Below are positions 1 through 64,000 of a stretch of DNA of 64,000 bases, piece after piece. Position numbers and translations under genes: made by a program. Source of the DNA: Sipunculus nudus (lineage: Eukaryota; Annelida; Sipuncula; Golfingiida; Sipunculidae); assembly GCA_026874595.1 (NCBI GenBank), contig CM049306.1:24915519-24979518 (forward strand), written 5' to 3'. A model generated the notes under the pieces. The model had not been told where the DNA came from. It ran no database searches and saw only the letters and a list, made by a program, of their open reading frames with translations. Every line of letters starts with the position of its first letter. Position 1 is the stretch's first letter.

Positions 1-14
1 AACTTGTGACTCAC

Positions 15-120
15 CATTTCTCTTGTATAAAACACACCCCTATTAGGAAAGGTTTTAACTTCTCGCTGATAGGGCTGTGGAGCTGCACTAAGGCTAGGAA
101 CGAATTATTGATCTGGACCT
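15..120 (-). CDS. Candidate internal exon, unknown gene
   Basis: On the minus strand a strong polypyrimidine tract (about positions 150-123) ends in CACAG at the 121/120 border. A GTGAGT donor begins at position 14. The enclosed 106 bases are open in one frame only (phase: two bases, 34 codons, two bases). They read VQINNSFLALVQLHSPISEK and continue with KPFLIGVCFIQEK. I do not recognise the peptide, and it does not resemble any part of protein kinase C, the only gene identified in the window. An open stretch of 34 codons is not rare by chance, so support comes mainly from the two good splice borders. Confidence 0.22.
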
Positions 121-180
121 CTGTGTATGACAGAAATGGGAAGAAATCCATAAAATAAGTGGCTTTAAACACCCCCCATG

Positions 181-2049
181 ACAAGCTGTATCCAAAGGAG
201 TATTTCTTTTGAGCTTCTTCTCGACAGCACCTACCAATTACTTCTGCTGACTGTGATAACTGCTGTTTACTGCGATCAGATCCTCGTTCAGTCTATCTTG
301 AATGTTATAAAACATTCACAACGGTTTCTCAGGCAATCCCTACACAGATTTATTGCAGATAATCCAATTTCGGAATCACTACAGAGAAGTTCATAAGAAG
401 ATGCAAAATCGAATGTTTTATGTAAAACAATATTTCACAGTGTTCATTCAATCCAATGTTCAATAAACGAGAATAGGTTAATCTAATTAATCTACAATGC
501 CATGGAAACCATACATTGGTGTATTATAAAGTGATGCTTGATAAGATCCAATATGATTTACGTTATCAAGATGTCAGATATAAAAGAAAGAGAAAGAAAT
601 TAAGATTTACTAGGCACTGAGATCTGATAAATTTTTGGGACTTTTGTAAATCTTCCTGTGAGAATCTGCAAATCTTATTAAGGCCAGGGCTGTAAAAACA
701 CATCAGTAAACTGATATGCTGTGTTAGGACTATGAAGCACTCAAGGCTGGTTAAAACTTATGAAGTACCAAATAAAAAGTTTGGACTTGAGTACTTTGTG
801 TGTGTGTATATCCCCATTTGAATATTACTGCAAACTTACTTGCATGCTATCTTTATATCTAACAGATCATACAACCATGTTGATTGCCTGCAAGAGATAC
901 TTAGTTGCACAAATTTGTTGTACATTAGTTCTCACTTATATCTCACCAGGAAAATTTATTACTGGGATGTCACAGAAATCATTATTATTAAAACAATATT
1001 TAACACAGATAATTGACACTGGAGAGATTGGCTAATTAAAAGAGAGGATTTCTAGATGTCAAATTGTGGTTGTCTTACAAAGTTATAGGGAAGTAAAGCA
1101 TTAAATCTAAAGTTTGAAGGTTAGATACATTAAGTGTATAACACAAGGTTAAAATATAAGTGGTATTGCAACGCAATTTGCGACTCAAAATGGCCCAGCT
1201 GCAAAACAATTTCCGTTTCCTATCGCTGTGTCTGCAATTCACCTAAAATGCAGGTCTTGCCTTTTGAGGAGAACGATTTCTTGGACACCCCTGCATGGTG
1301 TAATGCAGCATAAACAAGAGTACCCATATCAGAAACACAACTGCGTGATAAAAGACCATGGCATTAGGTTAATTCTCCTGTGAGCGAGTTTCTTAAAACA
1401 ATGTATAAACTAACACATGCTTGCTGCATAATTAAGTTTTCTGGAAAGCTAATCCTATTAACACCTGTGACACCTGACCTACATGCCCAATGGTTGACAT
1501 TGTAGTGAAGTCATTTAACCCATGCATCCATTTGTTGCCCTCCACATTATTTGAATAGACGTCATCTGACCTCCGACCCTACCGGTGTAACTAGCTGTTG
1601 TGTTTTTGCACTGACAAAAAAAACACTTCACTGGAATGGACAAGCTGTAAAGCATTTACCAATGTGAATCAGAAAGTAAAATATTTGTAATTATTTTAGC
1701 AAAAATGTTCATTAAACGGGCTGTAGGCACTTTCAATGTGCCATTTTTTACCATTTCATCAAAATCATAACCAGCTCAAACATACTGCCTGCAATGTCGA
1801 TCTTTTATATCGTCAGTGACAATGCAACATTATAGTAGTCTGTCGAATTCCTGATTACGCTTAAATGCGATGGAAAATAAAAATAAACAGTAAGTTCTTA
1901 TGCCTGATATCCTATAATCTGATCCCCTTTGCCAGGCATTTGGTTCTGTCACATGTGATAAAACGCTCACATAGGTCTATATATCTGCCCAAGGTACAGA
2001 GACTGTGATGGGTGAATCCCCGTAAAAAAGTCCGGCCCTTGTCAACAAA
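181..2049. other. Unassigned AT-rich DNA
   Basis: No gene, repeat array or mobile element end is recognised. A short frame starting at 1190 (18 codons, then stop) and a weak splice-like segment near 834-882 on the minus strand are compatible with chance. Confidence 0.5.
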
Positions 2050-4485
2050 ACAAGTGACCCATGGGTCATGACACTCAGCTGCCAAGCATGACCTGTGACA
2101 TCATGGACTGAGATTCACAACTTCCAGTCAAATTTTGAAGAACCAATTTGCCAATTTGTTGAAAATTTTCTATGACAACAGAAATATATATCACCTATGT
2201 CTGGTTAAAACACAGTGAATTGATGGTCTGAGGAAAATGCATGATTGTTAAGCTATCAGGAACTATTCCAACAGCTTGCTTGAAACCTGTCAGTCTCAAA
2301 GGAACACCACAAAGGGCAAAAATAAGATCAAAATATATAGCAAAAATCAAGGAAATACATGCAAGAATTATTGAGAAACAGGTGCTTCTGTATGAATTTT
2401 TATTTAATACAAGCCAACTGTACTGCACTTTTATAAATGATGGTAATATTTATTCAGAAATATTTGACCCAATCCTTTACAATATTACATAAATATACAT
2501 CCAACTGCATTCACTTTAACTATTCTTGAGATAATATGATCAAAAGGAATTAAAAGATGGTTGCCTGGTGGCCATATTGGACTTCTGACAAGTCTAAAAT
2601 CAGACAACAAACATTCTCTAAATCGGACCAAACATTAAAGAAAAATTACTGAAACTGCACTAAAGAAAGAATTTCTAAGGTGGCTAACTGGCAGACATAA
2701 TGGATTTCTGACAAGTATGACATTTGATATCCCACATTCTCCAATAAGAGACCACACTTGGGGCAAATTATCCAGTAATGAATGCCCAAAATAATTCAAA
2801 AGGCATGTCCAGGCCCTCATATCAGATTTATAGATATGCAATTGTAAAAAGTGTAAGTCCAATATTTTTTATTATCACTCTGCTTTTCAATGGGGTCAGC
2901 AGGGTAGGTAAACTGCCAAACCTTAAAGAAAAGAAATGCAGAAAGCATGACTAAGAGTCTTGAAATGAAACAAAAAGCCATCCTAAATCAAGGTACACAT
3001 CCACATATTATGAGAACAAATACTTGCTTTTATATGTGGTGATACATATTAAAATATTCAGATATCTAGGAAACTAAGTTTATTGCTAGGATTCCATAAA
3101 ATAAACTGCAAAATGTTCCCATCATCTTATAAATCAGTAGCTAAACCTTAATACTATACTCTCATAGTCTTAATGCCTGGCTGAAGCATTCTGACAACAG
3201 TGTTTTTGTTATGAAGTAAGGAGGTACTTATCACTGAGCCTTATCACTTAATAGGCTGATACAAAAGGGAGTCATATGTCACCAGTGTCACTCACAATTA
3301 CAGCCACACAGGGAGATGTACCAGCTGGAGTGGGATGGTTATATATACAAGAAAAATAGAGATGGTCTATAAAATAAGTAATTGTGAACATCCCTGACCT
3401 ATGACCTTGGCCTTTTGCCCATATATCAACTGGATTCTTTCTAAATGATGGGTAACTACTAACCACTTAAATCTGGTGTAATTACTTGGCAACCAATGGG
3501 TGAATAACTTTGACCTGCAACCTTAAACCTGCTGACCAGCTGACCCCAAAATCAATAAGTTATTTATTCAAGCAAAAATACCAATAAATATGAAGTTTGA
3601 GTCAAACTGAGTGATGCATAGATGTGGCATATGTGAAAGACTGAAGGTTTGGGTTGAACAGTTACACTTGAAATATGCTCACAAGCATTTAGAACAATTA
3701 AATATTGTGACCTTGACCTTTGACTTTTTGACCTCAACATCAATAGGCTTCTTCCCTTTTTGGTAGGTAAGCCATATATGACAGATGGAAGGTACAGATT
3801 GAAAAGTTTGCCTGAAAATGACTCCACGCAAGAAGTGGGTGCTGTGAACTTGACCTTTGACCTCAAAATCAACAGGTCTTTTCCCCTGTTGGCAGAGAAG
3901 CGATATCAGTGCTGGAAAGTTTGGAATGAAAAGTCTAGCTTGAAATGTGTCCACAATCTTTTCAAAGAAGTGGATCCTGTGACCCTGACCTTTGACCTTG
4001 TGACCTCAAAATCTAAAGGATTCTTCTCCAACTTAGTAGGTGAGCTATATGTGAAAAATCAAAGTATTGGGATGAAATGGTTGGCTTAAAATGCATCCAC
4101 AGGCTTTTCAAAGAAGAGGCTCCTGTGACCTTGACCTTTGACCTTTTGACCTAAAAAAAATTATGGTTCTTCCCCTGTTGGTAGGTGAGCTGTATGTGAA
4201 AGATGGAAGATTTGGGATGAAAATTTTGTCTCAAAGAGTTATTTCTGGGGGGTGCAAACACACCCCATAACTTTGAGAATATAGGTCGCAGTGACCTAAT
4301 TTCAGGTTTGCAAGGAGATCTTTTTATAACCTCTAAGACTGCATAGGGTTCATGGCCCTAGCCCCTACGGTTACGATTTGTGCCCTGCTAACGGACGGCC
4401 GGCCGGATGGACAGACAGAAGGACGCCGGACAAAGACCCATCGCTATAGCCCAGCATGACTGAAAGTCAGCTGAGCTAAAAAAAA
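2050..4485 (+). mobile_element. Helitron-like (HINE/pearl-type) element, family a
   Basis: The 5' end reads ACAAG followed by a 14-base perfect palindrome (TGACCCATGGGTCA, 2055-2068) and CTCAGCTG at 2074-2081. The 3' end has a GACGG-rich run (about 4390-4432), then an imperfect hairpin at 4447-4478 whose right arm contains CAGCTGAG, the reverse complement of the 5' motif, then an A run. This is the plan of the family d elements at 14801 and 35391. Internally there is a diverged two-unit repeat around 2555-2800 and a TGACC-rich tandem array at 3695-4250. That both ends belong to one 2.4 kb insertion is inferred from end matching; the middle may contain unrelated sequence. There is no coding capacity. 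Confidence 0.6.
3695..4250 (+). repeat. TGACC-rich tandem array, ~140 bp units
   Basis: Four diverged units of about 135-145 bases begin near 3709, 3844, 3979 and 4125. Each opens with a TGACC(T)TTGACCTTTGACC block, followed by a CAATAGG/TTCTTCCCC segment, GGTAGGTGAGCTATATGTG and GGGATGAAA. The array is the core of the family a element. A related array is at 48590-49220. Perfect TGACCTTTGACCT blocks occur at 3851, 3986 and 4132. Confidence 0.8.
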
Positions 4486-4500
4486 CATGTTTTTGTTTCG

Positions 4501-4905
4501 CAGGGCTTGATATTAATTTATTATTTTAATATCTGCCAAGTAGGGCAAGTGACAACTAGCTTTTTCTTGCCCTACATGAATTTTTACTTGTCCAACAAAA
4601 TCAGTAATCATGGCCACAACCATAAAAAATTCGATCCACATGATTTTTTTTGTTATTTTTCTCTTTTGCATTTCAATAGATTAAAACATGCATGTAATCA
4701 AAGCTAGAGGTTTTTAAATATGATTTCACTTCTCCAGAAAAGAAAGTGGCCAACTTGAGATTGGTCAAGATTCATGCCTTTGTGTAAAGGTTTATGTTGC
4801 ACCCACTTTCACAGACGGGCAACTAGGAATTAACCCACTGTGGGTTGCCCTACTACCATTTTTACTTGCCCAGGGCAAGCGGTTAACCATTAATGTCAAG
4901 CCCTG
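4501..4905. mobile_element. MITE with CAGGGCTTGA terminal repeats, copy 1
   Basis: The left end CAGGGCTTGATATTAA and right end TTAATGTCAAGCCCTG are inverted repeats of 16 bases with one mismatch. Flanks TTTCG (left) and TTTCA (right) suggest a five-base target duplication with one change. The interior is rich in GGGCAAGT / ACTTGCCC motifs. The element lies 15 bases after the 3' end of the family a element. No transposase is encoded. The CAGGG terminus is common among hAT-type elements, but the apparent five-base duplication does not fit the usual eight, so no superfamily is assigned. Confidence 0.75.
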
Positions 4906-5210
4906 TTTCAAATTATTTTTGGAAGGTTATCAATAATATCATACAAATATAAAAACAGCCCATATTAACAGATCTCTCAAACTTGTCATGTTTCTAAAAA
5001 AGAGACTAAGTGACGCAATGTTATATAGAATGTAGCAAACCGTGCTGTTAAAGGATCTTCCAAACTGTCATTGACAGCCCATTTATTTAAACTTTAATGC
5101 TTTGGTGGAAAATGCAGATATTTATAAAAAAAATTATGAAAATAATATATTAGTGAGTTCCATGCAAAGTTAACATGTTTCTTTAGGTGTCAAAGGTGAC
5201 CCATGTATTA

Positions 5211-6430
5211 ACTAGACATTTCTTGGCACCGCTGGTGCCATAGTATCGCCAGAAAAATGAGGATTTGTGGTATTTTGTTGATATAATGTGATGTATTTGT
5301 ATTTTAGCAATGAATGTGAGAAACATTTGTACAAAATATAGGAATATTTTGGATTGGGAAGGACAATTGATCAAAGGGTTTTTGACTTATAATGCTCACA
5401 GTGCTGTCAAGTGGCCCTTTTTAAGATATTCATGATTTTGTTTTTCACCAAATATGGGAATATTCAAGGTCAAGGTCACTCTCATAGTCACGGTCATGAC
5501 CCCAAATCAATAAACTGCATTCCAAAATATCCAACATTTGAAAAAAAAAATTAAATTAAAAAAAAATAATTTAAATTAAATTAAATTTTAAAATTAAATT
5601 TAAAATAAAATATACCTCATTCCATAAACCATATCTATATACATGCATAACATGAAAGAAATCTGTCCATTACTGTTTGACTTATAATGCTCACAGTATA
5701 TACTGTCAAGTGGCAATGATGGGGTATTCAAAGGCGCAAAAAACAAGAAAAGGACAACAGGTGGCGCCACCTATCTTCTGCAAAAGACAAAACTATCCAA
5801 GATCTTCCGTCAACTTGATTTTTGGACCAATCCATGTATCCCTTTTTAAGATATTCATGAATTTATGTGATTTTCACCATATATGGTAATATTCAAGGTC
5901 AAAGCCACTCAAAGGAAAGGTCATGACCCCAATTTTAATATACATCATCCCATAACCCATACCTATGTACATGCATAATATTAAAGAAATCTGTCAATCA
6001 GTTTTTGACTTGTGATGCTAAAAGTACTGTCAAGTGGCAATGATGGGGTATTAAACGGCACAAAAACAAGAAAAGGATACTAGGTGGCACCACCAGTTTC
6101 TGGTACATGACATCACTATCCAAGATCTTTGTCCAACTTGATTTTTGGATAAATCCATGAAAGATTTCTTGAGATATTTTAGAATTTGTGTGATTTTCCC
6201 CAAAAATGGATCTATTCAAGGTCAAGATCATTCTCCTAGTTGAGGCCATGACCCCATTTTAAATAGGCTTCGTCCTCTCACCTTTATCTATAAATGTGTC
6301 AAGTTTGAAAAAGATCCTTGAAATATTTTTTTAGTTATTGTGTCCAAAAGATATCTCTGCGGGGGCGGCGGCGGCGGCGCAACCGTGCCTAAACCATAGT
6401 ATCTCCAGACTATGTCTGGCGATACAATTA
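5211..6430 (+). mobile_element. Helitron-like element, family b
   Basis: The 5' end starts ACTAGACATT, with a hairpin TGGCACC-GCT-GGTGCCA at 5224-5240 and GTATCGCCAGA at 5243-5253. The 3' end has a GGC-rich run at 6359-6380, then a hairpin at 6399-6425 with left arm GTATCTCCAGAC, loop TAT and right arm GTCTGGCGATAC. The right arm contains TCTGGCGATAC, the exact 11-base reverse complement of the 5' motif. The body holds tandem units whose shared start (GACTTATAATGCTCACAG) recurs at about 5383, 5679 and 6007, with a GGTGGCGCCACC core at about 5760 and a variant near 6085. An AAATT-rich simple repeat sits at 5530-5620. It is non-coding. Confidence 0.78.
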
Positions 6431-7378
6431 ATGCAGCTCTGCATATTCATTATAATAATTGTACATACTGCAGATGCATGGCAATATCATTTGAGCCCTA
6501 CAACAAGGAATAGACTTGCAATTTTATATTCTTTATTTCATCAGGCCTTTATAGTATTTTGGATGGCTTTCTAAGCTTTTCCTGGACCTCATATCAAATT
6601 TATTTGACAAGTTTTAACTCTTTTTCTCATGAGAAAATCTATTTTTACAGAATGTTTACACTGATCTCCTTTACACTTCATGCTGCAGTTAACTGCCAAC
6701 ATTCGTCTTCCTGGGACACTTGTACTCTGTCACCTGGAAAACTAATTAATTCTTCTTATTTTTTTTAGAGTTTCCCTTAATTCACATTAAAACCATGTCA
6801 TATTAAGAGAAACTATTTTTACCCAGGCATTAAAAGGAACAAAAGGTAAATTATATTTAAGGTCGGCACTGTTCAGGAACTGACTCACCCATTTTGGGTG
6901 ACCAGGTTAATTTGGGACCATTTGTCCAATTAAGCTGGATCAGCCTGCTTTAACCTACCAGAAATATGAATTTAACCTGACTTATAAATTTATCTCCGTT
7001 TTACACACATTTTAGGGCTTGTCCATCCTCATCCTTAAGGTCTACCATATTTGTGTTCACCTTGTACTCTGTTCCACCAATCTTTAACCAAATATTATTT
7101 GTAAAAGTTTATATTTTTCAGTAATTTCCTAGGAAGCTGCATATGAAAGTGACAGCCTAAGAGAGCAATTAAGAATTTTACAATTAATCTCTGGTTTATG
7201 TTTCACTACTTTTCAGACTCTTTACAATGATTAGATATGGCACAGCATGAGTAGTCATCTTTGTTTAAGCACCATCTAATCAACAACTGTCAGGTGTGGC
7301 TGTTTTTGCCTGTGACCAATAATCCTGACTTCCATAAGTAGGGATGATATGTTGTAAACTGATTGCTCATGTTTAACA
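6431..7378. other. Unassigned AT-rich DNA
   Basis: No recognised feature; the short frames overlapping 6338-6768 run into the end of the family b element and look accidental. Confidence 0.5.
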
Positions 7379-7562
7379 ACAAGGCCTACAGGCCTAATGC
7401 AAACCTGTGCAAAGTTTGGGAGTATGAATGGAGGTTTATTTTTAAAATTTAATATTGATCCTTTTAAGTCCTGCATATCTACCTTAGTCATTATGATTTC
7501 AGCAAAATGGACCTTTCGGACCTGGAAGTTTCAGACTAGGACATTTTAAACTAGAATACGGG

Positions 7563-7579
7563 TAGTCGACAAGCGACTA
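7563..7579 (+). repeat. 5' hairpin of the nested family h head
   Basis: TAGTCG-ACAAG-CGACTA forms a perfect six-pair stem. The equivalent at 17270-17284 reads TAGTCA-GAG-TGACTA, with both stem sides changed so pairing is kept. At 42451-42467 one side is mutated. Confidence 0.75.
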
Positions 7580-7699
7580 TGTGTATCCGCAGAAATCAGA
7601 GTGGGACGGGTGAAGTGAGGCATGGATTAAGTAGCAAGGGGAAAAGCGTGAGGTGTGTTGCATATTAGCATGGATGTCTGCAGAGTAAACATGAATGTA

Positions 7700-9420
7700 G
7701 GTGGTGCCACCTGTCATAAAATGTAGAAGCCTGTCCAGGATGTATAAACCTGCAAAATTTCAGGTGGTAAGTCAAACCACTTCTGAGGTATGAGTGATTT
7801 TATCCCAAGGCAGATGAACAGATAGACGCTGTGTATATGTGGTTGCAGGTGGCACCACCGGTTTTACCTGTGATGAAGAGCTATGTGAGATCTATACACA
7901 TGTAAAATTTTGGCCCAATCAGTCTAACGGTTCCCGAGATATGAGCTTGGATGTCTGCAGAGTAAACCTGAATGTAGGTGGCGCCACCTGTCAAAAAATT
8001 GAGAAAGCTTTCCAGGATGCATAAACCTGCAACATTTCAGGTGGATATGTCAAACCACTGCTGAGATATGAGTGATTTTACGCTAGGCAGATGAACAGAT
8101 GGATGCTGTGCATAAATGGTTGCAGGTGGCCCCACCAGTTTTGCCTATGATGAAGAGCTATGTGAGATCTATACACATGCAAAATTTTGGCCCAATTGGT
8201 CGAACGGTTCCCAAGATATGAGCTTGGATGTCTGCAGAGTAAACCTGAATGTAGGTGGCGCCACCTGTCATAAAATTGAGAAAGCTTTCCAGGATGTATA
8301 AACCTGCAACATTTCAGGTGGATATGTCAAACCACTGCTGAGATATGAGTGATTTTACGCCAAGGCAGATGAACAGATGGATGCTGTGCATAAATGGTTG
8401 CAGGTGGCCCCACCAGTTTTGCCTATGATGAAGAGCTATGTGAGATCTATACACATGCAAAATTTTGGCCTAATTGGTCAAACAGTTGCCGAGATATGAG
8501 CTTGGATGTCTGCAGAGTAAACCTGAATGTAGGTGGTGCCACCTGTCATAAAATCAAGAAAGCTGTCCAGGATGTATAAACCTGCAAAATTTCAGGTGGA
8601 AAAGTCAAACCACTGCTGAGATGTGAGTGATATCATCCCAAGGCAGATGAACTGATGGACGCTGTGCAAAAATGGTTGCAGGTGGCACCACCAGTTTTGC
8701 CTATGATGAAGAGCTATATGAGATCTATACACATGCATAATTTTGGCCCAATCGGTCAAACAGTTCCCAAGATATGAGCTTGGATGTCTGCAGAGTAAAC
8801 GTGAATGTAGGTGGCGCCACCTGTCATGAATCGAGAAAGCTGTCCAGGATGTATAAACCTACTTAATTTCAGGTGGATAAATCAAACCACTGCTGAGATA
8901 TGAGTGATATCATCCCAAGGCAGATGAACAGATGGATGCTGTGCATAAGTGGTTGCAGGTGGTGCCACCAGTTTTGCTTATGATGACGAGCTATGTGAGA
9001 TCTATACACATGCAAAATTTTGGCCCAATCGGTCAAACAGTTCCCGAGATATGAGCTTGGCATAGATATGAGTGAGGCATGGATTGTGGCAAGGGGAATA
9101 GCGTGAGGTGTGTTGCATATTAGCATGGATGTCTGCAGAGTAAATCTGAATGTAGGTGGTGCCACCTGTCATAAAATCGAGAAAGCTGTCCAGGATGTAT
9201 AATCCTGCAAAATTTCAGGTGGATAAGTCAAACCACTGCTGAGATATGAGTGATATTATCCCAAGGCAGATGAACAGATGGACGCTGTGCAAAAATGGTT
9301 GCAGGCGGCACCACCATTTTTAGTGTATGTTATAAAGCTATCAAAGGGCTACATTTGTGCAAAATTTTAAGCCCGATCGGTCAAACGGTTCCCCAGATAT
9401 GCTGATTTATGTGTGGAAAC
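7700..9420 (+). repeat. 277 bp tandem array with GGTGGCGCCACC cores
   Basis: About six units repeat every 277-278 bases, anchored at 7700, 7977, 8254, 8531 and about 8808, with a last one near 9155. Each unit has two GGTGGYGCCACC palindromes, followed by TGTCATAAAATCGAG and by AGTTTTGCCTATGATGA respectively, about 129 and 148 bases apart. Both halves carry CAAAATTT and GAGATATGAG at matching positions, so the unit is an old dimer of roughly 138 bases. The 61-residue frames at 7839, 8116 and 8394 are a by-product of this repeat, not genes. Near 9075-9135 a copy of the leader sequence (7615-7680) interrupts the array. Confidence 0.9.
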
Positions 9421-9595
9421 GGACGCACAAATGGACGCTGGGCACGAGGAAAGGTCAGAGGTCAATCAAAAATGAGGGCGTACCAGATCACATGTGACCT
9501 GATGATAAACCCAATTCACTTAAAATGCAATTAAACCAAGTTTTTTCAAACAGTTGAAAGATATAGTTCCAATCATCTGGGAATTCTGCATCTAA

Positions 9596-9655
9596 ACATT
9601 GTGTCTAGACATCTAGACACTGTGTCTAGACGTCTAGACACATTGTTTAGACACA
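9596..9655. repeat. TCTAGAC palindrome cluster
   Basis: Five TCTAGAC-type motifs occur in about 60 bases, including the 18-base perfect palindrome TGTCTAGACGTCTAGACA. A diverged counterpart is at 44405-44466 in the second family c copy. Confidence 0.85.
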
Positions 9656-10194
9656 CACCCCCCAGAGCCAGGTCAGTTGCCATGGTGATGTCTGGACCCA
9701 ACCTGTTTGTATTGAGTGACCTCTTGACTTGGCTGCTGAAACTCAGCATGGGGTCAAATCTGTTTTCAAATACAGAAAGCCTTTTTCAATTGGCTACAAT
9801 TTTTTTTTAAAACTGTATTTACCCAATCTATTCTTATAAAACTGGCAGAACCCTGCCATAGAATAATTCTTGTAAAGTTTAAACCAATCAGCTTAACAGT
9901 TTCATCATATTAGAAATATTGGACAATTTGGCTGGACAGTTTCAGAGAAGAAGATTTTTAAAGGTTTTTAAAGCTTTTTCTCTTTAAAATCTAAATTAAT
10001 GCAGATACCCAATAATAAGCTCCAGGGCACCAAGTTTCACGTGTGACTAATTCTTACATGTAATTTGGAGCTGCTAGCTCCGACGGTTTCTGACTTACAG
10101 CCATGGACGGCGGAAAGCCAGCCCTGGACGGTGGACGGCTGACAATGGAAGGACGACGCTGCGCCATCGCATAAGCTCACAGGTTCGCTTAAAA

Positions 10195-13100
10195 TATACT
10201 GTGTGAATAAGGTCAAGGTAGGTATTAACTATTTACCTCCCTTGTTGAAAATTAGGCTCTCTAATATTCAACCCTACATTACCATTTTCCCTCAAAATGT
10301 AACTAATACAAATGTTCATAGCAAATAAACTGGTTGAGACGAGGAAATGGAACAGACTATTATATATTGAGAAGTCAACAGATAATTCATTAAACAGGCG
10401 TTAATGTAATTCAATTATCCAGTTTTGAATTATTGGTCTTTCATGGTCTTTATATATTAATGACCTGTGGGACCCTTACAAGAATATCTTTTTATACACA
10501 CCATATAAATTCAATTCAACATACATCATAATATGAACATACAGAAACAAGAACTATACTATATTTTATATGACCATTCATTTGTCTCTTTCAGTTAATC
10601 ATTTTACGCCCACTACTGTAAGTTAATGGCACACAAATGCAATTACATCATATTATCACCGGAAACACTGCTGTTACTGACATGAGTTTCAGCATATCGC
10701 CCAATTTATCTGATTTGAGCACAGTCAACAACTGAAACTATTAAGAGCTCAAATAAATTCAACCCGCCATTATACAGCGATGTCTGTTATAACTGTACAT
10801 TATTAATACTAATGTTAGTAGTCATACAACATGGCACTGGTTTGGTTGTCAGACTGCATCAAATTGTTACTGGATGGAAAATGACACACAGTACTTGTTT
10901 CATACAAACCATACTGCAGGGTAAAGGTTTATAACAGTTATCTCTATTTACGGAAAACAGGATATCCTGTGTTTGAAAACGCAGACAACACACACAAAAT
11001 CAGACCCCATGAAAAAATTCAAAATATCTTCAGCAACAAGAAGTCACATTTTCTTATTTGAAGCCAGTTGAATTGACAATATTGATTAAAGTTAGCCCTG
11101 AGTGGTTTTTCTTTGTTTTTTATTGTGTATTATTTGTTCTAATATTCCTCCGGAGGTAAGAAATGGTTTGGAGGTAAGAAATGGTTTCTATGGAGATGAA
11201 ATACATCAGTCACAGAAGCAAGATATACAATACACTGAGAGAATATCTTCAACTTTTTTTGCACTAACTGTTGCACACACAACTGCTCTGGCTGCATAGA
11301 GAATTCCTGATTATTAAAATATACAAGCTTAATCCATGTCAAGTCTGCATGCACAGTTCAGGTGTCTATAAATAGTCTTCTGATTAAGTTCTGCTCATCG
11401 CTACATCACTACTGAACACAATCACTTGGTGAATGAGTTGCCATGGCAGGTCGCCATGGTGACTACAGATTAACTCTGCAGTAAACCAGTCGATGATGAA
11501 AACAGTCATTTTTGGTAGGAAAATACCTTAATTGAAATTCACCTGTAGAAATAGTATTATGTTCAGCAACAATCAATACTCCAAGGTAATAAATCCCCTT
11601 CAGTTCTTTCAGACCATACTATTCATCGTTTTCTTTTCTCTAACCTCAGAGATTCTGTATATTACAACATTTCTATCAAAACAGCTACATATTATCCTGA
11701 AGAATTTTGTGTATACATTAAAGTGGTTCTTTGCATTTTGAATGAAAATATCTGAAATATATTATGATGAATGAAGTTACCACAGGATATTATACTAGTT
11801 TTGGTTTGTTTCAGAGATTATTGCTACACTTTCCTGAATAGTTTTAGGACATTCTTTTACAAAATGTAGGAGAGGTAAGAAGAATTAATCAAATTGTTGT
11901 AAGAAGAGTCTTTCACTTTATTAAAGAAACAAACAGAAAACAATACTGACATATATCTAGACATTACAAATTGAGTTCTGATTTTAATGTGTTTGCCATA
12001 CCAACCCTAAATTTAGCATTGCAACTGAATACCAATCATTTCTGTTACTTTATCAGTTAGGCTTTTAAAACCATGAACTTACAATGGCTCTGTGCTTTTC
12101 TAATATTAAAATATGTACTTCAGTTGTTTTCATTTAAAAAGTAAGATTTTAAAATTAATACAAAATGAATGATAATTCCAATATATTGGGTTAAAATCAG
12201 CAAATTTAAAGATTATATTGATCACTGAATAAATGATCTAGAAATTAAAGGAAAAACATAAATTGCTATAAGTAAATGTCTTAAAACATGGAATACATCC
12301 CCACTGAGAACGGTACAACAACTGCATTTCATGATGCTTTTTTAGATATCTAATTTTTTTTCCAATGGGTGCAGTAAATGTTAACAGAAAAAGAACCCAT
12401 GTGATACTCTCAATGGCTTGAGAGATGATTATATATACTGCATTCATGTAGCCCCAAAACACATGGCACACAAAAGGTAACATTGGTGTTCTCAAACTTG
12501 AGTCTCCATAATGAGGTCACTCTGACCTATTTTTTAGCTTCAAAAGGAGTTCATGCTAAAGGTGTCTGTTAAATTGAAAACACACCCGTTGATAATGAAA
12601 CAATTTATGTCTGCAGACAGAGGTGATGGTAAGATGGACTGGAACCTATGTTCCTAAAAACAAAACAGAAGCATGGTTCCTCTGGAGACCTCCTGAACGT
12701 AAACTAGATGTTACAACAGCATGAACAAAACTCTATAAAATGCCTGACCCATGGGTGATCATGCATAAAGAAGCCTCCTACTCGTTTAAAGTTTCCCCTT
12801 TTTTGACTTTCTGAATATTTTTTTTCACTTAATATGTTACCTCATGCTCAGATGATTTTGTGCGTGGCATGAAAAATGTTCTTGATATACTTAGTTCTTC
12901 TCAAGGTATTTTATTATCCAAAATCCCTATATCTAAATCACTCCAAAAGTTGTTTTTATTCATATAAGACTCCATTAAGTATACATAATTTTAAATCTGA
13001 TACAGTGCTCTTTTGGATGGTATACATATTTTTTAACTATTCACTCATTTTCACATGATTTTGTAACATTTTATTTTTTTTATATTTAACAAGTATACTA

Positions 13101-13204
13101 TTTTAAATACCCTATATATGGGAACCCTATAATCTAGTGAACTAGTCCATGTAACACAAATATAGAGTATCATTTCATCAAGATGAATACTGAAGCATAT
13201 ATAT
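10195..13204. other. Unassigned AT-rich DNA
   Basis: No gene recognised. The only structure noted is an 18-base direct tandem repeat (GGAGGTAAGAAATGGTTT twice, 11152-11187). The ORF of 85 codons near 12238-12495 on the minus strand has no recognisable similarity. Confidence 0.5.
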
Positions 13205-14224
13205 GTCACAGGCGAAATTAGAATCCAGGCGGATTTAAAATCCTCCTCGGCGAGATTGAAATTTTGATTTCGCCTAGGCGAGATTACAATTTCAATCTCG
13301 CCTAGGCAGATTTAAAATCTGCCTAAGCAAAATTGAAATTCTGATTCCGCCTAGGCGAGATTAAAATCCTTTTATGATTATATGCCGGATTTCAATCTTG
13401 TCTAGGCGGATTTTAAATCTTGCTTTTAATCTGCTTCATTCAATTCTTTGGTTTATTCATGCTGATTGTTTCATAATAATTGCAGTTTATTCTCACAGTT
13501 GGCGTGGAGAGATTTATCTGTTGAGAATTGTATATCTGAACATCTTAATGAATAGGACCATTTTAGGAATTTAAGATCTGCCCCGGCCAACAAGAGGAAA
13601 ATTTTGATTTTGCTTTGTTTTAAGTGTAAGTCTTACAGAAACTTTGGACTTTGAAAGATCAGTTTATTAAGAACACTATATCTTAATGAACATAAAAAAT
13701 AAATGGATTTTTATAATCATTGATGCTAAAGAAAGCTTTACAGAAGTGATGGAGTTTTTTCTGACAGGTGGGTGAAATTTAAAAAAAGGTATACAGGTAT
13801 ATTTTCAGTCTGATTTTTTTTTCAGGTTTCAGCATTTATTTTTTGCCTTGGCAAATAACATTAGCTTTTTGGCTTTTTATTAGCTGAAAGGGGCAAGGAA
13901 GATACAGGTATTTGAATATTTTAGTTATTTGAATTATTTATTATAAATGGTGCATACTGCATATTTTAGGTTGTGATTACCATGTAGTTATGGAATTACT
14001 AAATGTTAAATATAATAAAAGAGTATCTTTTTATACATGTGTTCTTGTTAGTTACTCTCAGAATATACATTTCCTAGTCTGTTTAATTCCCTCATTTATT
14101 TATAGAATAATATCTGTAATTTTTGCAGCTACTCAATGTTCAGAGGCTCAAATGTTCTTGTGTTCACTTAAAAGAAATAGGGAAAAAAAATACATCTTAA
14201 CAATAAGGTTGAGATATTCTTAAG

Positions 14225-14480
14225 TAGACTAGTGTATATCAGGATATTTTAAAATAAACTGTTTCTCTTGGTAACATCTAAACTAAAATATTCAGATATT
14301 CTCATGTAAACTAGTGTATTTCAGTTTATCCCAAAGTGAACTTGTTGACTTCTGGAAATCCCATGTGAACTAGTGTACATTGGAATATTCCCATCTCAAT
14401 AGTGACTATCCCCATCTCAACCGTTAAGATGGGTATTCCCATCTCAACTAGTTGAGTTCCGAACTCAACAGGATTCCCAT
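14225..14480. repeat. Degenerate short repeats inside fold-back element E
   Basis: ACTAGTGTA recurs at intervals of about 65-80 bases, followed by several copies of CCCATCTCAA within 14390-14475. It is low-complexity DNA in the interior of the fold-back element. Confidence 0.5.
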
Positions 14481-14800
14481 CTACACTGTGACATATATAT
14501 TTTTTTATCAACATTTTGTGTGAAAACGTGCTGTAGAACACGGTGGAATAAAATTAAAATATTTGGTAGACTACCAGTTTTACAGATTTTGTTTTGTCAG
14601 TCTGCTAAAATTAAATTGCTATTAAAATTCTAAAAATAAAAGGACAACCCCAGTAAACCCATGAGTGTAATAAATCAGAATTTATTTTAAGCTCTAGTAA
14701 CTTGTTTTAGTCACTAATTTTATAATGATATCATTAAATATGAAGATTATACTTTTTAAGATTTAACATTATTATAAAACAATCAGCAAGATTAAACTAA

Positions 14801-16631
14801 ACAAGGGACCTATGGGTCACTGTGCTCAGCTGACGTTAACCTTGAAGGTAAAAATCTAAAATAATATCTAATGGAGATAAAGTGTAAGAGGAAGAGGTAA
14901 TAAAGGCCATGGTTAGTTTATATGATTGGTTTGTATTGATGAGCAAGAAATTGTTGCAAAAAATATTTTGTGACCTGACCATGTGTTTCCTAATGTTGAA
15001 ACTAAAGCATGTGAGCAGTTTGTGAACAAATGATCTGTACTATTACCATGATCATTAGTTGGTTTTTCGATTAACTGTTATTATAAATATATATGTATTT
15101 TTTTATGAAATGTATACAGTTGAAATATAGCTAATTAACAACATAAAACAGGGCAAACAAAGCCTGATCTCAAATTCTGCTGAGGCAGGAAAATAATGAA
15201 CAAATGTTTGTATTAAATCCTGATTTTTTTATCACATCAATTATTTTCTAATTTAAGTTTATATTTCTATACATTTTCAATATAACATATATATCTGAAT
15301 ATAAAAGTTGATTCATAATTCTCAATTGCATCATCATAAATCTCAATCTTGTCAGATAACACCACATCATGCATACAAATGTTTATTTATTTTTTACCAC
15401 AAAAATATATCTTTTAAATCTGCAAAACAATAAATATCTAAAAATAATACTTGATTTAGATTTCACAATTTTAAATTGTGTCTTTATTTATCCATAATGT
15501 GCTTCATATTTTATAACAATTTAAGCATACTGATGGGTTCATTTATATTTGTTAAAATCATTTAAAAGAAAATTGATTTCTTTAAAAATGCTACATTACA
15601 CAACATTGCATCTTCTGGATTACACCTTGAATTATTTTTTCAAGGAAAGTTTTTGCATATCGGAGTGGAAACAGCATTTCAATTAAGGAGATACAGTGAA
15701 AACAATAACAATTACTGCATAACACTTGGTGGGTTGGGGGGGGGGGGGGGTGATTGGGGTGGTGATATGAGAATAACTGTACACATGTCACAGCAGGGGA
15801 TCTCCCCCAGTAACTGTAACAAATCAGAAACCCTGGCATAGCTGACTTCCAGTGACCTGGAGTGGGACCCTGCATCTGTAATCAAAGCAAGCAACTACAG
15901 AAAAAAAAATCAATAACTAACTTAATTTTCAAGCTTTTATTTTCAAATTTCAGATTTAGACAAACTAAATATTTATGTTTACATGCTGTGAAAATTAAAT
16001 CAATGGTGCTTACAGGAAAAAAACGTGTCATGGTCAAAGTTGGGCAAAATTTAAGGTACTGATTTTTTTTTATGCTAATAACTTAAAAAATTTACAAAAT
16101 TCAGATCTAATTTTGGGTAAACAATTGAATCTTAATTAAACATAGTTATATACTTGAGAAAATAGACTTTAGTTTCAAAATTTTTCATGTTAAGTGAGTT
16201 ATTATTTTTCCTGATTTCTTACAAAGTCCATTATGTTTGGGCCCATAACTTAAAGAATTTATACTTTACAGACTTAATTTCTGGCATGTACATATGATCT
16301 ATATAGAGGAATATTAATGGTAAATATGAGGAAAAACAGATGAGTGGTTTTGATATTAGGCAGTCCTGAAGTGTGAAAATAGGATTTTAATAAAAAATTG
16401 AGGTTTTTCCTTAATTTCTCAAAGGAACGAAGTCGCAAAGACCCAGTTTTCGGCTTGGTAGGAGATCTTGGGGGCATCTAACATTAGGCTGAATTTTGGA
16501 TTCCTAGGTCTCACGGTTTCAAAACGTGCCACATCTACGGACGGACGGACGGACGGACGGACAGACGGACGGACGACGGACAATGGACCACGACTATAGC
16601 TCAGATGACTTATAGTCAGCTGAGCTAAAAA
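14801..16631 (+). mobile_element. Helitron-like element, family d copy 1
   Basis: The 5' end is ACAAGGGACCTATGGGTCAC followed by GCTCAGCTGAC at 14824-14834. The 3' end has an ACGG run at 16537-16580, then a 14-pair hairpin with one mismatch at 16597-16627 (TAGCTCAGATGACT, loop TAT, AGTCAGCTGAGCTA), then AAAAA. GTCAGCTGAGC at 16615-16625 is the exact reverse complement of the 5' motif. A run of 15 G follows TTGGTGGGTT at 15736-15750. Copy 2 at 35391-37266 is similar over the full length. It is non-coding and lacks a core tandem array. Confidence 0.85.
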
Positions 16632-16843
16632 TTGAATGAAGCAGATTTATAGCTAGGATTTTAATATGTCCAAGGCAAAATCAGAATTTCAATCTCGCCT
16701 AGGCAGATTTTAAATCCGCCTAGGCGAGATTGAAATCCTACATATGATCAGAACAGGATTTTAATCTCGCCTAGGCGTAATCAAAATTTCAATCTGGCCT
16801 AGGCAGATTTTAAATCCGCCTGGATTCTAATTTCGCCTGTGAC

Positions 16844-17256
16844 ATATACACAAAGTAACGTGTATAGTCTGACTACTTAGTTCCTTTCTCGATATTCCTG
16901 CAAGGATCCCCTAATCAAGATGTCATGTGTTGCTAAACAGAGTCATGCTTCAGTAACATGGGATCACCTGGTCATTGCTTGAAAAATGCTGCCCAAAAAC
17001 TAAATTTGGGGCAGTCTTTCTGAAGACAACATATTTTCCACATGTCAAAATGGTATATAATGCTCTGAATGAAAATATATTATGGTGAACCATATTACCT
17101 CCAAAATTTGGATTGTTTTTTGGGTGTTATCCTTACCCTTCCACAAAATTCCATCAAAAACTGTACATCAATTTTTGCATAAAAGTGCCAACAGTCCAAC
17201 CAACCAAACATCAAACCAGGGGGAAAACATATTACCTCCGTGAGAGGTCAAATAAA
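16844..17256. other. Unassigned DNA
   Basis: Between fold-back element E and the truncated family h head I see no feature. Confidence 0.5.
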
Positions 17257-17526
17257 ACTAGAATACGGGTAGTCAGAGTGACTATGTGTATCCGCCGAAA
17301 TCAAAGTGGGACGGGTGAAGTGAGGCATTGATTGAGTAACATGGGGAAATAGAGTGAGGGGTGTTGCATATTAGCATGGATGTCTGCAGCTGCAATGTGT
17401 ATGTAAGTTGTGCCACCTACCACAAAATCCAGAAAGCTATCAAAGTTGTATACAAATGCAAAAAGTCAAACCACTGCCGAGATATGAGTGATTTTACTGG
17501 ACTTGTTGGTCTACTGACCAAGCTCT
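17257..17526 (+). mobile_element. Truncated family h head
   Basis: It starts ACTAGAATACGGG, with the hairpin TAGTCA-GAG-TGACTA (17270-17284) and GTGTATCCGCC, then the usual leader (GACGGGTGAAGTGAGGCAT) and about half of one 277 bp unit up to GAGATATGAGTGATTTTA. Similarity to the array fades shortly before the MITE at 17532. Confidence 0.8.
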
Positions 17527-17531
17527 ATATA

Positions 17532-17806
17532 CAGGGCTCAACATTAACAGTTAACCTCATGCCTGGGGCAAGTGAAAGTTCTAGAAAATAGTAGAAGGGC
17601 AACTAGAAGTCTCCTCCTACTTGCCCAGTCGACTGGCAAGTGGGTTCAACATACACCTTTATCCAAGTAAAAGCCTGAAAAATGATCTTAGTGTTCTCAA
17701 TTACAATCAATAATATTTTTAGGGCAAGTAAAATTCATGAAGGGCAAGTAAAAGATGTTACTTGCCCAACTGGGAAAGTACTTTCAAAAGTTAATGTCCA
17801 ACCCTG
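17532..17806. mobile_element. MITE with CAGGG terminal repeats, copy 2
   Basis: Left end CAGGGCTCAACATTAAC and right end GTTAATGTCCAACCCTG are inverted repeats of 17 bases with three mismatches. ATATA flanks both sides (17527-17531 and 17807-17811), an exact five-base target duplication. The interior shares GGGCAAGT / ACTTGCCC motifs with copy 1 at 4501-4905, though it is shorter (275 against 405 bases). Confidence 0.8.
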
Positions 17807-17811
17807 ATATA

Positions 17812-19811
17812 CCACAGAGATGTACCCTCTCCTGTTAGCCATGAAAACATGACATTCAGGCCTTTTTAAAATAAACAGATATAGTCATAATACAATCATA
17901 ATAAAACACCCATTACAAGGGCCGGACCAAAAAATATTTGCTGTGTAGTAATATTTGACATCAGAGGCTTATGAGGTTGTGTTTTATTTGCTTAATAATA
18001 AGGAAAAAAATTTGTTATACAATTTGTGATGGTAATCCTGGCAGCGTGAAATGAACATTTTAAGTGGTTCAATCTTAAAAAACCCACTGAAATCAAAATG
18101 CGGCCAATCAGAGCACATACCTCATCCAATGTCAAATATTTATCCAGGTCACTTTACTGTTTACATTTATTTTAGATTTCTGACAAATTCTGACACTATT
18201 TATTTTTACACTAACAGCCATATCTTTTCAAGCTTTTTTTGTATCTTTATCAAATTTTCAACAGTTCCAACTAAGAGGGTTTGCTGAAGATTATTGAAAA
18301 TCATTGAAACTTAGAAATAATATGCAATATTTTTGTCATGAAAGAATCTATACATATCATGGCATTCTAGTTGCCCATTTAGAGTGCTCTTTAGTAGCTT
18401 GTAAACAGTAAAGGGTTAATTATCAAATTCTAGCCTTTAATGGCTAAGTGAGGTAATGTTTGTATTGCAACTGGTAGAAAATATATTAAGTCTAAAGCAG
18501 ACCACAAGCTTGGCCACACCTGTTGGACATATTGCATGGACTGATGATGTTTTAACGGTCATTGTCCCTCTTTAGTAATATCCAAATCTCACAATATTAG
18601 CAACCACTACTAGACCAAACACAATATGTGTCACAGTTGTTTTCCTATCTTTCCAGACAAAAGGCCTGAAACAACTTGACAATAAAAATAATGTCTAGAC
18701 ATGTATATAATCTGGCTGTGAAAAAGACTGTATATATAGTTAATATTATGCAATTGATGTATGTTGGAACAGGTGTGAATGACCACTAGGCCATTTATCT
18801 TCTGGTTTCTGGTAAGTACAGAAACTTATAACCACACATCAAAACATGATATTTCATAAAGATTTTTTTTTTTAAGGTTAAGCACAGAATAATGAATTTA
18901 GCTCTCATATCAAGCTGGTTTTACTTTCAGTACTGAATTATAATAATTAAGGCATTTAATTTGTTGCACATTACATTGAGATTGTTCATATAATTTGTTT
19001 AGCTGCTACCATTTCCATTACTTCATTAATACAGTGTAATTGACTGCTGTTTAAATTCCCTCAGTCATGGAAAATGAAAACTGGTTCGGAAAAGGTAATT
19101 TGTTTTTAATGTTCACACATTATTTCACAACATTCCCTTATTATTTAAACCATAATGTTTAAAAATCTGCTTAACCTGTGATTTCAAAATATTTCTTAAA
19201 CATTTTAATGCACACAATTTATATTTGCAAATATTAAATTTGCCAAAAGATCCTACAAAACACTGTTGCCATTAAGCCAGTTTGACTGAGTGTGTAAATT
19301 AATACCCTGCATGTGAAATGTTTTTGTTTGGTTAGGTGATGTGTCTTGTGGACTGACTGCCTGACACAGCCCATAAATTGGTTAAGGCCTTACACCCATG
19401 TGAACCACAAACTGTTTGGTGTTGGTTTTGATTTAATATCCACATTACCACAAATGTTTTTAAAAAGTTGTATGTTGAACAGGGTGTTACATAATTATTG
19501 GAAAATATGAAGAAGTCTTGAAATAGATTCCATTTCCCACCAGAAAATTGAAGCACTTCATCATTTTCCATGTGTCCCTATCTATATCCATATAAATTGG
19601 AAGCAAAGATTTATTTCCAGGGCAGGCCTAACCAGTTAAGTAGTTATTTATAACTTGATATATTGAGACCATTCAGTCACTTATGGAAAGCCTTTAATAT
19701 TTTCAACCAATCATGCAAAATTGGAAAATTATCTCACAAACTGGGGCTTATGAAATGGCTTTGATAAAACTTTTGTTGGGCCCCACCATGGCAAAATTTA
19801 GAGACATAACA
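17812..19811. other. Unassigned AT-rich DNA
   Basis: No gene, RNA or mobile element recognised. Confidence 0.5.
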
Positions 19812-20010
19812 TGAAATTGAGAGACACCAATACAATGAGCAATTTTTAATGAAGGGACATTACAAGCAAAGGAGACACATTTGGAATGAAGGGACATTTT
19901 CCCACATGAAAGGAGATATCTGCAATGAAAAGACCTATACTGGGTATACTGGAGAGACATTGCATACAACAGTGAGAACTACATACAATGGAAAAATCAC
20001 TTTCAGTGGC
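19812..20010 (+). repeat. Degenerate short tandem repeat (GGAGACAT-type)
   Basis: Irregular repeats of about 20 bases built from GGAGACA / AATGAAGGGACA / ATACAATG. The 71-codon frame across it (19849-20064) reflects the repeat and is not called as a gene. Confidence 0.45.
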
Positions 20011-20537
20011 GAGACACTTTATACAAAGAGGAGCAAGTTGTGTTATTCAAATGATCTCACATAGCAAGTAACAGCAGAAAATGTGAGTTAATCAGAAAAA
20101 ATACAATATGTTTCAACCTTATCAACTTAAAATGACAACATAGACCAGTTTTCCAATCTCCAGTCTTATTAAACACATGCCCTGGATTCAATGGCAGACT
20201 GTTTAGATGAACAACACAGCCTTGCCTAATAGCCTTATGTGTGTATCTTCCCCCAAAACAATCACAGCCAGGGTAACTGGAGTAATATTTCCATCAACAG
20301 ATGCTTATTTATCAGGAGCTTGCTGCGAGTCTATCAGTGAAGATAAGCCAACCAGCAGACAATCACTGCCTCTACCAGGACTATTGTGGTACTAGTATTT
20401 TTGTGAACTCCCACCACCTGCTCTGCTTGGTAGAAGGATTAATTATCATACACTGCTGAATAGAGAACTTTTAAGACTACTCAGAAGATGTAAAACCTTC
20501 AAGTGTAACTAATTTCAAAATAATAAAAAATTAGTTT

Positions 20538-21058
20538 GAGAAAAAAGACAGAAGGGGGCAGAGAGAAAGAAGGTAGAGAGAGCTTTAAATTTGGGCTTGA
20601 GATCGGTGAAAGAGAGAGAAGGAAGGAAGGAGGGAGTGTGAAAGAGAGAAAAAATAGAAGGCAAGAAAGATAGAAACAAAAGAATGAAACTACAAACTGA
20701 GAGATAAACAGAGAAAAACAGATACATGCACAGAAAGAAATAAAGACAGAGAAACAGAGAGGCAGACAGAGACAGACAGGGAGAGAGAGAAACAGACAGA
20801 CAGAGAAAGAGACAGACAGAGACAGTGAAACAGACATGGAGACAGACATGAGGAAAGACAGAAAGAGAGAGAAAGAGACACTGACAGCCAGATAGAGAGA
20901 CAGAAAAAATGATCAACAAAGTTATGAGATAAAGAAGAAGGAACAAGGAGAGATAAAGAGAGAATGATAAAGATAAAAAAGAAAAAAAAGGGCACATATT
21001 AGAGACAGAGAGAGGTATAGAGACAAGGCAGAAAAACAGAGAGAGACAGACAAAGAGC
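20538..21058 (+). repeat. Polypurine (GA/GACAGA) microsatellite tract
   Basis: About 520 bases of almost uninterrupted purine with scattered C, mostly GAGA, GACAGA and AAAGA motifs. The minus-strand frames across it, up to 181 residues of Ser/Leu/Phe/Cys, are stop-poor translations of the repeat. GA-rich DNA resumes at 21165-21189 and at 22241-22310, on both sides of the element at 21190. Confidence 0.92.
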
Positions 21059-21189
21059 AAGGTGCATGGGTGTTCATGTGCAGTATACTAGTAGACAGGC
21101 CTTGGTGGAATTACATGGATATACATGATGGTGATAAAAGTTTACCTCATGTGTGTGGGGGGGGGGGAGAAAGAGAGAGAGAAAAAAAG

Positions 21190-22240
21190 ACTAGAATATC
21201 AGCAAAAGCTGACAAAAGCCCTCAGCCAAAAGAACAGTGTTTAGAGGTGGTAACAGTAACAAGTACTAAATATCTGTTCTCACATGGATGTATATCTGTA
21301 CATGTCTCAGTTATAAATTTAAAATGGAGAGGTATGTACCATGATTCATAACAATCCACCAAATTCTTCCTGAAAAATAAGCTTCTAAGTTTTATTCTAT
21401 TATAAGCTCTGTGACCTTGAAAAGTAGGTCAAGGTAATCCATCTTCGAACATGAACGAGATTTTTGTTGATATACATCTTCACCAAAGAAATAAAATTCC
21501 TATTGTGAATCCTTTTAGAGATATCCCGCTCACAAGGCCAAAGTTGAAAAATCCAAGAAAAATTCAATAAAAAATCAGAAATTGCAGGTGGCGCCTAAAA
21601 CTTGTGCAGCAGTTACACACCATCAGTCCCTATGATCATAGTAAGTATTGTGAAAATCCATCCAATGGTTCCTGAGAAATAAGCTTCTAAATGTTTTTTC
21701 TATAATCAGCTCTAAAACGTAGAAAAATAGGTCAAGGTCACCCATCTTCGAACTTGACCAAGATTTTGTCAATATACATCTTCACCGAAAAAATAAAATT
21801 CTTACGGTGAATCCTTTTCGAGATATCCCGCTCACAAGCCCAAAGTTGAAAAATCCGATAAAAATTCATTTAAAATCAGAAATTGTAGGTGGCGCCACCA
21901 AACTTGTATAGCAGGTACAGACTATCAGTCCCAATAATCATAGTAAGTTTTGTGAAAATCCACCAAATGGTTCCTGAGTAATAAGCATCTCAGTGTTTTT
22001 CTATAATCAGCTCTAAAATGTAGAAAAATAGGTCAAGGTCACCCATCTTCGAACTTGACCGAGATTTTGTTGATATACATCTTTACTGAGGAAATAAAAT
22101 TCTGACGGTGAATCCTTTTGAAGATATCCCCTTCACAAGGTAATAGTTAACGGACGCCGGACGGCCGGACGGACAGACGGACGGACGGACAGCTTGGGTG
22201 ACGACAATAGCCCATCAGCCTGAGGGCTGAGGGCTAAAAA
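21190..22240 (+). mobile_element. Helitron-like element, family e
   Basis: The 5' end is ACTAGAATATC with the palindrome TCAGC-AAAA-GCTGA at 21199-21212 and AGCCCTCAGCC at 21217-21227. The 3' end has a GACGG-rich run (about 22148-22192), then a hairpin TAGCCCATCAGCC / GGCTGAGGGCTA and AAAAA. GGCTGAGGGCT at 22225-22235 is the exact 11-base reverse complement of the 5' motif. The body has nearly three units of about 301 bases (marked by AGGTCAAGGT at about 21427, 21728 and 22030) with a GGTGGCGCCACC core and the shared CCAAATGGTTCCTGAG motif. Both flanks are GA-rich microsatellite. Confidence 0.82.
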
Positions 22241-22310
22241 GGAAGGAAGGAGAAAGAGAGAATGAGAGACAGAAAACAAAAAGAGGCAAAGACCAATATA
22301 GAGAAACATA

Positions 22311-23655
22311 CTGACACAGCCACACAAAAATGTGTGTATCTATGCATGTGTACATATAAATTAGTGAGAGAGAATGTCCTTGTAGCAATTAAATTTCATG
22401 AAGCCCGTTCATGAATCCATTAAAGTTCCCAGGGAAGAGTAAGTACCCCCTTTTGTCTTAATTAGCTATAGTTTGTGAATGTTTCATTTATTTCTGGAGA
22501 TGTACTAAATTGTTTCCTGTCCCAGCGTGACTAAGCTGACAATTACTATACACAGCTATGAATAATACATCACAATAACAGGATTACTTGAATTTGATGT
22601 ACACAATATCACTGTATAAGCACATTCATGATCAAGTACATAAAACTACTGATGGGACAACACATTTAATTCTACATAAATCTACTCCCTATTTTGAACT
22701 ATATTTATCATAACTGTACCTATGACTCTTTGTATGAATAATCTTAAAAGGCCACTGGTATGCCATAATTTATGGGATTTCCCTCACAAATACACAAAAA
22801 CTTTGGACCTATCCAGTTGGTAATTTTTCAGCATGAATGTCCCTTTTGATCTCCAGGAAAACACTGTTAGATGGAAATGATAGTGAAACTGGTGATAGTA
22901 TCAACAGGAAAGTGAAAGTTATGTTTACATGAAGAGTGAGGCAAATATTAGTCTACCTGGCAAACGTGTTACCAAAACATAAGGTATTATTGTATATTAA
23001 TATAACATAAAATCAGGACCAAATTTAAATATATGCTTTGTGGCATTAAATATACTAATATGAATATAGATTTACTGGATACATCAGTAAATTCTGGATT
23101 GGAGACCTCTGTTTCTTTATTCAAGACTCTTCTGGGAATCTGTATTGTTTAAATCTTTCCTTTGCATCTAGTAGCAATCTACCAATGACCTTTATAACCA
23201 TGGATACAACCTCTACCTCAGTCTTTAGCTCTTCACTCCAGATAATTCAACCATTTTACTGCTATCACTAACCTTCGTAAGATGTTTGCTTTCTCAATCA
23301 ATTTGAGAACAAGATAAAATGTCATGCTGCCTGCCTCCATGTAGCCCGAATAAATGAAACTGAAACCAGGCAATCATGTAACACACACTTTGTTGCTCTG
23401 AGAAATTTACCTGTGCAAGGATTCCTTATTTTCAGGTGTATTAACAGTCCATGAGCTTTATTTTATTCCAGTTTCCCTATTCAATCTACATACAGTGCAG
23501 AAGGGTATTTTATTTTTCTGATTCAATGAATAAATGGTCATCATACATGGTACACCTAAAAAAAATCAAAGCCTATACACATGTACATGTGGATGTGTGT
23601 AAAAAAATCCCAAGGTACAATGTGTGTGCACATACATGCTTATATGTAGTAAAGC
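22311..23655. other. Unassigned AT-rich DNA
   Basis: Nothing recognised between the GA-rich tract and the minisatellite. Confidence 0.5.
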
Positions 23656-24375
23656 ATGCAGACAGACCTGGTAACCCTGCCCTAAAATATGACACTAAAC
23701 TGATGTCATGCAGACAGACATGGTAACCCTGCCATCAAATTTGGACTGACATCATGCAGACAGACTAGATTACCCTTCCCTCAAATATGACACAGGACTG
23801 ACATCATGCAGACAGACTTTGTAACCCTGCCATCAAATATGACACAGGACTGACATCATGCAGAGAGACATGGTAACCCTGCCCCATTAATATGAAACAG
23901 GACTGATGTCATGCAGACAGACTTGATTACCCTGCCCTCAAATATAAAACAGGACTGACATCATGCAGACAGACATGGTAACCCTGCCATCAAATTTGAC
24001 ACTGGACTGATGTCATGCAGACAGACATGGTAACCCTGCCCCTTTAATATGAAACTAGACTGATGTCATGCAGACAGGCTTTGTAACCCTTCCATCAAAT
24101 TTGACACTGGACTGATGTCATGCAGACAGACTTGATAACCCTGCCCTCAAATATGACACAGGACTGACATCATGCAGGCAGATATGGTAATCCTGCCCCT
24201 TTAATATGAGACTGGACTGATGTCATGCAGACAGACTCTGTAACCCTGCCATCAAATTTGACACTGGACTGAAGTCATGCAGACAAACATGGTATCCCTG
24301 CCCTCAAATATGACCCTAGACTGATGTCATGCAGACAGACTTTGTACTCCTGCCTTCAAACATGACACCATTGTG
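23656..24375 (+). repeat. ~51 bp minisatellite, about 14 units
   Basis: Units start CATGCAGACAGAC and continue TGGTAACCCTGCC, (A)TCAAATATGACAC and GGACTGATGT. Starts fall near 23657, 23709, 23754, 23806, 23858, 23911, 23963, 24017, 24069, 24120, 24172, 24226, 24278 and 24328. Two variant middles (CATCAAATTTGACACTGG and CCTTTAATATGAAAC) alternate partly, suggesting a higher-order arrangement. Confidence 0.93.
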
Positions 24376-24902
24376 TCTCACTCCCAATAAAACCATCTCC
24401 TATGCATGAAAATGGTTCCTGTAGGGTTTGTCATGCATATACACATGCATATATGATTGGCACACAGATTTCAATCATATGAGCAATTTTCATGCAAAAT
24501 GCATGTTTTTTCTAATGGGTTTTAACCTTTACTTGATAACGTCACACACAAATTCAAATTCAAAATAGAAAACTGGTTACAATCATCCTATAATCAATTA
24601 AAATTTTTATTAAAATGTGTAATCTCTGCCCTTCATCATATACATAGAAGATTTTATGAACAAATACATTTATACAATAAAACTTTTTAAAATATAAATT
24701 TTATATAAATCTTAATCTGATATCAACATAAACTCTTTTGGAGAACAACAAATCATTTTCCACCAGCTGGGAGGAGAAAAACAGATTCAATCTCTACAAT
24801 ACCGACACAAGTCACTATGAAACCAAGGAAGAATGAAGAAATATTTAGGGATTTCTCACCTGCACAAAGACAAACAGCAAAAAAAAAAGTAATCACACTC
24901 AC
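24376..24902 (-). other. Start of the protein kinase C first intron
   Basis: On the minus strand this follows the GTGAGTGTG donor of the exon at 24903-25029 (intron starts at 24902). It holds no other recognised feature. Confidence 0.6.
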
Positions 24903-25029
24903 CAGGTGTTGTGACTGCCTCTTTCACGTTGATGGCAACATAGGGATCAAATGGCTCCGAAGTACTGTTAAGCGTATCCCCCTTCTCACACTGCAGTAAC
25001 TTCACACGAATAAACCCTACAGCAGGCAT
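24903..25029 (-). CDS. First coding exon, novel (delta/theta-like) protein kinase C
   Basis: This encodes the start of a calcium-independent protein kinase C, a diacylglycerol-regulated serine/threonine kinase acting at membranes. The minus-strand ATG (25029-25027, A at -3) opens a frame of 42 codons plus one base ending at CCTG/GTGAGTGTG, a consensus donor. The peptide begins MPAVGFIRVKLLQCEKGD and ends EPFDPYVAINVKEAVTTP. From memory, the hydrophobic strand after Met and the (D/N/Q)P(Y/F)xAxxVKEA motif match the start of the N-terminal C2 domain of PKC delta and theta, which also starts a few residues after Met. A calcium-binding C2 would need aspartates I cannot judge here. No later exon (rest of C2, C1, kinase) was found. 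Another C2 protein is possible but less likely. Confidence 0.72.
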
Positions 25030-25410
25030 TGTGTCAGATTTACCAACTGCACAGCTTAATCCTGATTTCCTGAACTTTATCAGCCAACTTTATTCTGTCA
25101 CCACCTTCGTTAATTACTGGACAGTAATCAGCAGAAGACCTTGAGACTTCTCTCTTCCACCGTGGTAACCACTCCACTGTTGTCTGCTTAATGATTTGTA
25201 TAGCGATTTATGCTATCCCCGCGTGTTCGATGGTAATTGATAGTCCGCGTCAATGCTGCATCTCACCATTCAGCAATGGCTGCACACAATCATTTCTGAT
25301 CCCACTCTGGCAGCTATCATGCTCCCGTGGTTGTGTGGTCACCTCCTACAGCTTGGAGCATTGTATGTCCCCCTACAGTACAAATCAATACAACAGATTA
25401 TAAGGGCCTG
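25030..25410 (-). promoter_or_regulatory. Probable 5' UTR and promoter region of the protein kinase C exon
   Basis: The DNA just upstream of the ATG on the minus strand is less AT-rich and contains several CpGs (25218-25250). A TATA-like CCTTATAATC lies near 25396-25405. Possible 3' splice sites just before the ATG (TTCAG, CTGTGCAG) mean the 5' UTR could instead join a distant upstream exon. No start site can be fixed from sequence alone. Confidence 0.35.
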
Positions 25411-27790
25411 GCTTAATGAATGAGGTATATGAGATACATTCAACTCTCTTTTTGGATACTGTTGTCTTCCAGTGACTTTGACACCCTGGTCTGACCATAA
25501 CATTTACTAAACAAAGGGATCCACCATTGCACTGTTCTATGTCTACCTTTACAAATTACCAAAGACTTGGTAACAATAACTGTCAATGTGCATAACATAT
25601 CCTTGATCTTCCGTATCCTCTCCTTGACAGATCTAGTTATTTTGATCTTTAACCAAGAATGCTAAGGTACATGTATGTATTTCAATCCAAGTGTACATGT
25701 TACAACTGAGACAGGAATATTAATTTGATGATTTTCAGACTTCTATAAAGAGTACCCTTATAACCTATTTCAAGTATTAAAGGGGGAGGGGGATGTCAAA
25801 AGAATGTTTAAAATAAATCTGGTGAAACATTTATCTTACATTTTTGTATTATCTGGTATTCAGGAATATTTTACAGGTAATCTGATATCCTACAAACAAT
25901 AGATGTGTGACAATGATGAAGAAGGTCATCTCACACCATACTATTATTATTAACTTGCTACTAAAGTTGGGCATTATATCAACATCACAGATATAATATG
26001 TGATATTTGAAATAAACAATATTGTTTACCCTGGGAGATAAAACACATCATTGCTTTTCTCAATTTCCATATGTTAGTAATAAATGTTAAAATTGAGTTT
26101 TTCTGTATAGTTTTATACACTGCACTGACTCCAAAAGAGAAATATGTTGGTCATATTTCCTAGAAGAATATGCAGAATTATAACAAACCATTGAAAACTG
26201 ATAAAAAAGCTGGTTTAAGTTACTTCACCATATGTAAGCATTTACTGACCAATAACAGCTATGTGGGAGTTTTAATTTTAACCACTGTTTTTATCTGGTG
26301 CAGATTATGAGAATATAAATAAAATTGTATTCATATATACATACACACATACATTATAAAATTTTGAATATTCTGTTTTGTATCATATACCTACGCCAGA
26401 GAAAAGTACTTAATGATATATCTTTTTATATATATAGTACAGCTCCACACACATTCATATATCAAGTAAGGTAACCTGAAACTTAACCTGACTGGTGATA
26501 CAGTTTCATAAGAATCCAATAATTTTATCAAGAATAAATCCACTGGCCGTCTAGGATTGACAGTTCTATATACATACACAGTAGCCTTCCAGGATTGACA
26601 GTTCTATATCCGTGTATGAACATGTATTCTACAGTATCATCTACCTCTTTTTAACAATATTGTCAAATGCTTTTTACTTTCTTTTCTTTGACACATTCTT
26701 ATCTTCTCTTGTATATGCCTTCTACTTTTTTATGCCTGTGTACATAGTTGCATGGAAATACAAAATGCAGTGACAGTTTACTGAGCAATGTTAATTTCTG
26801 AGAAAACTGATGAATAGATTACAAGTATTCCTAATGTGATCATTTCATTATCATGTCATTTATAAGTATTGATCTGAATGAAATTATCCTTTCTTGTCTC
26901 AACTTGTGTTGTCCTTTAGTTAAGTAAAAATTTTAACATCACCAACATTAATGAAGATGAAGCCTGGACACTTGAAAATTAACTTGCATATGACAGAACA
27001 AGTCAGTGATCTGGTGCAATAGCTTAGTGTTATAGCTATTTTGATCTTAGTTGCCTGATTACATTTATAGTTGCTATGATGTCCCTTCTGGCATGAATCT
27101 AAAGAAGTTAATTGTATGGGAAACACTGTTATTCATTATTCATTACTTTCAAAGGATCCTTGGGTATAGCCTATGGCACAAAAGATGCACTTTCTAGACT
27201 GAACATAAAATGGGTACTGGTCATAGCTGAAAATGATATAAATATTGATCTATTTGTCAACATGATTGCTGTTTACTTATGCAACTGTCACCAATAAGAG
27301 GAGCTTGTTATTAATGCCTCGCAGATGTGAAGGAGGGAAAATCTAACATTTTTCCTGTTATTAGACCAGACTCGAGAAGTGTAAAGATAAAGTCTCATAC
27401 CAGTCCGTACCTTGCCCTCTTTATCAATCTCAGTGTTTTATCTGGTCTTTATATCTCAACAATTGAAAAATAGAGAAGAAATGTACCATTTGTTGGATGA
27501 ATTATCCATATCTGGAAACTTAAGAAGTACAAGCTTAGGAAAATGTACAAAAAGAATAAAATAAAGAGTATTCATATGTATATTCTGTATTTAATGAAGT
27601 TAATATTTTCAAAGTTGACACTTACTTACAAATGAACAGATGTGTGTAATAGAATAAATGGATGTGTGTAATGTTGAAGCACCTTTCACATTTTCAGTAA
27701 GTTTCTGAAATAAAAGATGCATTATTTCATTTGAAAAAATTCTTACATTTATATACACTTTATATTTATTACCTTAAGACTTGGTAAAGT
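25411..27790. other. Unassigned AT-rich DNA
   Basis: No feature recognised. A 16-base direct repeat (GGATTGACAGTTCTAT) at 26554 and 26592 is the only structure noted. Confidence 0.5.
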
Positions 27791-28255
27791 TTGGTGGAGT
27801 ACTCACTGCACGTTTTCCCATTTGGTAAGTTAAAATCACAGGTAAAGGTACATTATATATTATACTTTCCTTATGCAGCAGTAATATACTTCAGTCTTTC
27901 TAGATGCATATCCTTCACTTTAACCACTCCTTTTTTAGGCACGTTTTTCCAGGTTAATTTAACCACCAAGAAAAATATGTACCAATGGGGGGAGGGTATC
28001 GCATTATGCATCCAACTCAAAAGTGTTAAACCTACAAAAAAAAAATGCTCTCATCGGTTTAATTACAAATTTTGGCCTTGTCCCAGACCTGGTGGTAAAA
28101 CCCTGAAAAACCTTGCCCAAAAAGCAGCAGTTAAAGGGAAGAAATCGGGAATGACTGCAGTGAATAATTGCTGTGTAAGGATAGAAATTATATTGTACCA
28201 GTTTCAACTTTACTCCCAAACAATGGAGCTAGGCACACATTTGAAGAAAATATAA
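27791..28255 (+). CDS. 154-codon ORF of unknown nature
   Basis: This is the longest frame outside low-complexity DNA. A hydrophobic first half (about residues 20-55) is followed by a basic part with GKTLKNLAQKAAVKGKKSG near residues 102-120. I recognise no domain. With roughly two-thirds AT, an open frame this long would be somewhat unexpected but not excluded in 64 kb. It contains poly-A and no clear codon bias, and lies upstream of the protein kinase C exon on the opposite strand. Probably accidental or a decayed gene fragment. Confidence 0.15.
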   Translation: MVEYSLHVFPFGKLKSQVKVHYILYFPYAAVIYFSLSRCISFTLTTPFLGTFFQVNLTTKKNMYQWGEGIALCIQLKSVKPTKKKCSHRFNYKFWPCPRPGGKTLKNLAQKAAVKGKKSGMTAVNNCCVRIEIILYQFQLYSQTMELGTHLKKI

Positions 28256-31200
28256 TGAATGCAGGAAAACCTGATAATCACATCATTTGTGATGTAAGGA
28301 AATGGCCTTCTGCCTGTCCTTGATTTACATCAATAATAACTGAAGCAGCCAGTTTTTGTGTCACCCTTAATGGTTGGGGAGACAAGCCATCCTGGGAAAT
28401 TTATGAAGATTTCATTACATTTACATCCTCCTAGAGTTCCTTCCGGCTGATGAAGTAGAGGGGACAGACAACTAATGAGTGCTTACTTCACTTGTAACCA
28501 TGTCTACAGTAGATGGACAGCTAAATATATAGATCTTTCACCAGTATATCACAATATTGTAATCATGTGTACTAACACAAATGCTGTCTGTGAGTTCTTC
28601 CTAGCAGCCCTATTTCTTTAGGGAAATCATAATTTCGCTCAGAGTTTGAACAATTTAATGCGTTTCCCCATCACTGGTGACAAAAAGTGCAGATTTCAAA
28701 TTAACTGAATTGATATCTGTTATTTACAGCACAGAACCTGAGTAGCCATTGAGACTAGAAGTACATAATAACATAATCTCCCTTCTCACAAAATTCCCCT
28801 AGTTATAACTAATCATCCCTTCCCAGTTTCCTTATAACCTATTCACATGCCATTAAGCATAAAAAAAAATTGTGAAGTTCAATAAAATTTGTTTACAAAA
28901 CAAACTAAATAATATTAAATTTTGAAAAATTTGAAATCACTCTTAATCCCTATTTAGTAACAATTTTTTAACTCTAGAGAAATTTTCCATGATTAAATTC
29001 TAATATTATTAAAGGGAAAATATATTTATGCATTCAACTTAATTATGAATATGTAATTCCTTTTATTGGGTTCAAATTAATTTTCTTCGTGATATTTTCC
29101 ACAATATACAGAATTCTTAAAGTAAGCCATGAATAATGGTCACAACTTATATGTCAAAGGCACACAAAGAATAAACCTTACATTTACAGGAGCAGTCTTG
29201 TTGTACAACTTAACCTTTGCCCTTTGACCTCTTCACTCTAACAGGATCAGAAATTTCAGTATACATGTAGAACAACTGTTCTTATATTTAGGAAGATCTC
29301 CCAGTTTACCAGAGTTAATGGGACCAGGGTACATGCCAGACATGTAGATTATATGCTATTCAGAAGTGAATGATGTCTCATGGTAGATCTCGATTTTAGA
29401 CATTCAGAATATGAGACAACCTTGCACAGGCCTTATGAACAGATCTAGATACATATCACAGAAATCACACATCCTGTAGGAACACATCAACCTTTCATCT
29501 AAAGACTCATTTTACAAGACTTGCAACACTGGAACTTGTGCACACAAATATGGGTGATACTTGGTGTAGAATACTGCAACTCCTCACAACAAACGATTAG
29601 CTCCTTTATTTCAAAACTTATCACATCCTTCTTCATATACACTCCTTATATATACTCTCTTAAAAGTTTATAGCTTCTGTGAATGCTAGATGTAGTGATA
29701 TTTGCAAAATCTCTTTGCTACCCCAGTGCCACATTATATTTCTAATTTCAGACTTTTCATTCACAGATTAGGGTTGTTTATATGGTCAAAAAGGTTTGTT
29801 AGATATTTGTCCATGAGACAGGGAGGTCACCAGAGGTGGGAATTCCTGTCAGACAAATACACTCGGCTGACAAACAATTGCTTTCAATCTTATAGAATCT
29901 ATGGTAATATGCACTCTGAGGTGACGCTAGAGGGATAAACTCCCTGAACCAGTGAAGATATGAATCAGCTTGCTGTTAACCGCTTTCATGCTTTCTGTTA
30001 AAGTCACCTAATCCTATCAATTTGATGCCACTTCCTTTAATGGTCTCATGCCCTATTAGCTCTGGGTGTTGATCTCCAGTAAAAACAAAGGATTCTGAGT
30101 TGTGCCAATATTCCCTGCCCAGTGGTATCTAAGTAGTCTAGTTGTCATGATCAATACCACCCAGTAAGTCAGTCTGCCATTCACAGTGTCAAATATTTAA
30201 TTCTAAATATCCTCTTTAATCAGTCTATGGGTTTAATAAAAAGCACAATATAATTATATATACTGGAAGCTTAAAGGGGCCTAATCACTTGTAAAGCATG
30301 TTGAATAAACACATAAATTCCTTCTTCCCTTTAAAATAAATCTGTACCTACCAAAATATTGCCTTAATTGAAACCATTTGCTTATACTCCTGTAAAGCAG
30401 AGTTTAAAACAGTAGACCGGGCACAATCACAGGTGTCAACATAAACACAGAGTGTGGGGCCATGTGCATCGCGGAGCCACAACACCAGATACCCTGACTG
30501 ACTTAATGAGCCCATAAAATGTAATACATGTTCCTGCTGGATGAAACACTGCATGTTGTGGCTCACAATAGGACCTCTGGTCACCCAGCCTTGTTATATA
30601 AACAGACACATGTGGACTATGTTAACCAACATGCAGAGCCATAACAAGGTGTAAAACAGCCATAGGTGAGGTACTGACAGCCGATCTGCTGCTCATTCAT
30701 TAACATATTTAAATGAACTTCAGTGTTTGAAATACACGCACGCCATCTGCTGGTTTAGGGTCAGTCAGTATACAGCTACTTATTTCCTTTATCAGTGGGT
30801 CAGCTGAAAAAAAATCTAGTGGTGCTACACTCATTCTACCACAAAGCGGCGCATCGATCACCAGCCGTGTAAACAAAGAGCACGTGGTGAGCACGGGAAG
30901 ATGGACTGCTGAGACTGTGTTCTGGGATGGTTTTGCTGGGAACTATTTTTAAAGCAAAACAGAACTGACAGTGTGAAAGGACAGACATAATATTGCCTCT
31001 GATTATGTCCCTTTAAACATGGAAAAACTGCAGTTTCCTTTGGGTAATCTGTAATGTTTTTTATATCAAATAACCTCTCCTTCCTATTCAGGCTTGACTG
31101 ATACATTTTTCATTCCCTACTCCCTGTAATATTACAATGGAGGCTCCAGCACTATTACCCATTATGAACCTATAGGCTGACCCCTAACAGTACTGGTAAT

Positions 31201-31865
31201 CAGGAGCTACTCGTGAAAACAAACTTCACATGTAGGATTAATAATCTGCAATATTAATGACTTTGTATTCTGATAAAATATGAAAAGCAAATTTGATATA
31301 CAAACATACAGCATATCCATATACGGGTATAAGCACTTGTCAAAACAGAATTACCAACTTCAGTTTCTATTTTGAAAATCTTTTAAAATATTTATAATGA
31401 TATCAGTAGCAAATAACACAATTTTCAACAGCTCAAATAAGTCACAAGGAATAACTGAACAGGCTTAAAGTTAAGAAAAGTGTTCTCAATCAACAAATGC
31501 CAACATACAGATATACACACGTGTGACTCTGTCCACTTTGCTGTACACCTGATGGCTTAACATACACCATGAAAAGGTCATATGTACAAATTAATAGGTC
31601 AAGGTCAGATGAATCAAAGAACAAGTCATAGATCACCAAAGGTTGATATCAATGAATATATGTATTAAAAACCCAATGGCCTCTAAATGAATGATTTAAT
31701 TAACTGGTATGACTTTATGGTCAGTAGATTCCACCACTGAATAAACTTATTTTCTTCTCATATTAAATGGCTACAAAGCATTTTCCCCCAATGAGAATGC
31801 TCAAGGGAATATTAACTCTGTCAACAGCCAGATCAAAGGGATATCGTGATTTCATAGCACCTTAC
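28256..31865. other. Unassigned DNA
   Basis: No gene recognised. The stretch 30380-30900 is less AT-rich and has a fork-head-like GTAAACAAAG (30868-30877) and CACGTG (30881-30886), but nothing ties it to a transcript. Confidence 0.45.
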
Positions 31866-31891
31866 CTGCTTAGATGTTTTCACAGAGTTCA
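31866..31891 (-). other. Candidate 5' UTR exon (splice-bordered)
   Basis: On the minus strand the 26 bases after GTGTTCTGTGATCAG end at AAGCAG/GTAAGGTG, a strong donor. It lies about 7 kb upstream of the protein kinase C ATG on the same strand, so it could be a leader exon. This is an inference from splice motifs only. Confidence 0.18.
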
Positions 31892-32799
31892 CTGATCACA
31901 GAACACAATCTACCAAAAACTTATATCATGGATTACAAAATTCAATATTATGGATTACAAAATTATCTTGAAATCTGTTTTCATTGTTGTCACAGAGTTT
32001 CTTTTATTCAAGAATACTGAAGATCAAAATAAAATTTTGATAGGGTTTAGGTCATAAGTTCTACTGAAATTTGATTGTTAAATTCTTTATGAATCTTTCA
32101 ACAGAGAAAGTCTTAAAAGTATTATTGATCTTAATACTGTCCTATGGTAACTTCATAATAATAGGCGTATAAATTCTAGCTTCCTTTATCTAAGAATTGC
32201 AAATAAAATGCATCAATTCGCCGGTTTTTAAAAAAAAGAATTTATAAAATCATACCAGATATGAATAGTTTAAGATTTTCTTTTTGAATGTAACTGTTCT
32301 CTACACATGAAGCTTGCACAGATACAGTTGTAGAACTGATTCAGTAACAGACAGATGAAGACAGGAATTACAGGAATCTCAAATTCAAACTTTGTACGCA
32401 GCTGTGCCTGTCAATAGCTAGCTTGACTGATGGCAGATGATGGTTTTATTGTTGCAGACAACATCTGAGCCAAAACAACCTCTTAATCCAGTATCACCAC
32501 GAAGCAATCCCTGGAAGCAGATACTAATCAGACTGCTTACATCACAGTTTGAACAAAGACCAAAATGCCTTAATTTTTTTACAAATGGTAATAACACATA
32601 ATATAATGGGTACTTCTCTGCTAAAATGTAGAAAGAATTAAGTGCAAATATTCTCATTAGTGTCTGACAAAGGTCTCTTATTAGATTGCAAGAACGGACA
32701 AGCCAGCAGTTAATAGGACAACAAGAACAGAATGACAGGCAAATTTGGCTTCATCATCGACGTCCTATACAGCAGTCTGTAAAGCCTGCTGGTTTGTTA

Positions 32800-32890
32800 G
32801 GAATCTATTTGGTTTCCTCACAGTCAAATGGGGAGGGAGATATTATTAGCGCTTGATTGGCTGGGCTGAAAGGACCCCGATCCTGTTTAG
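32800..32890 (-). promoter_or_regulatory. Possible minus-strand promoter (CCAAT box)
   Basis: CAGCCAATCAAGCGC on the minus strand (32852-32866) lies in a locally GC-richer, CpG-bearing stretch. The same CAGCCAATC motif occurs at 41737-41745. No start site is visible. Confidence 0.2.
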
Positions 32891-33714
32891 TTGTTCATGA
32901 TAACTTCCCATCTCCGGCATACTGATTATGTTTCTATCAAATTTAGGAGTAGCTGAGGACACAGTCTTTCAGACCATTAATGCTTATCCACAGCTGTGTC
33001 CTAACAGGAATACAGTACATACATCCAGAAAATATATACTGTACTGAAGAACCTATGAAATCATATACTGTATCGATTTAATCACTGTGGTTATCTGAGA
33101 TCTTCTTCAGAATCCTGGGAAAATTCACAAATTACAGGAAGCATCCCATCCACTCCTGTGTTTTACCATATTAAGATTTTGCTACCCATCGCCTGTGGCC
33201 ATTTTGAAGGATTGTGGAACAGACTTTTTGAAATCTGTGAAGAAACATACTCAAAATACAGATTCTTTCATATTTCACACTAATTGAACTTTCTCATTTT
33301 AAAACAAATACACAGCATTTGTTTTAGTGTTTTAGGGGGTTTTCATATGCATCTAACTCAGCTCTATTAAATGGTTATCATTCAATCTATTAATCCATTG
33401 AGAAATACCCAAGGGAGTTAGAGAGAAAAGTGAGAATGGGAGAGAGAATTTGTCAAAGATGCAAGGATTGGCTTCCAAGGGAAAATTGTGTGGTCTGTAT
33501 ACAATTACATGTGTGCATTCATGTTACAGTGTGGTGAGAGATTTGGTCTGTAAGAATACTTTTTCATTATCATTAGTATTATTATAATAATTATTATAAT
33601 AATTATTATCATTAATATTCAGTGGCAATGGCAGTTTTGTAAATGGTCCATTAGATACTATATAAGTACAAAAATAAGATAAACACTAAAATATAGGGTC
33701 TGATTATTTTACAA
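32891..33714. other. Unassigned DNA with an ATT-rich simple repeat
   Basis: An ATTATA/ATTATC repeat occupies about 33573-33618; nothing else is recognised. Confidence 0.5.
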
Positions 33715-33746
33715 ACAAGGGACCTATGGGTCACGACGCTCAGCTG
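33715..33746 (+). mobile_element. Family d 5' end fragment
   Basis: ACAAGGGACCTATGGGTCAC followed by GACGCTCAGCTG matches the family d head. No tail follows at the expected distance. A body fragment of the same family is at 34786-35320. Confidence 0.7.
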
Positions 33747-34785
33747 TTATATATGATAAAAAAATATTATTTAGAAATGAGGTACATGCTGGTTTTGTGT
33801 GGTAATAAATATAAGCTGTATTATGAGTTGTTGTTGTTTAGCTTATGTATGATTTTGATAGTTCCTTTGGAGACAGGGAAGAGCACTGATTTCATTTATT
33901 TTATTAACAAATGGAGTACTATTGTCACACAGATTTTGACTTGGCCAAATAACTTATAAGCAGAACATATAATATGAGTTTAACTATTTATTAAAAAAAA
34001 TTACAAATATTGTCTCAAATATAATTTTTATTAAAAATAATAAGAGAATCATATGATTTTGTAAAATGATATATAACTGAAATGATTATTAAAATAATAT
34101 TAAAGAATATATTCATGAATGCATTCATGAATACATTTTGAAAGTATTTGCACGAGTATTCATATACTTTCATTTTTACCTGAATTCCCATTCTTTATGC
34201 AAGAAATTTTATTCATTTTGGACTAATTTCACATCAATGTACACACTACACACAGTAGGATTCTAGATTAATATTATCAACTGCATCTTTGTCTGTCATT
34301 AATTTTAATATGATCCCTAATGATTAGTAATGAATAATATGATTTACTTCTTTATCATTAAAATTGAACTGAAAAATGCCATAGGTGACTGCATGGTGTT
34401 ATTTGGAATACGTGACATTCTACCCATCCATACAAGATTCTTATATCATCAGTAACTGCAAGTTAATTTCCTGTTATAATAAACTAACAAATTCCTTTCC
34501 TATTTTTCTTTAATTTGTTATTAAAAACCAATAAAAATTTATTAATTTATTGTTTATTGTTATGTTATTGGTTAAAACTACTAGATGAGTTGGGTTGGAC
34601 ACCTGGATCAACTGTGGCTGGCCATAAGCTGCCTGGATTCCATGTATGCCTCGCCTCAAGCATGCATAATACAGGTGATTCAAGAGGGGCTGGAGAGAGC
34701 CAAAGTCTGACAGGGTCTCATAAAAAACATTGATAAAAGCTACAATTTTTGGCCAATTTCTTTCAGCTTTCTATGCTGAAATCCT

Positions 34786-35320
34786 TATGTGTGCATGATA
34801 TGAAAATTATATCAACAGTGCTCACGGGTAACAAACGTGCCATGGTCACAGTTGGGCAAAATTTAAGGTACTAATTTTATATTTATACTAATAACTTATA
34901 AAATTTGAAAAATTAAGAACTAATTTTGGGTATTCAATTGAATCTTGATTAAATAATGTTACATCCCTGACAAAAAAATCTCTAGCTTCAGCAATGCCCT
35001 TGTTAAGGGAGTAAATATATTTCTTGATTTTTTACAAAGTGTATTATGTTTGGGCCCATAACTTAAAACAATTACGCAATACTGACATCATTCTGGCATG
35101 TGCATAGAGATTGAAAAATAGTATATTATTTATGATTAAAGTCAGATCAGTGGTTTTGATATTTGGCAGTCTTGAAGTTAACAATGGGTTTTTAATGGAA
35201 AAATGAAGTTTTTCATTAATATCTCGAAGGTATTAAGTCCTAGTGACCAAATTCTTGGCATGGTAGGGGATTTTGAAGACATCTAACTGTATGCTGAATT
35301 TAAGGAACTTAGAGCTGAAG
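34786..35320 (+). mobile_element. Diverged family d body fragment
   Basis: Runs parallel to about 15985-16500 of copy 1: CGTGCCATGGTCACAGTTGG, TTTGGGCCCATAACTTAAA, CAGTGGTTTTGATATTTGG and GACATCTAACTGTATGCTGA appear in the same order with many changes. The 3' hairpin and ACGG run are missing. Confidence 0.75.
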
Positions 35321-35390
35321 CTGGGGAGCTGAGCTCTTGCAAACTGCATAACACTAGCTTGATGTAAACAATATGTTTCATGGTGCTTGA

Positions 35391-37266
35391 GTCACTGTGC
35401 TCAGCTGACGTTAACCTTGAAGGTAAAAATCTAAAATAATATCAAATGGAGATAAAGTGTAAGAGGAAGAGGTAATAAAGGCCATGGTTGGTTTATATGA
35501 TTGGTTTGTATTGATGAGCAAGAAATTGTTGCAAATAATATTTTGTGACCTGACCATGTATTCCTAATGTTGAAACTGAAGCATGTGAGCAGTTTGTGAA
35601 CAAATGATCTGTACAATTACCATGATCATTAGTTGGCTTTTCGATTAACTGTTGACTTTTCAGTAGTTTACACATTTGTTCAATCGAATCTTTTTTTTTG
35701 TATAATATATATTATTAAATATATGTTTTTTTTATGAAATGTATACAGTTGAAATATAACTAATTAACAACATAAAACATGGTAAACAAAGCCTATCTCA
35801 AATTCTGCTGATGCAGGAAAATAATGAACAAATGTTTGTAATAAATCCTCATTTTTTATCACATTAATTTTTTTTAAATTTTAGTTTATATTTCTATACA
35901 TTTTCAATATAACATATATATCTGAATATAAAAGTTGATTCATAATTCTCAATTGCATCATCATAAATCCAATCTTGTCAGATAACACCATATCATGCAT
36001 ACAAATGTTTATTTATTTTTTACCACAAAAATATATCTTTTAAATCTGCAAAACAATAAATATCTAAAAAAATACTTGATTTAGACTTCTCAATTTTTAA
36101 TTGTGTCTTTATTTATCCATAATGTGCTTCATATTTTATCATAATCTAAGCACACTGATGGGTTCCATTATTATTGGTAAAATCATTTAAAAGAAAAATG
36201 ATTCTTTAAAAATGGTACATTATACAACATTGCATCTTCTGGATTACACCTTGAATTACTTTTTCAAGGAAAGTTTTTGCATATCAGAGTGGAAACAGCA
36301 TTACAATTAAGGAGATACAGTGAACACTTGGTGGGTTGGGTTTGGGGGGGTTGGGGTTGGGGGGGGGGGGGGGTGATTGGGGTGGTGATATGAGAATAAC
36401 TGTACACCTGTCACAGCAGGGGATCTCCCCCAGTGACTGTAACAAATCAGAAATCCAGGCATTGCTGACTTCCAGTGACCTGGAGTGGGACCCTGCATCT
36501 GTAATCTGTAATCAAAGCAAATGACTACAATAGAGCCTCAAGAAAAAAAAATCAATAACTAGCTTAATTTTCAAGCTTTTACTTCCAAATTTCAGATTTA
36601 AACAAATTAAATATTTATGTTTACATGCTGTGAAAATTAAATCAATGGTACTTACAGAAAAAAAACGTGCCATGGTCAAAGTTGGGCAAAATTTAAGGTA
36701 CTGATTTTATTTTTATGCTAATAACTTAAAAAATTTACAAAATTCAGATCTAATTTTGGGTAAACAATTGAATCTTAATTAAACACAGTTATATACTTGG
36801 GAAAATAGACTCTAGTTTCAAAATTTTTCATGTTAAGTGAGTAAATATTTTTCCTGATTTTTTACAAAGTCCATTATGTTTGGGCCCATAACTTAAAGAA
36901 TTTATACTTAACAGACTTAATTTCTGGCATGTACATAGGAACTATATAGAAGAATATTTATGGTAAATATGAGGAAAAACAGATGAGTGGTTTTGATATA
37001 AGGCAGTCCTGAAGTGTGAAAATAGGATTTTAATAAAAAATTGAGGTTTTTCCTTAATTTCTCAAAGGAACGAAGTCGCAAAGACCCAGTTTTCGGCTTG
37101 GTAGGAGATCTTGGGGACATCTAACATTATGCTGAATTTTGGATTCCTAGGTCTTACGGTTTCAAAACGTGCCACATCTACGGACGGACGGACGGACAGA
37201 CGGACGGACGACGGACAATGGACCACGACTATAGCTCAGATGACTTATAGTCAGCTGAGCTAAAAA
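35391..37266 (+). mobile_element. Helitron-like element, family d copy 2
   Basis: Similar to 14816-16632 throughout. The first ~15 bases of the head are missing, but GCTCAGCTGAC is kept (35399-35409). The 3' hairpin and TAAAAA are intact at 37231-37266. The ACGG run has fewer tetramers than copy 1, and the G-rich segment (about 36336-36373) is longer, with an extra TTTGGGGGGGTTGGGG block. Confidence 0.85.
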
Positions 37267-37520
37267 TATTTTTTTAATATTAAAGGCTGACATAGGAATG
37301 TATGATAAACATTTGTAACATCACAGTTTAGTTACCTTTAATATGCTTTTAAATTTTCATGTGAAAAGAATCTTAGAAGAACATGCCTAAAATAACCCCT
37401 TTGGTACCTTTGACAATTATACTTTATAAAAGTCATACTGTACAGATATTACATGTTAAGTTTTTATTTAAATTGTTTGTTTAAATTTTGTTTAAATTTC
37501 GAAAAAAAGAAGCAACTTAC

Positions 37521-37557
37521 CAGGGTTGTCCAATATCCGATTAGCTTTCTCTGAATA
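37521..37557 (-). CDS. Candidate 37-base exon
   Basis: On the minus strand this is bordered by TCTTTACTTACAAAG and by CCCTG/GTAAGTTGC. In one frame it reads YSEKANRILDNP plus one base, the same end phase as the protein kinase C exon downstream on the same strand. The plus strand is also bordered by splice-like motifs (CTTACCAG and TTT/GTAAGTAAAG), so the strand is uncertain. I do not recognise the peptide. Confidence 0.25.
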
Positions 37558-37562
37558 CTTTG

Positions 37563-40500
37563 TAAGTAAAGATTTTCTTCACTGATAACTTAAAATTCTG
37601 TCCATTAATTATCAGTCCCACATGAACATAACATAACAACAAGTGGTTTGGGGCTTACATATACACACCTGCATGTATACAAAACTAGGACAAAGAGTAA
37701 AACTCGTGTGGTTCTCAGGTTAGTCACCTGTGCTACAGTATGTACCTGCCATGATTTAGTGAACCCTTGCTGACTGGGGATATTACGTACAGGCACTCAA
37801 GTGTGCTACTCCCTTGTACCCCAATCACGAATTCTCTTTATGGATGACGATAATAACATGATTTTACCTGTAATGACCAAGCACTACAACAAAGCACAAG
37901 CTGGGGCACAGCTCACTGACCTATCCCCCTGAGTCACAACTATGTGTATTGAGACGATGTACAAGTGCACATGTGATCCACCAATGAAGTAAAGACAGTT
38001 TGCTTAGAATTCACACCATGACCTATATAGAGTACTGATAATCCTAACACTGCTATCCATAGACCAACACAAGGAAGTGACGATCATAGTACCCAGAAAG
38101 ACAGAACAGGGCCAGCTTACTATCAACATATGTTAACCATCATAGACACCCCGAGTACACCAACTGGATGAACTGTAGGGTTCAGGTATCAACCACAGGG
38201 ACTTGTGGTGGCTATATACAGATTATAAACCAGAAGTATGAGAGACTATACTGACATGGTCTTGATAAGGTTCACCCCAGTGAAGTTGGTGAACTATGGT
38301 GATCAAAACATCACCAGAAGAACTTGCGACATGAAAACTTAGACCTTATTTTCATCTATCTCTGACATATTTTCTGATAATAATAAATCAATAATTCACT
38401 GCTATATAAAGCAAATAAATCTACTCATACTAGAATGAGTGGATATAATAATTATAGTACATTTATGTGTCACATTATTTATAGGAAGGACTATAGAAAT
38501 ACCAGTATCTTTAGAAGTTTCAGAATAGAGTATCCTATATTATCTGTATTTATATTTATAGAATCAAGCTGAAAATTTGTGCAGTAGTTGAACAGTCTGC
38601 CTTTTTTAAAAGACATTTAATTACAATGGATAATATGAATTCACTATGGTGACTTTTTTTGTTCAGAAAGGGCTGCAGTTAATTACAAGTTGTCCATTTA
38701 TATATGGTTTGTATGTGTAAATATAACTGGGTGACAACTTAAATGGTGTGATATATCTGTCAAATACCATCAGACTCAAGCCATAAATATCAAGAGATTT
38801 TTCTGTTCCTGTATAACTCCCAACTCTTAACCTGCATTTTTTTCAAAATATAATAACTTTCTGACACAAAGCTCATAACACATCTTTAATTTTTTTTATC
38901 CTGTTATATAAATATATGCAATACTGTGGTAAAAATTATTAACAGTCAAAAACTTGCAGTGAAACTTAAGTTTGAAATCATATAACTCATATATACCAAC
39001 ACGAACTGGATATTTAATTTTGCACTCAATTAATATTCTATTTTTCTTTTAACATCTTAAGCAACAGGTAACTTATAAAATTAAAATTAAAATATAGTAT
39101 TATATCTGTCTGCTGTAACATATGACAGTGAAATAATTATCATTGGAACAATAGCTTCATCGGCTCCTGTTAGGTTTAAGTACCAAGTACAATTCTCTAA
39201 AAATAAAGTACAAAGAAGCACATACCACAAAATCTTGAGTTTTCATGTCTTTTCAATAACTGAAGTCTTTCAAAAAGGCACGGAAAACAAATGACATGAC
39301 TTGATTTTCAATTGGGATATTCCCTGTATGTCTCTCAAGTACTATTTTTTATACACACTGCCTAGCTAGATTTATCTCTGAGGAGATGGTTTTTCTGTGA
39401 TGAGTTTTCTGTGGGTTCTCAGTGAAATCACATTGCAGTTACATCATGCTTACATTCTGTCAGCTGTACATGTTTTATGATCGCTAAATAAAAGCTAGCA
39501 CAAGGCAAGTATTAAGTTGTCTATGCCCCAGTGGATCACATCTCAAATTATTATTGACAAGCTCATATAAATTCCATTGGCTGTCACAGGAGATCTTTTA
39601 GACCAGTCAAGGGGCATCTTAAGTGAGGTAAGCATGTCTACCAGGATCAACAGACCTAGAAACTATTTGTCTCTTTTCTAATTCCAGCGACTGCCCCAGT
39701 CAAATTTCCTGCTGGCCTTTCCCATATGTCCACTTCCAGTTGGTTGCACTGGCTGTCCACTGACATGTGTACCAGGTGTTGCTTTACACCAACATATATT
39801 TAACTCACTGATATGTATTTCATGTCTGGCATTACACTGACATATATTTAACTCACTGACGTGTTTCACATATAAATTTTCACCGACATAAATTTAATTC
39901 ACTGATATGTATTTTATGACTAGCATTTCAGTGACTAGTATTTAATGCACTAACAAGTTTTTCATAACATTTCCTGTTTAATTTGTATTTCATTTCTAGT
40001 TTTTTACTGACATCCAGAAAATATGATAATCCCTTGAAAAAAAGAGGCCCCTCACATGTTGCAATCTGATTTATTTGTATCTAAAATATGAAAACAATAA
40101 TCCACCACAAAACATACTGGTATTAGAAAATTATTATAACTAGATTGTGAAGTGTCAGCCTTCAAACCTTCACCAGATATGTGTATATAGTGTCAAGCTT
40201 CAAACAGTTACAAAGGTTCTCCTGGTGAATGGCAGAGCTAACAGACAAACTAATGACCCATCGGGGAAAACATAATATCTTCACCTCTTGGTATAGGTAT
40301 AATAAAAATTTAAAAAAAAACAGATTCTTGCGACTTTTCAATTTCCAAAAGTTAGACCCTTTTAAAGAAGCTTTTTCTAGTTGCATAAATATCAGCTCTT
40401 CCCAACACTTGTATGTTTTTTCATCTTATTAAGTTTGAATCCTCTAGCAAACCTTGTATCTGAAATATTAGCCATGACAGTTCACCCTGAACGCTATTTT

Positions 40501-40888
40501 CATAACCTGGTGTGACAACAGGAAAAGTGGCTGCGGTATTACATGTCATCATTTTCAACGTCTATTTTGTTGTTTTCAAGTGCCTTTGTTTGAGCCATGA
40601 CGTAGCTGTTGTGTGTAAAAACAACAGATTACTTGCATCTGATGCACAGACATACTACACCCATGCATTATTTGGCCCCTTGAGCGCCTTGGGCCCAAAG
40701 AGGTTGAGTGAAGGGATTATTTCTCAAATCTCAAGCATTTTGTGACTGCTTCATATGTTAGTAAATCTTTACCCAACTACAATTATCTTCTTTAAGACTT
40801 TGTAAGACTTATTTTGGTAAAAAAAAAATAGGACCATATTCTCATGGATAACATACAGATCATAACATGTCTTATATTTGTTTTTAAA
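37563..40888. other. Unassigned AT-rich DNA
   Basis: No gene or repeat family recognised. ATATTTAACTCACTGA-type phrases recur irregularly at 39780-39910. Confidence 0.45.
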
Positions 40889-40920
40889 ACAAGGAACCAA
40901 TGGGTCATGTCGCTCAGCTG
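40889..40920 (+). mobile_element. Solo family d-like 5' end
   Basis: ACAAGGAACCAATGGGTCAT followed by GTCGCTCAGCTG matches the family a/d head. No matching tail follows before the family c copy at 42266. Confidence 0.65.
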
Positions 40921-41559
40921 AATTTTGGAAATATTACAAACTGCAAAATTTTTTTTTATTTCTTTTGGTTTTTCATGTATATTAGTATTTGAAAAGGTTT
41001 GAATTGCAATGCTAGTCTGTATGTAAGTAAAGTAGATTAAGGTATCATATATCTACTTCACTTACTCAGTTTTTGAAAAGCTAAGAGAAAATGGCCCTGC
41101 TAAAATGAAACTCTGTAAATTGTAGAATAATGGACATAAGCTAAAGCATATGCACTTTGTTAGCCCTGCCTGGGCTTTAGTATTTGCGTTTACTAATAAA
41201 ATGCTTAAAATAAAACGTGATTCAATGTACCTATAGCCAACTCTTATCACCAAAGCCCTGTAAAGTCTGTATGGTGAATCCCATATATTTTCATTTTAAG
41301 GCGTCAAAAGGCTCTTTGAGGACCTAACGATTCCCCTGTATTTGCATATCAGGCCGTCACGCCTCATGTGAGTGGCATCGTTGCTATGAGAACACCAACA
41401 GCAGTCCCACAGCTCGACCCATTTGGTAACATTCGCACTGAAATTATGTATTCAGGTAGTCCACACATGGAACTTTGTGTCCTATGATATATCTCTGCTG
41501 AACGAATATTACGGTCCATGGGCCAAATGTAAGTGTATATATTTATTGTAGACACTATT

Positions 41560-42130
41560 GCAACAATTTTGTACTGACAGGTCCAGTAAAATTCCCTCTG
41601 CCGAGATGACAGGAGCGGCTGGCAGCATTTGTCTGAACCCGTGTATTAACTGTCAAATTGCGACTCGCGAATCGTGATTGTTTCAGTCAGCCGGTACATT
41701 TGACTGCGCTCGTCATGTGTACCTGAATATCTCGCGCTGATTGGCTGAGCTAGTTTAGGCCTACTTTCAAGAGTGGTGGTCCGGTAAACGTTAACACTCA
41801 GGCTAAGGGTTATAGTGTTTAAAGTCCTGCCGAACTCAACATAAGCCACGGCCTAAAAATATTAAGACAAATTAAATGGGAATATTAGAAGCCTATTGGA
41901 AGCCCGGAATAGGCGATGACTGAATGAACCATGATGGTTTTGAAAAAGATTCCAGGAAAGACCACTGCTGACGTCACTGGAAAAGACCTTAGTTCAGCAA
42001 AGCAGTGATGTGTGGCGCTGACCATCCGGGAACCGGCCAAGTGTACCAGTCCATGAAATAAGAGGGTCAGATAGTGGAAAATTGGTTATATGAGTGGTCG
42101 CAAGATGGCGGTACAGATACTCAGTGTGAT
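41560..42130. promoter_or_regulatory. CpG-bearing promoter-like region
   Basis: Visibly richer in G+C and CpG than its surroundings (for example TTGCGACTCGCGAATCGTG at 41655-41673). CCAAT motifs occur on the minus strand (CAGCCAATC, 41737-41745) and again near 42080. On the plus strand CAAGATGGCGGT at 42101-42112 fits the YY1 core-promoter motif, and its ATG (42105) opens 24 codons to a stop at 42177. It could serve a transcript in either direction; no adjoining exon is proven. Confidence 0.35.
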
Positions 42131-42265
42131 ACAACGCAGGAACATTGATTTCTCTGTCAAAAGCAACAATAATTCATGAAATCATGGACTGGGCCAGTCC
42201 AGCACTTTGTGTGATAAATTAAACCTGTGGTGTGAAACCATATAATACCATATATATAATATTAT

Positions 42266-45261
42266 ACAAGGCCTACAGGCCTAATGCGAACCTGTGCAAA
42301 GTTTAGGAGTATGAATGGAGGTTTATTTTTAAAATTTAATATTGATCCTCCCAAGTCCTGCATATCTACCTTAGTCATTATGATTTCAGCAAAATGGATG
42401 TTTCTGACCTGCAAGTTTCGGACTAGGACATTTTAAAACCAGAATATGGGTAGTCGACAAGCCACTATGTGTATCCGCAGAAATCAGAGTAGGACGGGTG
42501 AAGTGAGGCATAGATTAAGTGGCAAGGGGAAAAGAGCGTGATGTGTTGCATATTAGCATGGATGTCTGCAGCTTAAACGTGAATGTAGGTGGTGCCACCT
42601 GTCATAAAATCGAGAAAATTGTCCAGGATGTATAAACCTGCAAAATTTCAGGTGGATAAGTCAAACCACTGCCGAGATATGAGTGATTTTATCCCAAGGC
42701 ATATCAACAGATGGATGCTGTGCATAAGTGGTTGCAGGTGGTGCCACCAGTTTTGCCTATAATGAAGAGCTATGTGAGATCTATACACATGCAAAATTTT
42801 GGCCTAATCGGTCAAATGGTTCCCAAGATATGAGCTTGGATGTCTGCAGAGTAAATGTGAATGTAGGTGGCGACACCTGTCATAAAATCGAGAAAGCTGT
42901 CAAGGATGTAAAATACCTGCAAAATTTCAGGTGGATAGGTTAAACCACTGCTGAGATATGAGTGATTTTAATCTAAGGCAGATGAACAGATGGATGCTGT
43001 GCATAAATGGTTGCAGGTGGCACCATCAGTTTTGCCTATGATGAAGAGCTATGTGAGATCTATACACATGCAAAATTTTGGCCTAATTGGTCAAACGGTT
43101 CCCGAGATATGAGCTTGGATGTCTGCAGAGTAAATGTGAACGTAGGTGGCGCCACCTGTCATAAAATCGAGAAACCTGTCCATGATGTATAAACCTGAAA
43201 AATTTCAGGTGGAGAAGTCAAACCACAGTTGAGATATGAGCGATTTTATCCCAAGGCAGATGAACAGATGGACGCTGTGCATAAGTGGTTGCAGATGGCG
43301 CCACCAGTTTTGCCTATGATTAAGAGCTATGTGAGATCTATACACATGCAACCTTTTTGCCCAATTAGTCAAATGGTTCCCAAGATATGAGCTTGGATGT
43401 CTGCAGAGTAAACGTGAATGTAGGTGGCGCCACCTGTCATAAATCGAGAAAGCTGTCCAGGATGTATAAACCTGCAAAATTTCAGGTGGATAAGTCAAAC
43501 CACTGCTGAGATATGAGTGATATTATCCAAAGGCAGATGAACAGATGGATGCTGTGCATAAGTGGTTGCAGGAGGCGCCACCAGTTTTGCCTATGATGTG
43601 ATGTGTGAGATCTATACACAAGCAAAATTTTGGCCCAATCGGTCAAACGGTTCCTGAGATATGAGCTTGGATGTCTGCAGAGTAAACGTGAATGTAGGTG
43701 GCGCGACCTGTCATAAAATCGAGAAAATTGTCCAGGATGTAAAATACCTGCAAAATTTCATGTGACAAAGTCAAACCATTGCTGAGATATGAGTGATTTT
43801 AACCTAAGGCAGATGAACAGATGGACGCTGTGCATAAATGGTTGCAGGTGGCGCCACCAGTTTTGCCTATGATGACGAGCTATGTGAGATCTATACACAA
43901 GCAAAATTTTGGCCCAATCAGGCAAACGGTTCCCGAGATATGAGCTTGGATGTCTGCAGAGTAAACATGAATGTAGGTGGCACCACCTGTCATAAAATCG
44001 AGAAAGCTGTCCAAGATTTATAAACCTGCAAAATTTCAGGTGGATAAGTCGAACCACTGCTGAGATATGAGTGATTTTATCCCAAGGCAGATGAACAGAT
44101 GGACACTATGCATTAATGGTTGCAGATGGCGCCACCATTTTCAGTATATGTTATAAAGCTATCAAAGGGCTACATTTGTGCAAAATTTTTAGCCTGATCG
44201 GTCAAACGGTTCCCGAGATATGTGGGTTTGTGTGTGGAAACAGATGCACAAATGGACGCTGGGCAGCAAGGAAAGGTTAGAGGTCAACAAAAAATGAGGG
44301 TGCAGCAGTTCACATGTGACCTGATGATAAACCAGATTCACTTAAAATGCAAACCAAGTTTTTTCTGAAAGATATAGTTCCAATAATCTGGGAATTCTGC
44401 ATCTATACATTGTCTAGATGTCTAGACGCTTTGTCTAGACATCAAGACACATTGTCTAGACACCCACCAGAGCCAGGTCAGTGGCCATGGTGATGTCTGG
44501 ACCCAACCTGTTTGTACTGAGTGACCCCTTGACTTGGCTGCTGAAACTCAGCATGGGGTCAAATCTGTTTTCAAACACAGAAAGCCTTTTTCAATTGGCT
44601 ACAATGCTTTTTTAAACCTGTATTAACCCAATCTATTCTTATAAAACTGGCAGAACCCTACCATAAAATAATTCTTGTAAAGTTTAAACCAATCAGCTTA
44701 ACAGTTTCATCATAAATCAGGGTATAAGCTGGAAGAGTTTAAAATAACATATTCGCTAGTACAAAACACATCAATGTAGGTGGCACCACCAATACCTCCA
44801 TTTCAGATATGACATATGTGACAAACATTGGTATAAAATTTGGTGATGATAGCTCTAGCAGTTTCTGAGATTTTAATTTTAGTCTGCTTTTTTGGACAGA
44901 TGACTAAGTTCAACCTCACGTAAATCGGCCAAAAATCTCCAAACTGGAACCATTCGAACAAACTTGAATGAGATCGTTTCAGGGATCATTTCTGTGAAAT
45001 ATTGGACAATTTGGCTGGACAGTTTGAGAAGAAGATTTTTAAAGCTCTTTTAGCTTTTCCCCTATAAAATCTAAGAAAATGTTGTTAGAAAAAAAATAAA
45101 CAAAATCCGATAGAGTTTTTCAGATGACTGATTATTTGCAAAAAATTTGGTGATGCAAGCTTCTGCCGTTTTTGAGATAGCTATGGTTAACTTACAGACT
45201 ACGCACACCGCACGACGGACGACGCCGCACCATCGCATAAGCTCACAGGTTCGCTAAAAAA
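42266..45261 (+). mobile_element. Composite Helitron-like element, family c copy 2
   Basis: The 5' end is ACAAGGCCTACAGGCC with GCGAACCTGTG at 42286-42296. The 3' end is CACAGGTTCGC at 45244-45254 then TAAAAAA, an exact 11-base inverted match. A GACGG/GACGACG-rich run precedes the tail. Inside are the family h head (about 42438), its 277 bp array, the TCTAGAC cluster and the same trailing segments as copy 1. An additional segment with a GGTGGCACCACC core (about 44710-44950) is absent from copy 1. Confidence 0.82.
42590..44240 (+). repeat. 277 bp tandem array, second copy
   Basis: About six units with the two-core structure of the 7700-9420 array. Unit starts recur every 277-279 bases (for example the shared ATG at 42728, 43007 and 43838). 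The 61-71 residue frames and the opposite-strand frames of about 97-99 residues are repeat by-products. Confidence 0.9.
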
Positions 45262-45550
45262 TTACACAATAATCTGACATAATTTCTTGTATGTTTATAG
45301 AAAATATATAAAGGAATATAATTATGTATATGAAATATGATCAAAAACAGATCAGTAGTTTTTATGGATTTTTAATGGAATATGCGGTTTTTCCTTAATA
45401 TCTCAAAGGAATGAAGTCTTAGTAACCCAATTTTGGGTATGAACAGAGATTTTGGGGACATCTAACTGTATATAAAATCTTAATTTTGGATTTGTAGGTT
45501 TCAAAACATGCCCTGTTAACAGATGAATTATAGTCAGCCGAGCTAAAAAT
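45262..45550 (+). mobile_element. Decayed family d 3' end
   Basis: Follows directly on the family c tail. It resembles 16330-16630 (CAGATCAGTAGTTTT, TTTTTCCTTAATATCTCAAA, GACATCTAACTG) and ends ATAGTCAGCCGAGCTAAAAA, a mutated family d tail without the ACGG run. Confidence 0.7.
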
Positions 45551-46321
45551 TTACAGGGATAGGTTTGGGAAAATGTAAAGTTTCAAATTGTGAAAGCAAT
45601 ATAATTCAAATCAAGTACAAATTGATAAATATATATATGTCAGAGACGAGATTAAAATCCAGGCGGATTTTAAATTCGCCTAAACAAGATTGTGATTGTG
45701 ATCTCGCCTAGGCGAGATTGCAATTGTGATCTCAGCTAGACAGATTTTAAACTCGCCTAGACGAGATCACAATCGCAATCTCGCCTAGACAAGATTAAAA
45801 TCCATCATGGAGCAGGCCATGATTTTAATCTCGCCTAGGCGAGTTTTAAATCTGTCTGGTGTCATCCAGGCGAGTTTAAAATCTGCCTGATATCACTTGG
45901 GCAAGTTTAAAATCTGCCTAGGCGAGATTAAAATAGTGATCTGATCTAATTTCCCAATAAATTATGCATTGTAATTGACTTATGAAAGATGTTTTCAGTC
46001 AGATTTTCAATATTTTAACACTGAATGGTTACGTATAGTTCCCAAGTAATATATTTATTAATATTTACAGAATATATTATTAATTAAATAATAATATTAA
46101 TTTGGAAATGGAATATTTTATATTATATATTTTTTATTAATATGGTTATGTATAGTTCACAAGTAATATATATTTAATATTATTTACAGAATATTATAAT
46201 ATTTATGTAATAATTAACATTAATTTTTTTATTTTATATTTTTATTTATAAACTATGTAATAAGAAACTTACATTGGTATTGTATATGGCATATTCAAAT
46301 GATATATGATGTGGGCTGCTG

Positions 46322-46456
46322 CTGATTATTTACATAATAATTTTGTTGTCAATATTAATTTGAAGGGAAACAGAAACATTTGAACTAGATCAACCAACTA
46401 TTACAGCTGATTATTTACATAATAATTTTGTTGTCAATATTAATTTGAAGGGAAAC
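46322..46456 (+). repeat. 85 bp partial tandem duplication
   Basis: CTGATTATTTACATAATAAT and the following TTTGTTGTC...GAAGGGAAAC occur at 46322 and again at about 46407. The spacer AAACATTTGAACTAGATC is repeated a third time near 46924. Confidence 0.85.
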
Positions 46457-47048
46457 TGGTATTAGTAATATTAGTAATGTAGTATTTTAAAAAGACAAAA
46501 GGAACATAGCTCATTTATTTTTTATCAATATTATTCAATGCATGTTCACATGCATAAATGATCCATTACTCTATGAATCTAGAAATCATATTTTTTCTGA
46601 TATGATATAATACTGTCCAAAAAAAGGCAGTTATCTTGTAACACAGTCTACATAAATATTGAAGCTTCACAAAATGCCTCACAAAACATTAAAAAAAAGA
46701 TCAGAAGAATATTATATACATTATAAGAAAAGACTAAATAAGACAAAGAAATATTCACTTGCATACATCTGTGTATCAACTTTTACCTTTTCTCATATGA
46801 TGTTTAATTACCTAAAAAAAGGATGGTGTATCAAAGTCCATCATAAATACTGATACCCTGCATATTTTGTATCATAAGTGTACATGTTTTGACTGTTGAG
46901 TGTTGAATACCTGGGTGAAAAGAAACATTTGAACTAGATCAACCAACTAATTTGTTCTGTTTGTCCTGTAAGAATTATCAAATAGGATGATTGTTCATGT
47001 TAATGTGTAATATACTCATTAAATAGTGAAGTAATAGCTATCTAAACT

Positions 47049-47080
47049 AATCTATCTATCTGTCTATCTATCTATCTATG
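47049..47080 (+). repeat. TATC microsatellite
   Basis: A short TCTA/TATC tetranucleotide run with one TGTC interruption, inside fold-back element F. Confidence 0.9.
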
Positions 47081-47909
47081 ATTGATTCAATATGCATGTG
47101 GATGACTTTTTCCCCCAGATTTGCTCTTCATAATATCTCATTAGTGTGCTTCAATATACCTCTTGTTACTCTCTAATTGCCATATATTTAAATACAATTA
47201 CAAATTATTTTTTTTTTGTAAAAATTATTAGTGATATTTACAATCCCAAGGTTGTTAAGAAAACTGGAGAAAAAAAATAAAGATTAATTAATGTTTAGCA
47301 AATAATTGGTATGATAAGGATGCTGTAGACCACATGAAACACATCAAAGGTTCAAATAATAATCAAATATCTATTTCATAATTATGTTTCCAAAATTAAT
47401 GTTAATTATCACACGAATAATTATTACATTACTGTAAAAAAGTTAATTATTACATTAATACTATAATATTCTGTAAATATTAATAAATAAAAAATATATT
47501 ACCTTTTAACTATATATAACCATTCAGTGTTAAAATATTGAAAATCCGACTGAAAACATCTTTCATATGTCAATTACAATGCTTAATATATTAGGAAATT
47601 AGATCAGATCACTATTTTAATCTCGCCGAGGCAGATTTTAAACTCGCCTAAGTAATATCAGGCAGATTTTAAACTCGCCTGGATGACACCAGACGGATTT
47701 AAAACTCGCCTGGGCAAGATTAAAATCCTGGCCTGCTCCATGATGGATTTTAATCTTGCCTAGGCGAGATTGCGATTGTGATCTCGTCTAGGCGAGTTTA
47801 AAATCTGTCTAGCCGAGATCACAATTGCAATCTCGCCTAGGCGAGATCACAATCGCAATCTCGTCTAATCGAATTTAAAATCCGCCTGGATTTCAATCTC
47901 GTCTCTGAC

Positions 47910-48589
47910 ATATATATATATATTTAAATATTAATGCATATTTTGGAAATACCTAGTGTTTGTCAAACAGTATTTGGTAATATAGCCTCAAGGCCTATCA
48001 TTGATAACATCAATATATAGGCTTTCTACATGTCAGAATGCATACGCAGGCACAAGTACTTTCCTGGGAATTTGAATGCCTGTTTTTAAGTTTACCTAGT
48101 TCAGACGAGCATCTCAGAGCAATTATAGCCCATTATTTCAATGCTCAACTATTTGAAACATATATTACAGCAGAGACTTAAAACTTGTTATCTGTAAGCT
48201 CTCTGATCTATGCGAAATGGTATAACACAGATAAATTTTCCGAAGCAGCATGAACAAGCCTGTAGTTCAAAACCATAAATCTCACAAATTATGATTCACT
48301 GTAACTAATTTTACCAAAAATCTGTTAATTAAATTAACTAGAATATTGGCAGGTCAGGAAGACAAAAGGACCATAGACAACTGATACGGGTTGAGTGATG
48401 CAGGTGTAGGAGTGCAGCATTCCAAGTAATAGAGGCATAATCACATCATATGTATTTATCAGTAAGCCTTTTCAAGCATATAAATCAGTAGGACAGTCCC
48501 GTGACTTTAACCTTGGAACTTGTGATGTTTAAATCAATATGGTTCTTTCTGTATTGTAAGATAATCCCAAAGTGTAAGATTTTGGATGA
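47910..48589. other. Unassigned AT-rich DNA
   Basis: Nothing recognised. Confidence 0.5.
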
Positions 48590-49220
48590 AACATTAACAA
48601 AGCTTCCATAATCTTTTTAGAATTTCGGGTGTGGCGTCCTTGACCTTTGACCTTGTGACCCTGAAATCTATAGGGTTCTTACATGGTGGATGGCCTTAGT
48701 GGTGGGCCATTAATAAATCAAGTTTGAAATTCATATGTCAATTCAAATTAGAGTTATCATTCAGAATCAAATTTGAGGACAGATGGCTCATTTGATCTTG
48801 AACTTTGACCTTGTGACCCCAAAATCGATAGAAATCTTCTCCTTTCGGGAGGAGAGCCGTGTGTGCAAGATAGAATGTCTTGAAAAATTTGGCTTAAAAT
48901 GCAATCTTTTAAAATATGTGGGTCCCGTGATATTTAAAGGGCTCTTTCCCTATTGGCAGGTGAGCTGTATGTGCAAGATGGAAGGTCTGGAATGAAAGGT
49001 TTGGCTTAAAATGCACCCACAAACTTTTTATAAGATATGGGTTCTGTGACCTTGACCTTTGACCTCATGACCACTAAAATCAATAGAATTCTTGCTTTTG
49101 TGGTTCACCATATGTATGTTTAGTTTGAAATGCAAACTGGAGAAATCATCCAGAAAGGAATTTGTAGATGGACAGAAAGACAGACAGATAATAAAACAGA
49201 CACATGGACAGACAGGGTGA
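48590..49220 (+). repeat. TGACC-rich diverged tandem array
   Basis: Four diverged units related to 3695-4250, with perfect TGACCTTTGACCT at 48641 and 49053, plus GGCAGGTGAGCTGTATGTG and GGCTTAAAATGCACCCACA. A GACAGA-rich stretch at 49168-49218 stands where family a has its GACGG run, but no hairpin end is seen. Confidence 0.75.
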
Positions 49221-51145
49221 ATAATATACTGCAACCACTTATTCAAGCCCCATGAAATACACAATGGTCATATGTGCCTGAAAAGATGTCCTTGACCAAA
49301 AAGAAGGAAAGTGTGTCAATGCAATATTTCACAAGACTGTCCAAGTAAAATTTCAATCGTACTAATACACAAATATTTATTTCATCTTCCATTTCCAGTC
49401 AGCAACTTTTCCATTTCAAGCACTTTCCATATATATTCCATTACACTTTCAAGTACATGAAATCTGCTATCCTTATAATGCAAGCAAGATAATTTACTCT
49501 TAGTGTTGTCAGTATTCATATACATTAACAAACATGAACCTGCATAAAATACATGAAGCTGAAAAAAGGACGAGTAATCATATTATATTACCAAATTCTT
49601 TCATTCTTAAGTCATAGTTTCCGGAAATTCTTTTCCTTATTTGTTTGCATTGTCGACAAACACAGTTTAGTGTGATCATTGAGGGGTAAAAAATTTCAGT
49701 TCCCAACAAAGTTAATGGGCATCCACTGAGATGCAGAAAATGTGGAGGATACTTGATTTCAGGAAAGTGTACAGCAGAGGAAAATACCATGATAATCAGT
49801 GATGGACTTGCATGAAACATCTGAGCCCCATTTTCCACAACCGAAACTTGTACACTTATGTCTTCTTACGTATATGAATTTACTCACTGACATCCACTTT
49901 GAAATCCTCCGCAGGTCTCCCCCCCCCCCCCCCCCATTCTTATGGGACCCCAGGTAGTCTAAACATATGCAGATGATGTCTGAAGTGCCTTTGGAAAGGT
50001 AGTTACTTTCAGGTTTATGGTATCCATTTATATCCCTCCTTCACGATTCAAAACTGAAAAAAAACTGATTTATTCAGTTTCTGGGAAATATAAAGTATAA
50101 GAACATCCTTTAAAATGTAAGTAAAGTAAGACTGTTAAGGCCTTATTTTTGCAAAAAATGAAAAGTAAGACTTTCTAAGAACGTGCATGAACCCTGAAAA
50201 ACATGAGTTTAGTATCCTTTAAACTTTCAAACTTTAAACTTAACCACCAACAAGTACCTTAGGTGTGAGTTAATATTAAATGTTACCATTTTTCTCCAGA
50301 TTTTACTTGGAATCACATCCTGGTACAGAGTAATGGACCCTCATCAATGATTAAATTATACAAAGCAGCTTGCTCCAAATAAGATACAGTCAAAGACACA
50401 CACACATGCATACACACACACATCATATATTCTCTCAAATGCAGCAACTTCAGTAAAGTGTCAAAATATTAATTACTCTATGCGATGATTCAAGGAAATA
50501 AAATGTTCAATTTCTTGGTGGGGATTTACCAATCAATTCAGGACTTATGACACCCCGCTATTGAAGGTTCCTTCCAATATCTAATGATACATGCGTTCTG
50601 CTTCAGTCCCCTTGACAGGCAATAAATCGCTGAATGGGCCGGCCTTCAATATTCTTGTCTCAAGTGTATAAAACTCATATCAGGAATGATTCTCTACACA
50701 CTAACCTTAACAATCTTGTGGTTACCAGCATATATCAAGGATTTTTATGCCCAAATGCCTTTTCATGACACATCAAGAAATGCACAGCTATCAGTAAGTC
50801 CAGGGGCTATTCCAATATTCCTAAGATTGGCCAAATTTGTTGCCAAGACCAGACGAAAGTTCCATTATAACAATATCTCAGACAACCGTCTGACTGATGT
50901 CTACTTGTACAATTTTTTTTTTAATTTCTGACCTTTTTCCAAACAAACAATCAATGATTTTTTTATGCAGCAAATTTTGAATCTAAAATGTGTCAGAAAC
51001 TTTGTCAGGTGCTGTTCATAATAGCATCGAAATTGCCTACTTCAAACTTGATTTTTTTTTCTTTGTCATTAGAATTAGCTTGCACATTCATTCTCTGGCT
51101 GAATATTCAAAACTTCAAGCTAAAGAGAAGTGAATCAAATAGAAC
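49221..51145. other. Unassigned DNA with simple repeats
   Basis: A run of 17 C at 49919-49935 and a CA-rich run at 50396-50424. No gene recognised. Confidence 0.55.
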
Positions 51146-52110
51146 ACAAGGGACCAATTGGTCACTGTGCTCAGCGAAGTTGACCTTGAAGGTAAAAATC
51201 TAAAATATATCAAATGAAGATAAAAAGTCTGAGAGGAAGAGGTAATATAGGCCATGGTTGGTTGTCAATGGTTGATATGATTGGTTTGTATTGATGAGTC
51301 AGAAATTGCTGCAAATAATATTTTGAGACCTGCACCTAACCATGTGTTTCCTAATGTTGAAACTGAAACATATGAGCAGTTTGTGAACATAAGATATGTA
51401 AAAGATAGGTATACTATTACCATGATCATTGGCTGGCTTTCTGAAATGTTGACAGTCGAGCAAATTACACACTGGTTCAATTTGATATATTTTCTTCATT
51501 ATATATTATTAAATATATATATTTTTTATTTTATAAAATGTATACGGTTGCAATATACCTATCAAAGTTTGATTCACAATTAAATGAATATCTAAAATTG
51601 GACAGACAGACAGGTAGACAAACAAAGCTGATCACTTTATTTCCCATTCTGCTGAGGCAGGAAAATAATATATTAAGAACAATCTTAATTTTTTTATTAT
51701 ATCAAATTGTTTTAAAATTTATAAACTGTATACATTTGCAATAATACACATTTGAAAATATAAGTTGCTTACAAATTTCAGACATGAATAGCTTAAAGCA
51801 TTACCAGTCTCAAGTACAAGATAAAGAGACCCAAGATCTATATGAACATGCAAAATTTCAGCCCAATACATTGCATCACTCCTGAGATATGGGTTGTTAT
51901 TTCTAATACACCCATATTCATACGACACAGAGAGGATTGCAGGTGGCGCCTGTAGTCTTTGTTATGCACAACTAGTGAGCAAATAACTATTCCGGGATCT
52001 GAAAGATCAGTCCAAGGTTCTCAGAGAAGTTCTCCTTAAAACAAAGGCCATGGCAAGCAGAACCTACCTAAAAACACAGTATCTGCAAAACTCTTGTTTT
52101 GGCATTACAA
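51146..52110 (+). mobile_element. Chimeric Helitron-like element (family d head, family h-like tail)
   Basis: From 51146 (ACAAGGGACCAATTGGTCAC) to about 51775 it follows family d copy 1 (14801-15320): same GAGGAAGAGGTAATA, CCTAATGTTGAAACTGA and CTGCTGAGGCAGGAAAATAA. From about 51830 it follows family h: CATGCAAAATTTCAGCCCAA, GAGATATGGG, GCAGGTGGCGCC, TCTCAGAGAAGTTCTCC, and the tail ACAGTATCTGCAAAAC / GTTTTGGCATTAC near 52076-52106. The two ends do not carry matching subterminal repeats, so it is a hybrid or a nested remnant. Confidence 0.7.
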
Positions 52111-55100
52111 ATATATTAATTCAACTTGGAATCCATATTCTAAAAAAGAATATCTCACAGATATTTGACCCATGAAAGTCATCATAAATAGGGAGTTTCT
52201 TGATATTGTTATGAAGCAAGAAAGGGTATATTTATGACTTGACAAATATTTAAAGGAATATTTCAATATTTCATCTAAAATTTACTTTAGAGGCAAATGA
52301 AAATCAATCTTGGTTACAGTCTGTTCTGATATTCAGACAGAGCCAAAGAATTATTAATGGTCATCAGACAACCAAGTATCTAATGGTAATTCAGTATGTT
52401 TTTAGAGCCTAAATGTACTCTCAAAAATTAGCTCTAAATTGGTTTCTATGATGAGGCAGGCAGATTATGTTTATAGAGTTTGGAAATAGCACTGCAGGTC
52501 AGTCTATAACTGGATGTATGTCAGGTCAGATTTGGGATTTTCCATAGAACTTTTGTCCAATCAGATCTCACAAAAGTTAGGAAGGACACTTACAGCTCTG
52601 ATGTAATTGTGACCTACTTTGAGTCATCCAATAAGGTTTAGCTTTTATGACGAAATGCAGAAATTTGAATATGTACGTCTCATATGTCACGTGAAAGCTC
52701 TGTAACAAAACTATCTGTAGTGCGCACTGAGAGTGAGTCAGGGAGGCTGGGCGGCTCTCTCAGAGAGAGAGACCGCTTGCTATTGAATTAAGACTTCTAT
52801 CATAAAACTGGTCTTGGAACATTGTCTGCAACGCGCATCAGGAAACCAAAGGAACCTTTTATTTCTAAATGATGCAACTTAATCACCTTGAACTTTAAAA
52901 TGGCCTTTCACCTTAAATACCTGATATTTAACCTGACCTTTGATTTGACCTAAAATAAAATTTTTACCTTTGAGATGGTGACTCGATAGCTAAGATAGCT
53001 ATGACCCCTAAGCTGTGCAGGTCACATGTCTTTTAACTGTTAAGTCAGCTTTACTGCTTAAACCCACTGGAGGAAAGTGAAGGCTTTTAACCAAGTTGGA
53101 TTTTGTCTGAGAAGAATTTGTCTTTGTCTTACTTGGCCAAGGTTGTGTATGTGGCTCAATGCCGAGTCCTATCCTATTTTAAGGATGAAGCTACACAAGT
53201 AATGGGTAGGAAGATGGTATATGGTTCCTGGTAGTTTATACAATTTATCTTTTTACCTGTAACCTGGTCAACATTTAAGGATATTATGAAAGGGACTGTT
53301 GGAAAAGAATCACACAACATTCGATCAAATTTCTTGGTGTAATTAAGGAGGAAATACCTGTACTCACTGATTTATTCTGTTAGACTTGATATCACTGCAG
53401 TAAGAAAGGTCCATTAATTATGCCAGTGGGTAACTGGTCAAAATGTCATATCTTTCATTGTGAATGAAACAGAATCCAGAAAATGTCAAATATCCTCCAG
53501 AACACTACAGCTTGGTAGCTGAGGAAAGTAAATGTGACGACTTATTTAATAAACATAATGAATATGAAACAAGATCCCGTATCAATGGATACATCATAAT
53601 TTTTTATTACAACTCCAGCATCCTGGCTATAAAATGCTGGTACACTCATGATCACAGATTGAGTGTTTCTGAGATAATCTAGATAACAACTATTTATAGA
53701 TTTTTCAACAGAACAGACCTCATGTGTATTGACTTTCTCCTTCACAGAGGTACAGGTGATGTTAGCATCAGATTTCCAGGGAATGTGGCTCTTATCAACC
53801 CACACACAGACCCTCACTAGACTATAACATGCCAATTAGCTGCTCTCACCTGCCTACACATACAAGTTTTTAACTGTGTGCTTGTTGTATTTTCACCAAC
53901 AAATCAGAATCAAGAATCATTCATTGCTTTAGGGCCAACTTTGATTTATTATGAAAGAGTTCCCCTGATCCCATTTAATTCAATTAAGGTCATACAGTCA
54001 TATTAATATTCATGAAAAGGTCATGAATCTCTGGAAATTATGTAGAACAGTGTATTAAAGGTTCAGCTGGCTCTGGTTTCCTGTGGGTTGTTATCTCCAA
54101 TGACAGATATGCTCCTGTGTTTAATTTTTTACATATGTTTGGAATATAATCTCAGATAAAATGGAAAATGTTGGTCAAATATTTCCTTTAATTAGTATGT
54201 CATTAAATGATCAAATGACATGCAAAAGCTTGTTTGATTATTAGGTTATTTCTTGCTTTTATACATAAAAGGTACCTATTCAAATATCTGACAAAAGACT
54301 TATTAACCCCTTAATCCCTTAAACCTTTAATAACAATTTGTCAGAAAAGGTGGACCCCATTACACAAAGGCTGTTGGTTTTGTTTATATCCATGTATTTA
54401 TAACATGTGGAGGACCCGCAAAAATAATCCAAACACATTAAACAAGAGCATCTGTCGTCTAGTCAGGCGAATCAGAGTTGTGAAAAGGGTGTTCAACAAC
54501 CAAGGACCATTCAAATTCCACATATATGCAACCAACCACCTCAGGTTACAAGGTGTTATCCTTTTGTCAAAACTGCTTTGTTTACCAATAGCTTGTACAT
54601 AAACAAGCACGTATATCTGCCACAATGGAGTGATATGAACTTTACTTAAAGGAACTACAGTTCAATAATTTGTTCACAGAGTAAGCCAGATATCAAACAG
54701 ATTCTTTAGGAAAGGCAGATGAATATCTAGCTCTAAGCTGGAACTGTGGGGACCTCTGTTCTGACCATTATGCTGTTAAAATGTTAAAATGACACTCTCT
54801 AAGGAAAGAAAGGTGTCACATTAGCATTTAGTTGTTAAAATGTGCAAAAGGGACCAAAACTTCAGACTTGTTATGAACATTATTTGAGAACTTTTGAAGG
54901 CTAAAGTAGCCTATCATGATTCACTGGTTCTGCATGACTTGCTGAGAATAACCAGGATATGAATTACAAGAATAGACACCATTCAAAGAGTAAATATCCT
55001 GCAAATACCAGACTGCAATCCAGAACATTTCCTGAACCTAATCAATTATTCAATTCTTCAACAAACACCTGTCTTATAGTACCTGATTTTCCCACCAGGT

Positions 55101-56196
55101 GCCGTGATAAACTGACCCACGGCACTGACCTTCATGTTTAATAAATCAAAATAATTTCTTAGTGTAGAATCCAGTGTCATCAGATGACACATTTTCATAA
55201 TGTGACCCTTGCAAGTATTTTTATCTGCATCTGATTATCCTTGTTTATATGAAGATAAAATTTGGACCTGTATTTATTTTTTACTTCTGTAAAATACTTT
55301 GCTCATTAAATAACTTTGGTCTTAATATTTTTTCATATTATTTGTTATTAATTTCCATCATTTCAAGATTTTCTGCATACATACTTACATGTAAATATCC
55401 ACCATATTCATAGAGTAAAGGGTATATTTTAATTTTAAATCAATGGGAATCACATCAGTACATGAATAAATTCAAATTCTGATTAATTTTTAATGAAATA
55501 TAATAAAAAAGGCAAATGGGGTAAATTCTTTTTCACACCTTTATATTTTTATTATGTATTGTATGAATAATAAAAAAATCAAAATGTGAAATTTCTCATA
55601 ATCTGTTGTGATGCCCTCTTACGTACATATTGGCTAACACAATTTAATTGGCTAAATATGTAAGTTTCACACCTGTTATTTAAAGATTAACTAAGGAACT
55701 CAAACAGGAGGGCTGAACTGTGTCCAGTAGGCAGAAAAATTAGGAGAGGGAGTGGATGTAATGATATATAGACTACATGTAAGTGAATGTCATACAGAGG
55801 GGAGTAATACTGTCTAACCACCGAGAGGGGGGGCATCCTGGACAAACATTGACTTTACTTGATCAAACAAGTAGGCAGTGCTTCCTGTTTACACACACAG
55901 ACACTGACAGGTGCTCTAGTACTGATGACAGGCTTGGCCAGCAGTGGTAGTCTTAGGCCGACTTTTAAAAATTTTAGGTTTAAAACAATTTGTGGAATAG
56001 CTACCAGTCAGAGGAAATTTATTGGAGCGTGGGGATTCTAAAAAGTTTAAACTATCAAAAAGTTCTGTTTTGATTAATTCAAAGACCCAAGAGTAATTAG
56101 AGACCCCATGAGTCCTAAGTATTAGCAGAACTCTCCTGGAACAAACATGCACAATGGTTTAATTAGGTCTGTAGACTTGTAACATGCTTATTTTTA
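52111..56196. other. Unassigned DNA
   Basis: No gene recognised. A CpG-bearing stretch with CACGTG and a GAGA run lies at 52685-52775. Frames on both strands at 54398-54625 resemble nothing I know. Confidence 0.45.
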
Positions 56197-56535
56197 TTGC
56201 ATACCAAGTACAAATATACATATCCTGAAGGAACAGAGAAGAGAACCAACCTAACTGAAGCTGTAAGTTGTTTTATCACATCTATGGGCACTGGACCTAG
56301 CAAATCAGGTCATCTTAATATTAATCATAGTCATCTCCACATTCCAGTTATTGAAAAAAATATGAGAGAAAATAATATTTCAAAAATAATTTTTTTTCAG
56401 TTTAAAGAAAACCAAAACATTTTAGATAGCGGCCTTACCAGAAGTGGTCCACAGATGATGAACCATCAAACAACATTGAGATGGGTCCCCTGCTCAGTCC
56501 AGATGTTGTATACACCTATTCCACAGCAAGTATAA
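56197..56535 (+). CDS. 112-codon ORF, unknown, probably accidental
   Basis: Met-started frame without recognisable domain, signal peptide or repeat; contains NHSHLHIPVIEKNMRENNIS. No convincing splice borders or codon bias. Confidence 0.08.
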   Translation: MHTKYKYTYPEGTEKRTNLTEAVSCFITSMGTGPSKSGHLNINHSHLHIPVIEKNMRENNISKIIFFQFKENQNILDSGLTRSGPQMMNHQTTLRWVPCSVQMLYTPIPQQV

Positions 56536-59500
56536 CATCCCTTGACAAATCAACCAGCCTAGAGATCGCCTCATCAACAGCATGTGGTACAGAAGCCAGA
56601 CAGAGCTAGGGTAATGAACATTTACTTGGGATAACTGAACCAGCTACATGTACTCAAGTCAACTGGTGCCAATGAACTTCACGAGATAACCTTATGTCTT
56701 CCCTGAGTTCATCAGCTGAGTTATGTGTCATTCCAAGCATACAACCTTACTTGCACTCATGATATCAACAGATCTGACTAGGAGGTCATGTTTTCACCCA
56801 TTCCTGTTTTATTGTTGGTTTGTTGCATTGTCTGTATGATTATAGAAAGACTACTAAACAAATATTAGCAAAATTGTGTGTAGTGGTGGATTATGGATCA
56901 GACAATACATCATTCAATTTTGGTGCCGATACAAATAAAAAGGCCAATCAAGAGGGCCTACTTTACCTGAAATAAACTTGCATACTGCAAACTTCTGCTA
57001 CCTTATATGTTTGCCGATTCTAACTCTTATAGCTGGGGAAGGCACTGATATTTTCAGCAGACCCAGGGGAAAGGAACTGCTGTTATATGTTTACTCAAGA
57101 TGAGGAAAAATGGCACTCAGTGTGTCAAGGCCTAGATCTCAATCTGGACCAATTAACAGTTGGTCCAGACCAAATCCCTATAGGAATTTAGCAGATTGAA
57201 ATTCAGTCCGGCCTTAATCCCGATCTTCAATTAATAAAAAATCCAGTAAAATGTTTTATTCATCAATTTTTACATAATAAGATATTTACAGAGAAATAAA
57301 TTTCTCAATTAAAATAGCTTTACCAGATCTTTAGTAAACTCTCACTGATAAATGGGCCATTTTGTCAATTTTGTGAAATATGCAGACATACCTTACCTCT
57401 AAGATCTGTTCACTGTTTAGCCTACCATCAATTAGCTAAGTGACTTTTCATAATTAATTCATTGGTAAGAATTTCTAATTTGGCTTGCAGACAAGTAAAA
57501 GTATGATCTTATTTGAAACCTACAAGTCAGAGTGGCCATAAGTTTGCCACAGGCTATTAGCTGAAAACCTATATTCAAGGTTAACTGTACATACATCCAC
57601 AGGCCAAGGACCATGCATATCTAATGCAAGCTATTACAATACTTTCTCTGGTCAATTAGCTTCACTTTCTGAATTATTTACCCTGCACAAAGGGAGGATT
57701 ATTGTTTTCACTCAATTCTCTGTGTGACTGCAAGTTATGTGGTTTAAAATTTCGTGGTTTAGACATGAAACATTATTCATGTGGTTAAAAAGTTTGTGGA
57801 TTGTTTCTAGTAATGTTTTGGGGAAAAAAATAAATACCTAAATATAAAATTAAAATTGCAAAGATTGTTATTTTTTTTATATGAAATACACTGAATGTTT
57901 ACAACTATAACCTGACTATTTATTGAATTAAATATGAGTTTCACGCAAACTCTTTACAAGTTTAAGGCTAAATGGCACACTGCAACAACTAAAAATATCA
58001 GCTCACTTATCTGAAACGTGGTTGAAATATGTGGTTATATTCTGGATATCTCAACAGATTTCTCTAAATGATCATGGGGTTTTTATAATATAAAAATGCA
58101 ACGAAAAATTCAGAATCCACAGTATCAAAGATGTTACTGAAATTTTTGATTTAATGAAAATGTCCAAGGAGTTCAATTGTGGTATAAATCCATGCATAAA
58201 TAACTCCCAGAATGAGTGATTTATAATTTTTTATAGCACATTTGTTTACACAGGGATGAAGCATGTGACCAAATAGCCATATTGGATCCAGTGCAAGTCA
58301 TGACATCACAGGGGAATCTGAAAACACACCACTTGTACATGCCATTTCCCTGAAAGGTCTCAGTAAATCAACATACAGCATGGCTGGGGGGGGGGCCATG
58401 GTTGTTGTTCCTTGTGTTTATTGTCAAGGGCAGCAATATCATGAAGTCCAAGACCACTTTTTGCAATTATTTCAATGAAAAAAATCTCAGGAATGACAAA
58501 GGTTTAATAAACATTCCAGGGCTCCAACTTTGAAATCTATCTTTGGCACAGGGTTTACGTACCTGGCATATTGGACACTTTTTTAAATTTTTTACTATTA
58601 TTATTATTATTTATTATTTTTATTATTATTATTATTATAATCATACCAACCTTTAAATGAAGACAGAGGGAAAATGTAAGCATGGAACAATATGTGACAA
58701 TCCATACTGCATTTTCATGACACACAATGTACTTTGGGTTCAGTGCTGCTTTATTATTTTCACAACAAACTTACAATAGCTGATACATTATCAAAACAGT
58801 CTCTTCTACAAAACACAGACTATAAATACTATCAATCTTTAACACTGAATATCCTGTATTAGTTTTATTAATAAAAATTCCTCCTCTGAACTATTCTATG
58901 TGTTGACACTGACCATTTTAAAACACTCTATATCCCCTGGGAAATCACAGAAACAGGTTCCAGGGTTTAAGCTTTGGAGATATAATAGAGATCTTTATGT
59001 GATATTGTCATATTAATAAATCATGTTATACCAACATAGTCAGGACCCATAGATCCTATGAGCTCTCAAGAGCCCAGTGGTCATTGACCTATACTACACT
59101 GGGTGCTCTATATTCACTAAAACAAACAATACCTAGGTCTCTGTGTTTAACATGGAAAGGTTATCCCCAAAGCTCCAATTTTCACAACTGTCTACATAAT
59201 TATATAATGAGGAATGCTTCATGTCATATGACTGGAAGTGCCATCTGAAGGTCATCACTCAAAGAGCAAGGGGAAGGGTTCATGAAAGAAGGGTGCAGCA
59301 AGGCCAGAAAAATAAAGGTTGGGTTTCTCAGGCACTTTTTCAGAAATCAATGTGGGTTTAGGACATTCTTACTCCATTTTATTGAAGTTTTTTTATTTTT
59401 TTAAAAATCATTTGATCAGGGTTCAACATGATAATAACAGAATAAATTGCTTTACGGATAAAAGCCAAAAAAAAAACAAAGGAATTAATTTTATTAGGTA

Positions 59501-59702
59501 CTTTATTATTTTATTTTCTTGAAAAGACTGTTGCAGCAGCTAGGCTCAAAATCAGAAGATTTCTACTAAATATTGAAATATTTTTTTTTACATAGGGGGT
59601 AAAAATTGTTTTAGACAGTGCATAAGAAACAACCTTTTCTTATTTTTGTTGCCTATTAACCCCTCCTTTGTAAATATCTTTTATTTTGTTGAAAATGACT
59701 TA
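56536..59702. other. Unassigned AT-rich DNA
   Basis: Only simple repeats: a G run at about 58386-58394 and an ATT/TTA trinucleotide run at about 58594-58640. Confidence 0.5.
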
Positions 59703-59730
59703 GTGACCCAATGGTCATGATGCTCAGTTC
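59703..59730 (+). mobile_element. Decayed family a/d 5' end
   Basis: GTGACCCAATGGTCATGATGC followed by CTCAG resembles the family a head, with mutations. No tail identified. Confidence 0.45.
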
Positions 59731-59810
59731 ATAAGCCTATCTCATGCCTGTAATGACTCATGATGCTCAACTGAGCAGTATACTTAAAGACTATTAAGGT
59801 AAATCAAGTG

Positions 59811-60460
59811 TTCTATATATGTGTCGAGGCCGAGATTAAGCCGGCCATACATGTGGCGACATGTCAACATTATATTGATAAATTGTGTTATTTCTTTGAA
59901 AGCTGAAGGTTATGTTCGGTGCATGTTGTTTTTATCATAGTTTTGCAGGACATGTTGCAGAACATGTCTCTGTGTTTATGGACTGATCTTGTTGTGCAAC
60001 ATGTCGCAGAACATTCGTGATCTGCGACATGTCGCGCCACATGTCACCTCGTGTATGGCCGGCTTTAGAATCTGGCCCAATTTAAAACTAGGCTAGCCCA
60101 GGTCAAAATTTTGATTTGGACTGGCCCAGATCAAAATTCTAATCTGGGCCAGCCCAGTTTTAAACCAGGCTAGCCCAGATTAAAATTTTGATCCGGGCCA
60201 GTCCAGATTAAAATCCTGTGGTGAAGACTTCAGGATTTAAATCTGGTCTGGACTGCTTTTAAACTGGGCTGGCCCACATTCGCATTTTGATCTGGGCTGG
60301 TTAAGTTTACAATCCTGTGGTGGATTGATTTTAAACTGGGCTGGCCCAGATCAAAATTTTAATCAGCGCTAGTCAAGATTACAATCCTGTGGTGGACTGA
60401 TTTTAAACTTGGCCTAACCAGATCAGAATCCTAATCTAATCTTAGGCTAGCTTGATTTTT
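59811..60460 (+). mobile_element. One arm of a diverged fold-back element (G), split by a MITE
   Basis: Without the MITE, the sequence reads GTGTCGAGGCCGAGATTA then GAATCTGGCCCAATTTAAAA, parallel to the outer ends of fold-back copies E and F. The palindromic module is GGCC-rich (CTAGCCCAG / CTGGGCTGGCCC) instead of CGCCTAGGCG, alternating with TTTTAAAC and GATCAAAATTTT motifs. AATCCTGTGGTGGA repeats three times at roughly 70-80 base spacing. No inverted second arm is found before the window ends. Confidence 0.65.
59839..60064. mobile_element. Harbinger-like MITE (TTA target duplication)
   Basis: Left end AGCCGGCCATACATGTGGCG and right end reverse complement AGCCGGCCATACACG form terminal inverted repeats. 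TTA flanks both sides (59836-59838, 60065-60067), and removing the element and one TTA restores the GAGATTAGAAT phrase expected from fold-back copy E. The interior is full of ACATGTCGC motifs. A three-base TTA duplication fits the PIF/Harbinger superfamily (established knowledge); no transposase is encoded. Confidence 0.8.
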
Positions 60461-60773
60461 ATCATCTTAAATCAGATAATACAGTAAACATTTATTCCAG
60501 ATACACCATTTTGAAGGGCCCAAACACATAATGAACAAGATCATTTAATATTTATTTTGAATATTTTAGTGAGGAAAAAGCTAACAAACAAATTTAATGT
60601 GCTTCTTTGGTTTCATCTATTCTTCAAGCATGCAAGTTCACATTTGAACTTCACCTAAACCAACTACCATGATTAATCACAGTTTAGAATATGTGTCAGT
60701 TCTGAGACATCTACTTGACTTAAAATCAAAATTTTCAACTTAAATGAGATAATTTTCTGTTCTGAATATCAAA

Positions 60774-61947
60774 ACTAGAATACGGGTAGTCGACAAAATC
60801 AGAGAAGGACGGGTGAAGCGAGGCATGGATTGAGTGGCAAGGGGAAATAAAGTTACATGTGTTACATATTAGAATGGATCTCTGCCACATAAACATGATT
60901 GTAGGTGGCGCCACCTGTTATTTGAACGAGAAAATATCCAAGATGTATACACATGCAAAATTTCATGTGGAAAAGTCAAACCACTGCAGAGATATGAGTG
61001 ATTTTATCCCACAGCAGACAAACAGATGGACGCTGTGCAAAAATGGCTGCAGGTGGCGGCACCATTTTTGTGTATGTTATAAAGGTATCCACGGGCTACA
61101 TTTGTGTATAATTATTTTCCTGATTGGTCAAACGGTTCCAGAGATATAAGCATTAATGTATGCAGCGTGAACGTGAATGTAGGTGGCACCACCTGTCATA
61201 AAATCAAGAAAGCTATCCAGGATGTATACGCATGCCGAAATTACAGGTAATTTAGTCAAACCACTGCAGAGATATGAGTGATTTTATCCCAAGGCAGACA
61301 AACAGATGGACGCTGTGCAAAAATGGCTGCAGGTGGCGGCACCATTTTTATGTATGTTATAAAGCTATCCAAGGGCTACATTTGTGTAAAAAATTTTTTC
61401 CTGATTGGTCAAACGGTTCCCGAGATATGAGCTTGGATGTCTGCAGCGTGAACGTGAATGTAGGTGGCGCCACCTGTCATAAAATCAAGAAAGCTATCTA
61501 GGATGTACATGCATGCCGAATTTTAGGTGAATTAGTCAAAACACTGCAGAGATATGAGTGATTTTAACCCAAGGCAGATGAACAGATAGACACTGTGCAA
61601 ACATGGTTGCAGGTGGCGCCACCTTTTTTTGTGCATGTTATAAAACTATCCCAGGGCTACATTTGTGTGAAAAATTTTTCCTGATCGGTCAAACGGTTCC
61701 CAAGATATGTGGGTTTATGTGAGGAAACAGACGCACAAACTGACGCTGGGCAGAGAGGAAAAGGTCAGAGGTCAAGGTCACTTGGTTAGGCACCAGTTCA
61801 CATGTGACCCGATAATTTGTGTAAGTTTCGGAAAAATCTGTCCAGTAGTCTCAGAGGAGTTCTCCGGAAACGAACGCAGCGGCGGCGGCGGCGGAACCTG
61901 GTCAAAAACATAGTATCTGCAAAACTTCGTTTTGGCGGATACAATTA
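60774..61947 (+). mobile_element. Helitron-like element, family h copy 1
   Basis: The 5' end is ACTAGAATACGGGTAGTCGAC, but the second half of the 5' hairpin and the GTATCCGC motif are deleted. The body has about 3 units of 277-284 bases with GGTGGCGCCACC cores. The 3' end has a GGC run (about 61879-61894) and a hairpin GTATCTGCAAAAC-TTC-GTTTTGGCGGATAC at 61913-61942, then AATTA. It is tail to tail with copy 2 at 62767-63960. Short frames across it are repeat by-products. Confidence 0.85.
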
Positions 61948-62766
61948 CATGTGTAATATTAAATATATACATGCATGCATAATTAAAAACCAGCTTTACT
62001 CATTTATAAGTGAACAAAAGTAATTTATCAGTCTTGATGCTCATTTGGGTGATCTGCATGACATTGTGCCCTAATATGGGGCTAGGGAGAGCTTTGTGAT
62101 ACCATTACTGTAATTGTCAATAGCAGAAAATCCTCAGCTGAGAAAATGATATTATTGCTGTCATTTGGCAGTCTCAAAAATAGTGGTGAATATGCGTAAA
62201 AATTGGATAAGAATTTTATCTCAGAGGGTGACAAACATGGTGGAGGTTTCACTTTGGAGTAAATAACTTAAAAAAAAGCTAATCTATTAACTAATAACTA
62301 ATCTAAATTGAAGATAGTTAAATGCTGCAATACAAATATTCTCTTCCTTCAATTGTTAAAATACTGAGTTGGTGAATATTGTTCCCACTGTTCTATCTAA
62401 ATATATTATGATCATGTTTATAATTCACACAAATTAGCAAATATCAAACTAATTTATGTACACTAGATATATATTTTTCTGTTTGCTAAATTTCAGTCAC
62501 CTAATTTCAATGACTTAAGTTCAGGTATCTTAATAGATGTTTCAGGGCCTTCTTTCCTTAATGTGTAGTATGTTCTAAGTTCTAGGTCCAACGTTACAAT
62601 ATGTGCAAATTTTTTAATGGGTGACTGGGGGTGGGGGGGGGGGGGGAAGATCCCATACCAAAAACCCCAACTTATGATAAATGATAAATAACTTTAAATA
62701 ACAAATAAAATTTGGAATTTACAGGTCTTGGATCACAAGCTTAACATTGTGTAACATATATATTAA
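61948..62766. other. Spacer between two inverted family h elements
   Basis: Unassigned AT-rich DNA with a run of 14 G at 62633-62646. Confidence 0.6.
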
Positions 62767-63960
62767 TAATTGTATCCGCCAAAACAGAGTTTTGCGGATA
62801 CTATGTTTTCAGCTGCACACAGCCGCTGCCGCTGCCGCTGCCGAGTAGGTGTCAGGAGAACTCCTCTGTAACCGCTGTGCAGAATTTTACGAAACCCGGG
62901 ATTATGTTCGGGTCACATGTGAACTGCTGCGCCCCGATTTTGTTTTGACCTCTGACCTTTCCTCTGCGCTCTGCGTCCGTTTGTGCCTCTGTTTCCACAC
63001 ATAAACCCACATATCTCGGGAACCGTTTGACCGATCAGGAAAATATTTTGCACAAATGTAGCCCTTGGAGAGCTTTATAACATACACAAAAAATGGTGGC
63101 GCCACCTGCAACCATGTTTGCACAGTGTCCATCTGTTCGTCTGCCTTGGGTTAAAATCACTCATATCTCTGCAGTGATTTGACTAATTCACCTGAAATTT
63201 GGCATGCGTATACATCCTGGATAGCTTTTCTGATTTTATGACAGGTGGCGCCACCTACATTCACGTTTACGCTGCAGACATCCAAGCTCATATCTCGGGA
63301 ACCGTTTGACCGATTGGGCCAAAATTTTGCATGTGTATAGATCTCACATAGCTCTTTATCATACGCAAAACTGGTGGCGCCACCTGCAGCCATTTTTGCA
63401 CAGCTCCTGTCTGTTTGTCTGCCATGGGAAAAAATCACTCATATCTCGGCAGTGGTTTGACATATCTGCCTAAAATTTTGCAGGTTTATACATCCCCGAC
63501 AGCTCTCTTGATTTTATGACAGGTGGCGCCACCTGCATTCTAGTTTATGCAGCAGACATCCAAGCTCATATCTTGGGAACCGTTTGCCTGATTGGGCCAA
63601 AGTTTTGCATGTATATAGTTCTCACATAGCTCTTTATCATACGCCACACTGGCTGTGCCACCTTCAACCATTTTTGCACAGCGTCCAACTGTTTGTCTGC
63701 CACGGGCTAAAATCACTCATAAACATATAGTGGTTTGACTTATCTGCCTCAAATTTTGCATATGTATACAACTTGGACGGCTTTCTGGATTTTGTGGTAG
63801 GTGGCGCAACCTACATACACCATTTGGCTGCAAACATCCATGCTAATATGCAACACTTTACTCTATTTCCCCTTGCCACTCAATCCATTCCTCACTTCAC
63901 CCGTTCCACTCTGATTTAGGCGGATACACGTAGTCGCTTGTCGACTACCAGTATTCTAGT
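62767..63960 (-). mobile_element. Helitron-like element, family h copy 2 (most complete)
   Basis: Read on the minus strand the 5' end is ACTAGAATACTGG, with the hairpin GTAGTCG-ACAAG-CGACTAC (63930-63948) and TGTATCCGCC (63919-63928). The 3' end has GCAGCGGCAGCGGCAGCGGC, then the hairpin GTATCCGCAAAAC / GTTTTGGCGGATAC and AATTA. GGCGGATACA at the 3' end (62771-62780) is the exact reverse complement of the 5' motif. The body has the two-core 277 bp unit in about three copies. It is the best reference copy of the family, non-coding. Confidence 0.87.
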
Positions 63961-64000
63961 TATTGATTAATTTTGTTTTAGTTTGTTGAATTAATGCACA

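Follow-up and report, generated by a model that had tools for sequence, protein, structure and literature searches.

Elements in the window

The window, a stretch of 64,000 nucleotides from contig CM049306.1 of the Sipunculus nudus assembly, contains five non-coding mobile families (F1 to F5) that look like rolling-circle transposons, each with its own matched short end code. Ten of the ORFs listed for the window have no match in Pfam, and the window yielded no tRNA match and no Rfam match. The sole element counted on the + strand is an F5 copy (62771..63960), with the left subTIR at 62771-62780, the right subTIR at 63919-63928 and the tip at 63960.

All other elements are on the - strand. The F1 copy (21190..22235) has its tip at 21190, its right and left subTIRs at 21217-21227 and 22225-22235, and 302-bp repeats at 21353-22139. 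The F2 copy (14801..16625) has its tip at 14801, the right subTIR at 14824-14834 and the left subTIR, adjoining an ACGG run, at 16615-16625. A second F2 copy (35388..37260; motif at 35399, left subTIR at 37250-37260) has lost its right tip, and an F2-type copy with 146-bp repeats (2047..4476) has its right tip at about 2050 and its left subTIR at 4466-4476. The F3 copy (5211..6425) carries a GGC run and has its right and left subTIRs at 5243-5253 and 6415-6425. The F4 copy (42266..45254; right subTIR at 42286-42296, left subTIR at 45244-45254) has 279-bp repeats and a relic F5-type right end inside; a second F4 copy (7379..10188) likewise has an internal F5-type right end at about 7550-7580. 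A second F5 copy lies at 60774..61945.

The remaining pieces are an F5 right-end fragment (17257..17495), an F5-type left-end fragment (52068..52103), a right end of F2/A3 type (33713..33748; A3 is a Rep locus, see below) and an F2-type right end with adjoining interior (51146..51400). An F2-type right end at 40887-40923 and a left end at 45520-45550 probably belong to one element (40887..45550) into which the F4 copy 42266..45254 was inserted. The motifs occur additionally at 4466, 35399 and 37250 (F2), 10178 (F4), and 17287 and 61934 (F5), because further copies of these three families are present. The sixth family listed by the first-pass annotation was not identified separately.

End pairs within and between families

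The exact inverted pairs reported by the first-pass annotation for the five families were all recovered in place by exact matching in the window, and the pairing is indeed specific to the family. The longest exact left-right inverted match among the window end sequences is 11 bp within each of F1 to F4 and 10 bp within F5, as against 4-7 bp in all 20 combinations between families. The subTIR pair has the same lengths, and that of F5 is one base pair under the published threshold, Helentron families being defined by identical subTIRs of at least 11 bp (Thomas et al. 2014; PMC4067079). The pairing rule is already in use for classifying Helentrons, and is not new as a rule.

Single copies were read at 66 places, 59 elsewhere in the genome and seven in the window. 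A template-like left end was recovered at 37 of them; three of the other 29 are accounted for, two F2 copies being altered there and one F1 copy truncated there. Pairing in the 37 copies with both ends is exact in 29, with one mismatch in six and two mismatches in two. The end changes in these eight copies are unpaired, and compensatory changes at both ends of a copy were found in none of the 37.

The right end consists, in order, of the inverted subTIR, a short palindrome, CTAGT or CTTGT, and then usually T, the palindrome being separated from the tip's end by 3-13 nt as read from the copy sequences. The left subTIR stands directly behind a T-run or AT. The polarity assigned earlier has to be reversed: what had been named the 5' tip is the 3' end (the palindrome followed by CTAGT|T or CTTGT|T), because it is the downstream end on the strand of the Rep/helicase ORFs described below. 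The opposite end, named 3' at the time, does contain the inverse of the other motif, but in four of the five families its motif also stands beside an imperfect inverted copy of itself, with one central mismatch or bulge each; this copy is absent from F4. A microsatellite-like run lies at the left end, next to the inverted near-copy of the subTIR. A tetranucleotide run is also a feature of the pearl elements. Beyond the paired motif of 10-11 bp the two ends are asymmetric, and the bodies contain central tandem repeats.

Borders and copy numbers

DNA queries across the CTAGT/CTTGT-side tip of F1, F2, F4 and F5, with 10-50 nt of flank included, were compared with the whole genome. Among the best 40 of 1128-1977 first-look candidates per family, the match reaches the tip at 156 of 156 places outside the window, and ends within the supplied flank at 155 of them. 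The right borders of these four families lie at the tips named in the first-pass annotation; F3 was examined by pattern matching, which gave 560 exact right ends genome-wide and none for the reversed control. Exact right ends number 530 for F1, 7360 for F4 and 7209 for F5.

Of 65 copies, 60 have a T immediately behind the tip; the flanks are T-rich, with no clear TSD. Identical 4-mers at both borders were seen in 19 of 36 copies, compared with a mean of 13.1 for shuffled flanks (a value reached by 0.016 of shuffles); shared 5-8-mers show no excess over shuffled flanks in the same 36 copies.

Rep/helicase loci with the F2 right end

A search of the genome for Rep gave at least 143 matches. For 31 Rep loci the sequence downstream of the gene was read as well; 11 of them show a recognisable right end, and L022 a degenerate one. 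GTCAGCTGAGC, followed by the palindrome and CTTGT, is found downstream of Rep at A3 (L003), D15 (L015), L030 and L031; ATTCAGCTGAGC is found with CTTGT at A5 (L005) and with CTAGT at L024, L027, L028 and L029; and CCAGCGGGGGC with CTAGT is found at L016 and L038, whose right ends are identical up to and including the tip and diverge beyond it. The F2 right end is on the same strand as the Rep/helicase ORFs upstream of it.

At A5 the likeness to F2 extends into the element. Between the A5 locus and the F2 copy 14801..16625, 143 bp are common (79% identity), the terminal 40 bp at 90%, and interior DNA of A5 is shared with three F2-type copies over 143, 178 and 125 bp (79, 75 and 74%). The right end of the F2-type copy 2047..4476 matches that of A3 at 92% over 39 bp. 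Rep and PIF1 domains are present in all four ORFs scanned. A1 and A2 have an endonuclease domain that exceeds the Pfam cut-off; that of A3 scores 23.3 bits, just below the cut-off of 24.5, and aligns to the endonuclease part of A1 (E 9e-10), while the A5 ORF as scanned has no endonuclease match.

A left end, which would place the pair on a single coding element, was found neither in 6.5 kb upstream of L005 (A5), nor in 5 kb upstream of Rep at D16, nor within the 2.5 kb that precede the pieces of A3 and A4 read first. Among the 31 loci read downstream, no partner was recognised for F1, F3, F4 or F5, and the L001-type Rep family has no convincing right end in the roughly 7 kb that follow the ORF.

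In the Rep tree one clade (96/99) comprises the four GTCAGCTGAGC loci and a further locus without an assigned end; the CCAGCGGGGGC pair forms a separate deep branch, and close Rep relatives differ little in their ends. Since CTAGT and CTTGT both occur within one Rep clade, the tip is not a lineage mark. Broadly, end type tracks Rep lineage, with two deep end types linked to Rep genes. As a mechanism, the proposal that terminal recognition coevolves by family is partly supported: it agrees with this correspondence, but has to be set against the two deep end types being the only ones so linked, the lack of an autonomous left end, and the lack of any copy with matching changes at both ends.

Comparison with known elements

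The families are very probably HINEs, as the first-pass annotation had supposed: non-autonomous Helentrons that Rep/helicase/endonuclease proteins mobilise in trans. The marks of HINEs are present: subTIRs, the 3' palindrome, the left inverted copy with a microsatellite run, central tandem repeats and T-rich flanks, to which are added the Rep/helicase genes upstream of the F2 right end. It is probable that F2 is moved by enzyme-coding relatives with the same right end.

In the Crassostrea gigas paper (2020; PMC7492417), Cg_HINE is described with the same organization: a left flank of subTIR, complementary inverted repeat and microsatellite (GTCY, GTCC and GTCK in several), central tandem repeats, and a right flank of subTIR and palindrome. 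Its target is TT-rich, with no TSD reported. By the same description, bivalve pearl elements have central tandem repeats between flanking modules. According to that paper no autonomous element could be related to its HINEs; in contrast, the Rep/helicase loci with the F2 right end, one of them also with related interior DNA, are new here. The Helentrons and HINEs of Metaseiulus, Culex and Drosophila, including DINE-1, are likewise described with a 3' palindrome and subTIRs of 11-15 bp, and have a TT preference and a Rep/helicase/endonuclease partner; the palindrome of the mite HINEs is at about 8-35 bp from the end (PMC4067079), compared with the 3-13 nt given above. The proto-Helentron of Phytophthora infestans, described in the same source, is similar in its 5' TT and 3' CTAG, but inserts between A and T, whereas here T usually follows the tip.

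Origin of the paired ends

The F5-type right end is kept 171-172 bp inside F4's own right end in eight of nine F4 copies, and the two families have common repeat bodies and differ at both ends. F4 looks like a family made by swapping both ends.

Each right end may belong to the Rep gene upstream of it. The Rep protein would read the subTIR at both ends, nick in a T-rich target, peel off one strand and stop at the palindrome and tip. Each new family would inherit its end pair as a whole, and a new family could arise by joint replacement of both ends, as F4 may have done around an F5-like body. Once inserted, copies decay freely. The HINEs and Rep loci with a common right end, the several end types and the end-swapped family provide matched substrates with which the reading of the subTIR by Rep may be tested. 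HINEs also spread satellite-like repeats through genomes of the oyster type.

Other origins may be considered. Being short and non-coding, with an inverted motif towards either end, the elements could be MITEs of a cut-and-paste transposon, the motifs being its terminal inverted repeats; pearl had once been classed as a MITE (PMC7492417), and the slight excess of common 4-mers at the borders would fit. This is very improbable, considering the asymmetry of the ends beyond 10-11 bp, the absence of a constant 5-8 bp TSD from the 36 copies compared and the presence of the same right end at Rep/helicase loci. Canonical Helitrons, which end in CTRR with a hairpin and insert between A and T, are scarcely more credible: the CTAG tip behind the palindrome in F1, F3, F5 and several Rep loci fits CTRR, but the elements start with a T-run or AT rather than TC, have subTIRs at both ends, and are associated with an endonuclease domain in three of the four ORFs scanned (one just below the cut-off).

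Within the HINE reading, the pairs may instead reflect descent only, each having been fixed when its family was founded, with neither ongoing selection for pairing nor coevolution with Rep. The unpaired changes in 8 of 37 copies, with matching changes in none, and the small end differences between close Rep relatives agree with descent only, whereas the common bodies and different ends of F4 and F5, and the fact that five families whose ends are unrelated all pair exactly, argue against it. Its chances are appreciable, though less than even.

Strand domains

Over a stretch of chromosome, copies that belong to different families are often found on one and the same strand. Among the matches listed on contig C1, 114 of 115 F2/F4/F5-type ends share a strand at 0.1-1.1 Mb, all eight F4/F5 ends at 1.2-1.5 Mb are on the opposite strand, and the F4/F5 ends at 1.5-1.69 Mb are mixed. 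The listed pattern-match places (100 each) fall on C1, or on C1 and C2; F2 left-end matches were used only below 1.09 Mb of C1, beyond which those on the minus strand are probably incomplete. At 8-14 Mb of C1 the result of the runs test fades on thinning to more than 20 and more than 50 kb (P 0.11 and 0.28). Strand domains beyond the first 14 Mb of C1 are only weakly indicated: cross-family pairs at 3-50 kb outside this region agree in 8 of 12 cases, the data being 124 Rep matches (of 143) and, for each DNA search, 36-39 of 39 non-window matches, and around Rep loci other elements have their ends on the Rep strand in three cases and on the opposite one in three. MITE pairs at 3-50 kb agree in 6 of 14 cases, too few pairs to serve as a control for strand agreement; a second MITE pattern gave 2630 matches, of which the 100 exact places listed are spread over many contigs, by eye with too few close pairs.

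For bacterial IS200/IS605, a single-stranded intermediate is described as entering a template strand at the replication fork. Helentron insertion might similarly be strand-directed over domains, so that unrelated families in the same tens of kb to 1 Mb share orientation because their single-stranded DNA intermediate would enter only one of the template strands of some directional process, for which the replication fork is the simplest candidate. We regard this as speculative and rather unlikely; the main rivals for the same pattern are unistrand piRNA-type clusters under selection and orientation relative to transcription. If it were true, HINE orientation would preserve, like a fossil, the direction in which forks move through a large eukaryotic genome, and if the domains hold genome-wide and follow replication, fork direction would be readable from a plain assembly through transposon orientation.

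Recent duplication as the source of the block at 0.1-1.1 Mb of C1 is not supported, since recurrent offsets number 121 and jittered data give 139 on average, although adjacent F2-type ends may be parts of a single array. A skew of TT targets does not suffice to explain the co-orientation seen in the window, where AA:TT outside the elements is 5076:4761.

Paired ends of the five families

The five HINE families are labelled by their motifs: F1 AGCCCTCAGCC, F2 GCTCAGCTGAC, F3 GTATCGCCAGA, F4 GCGAACCTGTG and F5 TGTATCCGCC. The source interval is C1:24,915,519-24,979,518, in a genome totalling 1.43 Gb. The five exact inverted pairs listed in the first-pass annotation are all present at their positions in the window. 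Its proposal that the 5' and 3' motifs match by family is borne out by a 5 × 5 cross table, in which the left-right inverted match is 10-11 bp within families (the diagonal) and 4-7 bp in the remaining 20 cells.

Among 66 copies examined (7 in the window), a template-like left end is found in 37, with exact pairs in 29, one mismatch in six and two mismatches in two. Exact pairs occur in 10/11 copies with a left end in F1 (15 copies examined), 6/6 in F2 (12), 2/3 in F3 (15), 2/5 in F4 (9) and 9/12 in F5 (15); these rates are conditional on copies picked as best right-end matches or exact right-end patterns, with left ends located by template. Of the 29 copies lacking a template match, the left end is altered in two from F2 and truncated in one from F1; it was not settled in the other 26. 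In the F2 copies L083 and L088 the left hairpin loop is lost or lengthened, as if by slippage between the arms. In an F3 subfamily (7/15 copies: L055, L058, L059, L062, L063, L064 and L065), a poly-G stretch lies ~8 nt ahead of the right subTIR.

Orientation, class and borders

The GTCAGCTGAGC-palindrome-CTTGT end sits 3' of a Rep/helicase ORF, on the ORF's own strand. Therefore, the end originally called 5' is the 3' end, and the annotated polarity is reversed. With polarity corrected, the anatomy of F1-F5 is the one given for oyster Cg_HINEs (PMC7492417), whose left end has a subTIR with a complementary IR and a microsatellite and whose right end has a subTIR with a palindrome. The architecture is real and the HINE/Helentron assignment was correct; F1-F5 are previously undescribed families within an already known class. 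The IR adjoining the left subTIR carries one central mismatch or bulge in 4/5 families, in which the left subTIR is nevertheless exactly matched by the far right subTIR. F4 has no IR beside its left subTIR.

The element edges of F1, F2, F4 and F5 proved real on tip-spanning queries, with 40 places for each family, the best-scored of 1128-1977 candidates. Among the matches listed, the tip is reached at 156/156 non-window places, and the match ends inside the supplied flank at 155/156. Right-end patterns number 530 (F1), 560 (F3), 7360 (F4) and 7209 (F5) in the genome, and the F2-type left 15-mer has 36,365 matches; reversed controls for these patterns gave 0 each. The base after the tip is T in 60/65 copies. 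In 36 copies, 4-mers common to both borders are slightly above shuffled flanks (19 vs 13.1), and 5-8-nt k-mers show no excess.

Rep/helicase loci with HINE-type ends

A PF14214 search of the genome gave at least 143 Rep matches, and downstream DNA was examined at 31 Rep loci (from batches of 6, 8 and 17, some pieces extending earlier loci). A right end was recognised at 11 of the 31, with a degenerate one in addition at L022. The GTCAGCTGAGC/CTTGT end is found at A3, D15, L030 and L031, ATTCAGCTGAGC/CTTGT at A5, ATTCAGCTGAGC/CTAGT at L024, L027, L028 and L029, and CCAGCGGGGGC/CTAGT at L016 and L038. From strand and distance, we infer that each right end belongs to the Rep gene 5' of it; this assignment is less sure for L027 and L029, because each has a second F2-type end. 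L016 and L038 are identical up to and including the tip and divergent past it. A5 matches three F2-type copies at 79% over 143 bp, 75% over 178 bp and 74% over 125 bp, its terminal 40 bp matching the first of these at 90%. Pfam scans identified Rep and PIF1 domains in the A1, A2, A3 and A5 ORFs; the endonuclease domain is above the cut-off in A1 and A2, just below it in A3 (23.3 vs 24.5 bits) and without a match in the A5 ORF as scanned.

The Rep loci with F2's right end are likely the partner group for F2, but no left end was found at any right-end-bearing Rep locus examined, nor a partner for F1, F3, F4 or F5 downstream of the 31 loci. A 2020 oyster paper (PMC7492417) treats autonomous partners of HINEs as unresolved, and no paper in later literature listings was recognised as settling them. 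An F5 copy (L007:709-1539) sits 5' of the Rep ORF at A3 and shares its orientation.

Coevolution or descent

The annotation had suggested terminal recognition that coevolves by family. The Rep tree groups the four GTCAGCTGAGC loci with L004, a locus whose end is not known, in a single clade (96/99). The ATTCAGCTGAGC loci are placed elsewhere, in part without resolution. The CCAGCGGGGGC pair, one member of which fills 48% of columns, is a deep branch of its own next to the L001 group. This pattern is compatible with coevolution and also with plain descent. The pairing rule itself already underlies the published naming of Helentron families (PMC4067079).

F4 is a better natural test than the Rep tree. 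F4 and F5 share 278-bp-type repeats, and an F5-type right end lies inside F4's right end (window 42438-42549 and 7550-7656; also L093-L099), 172 bp inward in 7/9 copies, 171 bp in one (together 8/9 at 171-172 bp) and 2.8 kb in L094. In the 171-bp case, the copy at window 7379, the inner F5-type tip is intact and the inner subTIR altered. None of the nine F4 copies, four of which were not read as far as their own left end, showed an F5 left end, and F4's own two ends are a matched pair differing from F5's. F4 looks like an end-swap family. No copy among the 37 with a left end carries matching changes at both ends; pairing is therefore maintained at the level of family founders rather than of copies.

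Strand domains

The strand domains are the part of the whole analysis most worth following. In the window, 13/14 separate elements are on the minus strand (two-sided binomial 0.0018), taking the F2-type ends at 40.9 kb and 45.5 kb to be a single element and F5 ends inside F4 to belong to F4, and omitting a weak minus end at 59730 and the plus left-end matches at 6396, 16594 and 37229, each the opposite arm of a minus-strand hairpin. Among the matches listed for C1 0.096-1.091 Mb, 76/77 F2-type left ends, 28/28 F4 right ends and 10/10 F5 right ends are minus, and 26/27 clusters are pure minus when ends within 10 kb are merged. Likewise among the matches listed, all five F4 and three F5 ends are plus at 1.2-1.5 Mb, strands are mixed at 1.5-1.69 Mb, and all 13 F4 and F5 ends are minus at 1.69-2.95 Mb, where five listed F2-type ends are plus, minus matches there probably being missing from the list. 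Two retrieved stretches of sequence bore out the strand labels. Across C1:96437-2950000, Helentron ends of several families keep one strand for up to ~1 Mb and then switch.

Cross-family pairs (F1, F3, F4 and F5 beyond 1.2 Mb) among the matches listed agree in strand in 68/90 cases at 3-50 kb (null 0.50, sd 0.067; 0/1000 rotations), 70/116 at 50-100 kb (P 0.054) and 104/185 at 100-200 kb (P 0.14). A runs test on the matches listed for C1 1.2-8 Mb, thinned to >10 kb, gave 22 changes in 79 places vs 39 when shuffled (P 0.00015). Against this, 8/12 pairs agree outside C1 0-14 Mb, three elements are on the same and three on the opposite strand around Rep loci, and the signal at C1 8-14 Mb fades once thinned to >20 kb. 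An underpowered MITE control gave 6/14 strand agreement. Known parallels are IS200/IS605 elements, whose orientation follows replication (PMC5371812), and unistrand piRNA clusters (PMC10643416); a narrow check of listings and abstract starts found no report of Helitron/Helentron strand domains.

Other repeats in the window

At window 30271-31017, and also at loci L033 and L099, lies a non-coding, dispersed element whose inverted ends are TTTAAAGGG-like; it is probably a MITE, and one of its 17-mers has 850 genome matches. A palindromic repeat of the CCTAGGCGAGATT type with a 28-bp unit (13197-13369, 45631-45803, 47746-47882 and 60044-60216) is separate from the other repeats, and a 52-bp tandem array of ~14 copies (23655-24368) has no link to HINE ends.
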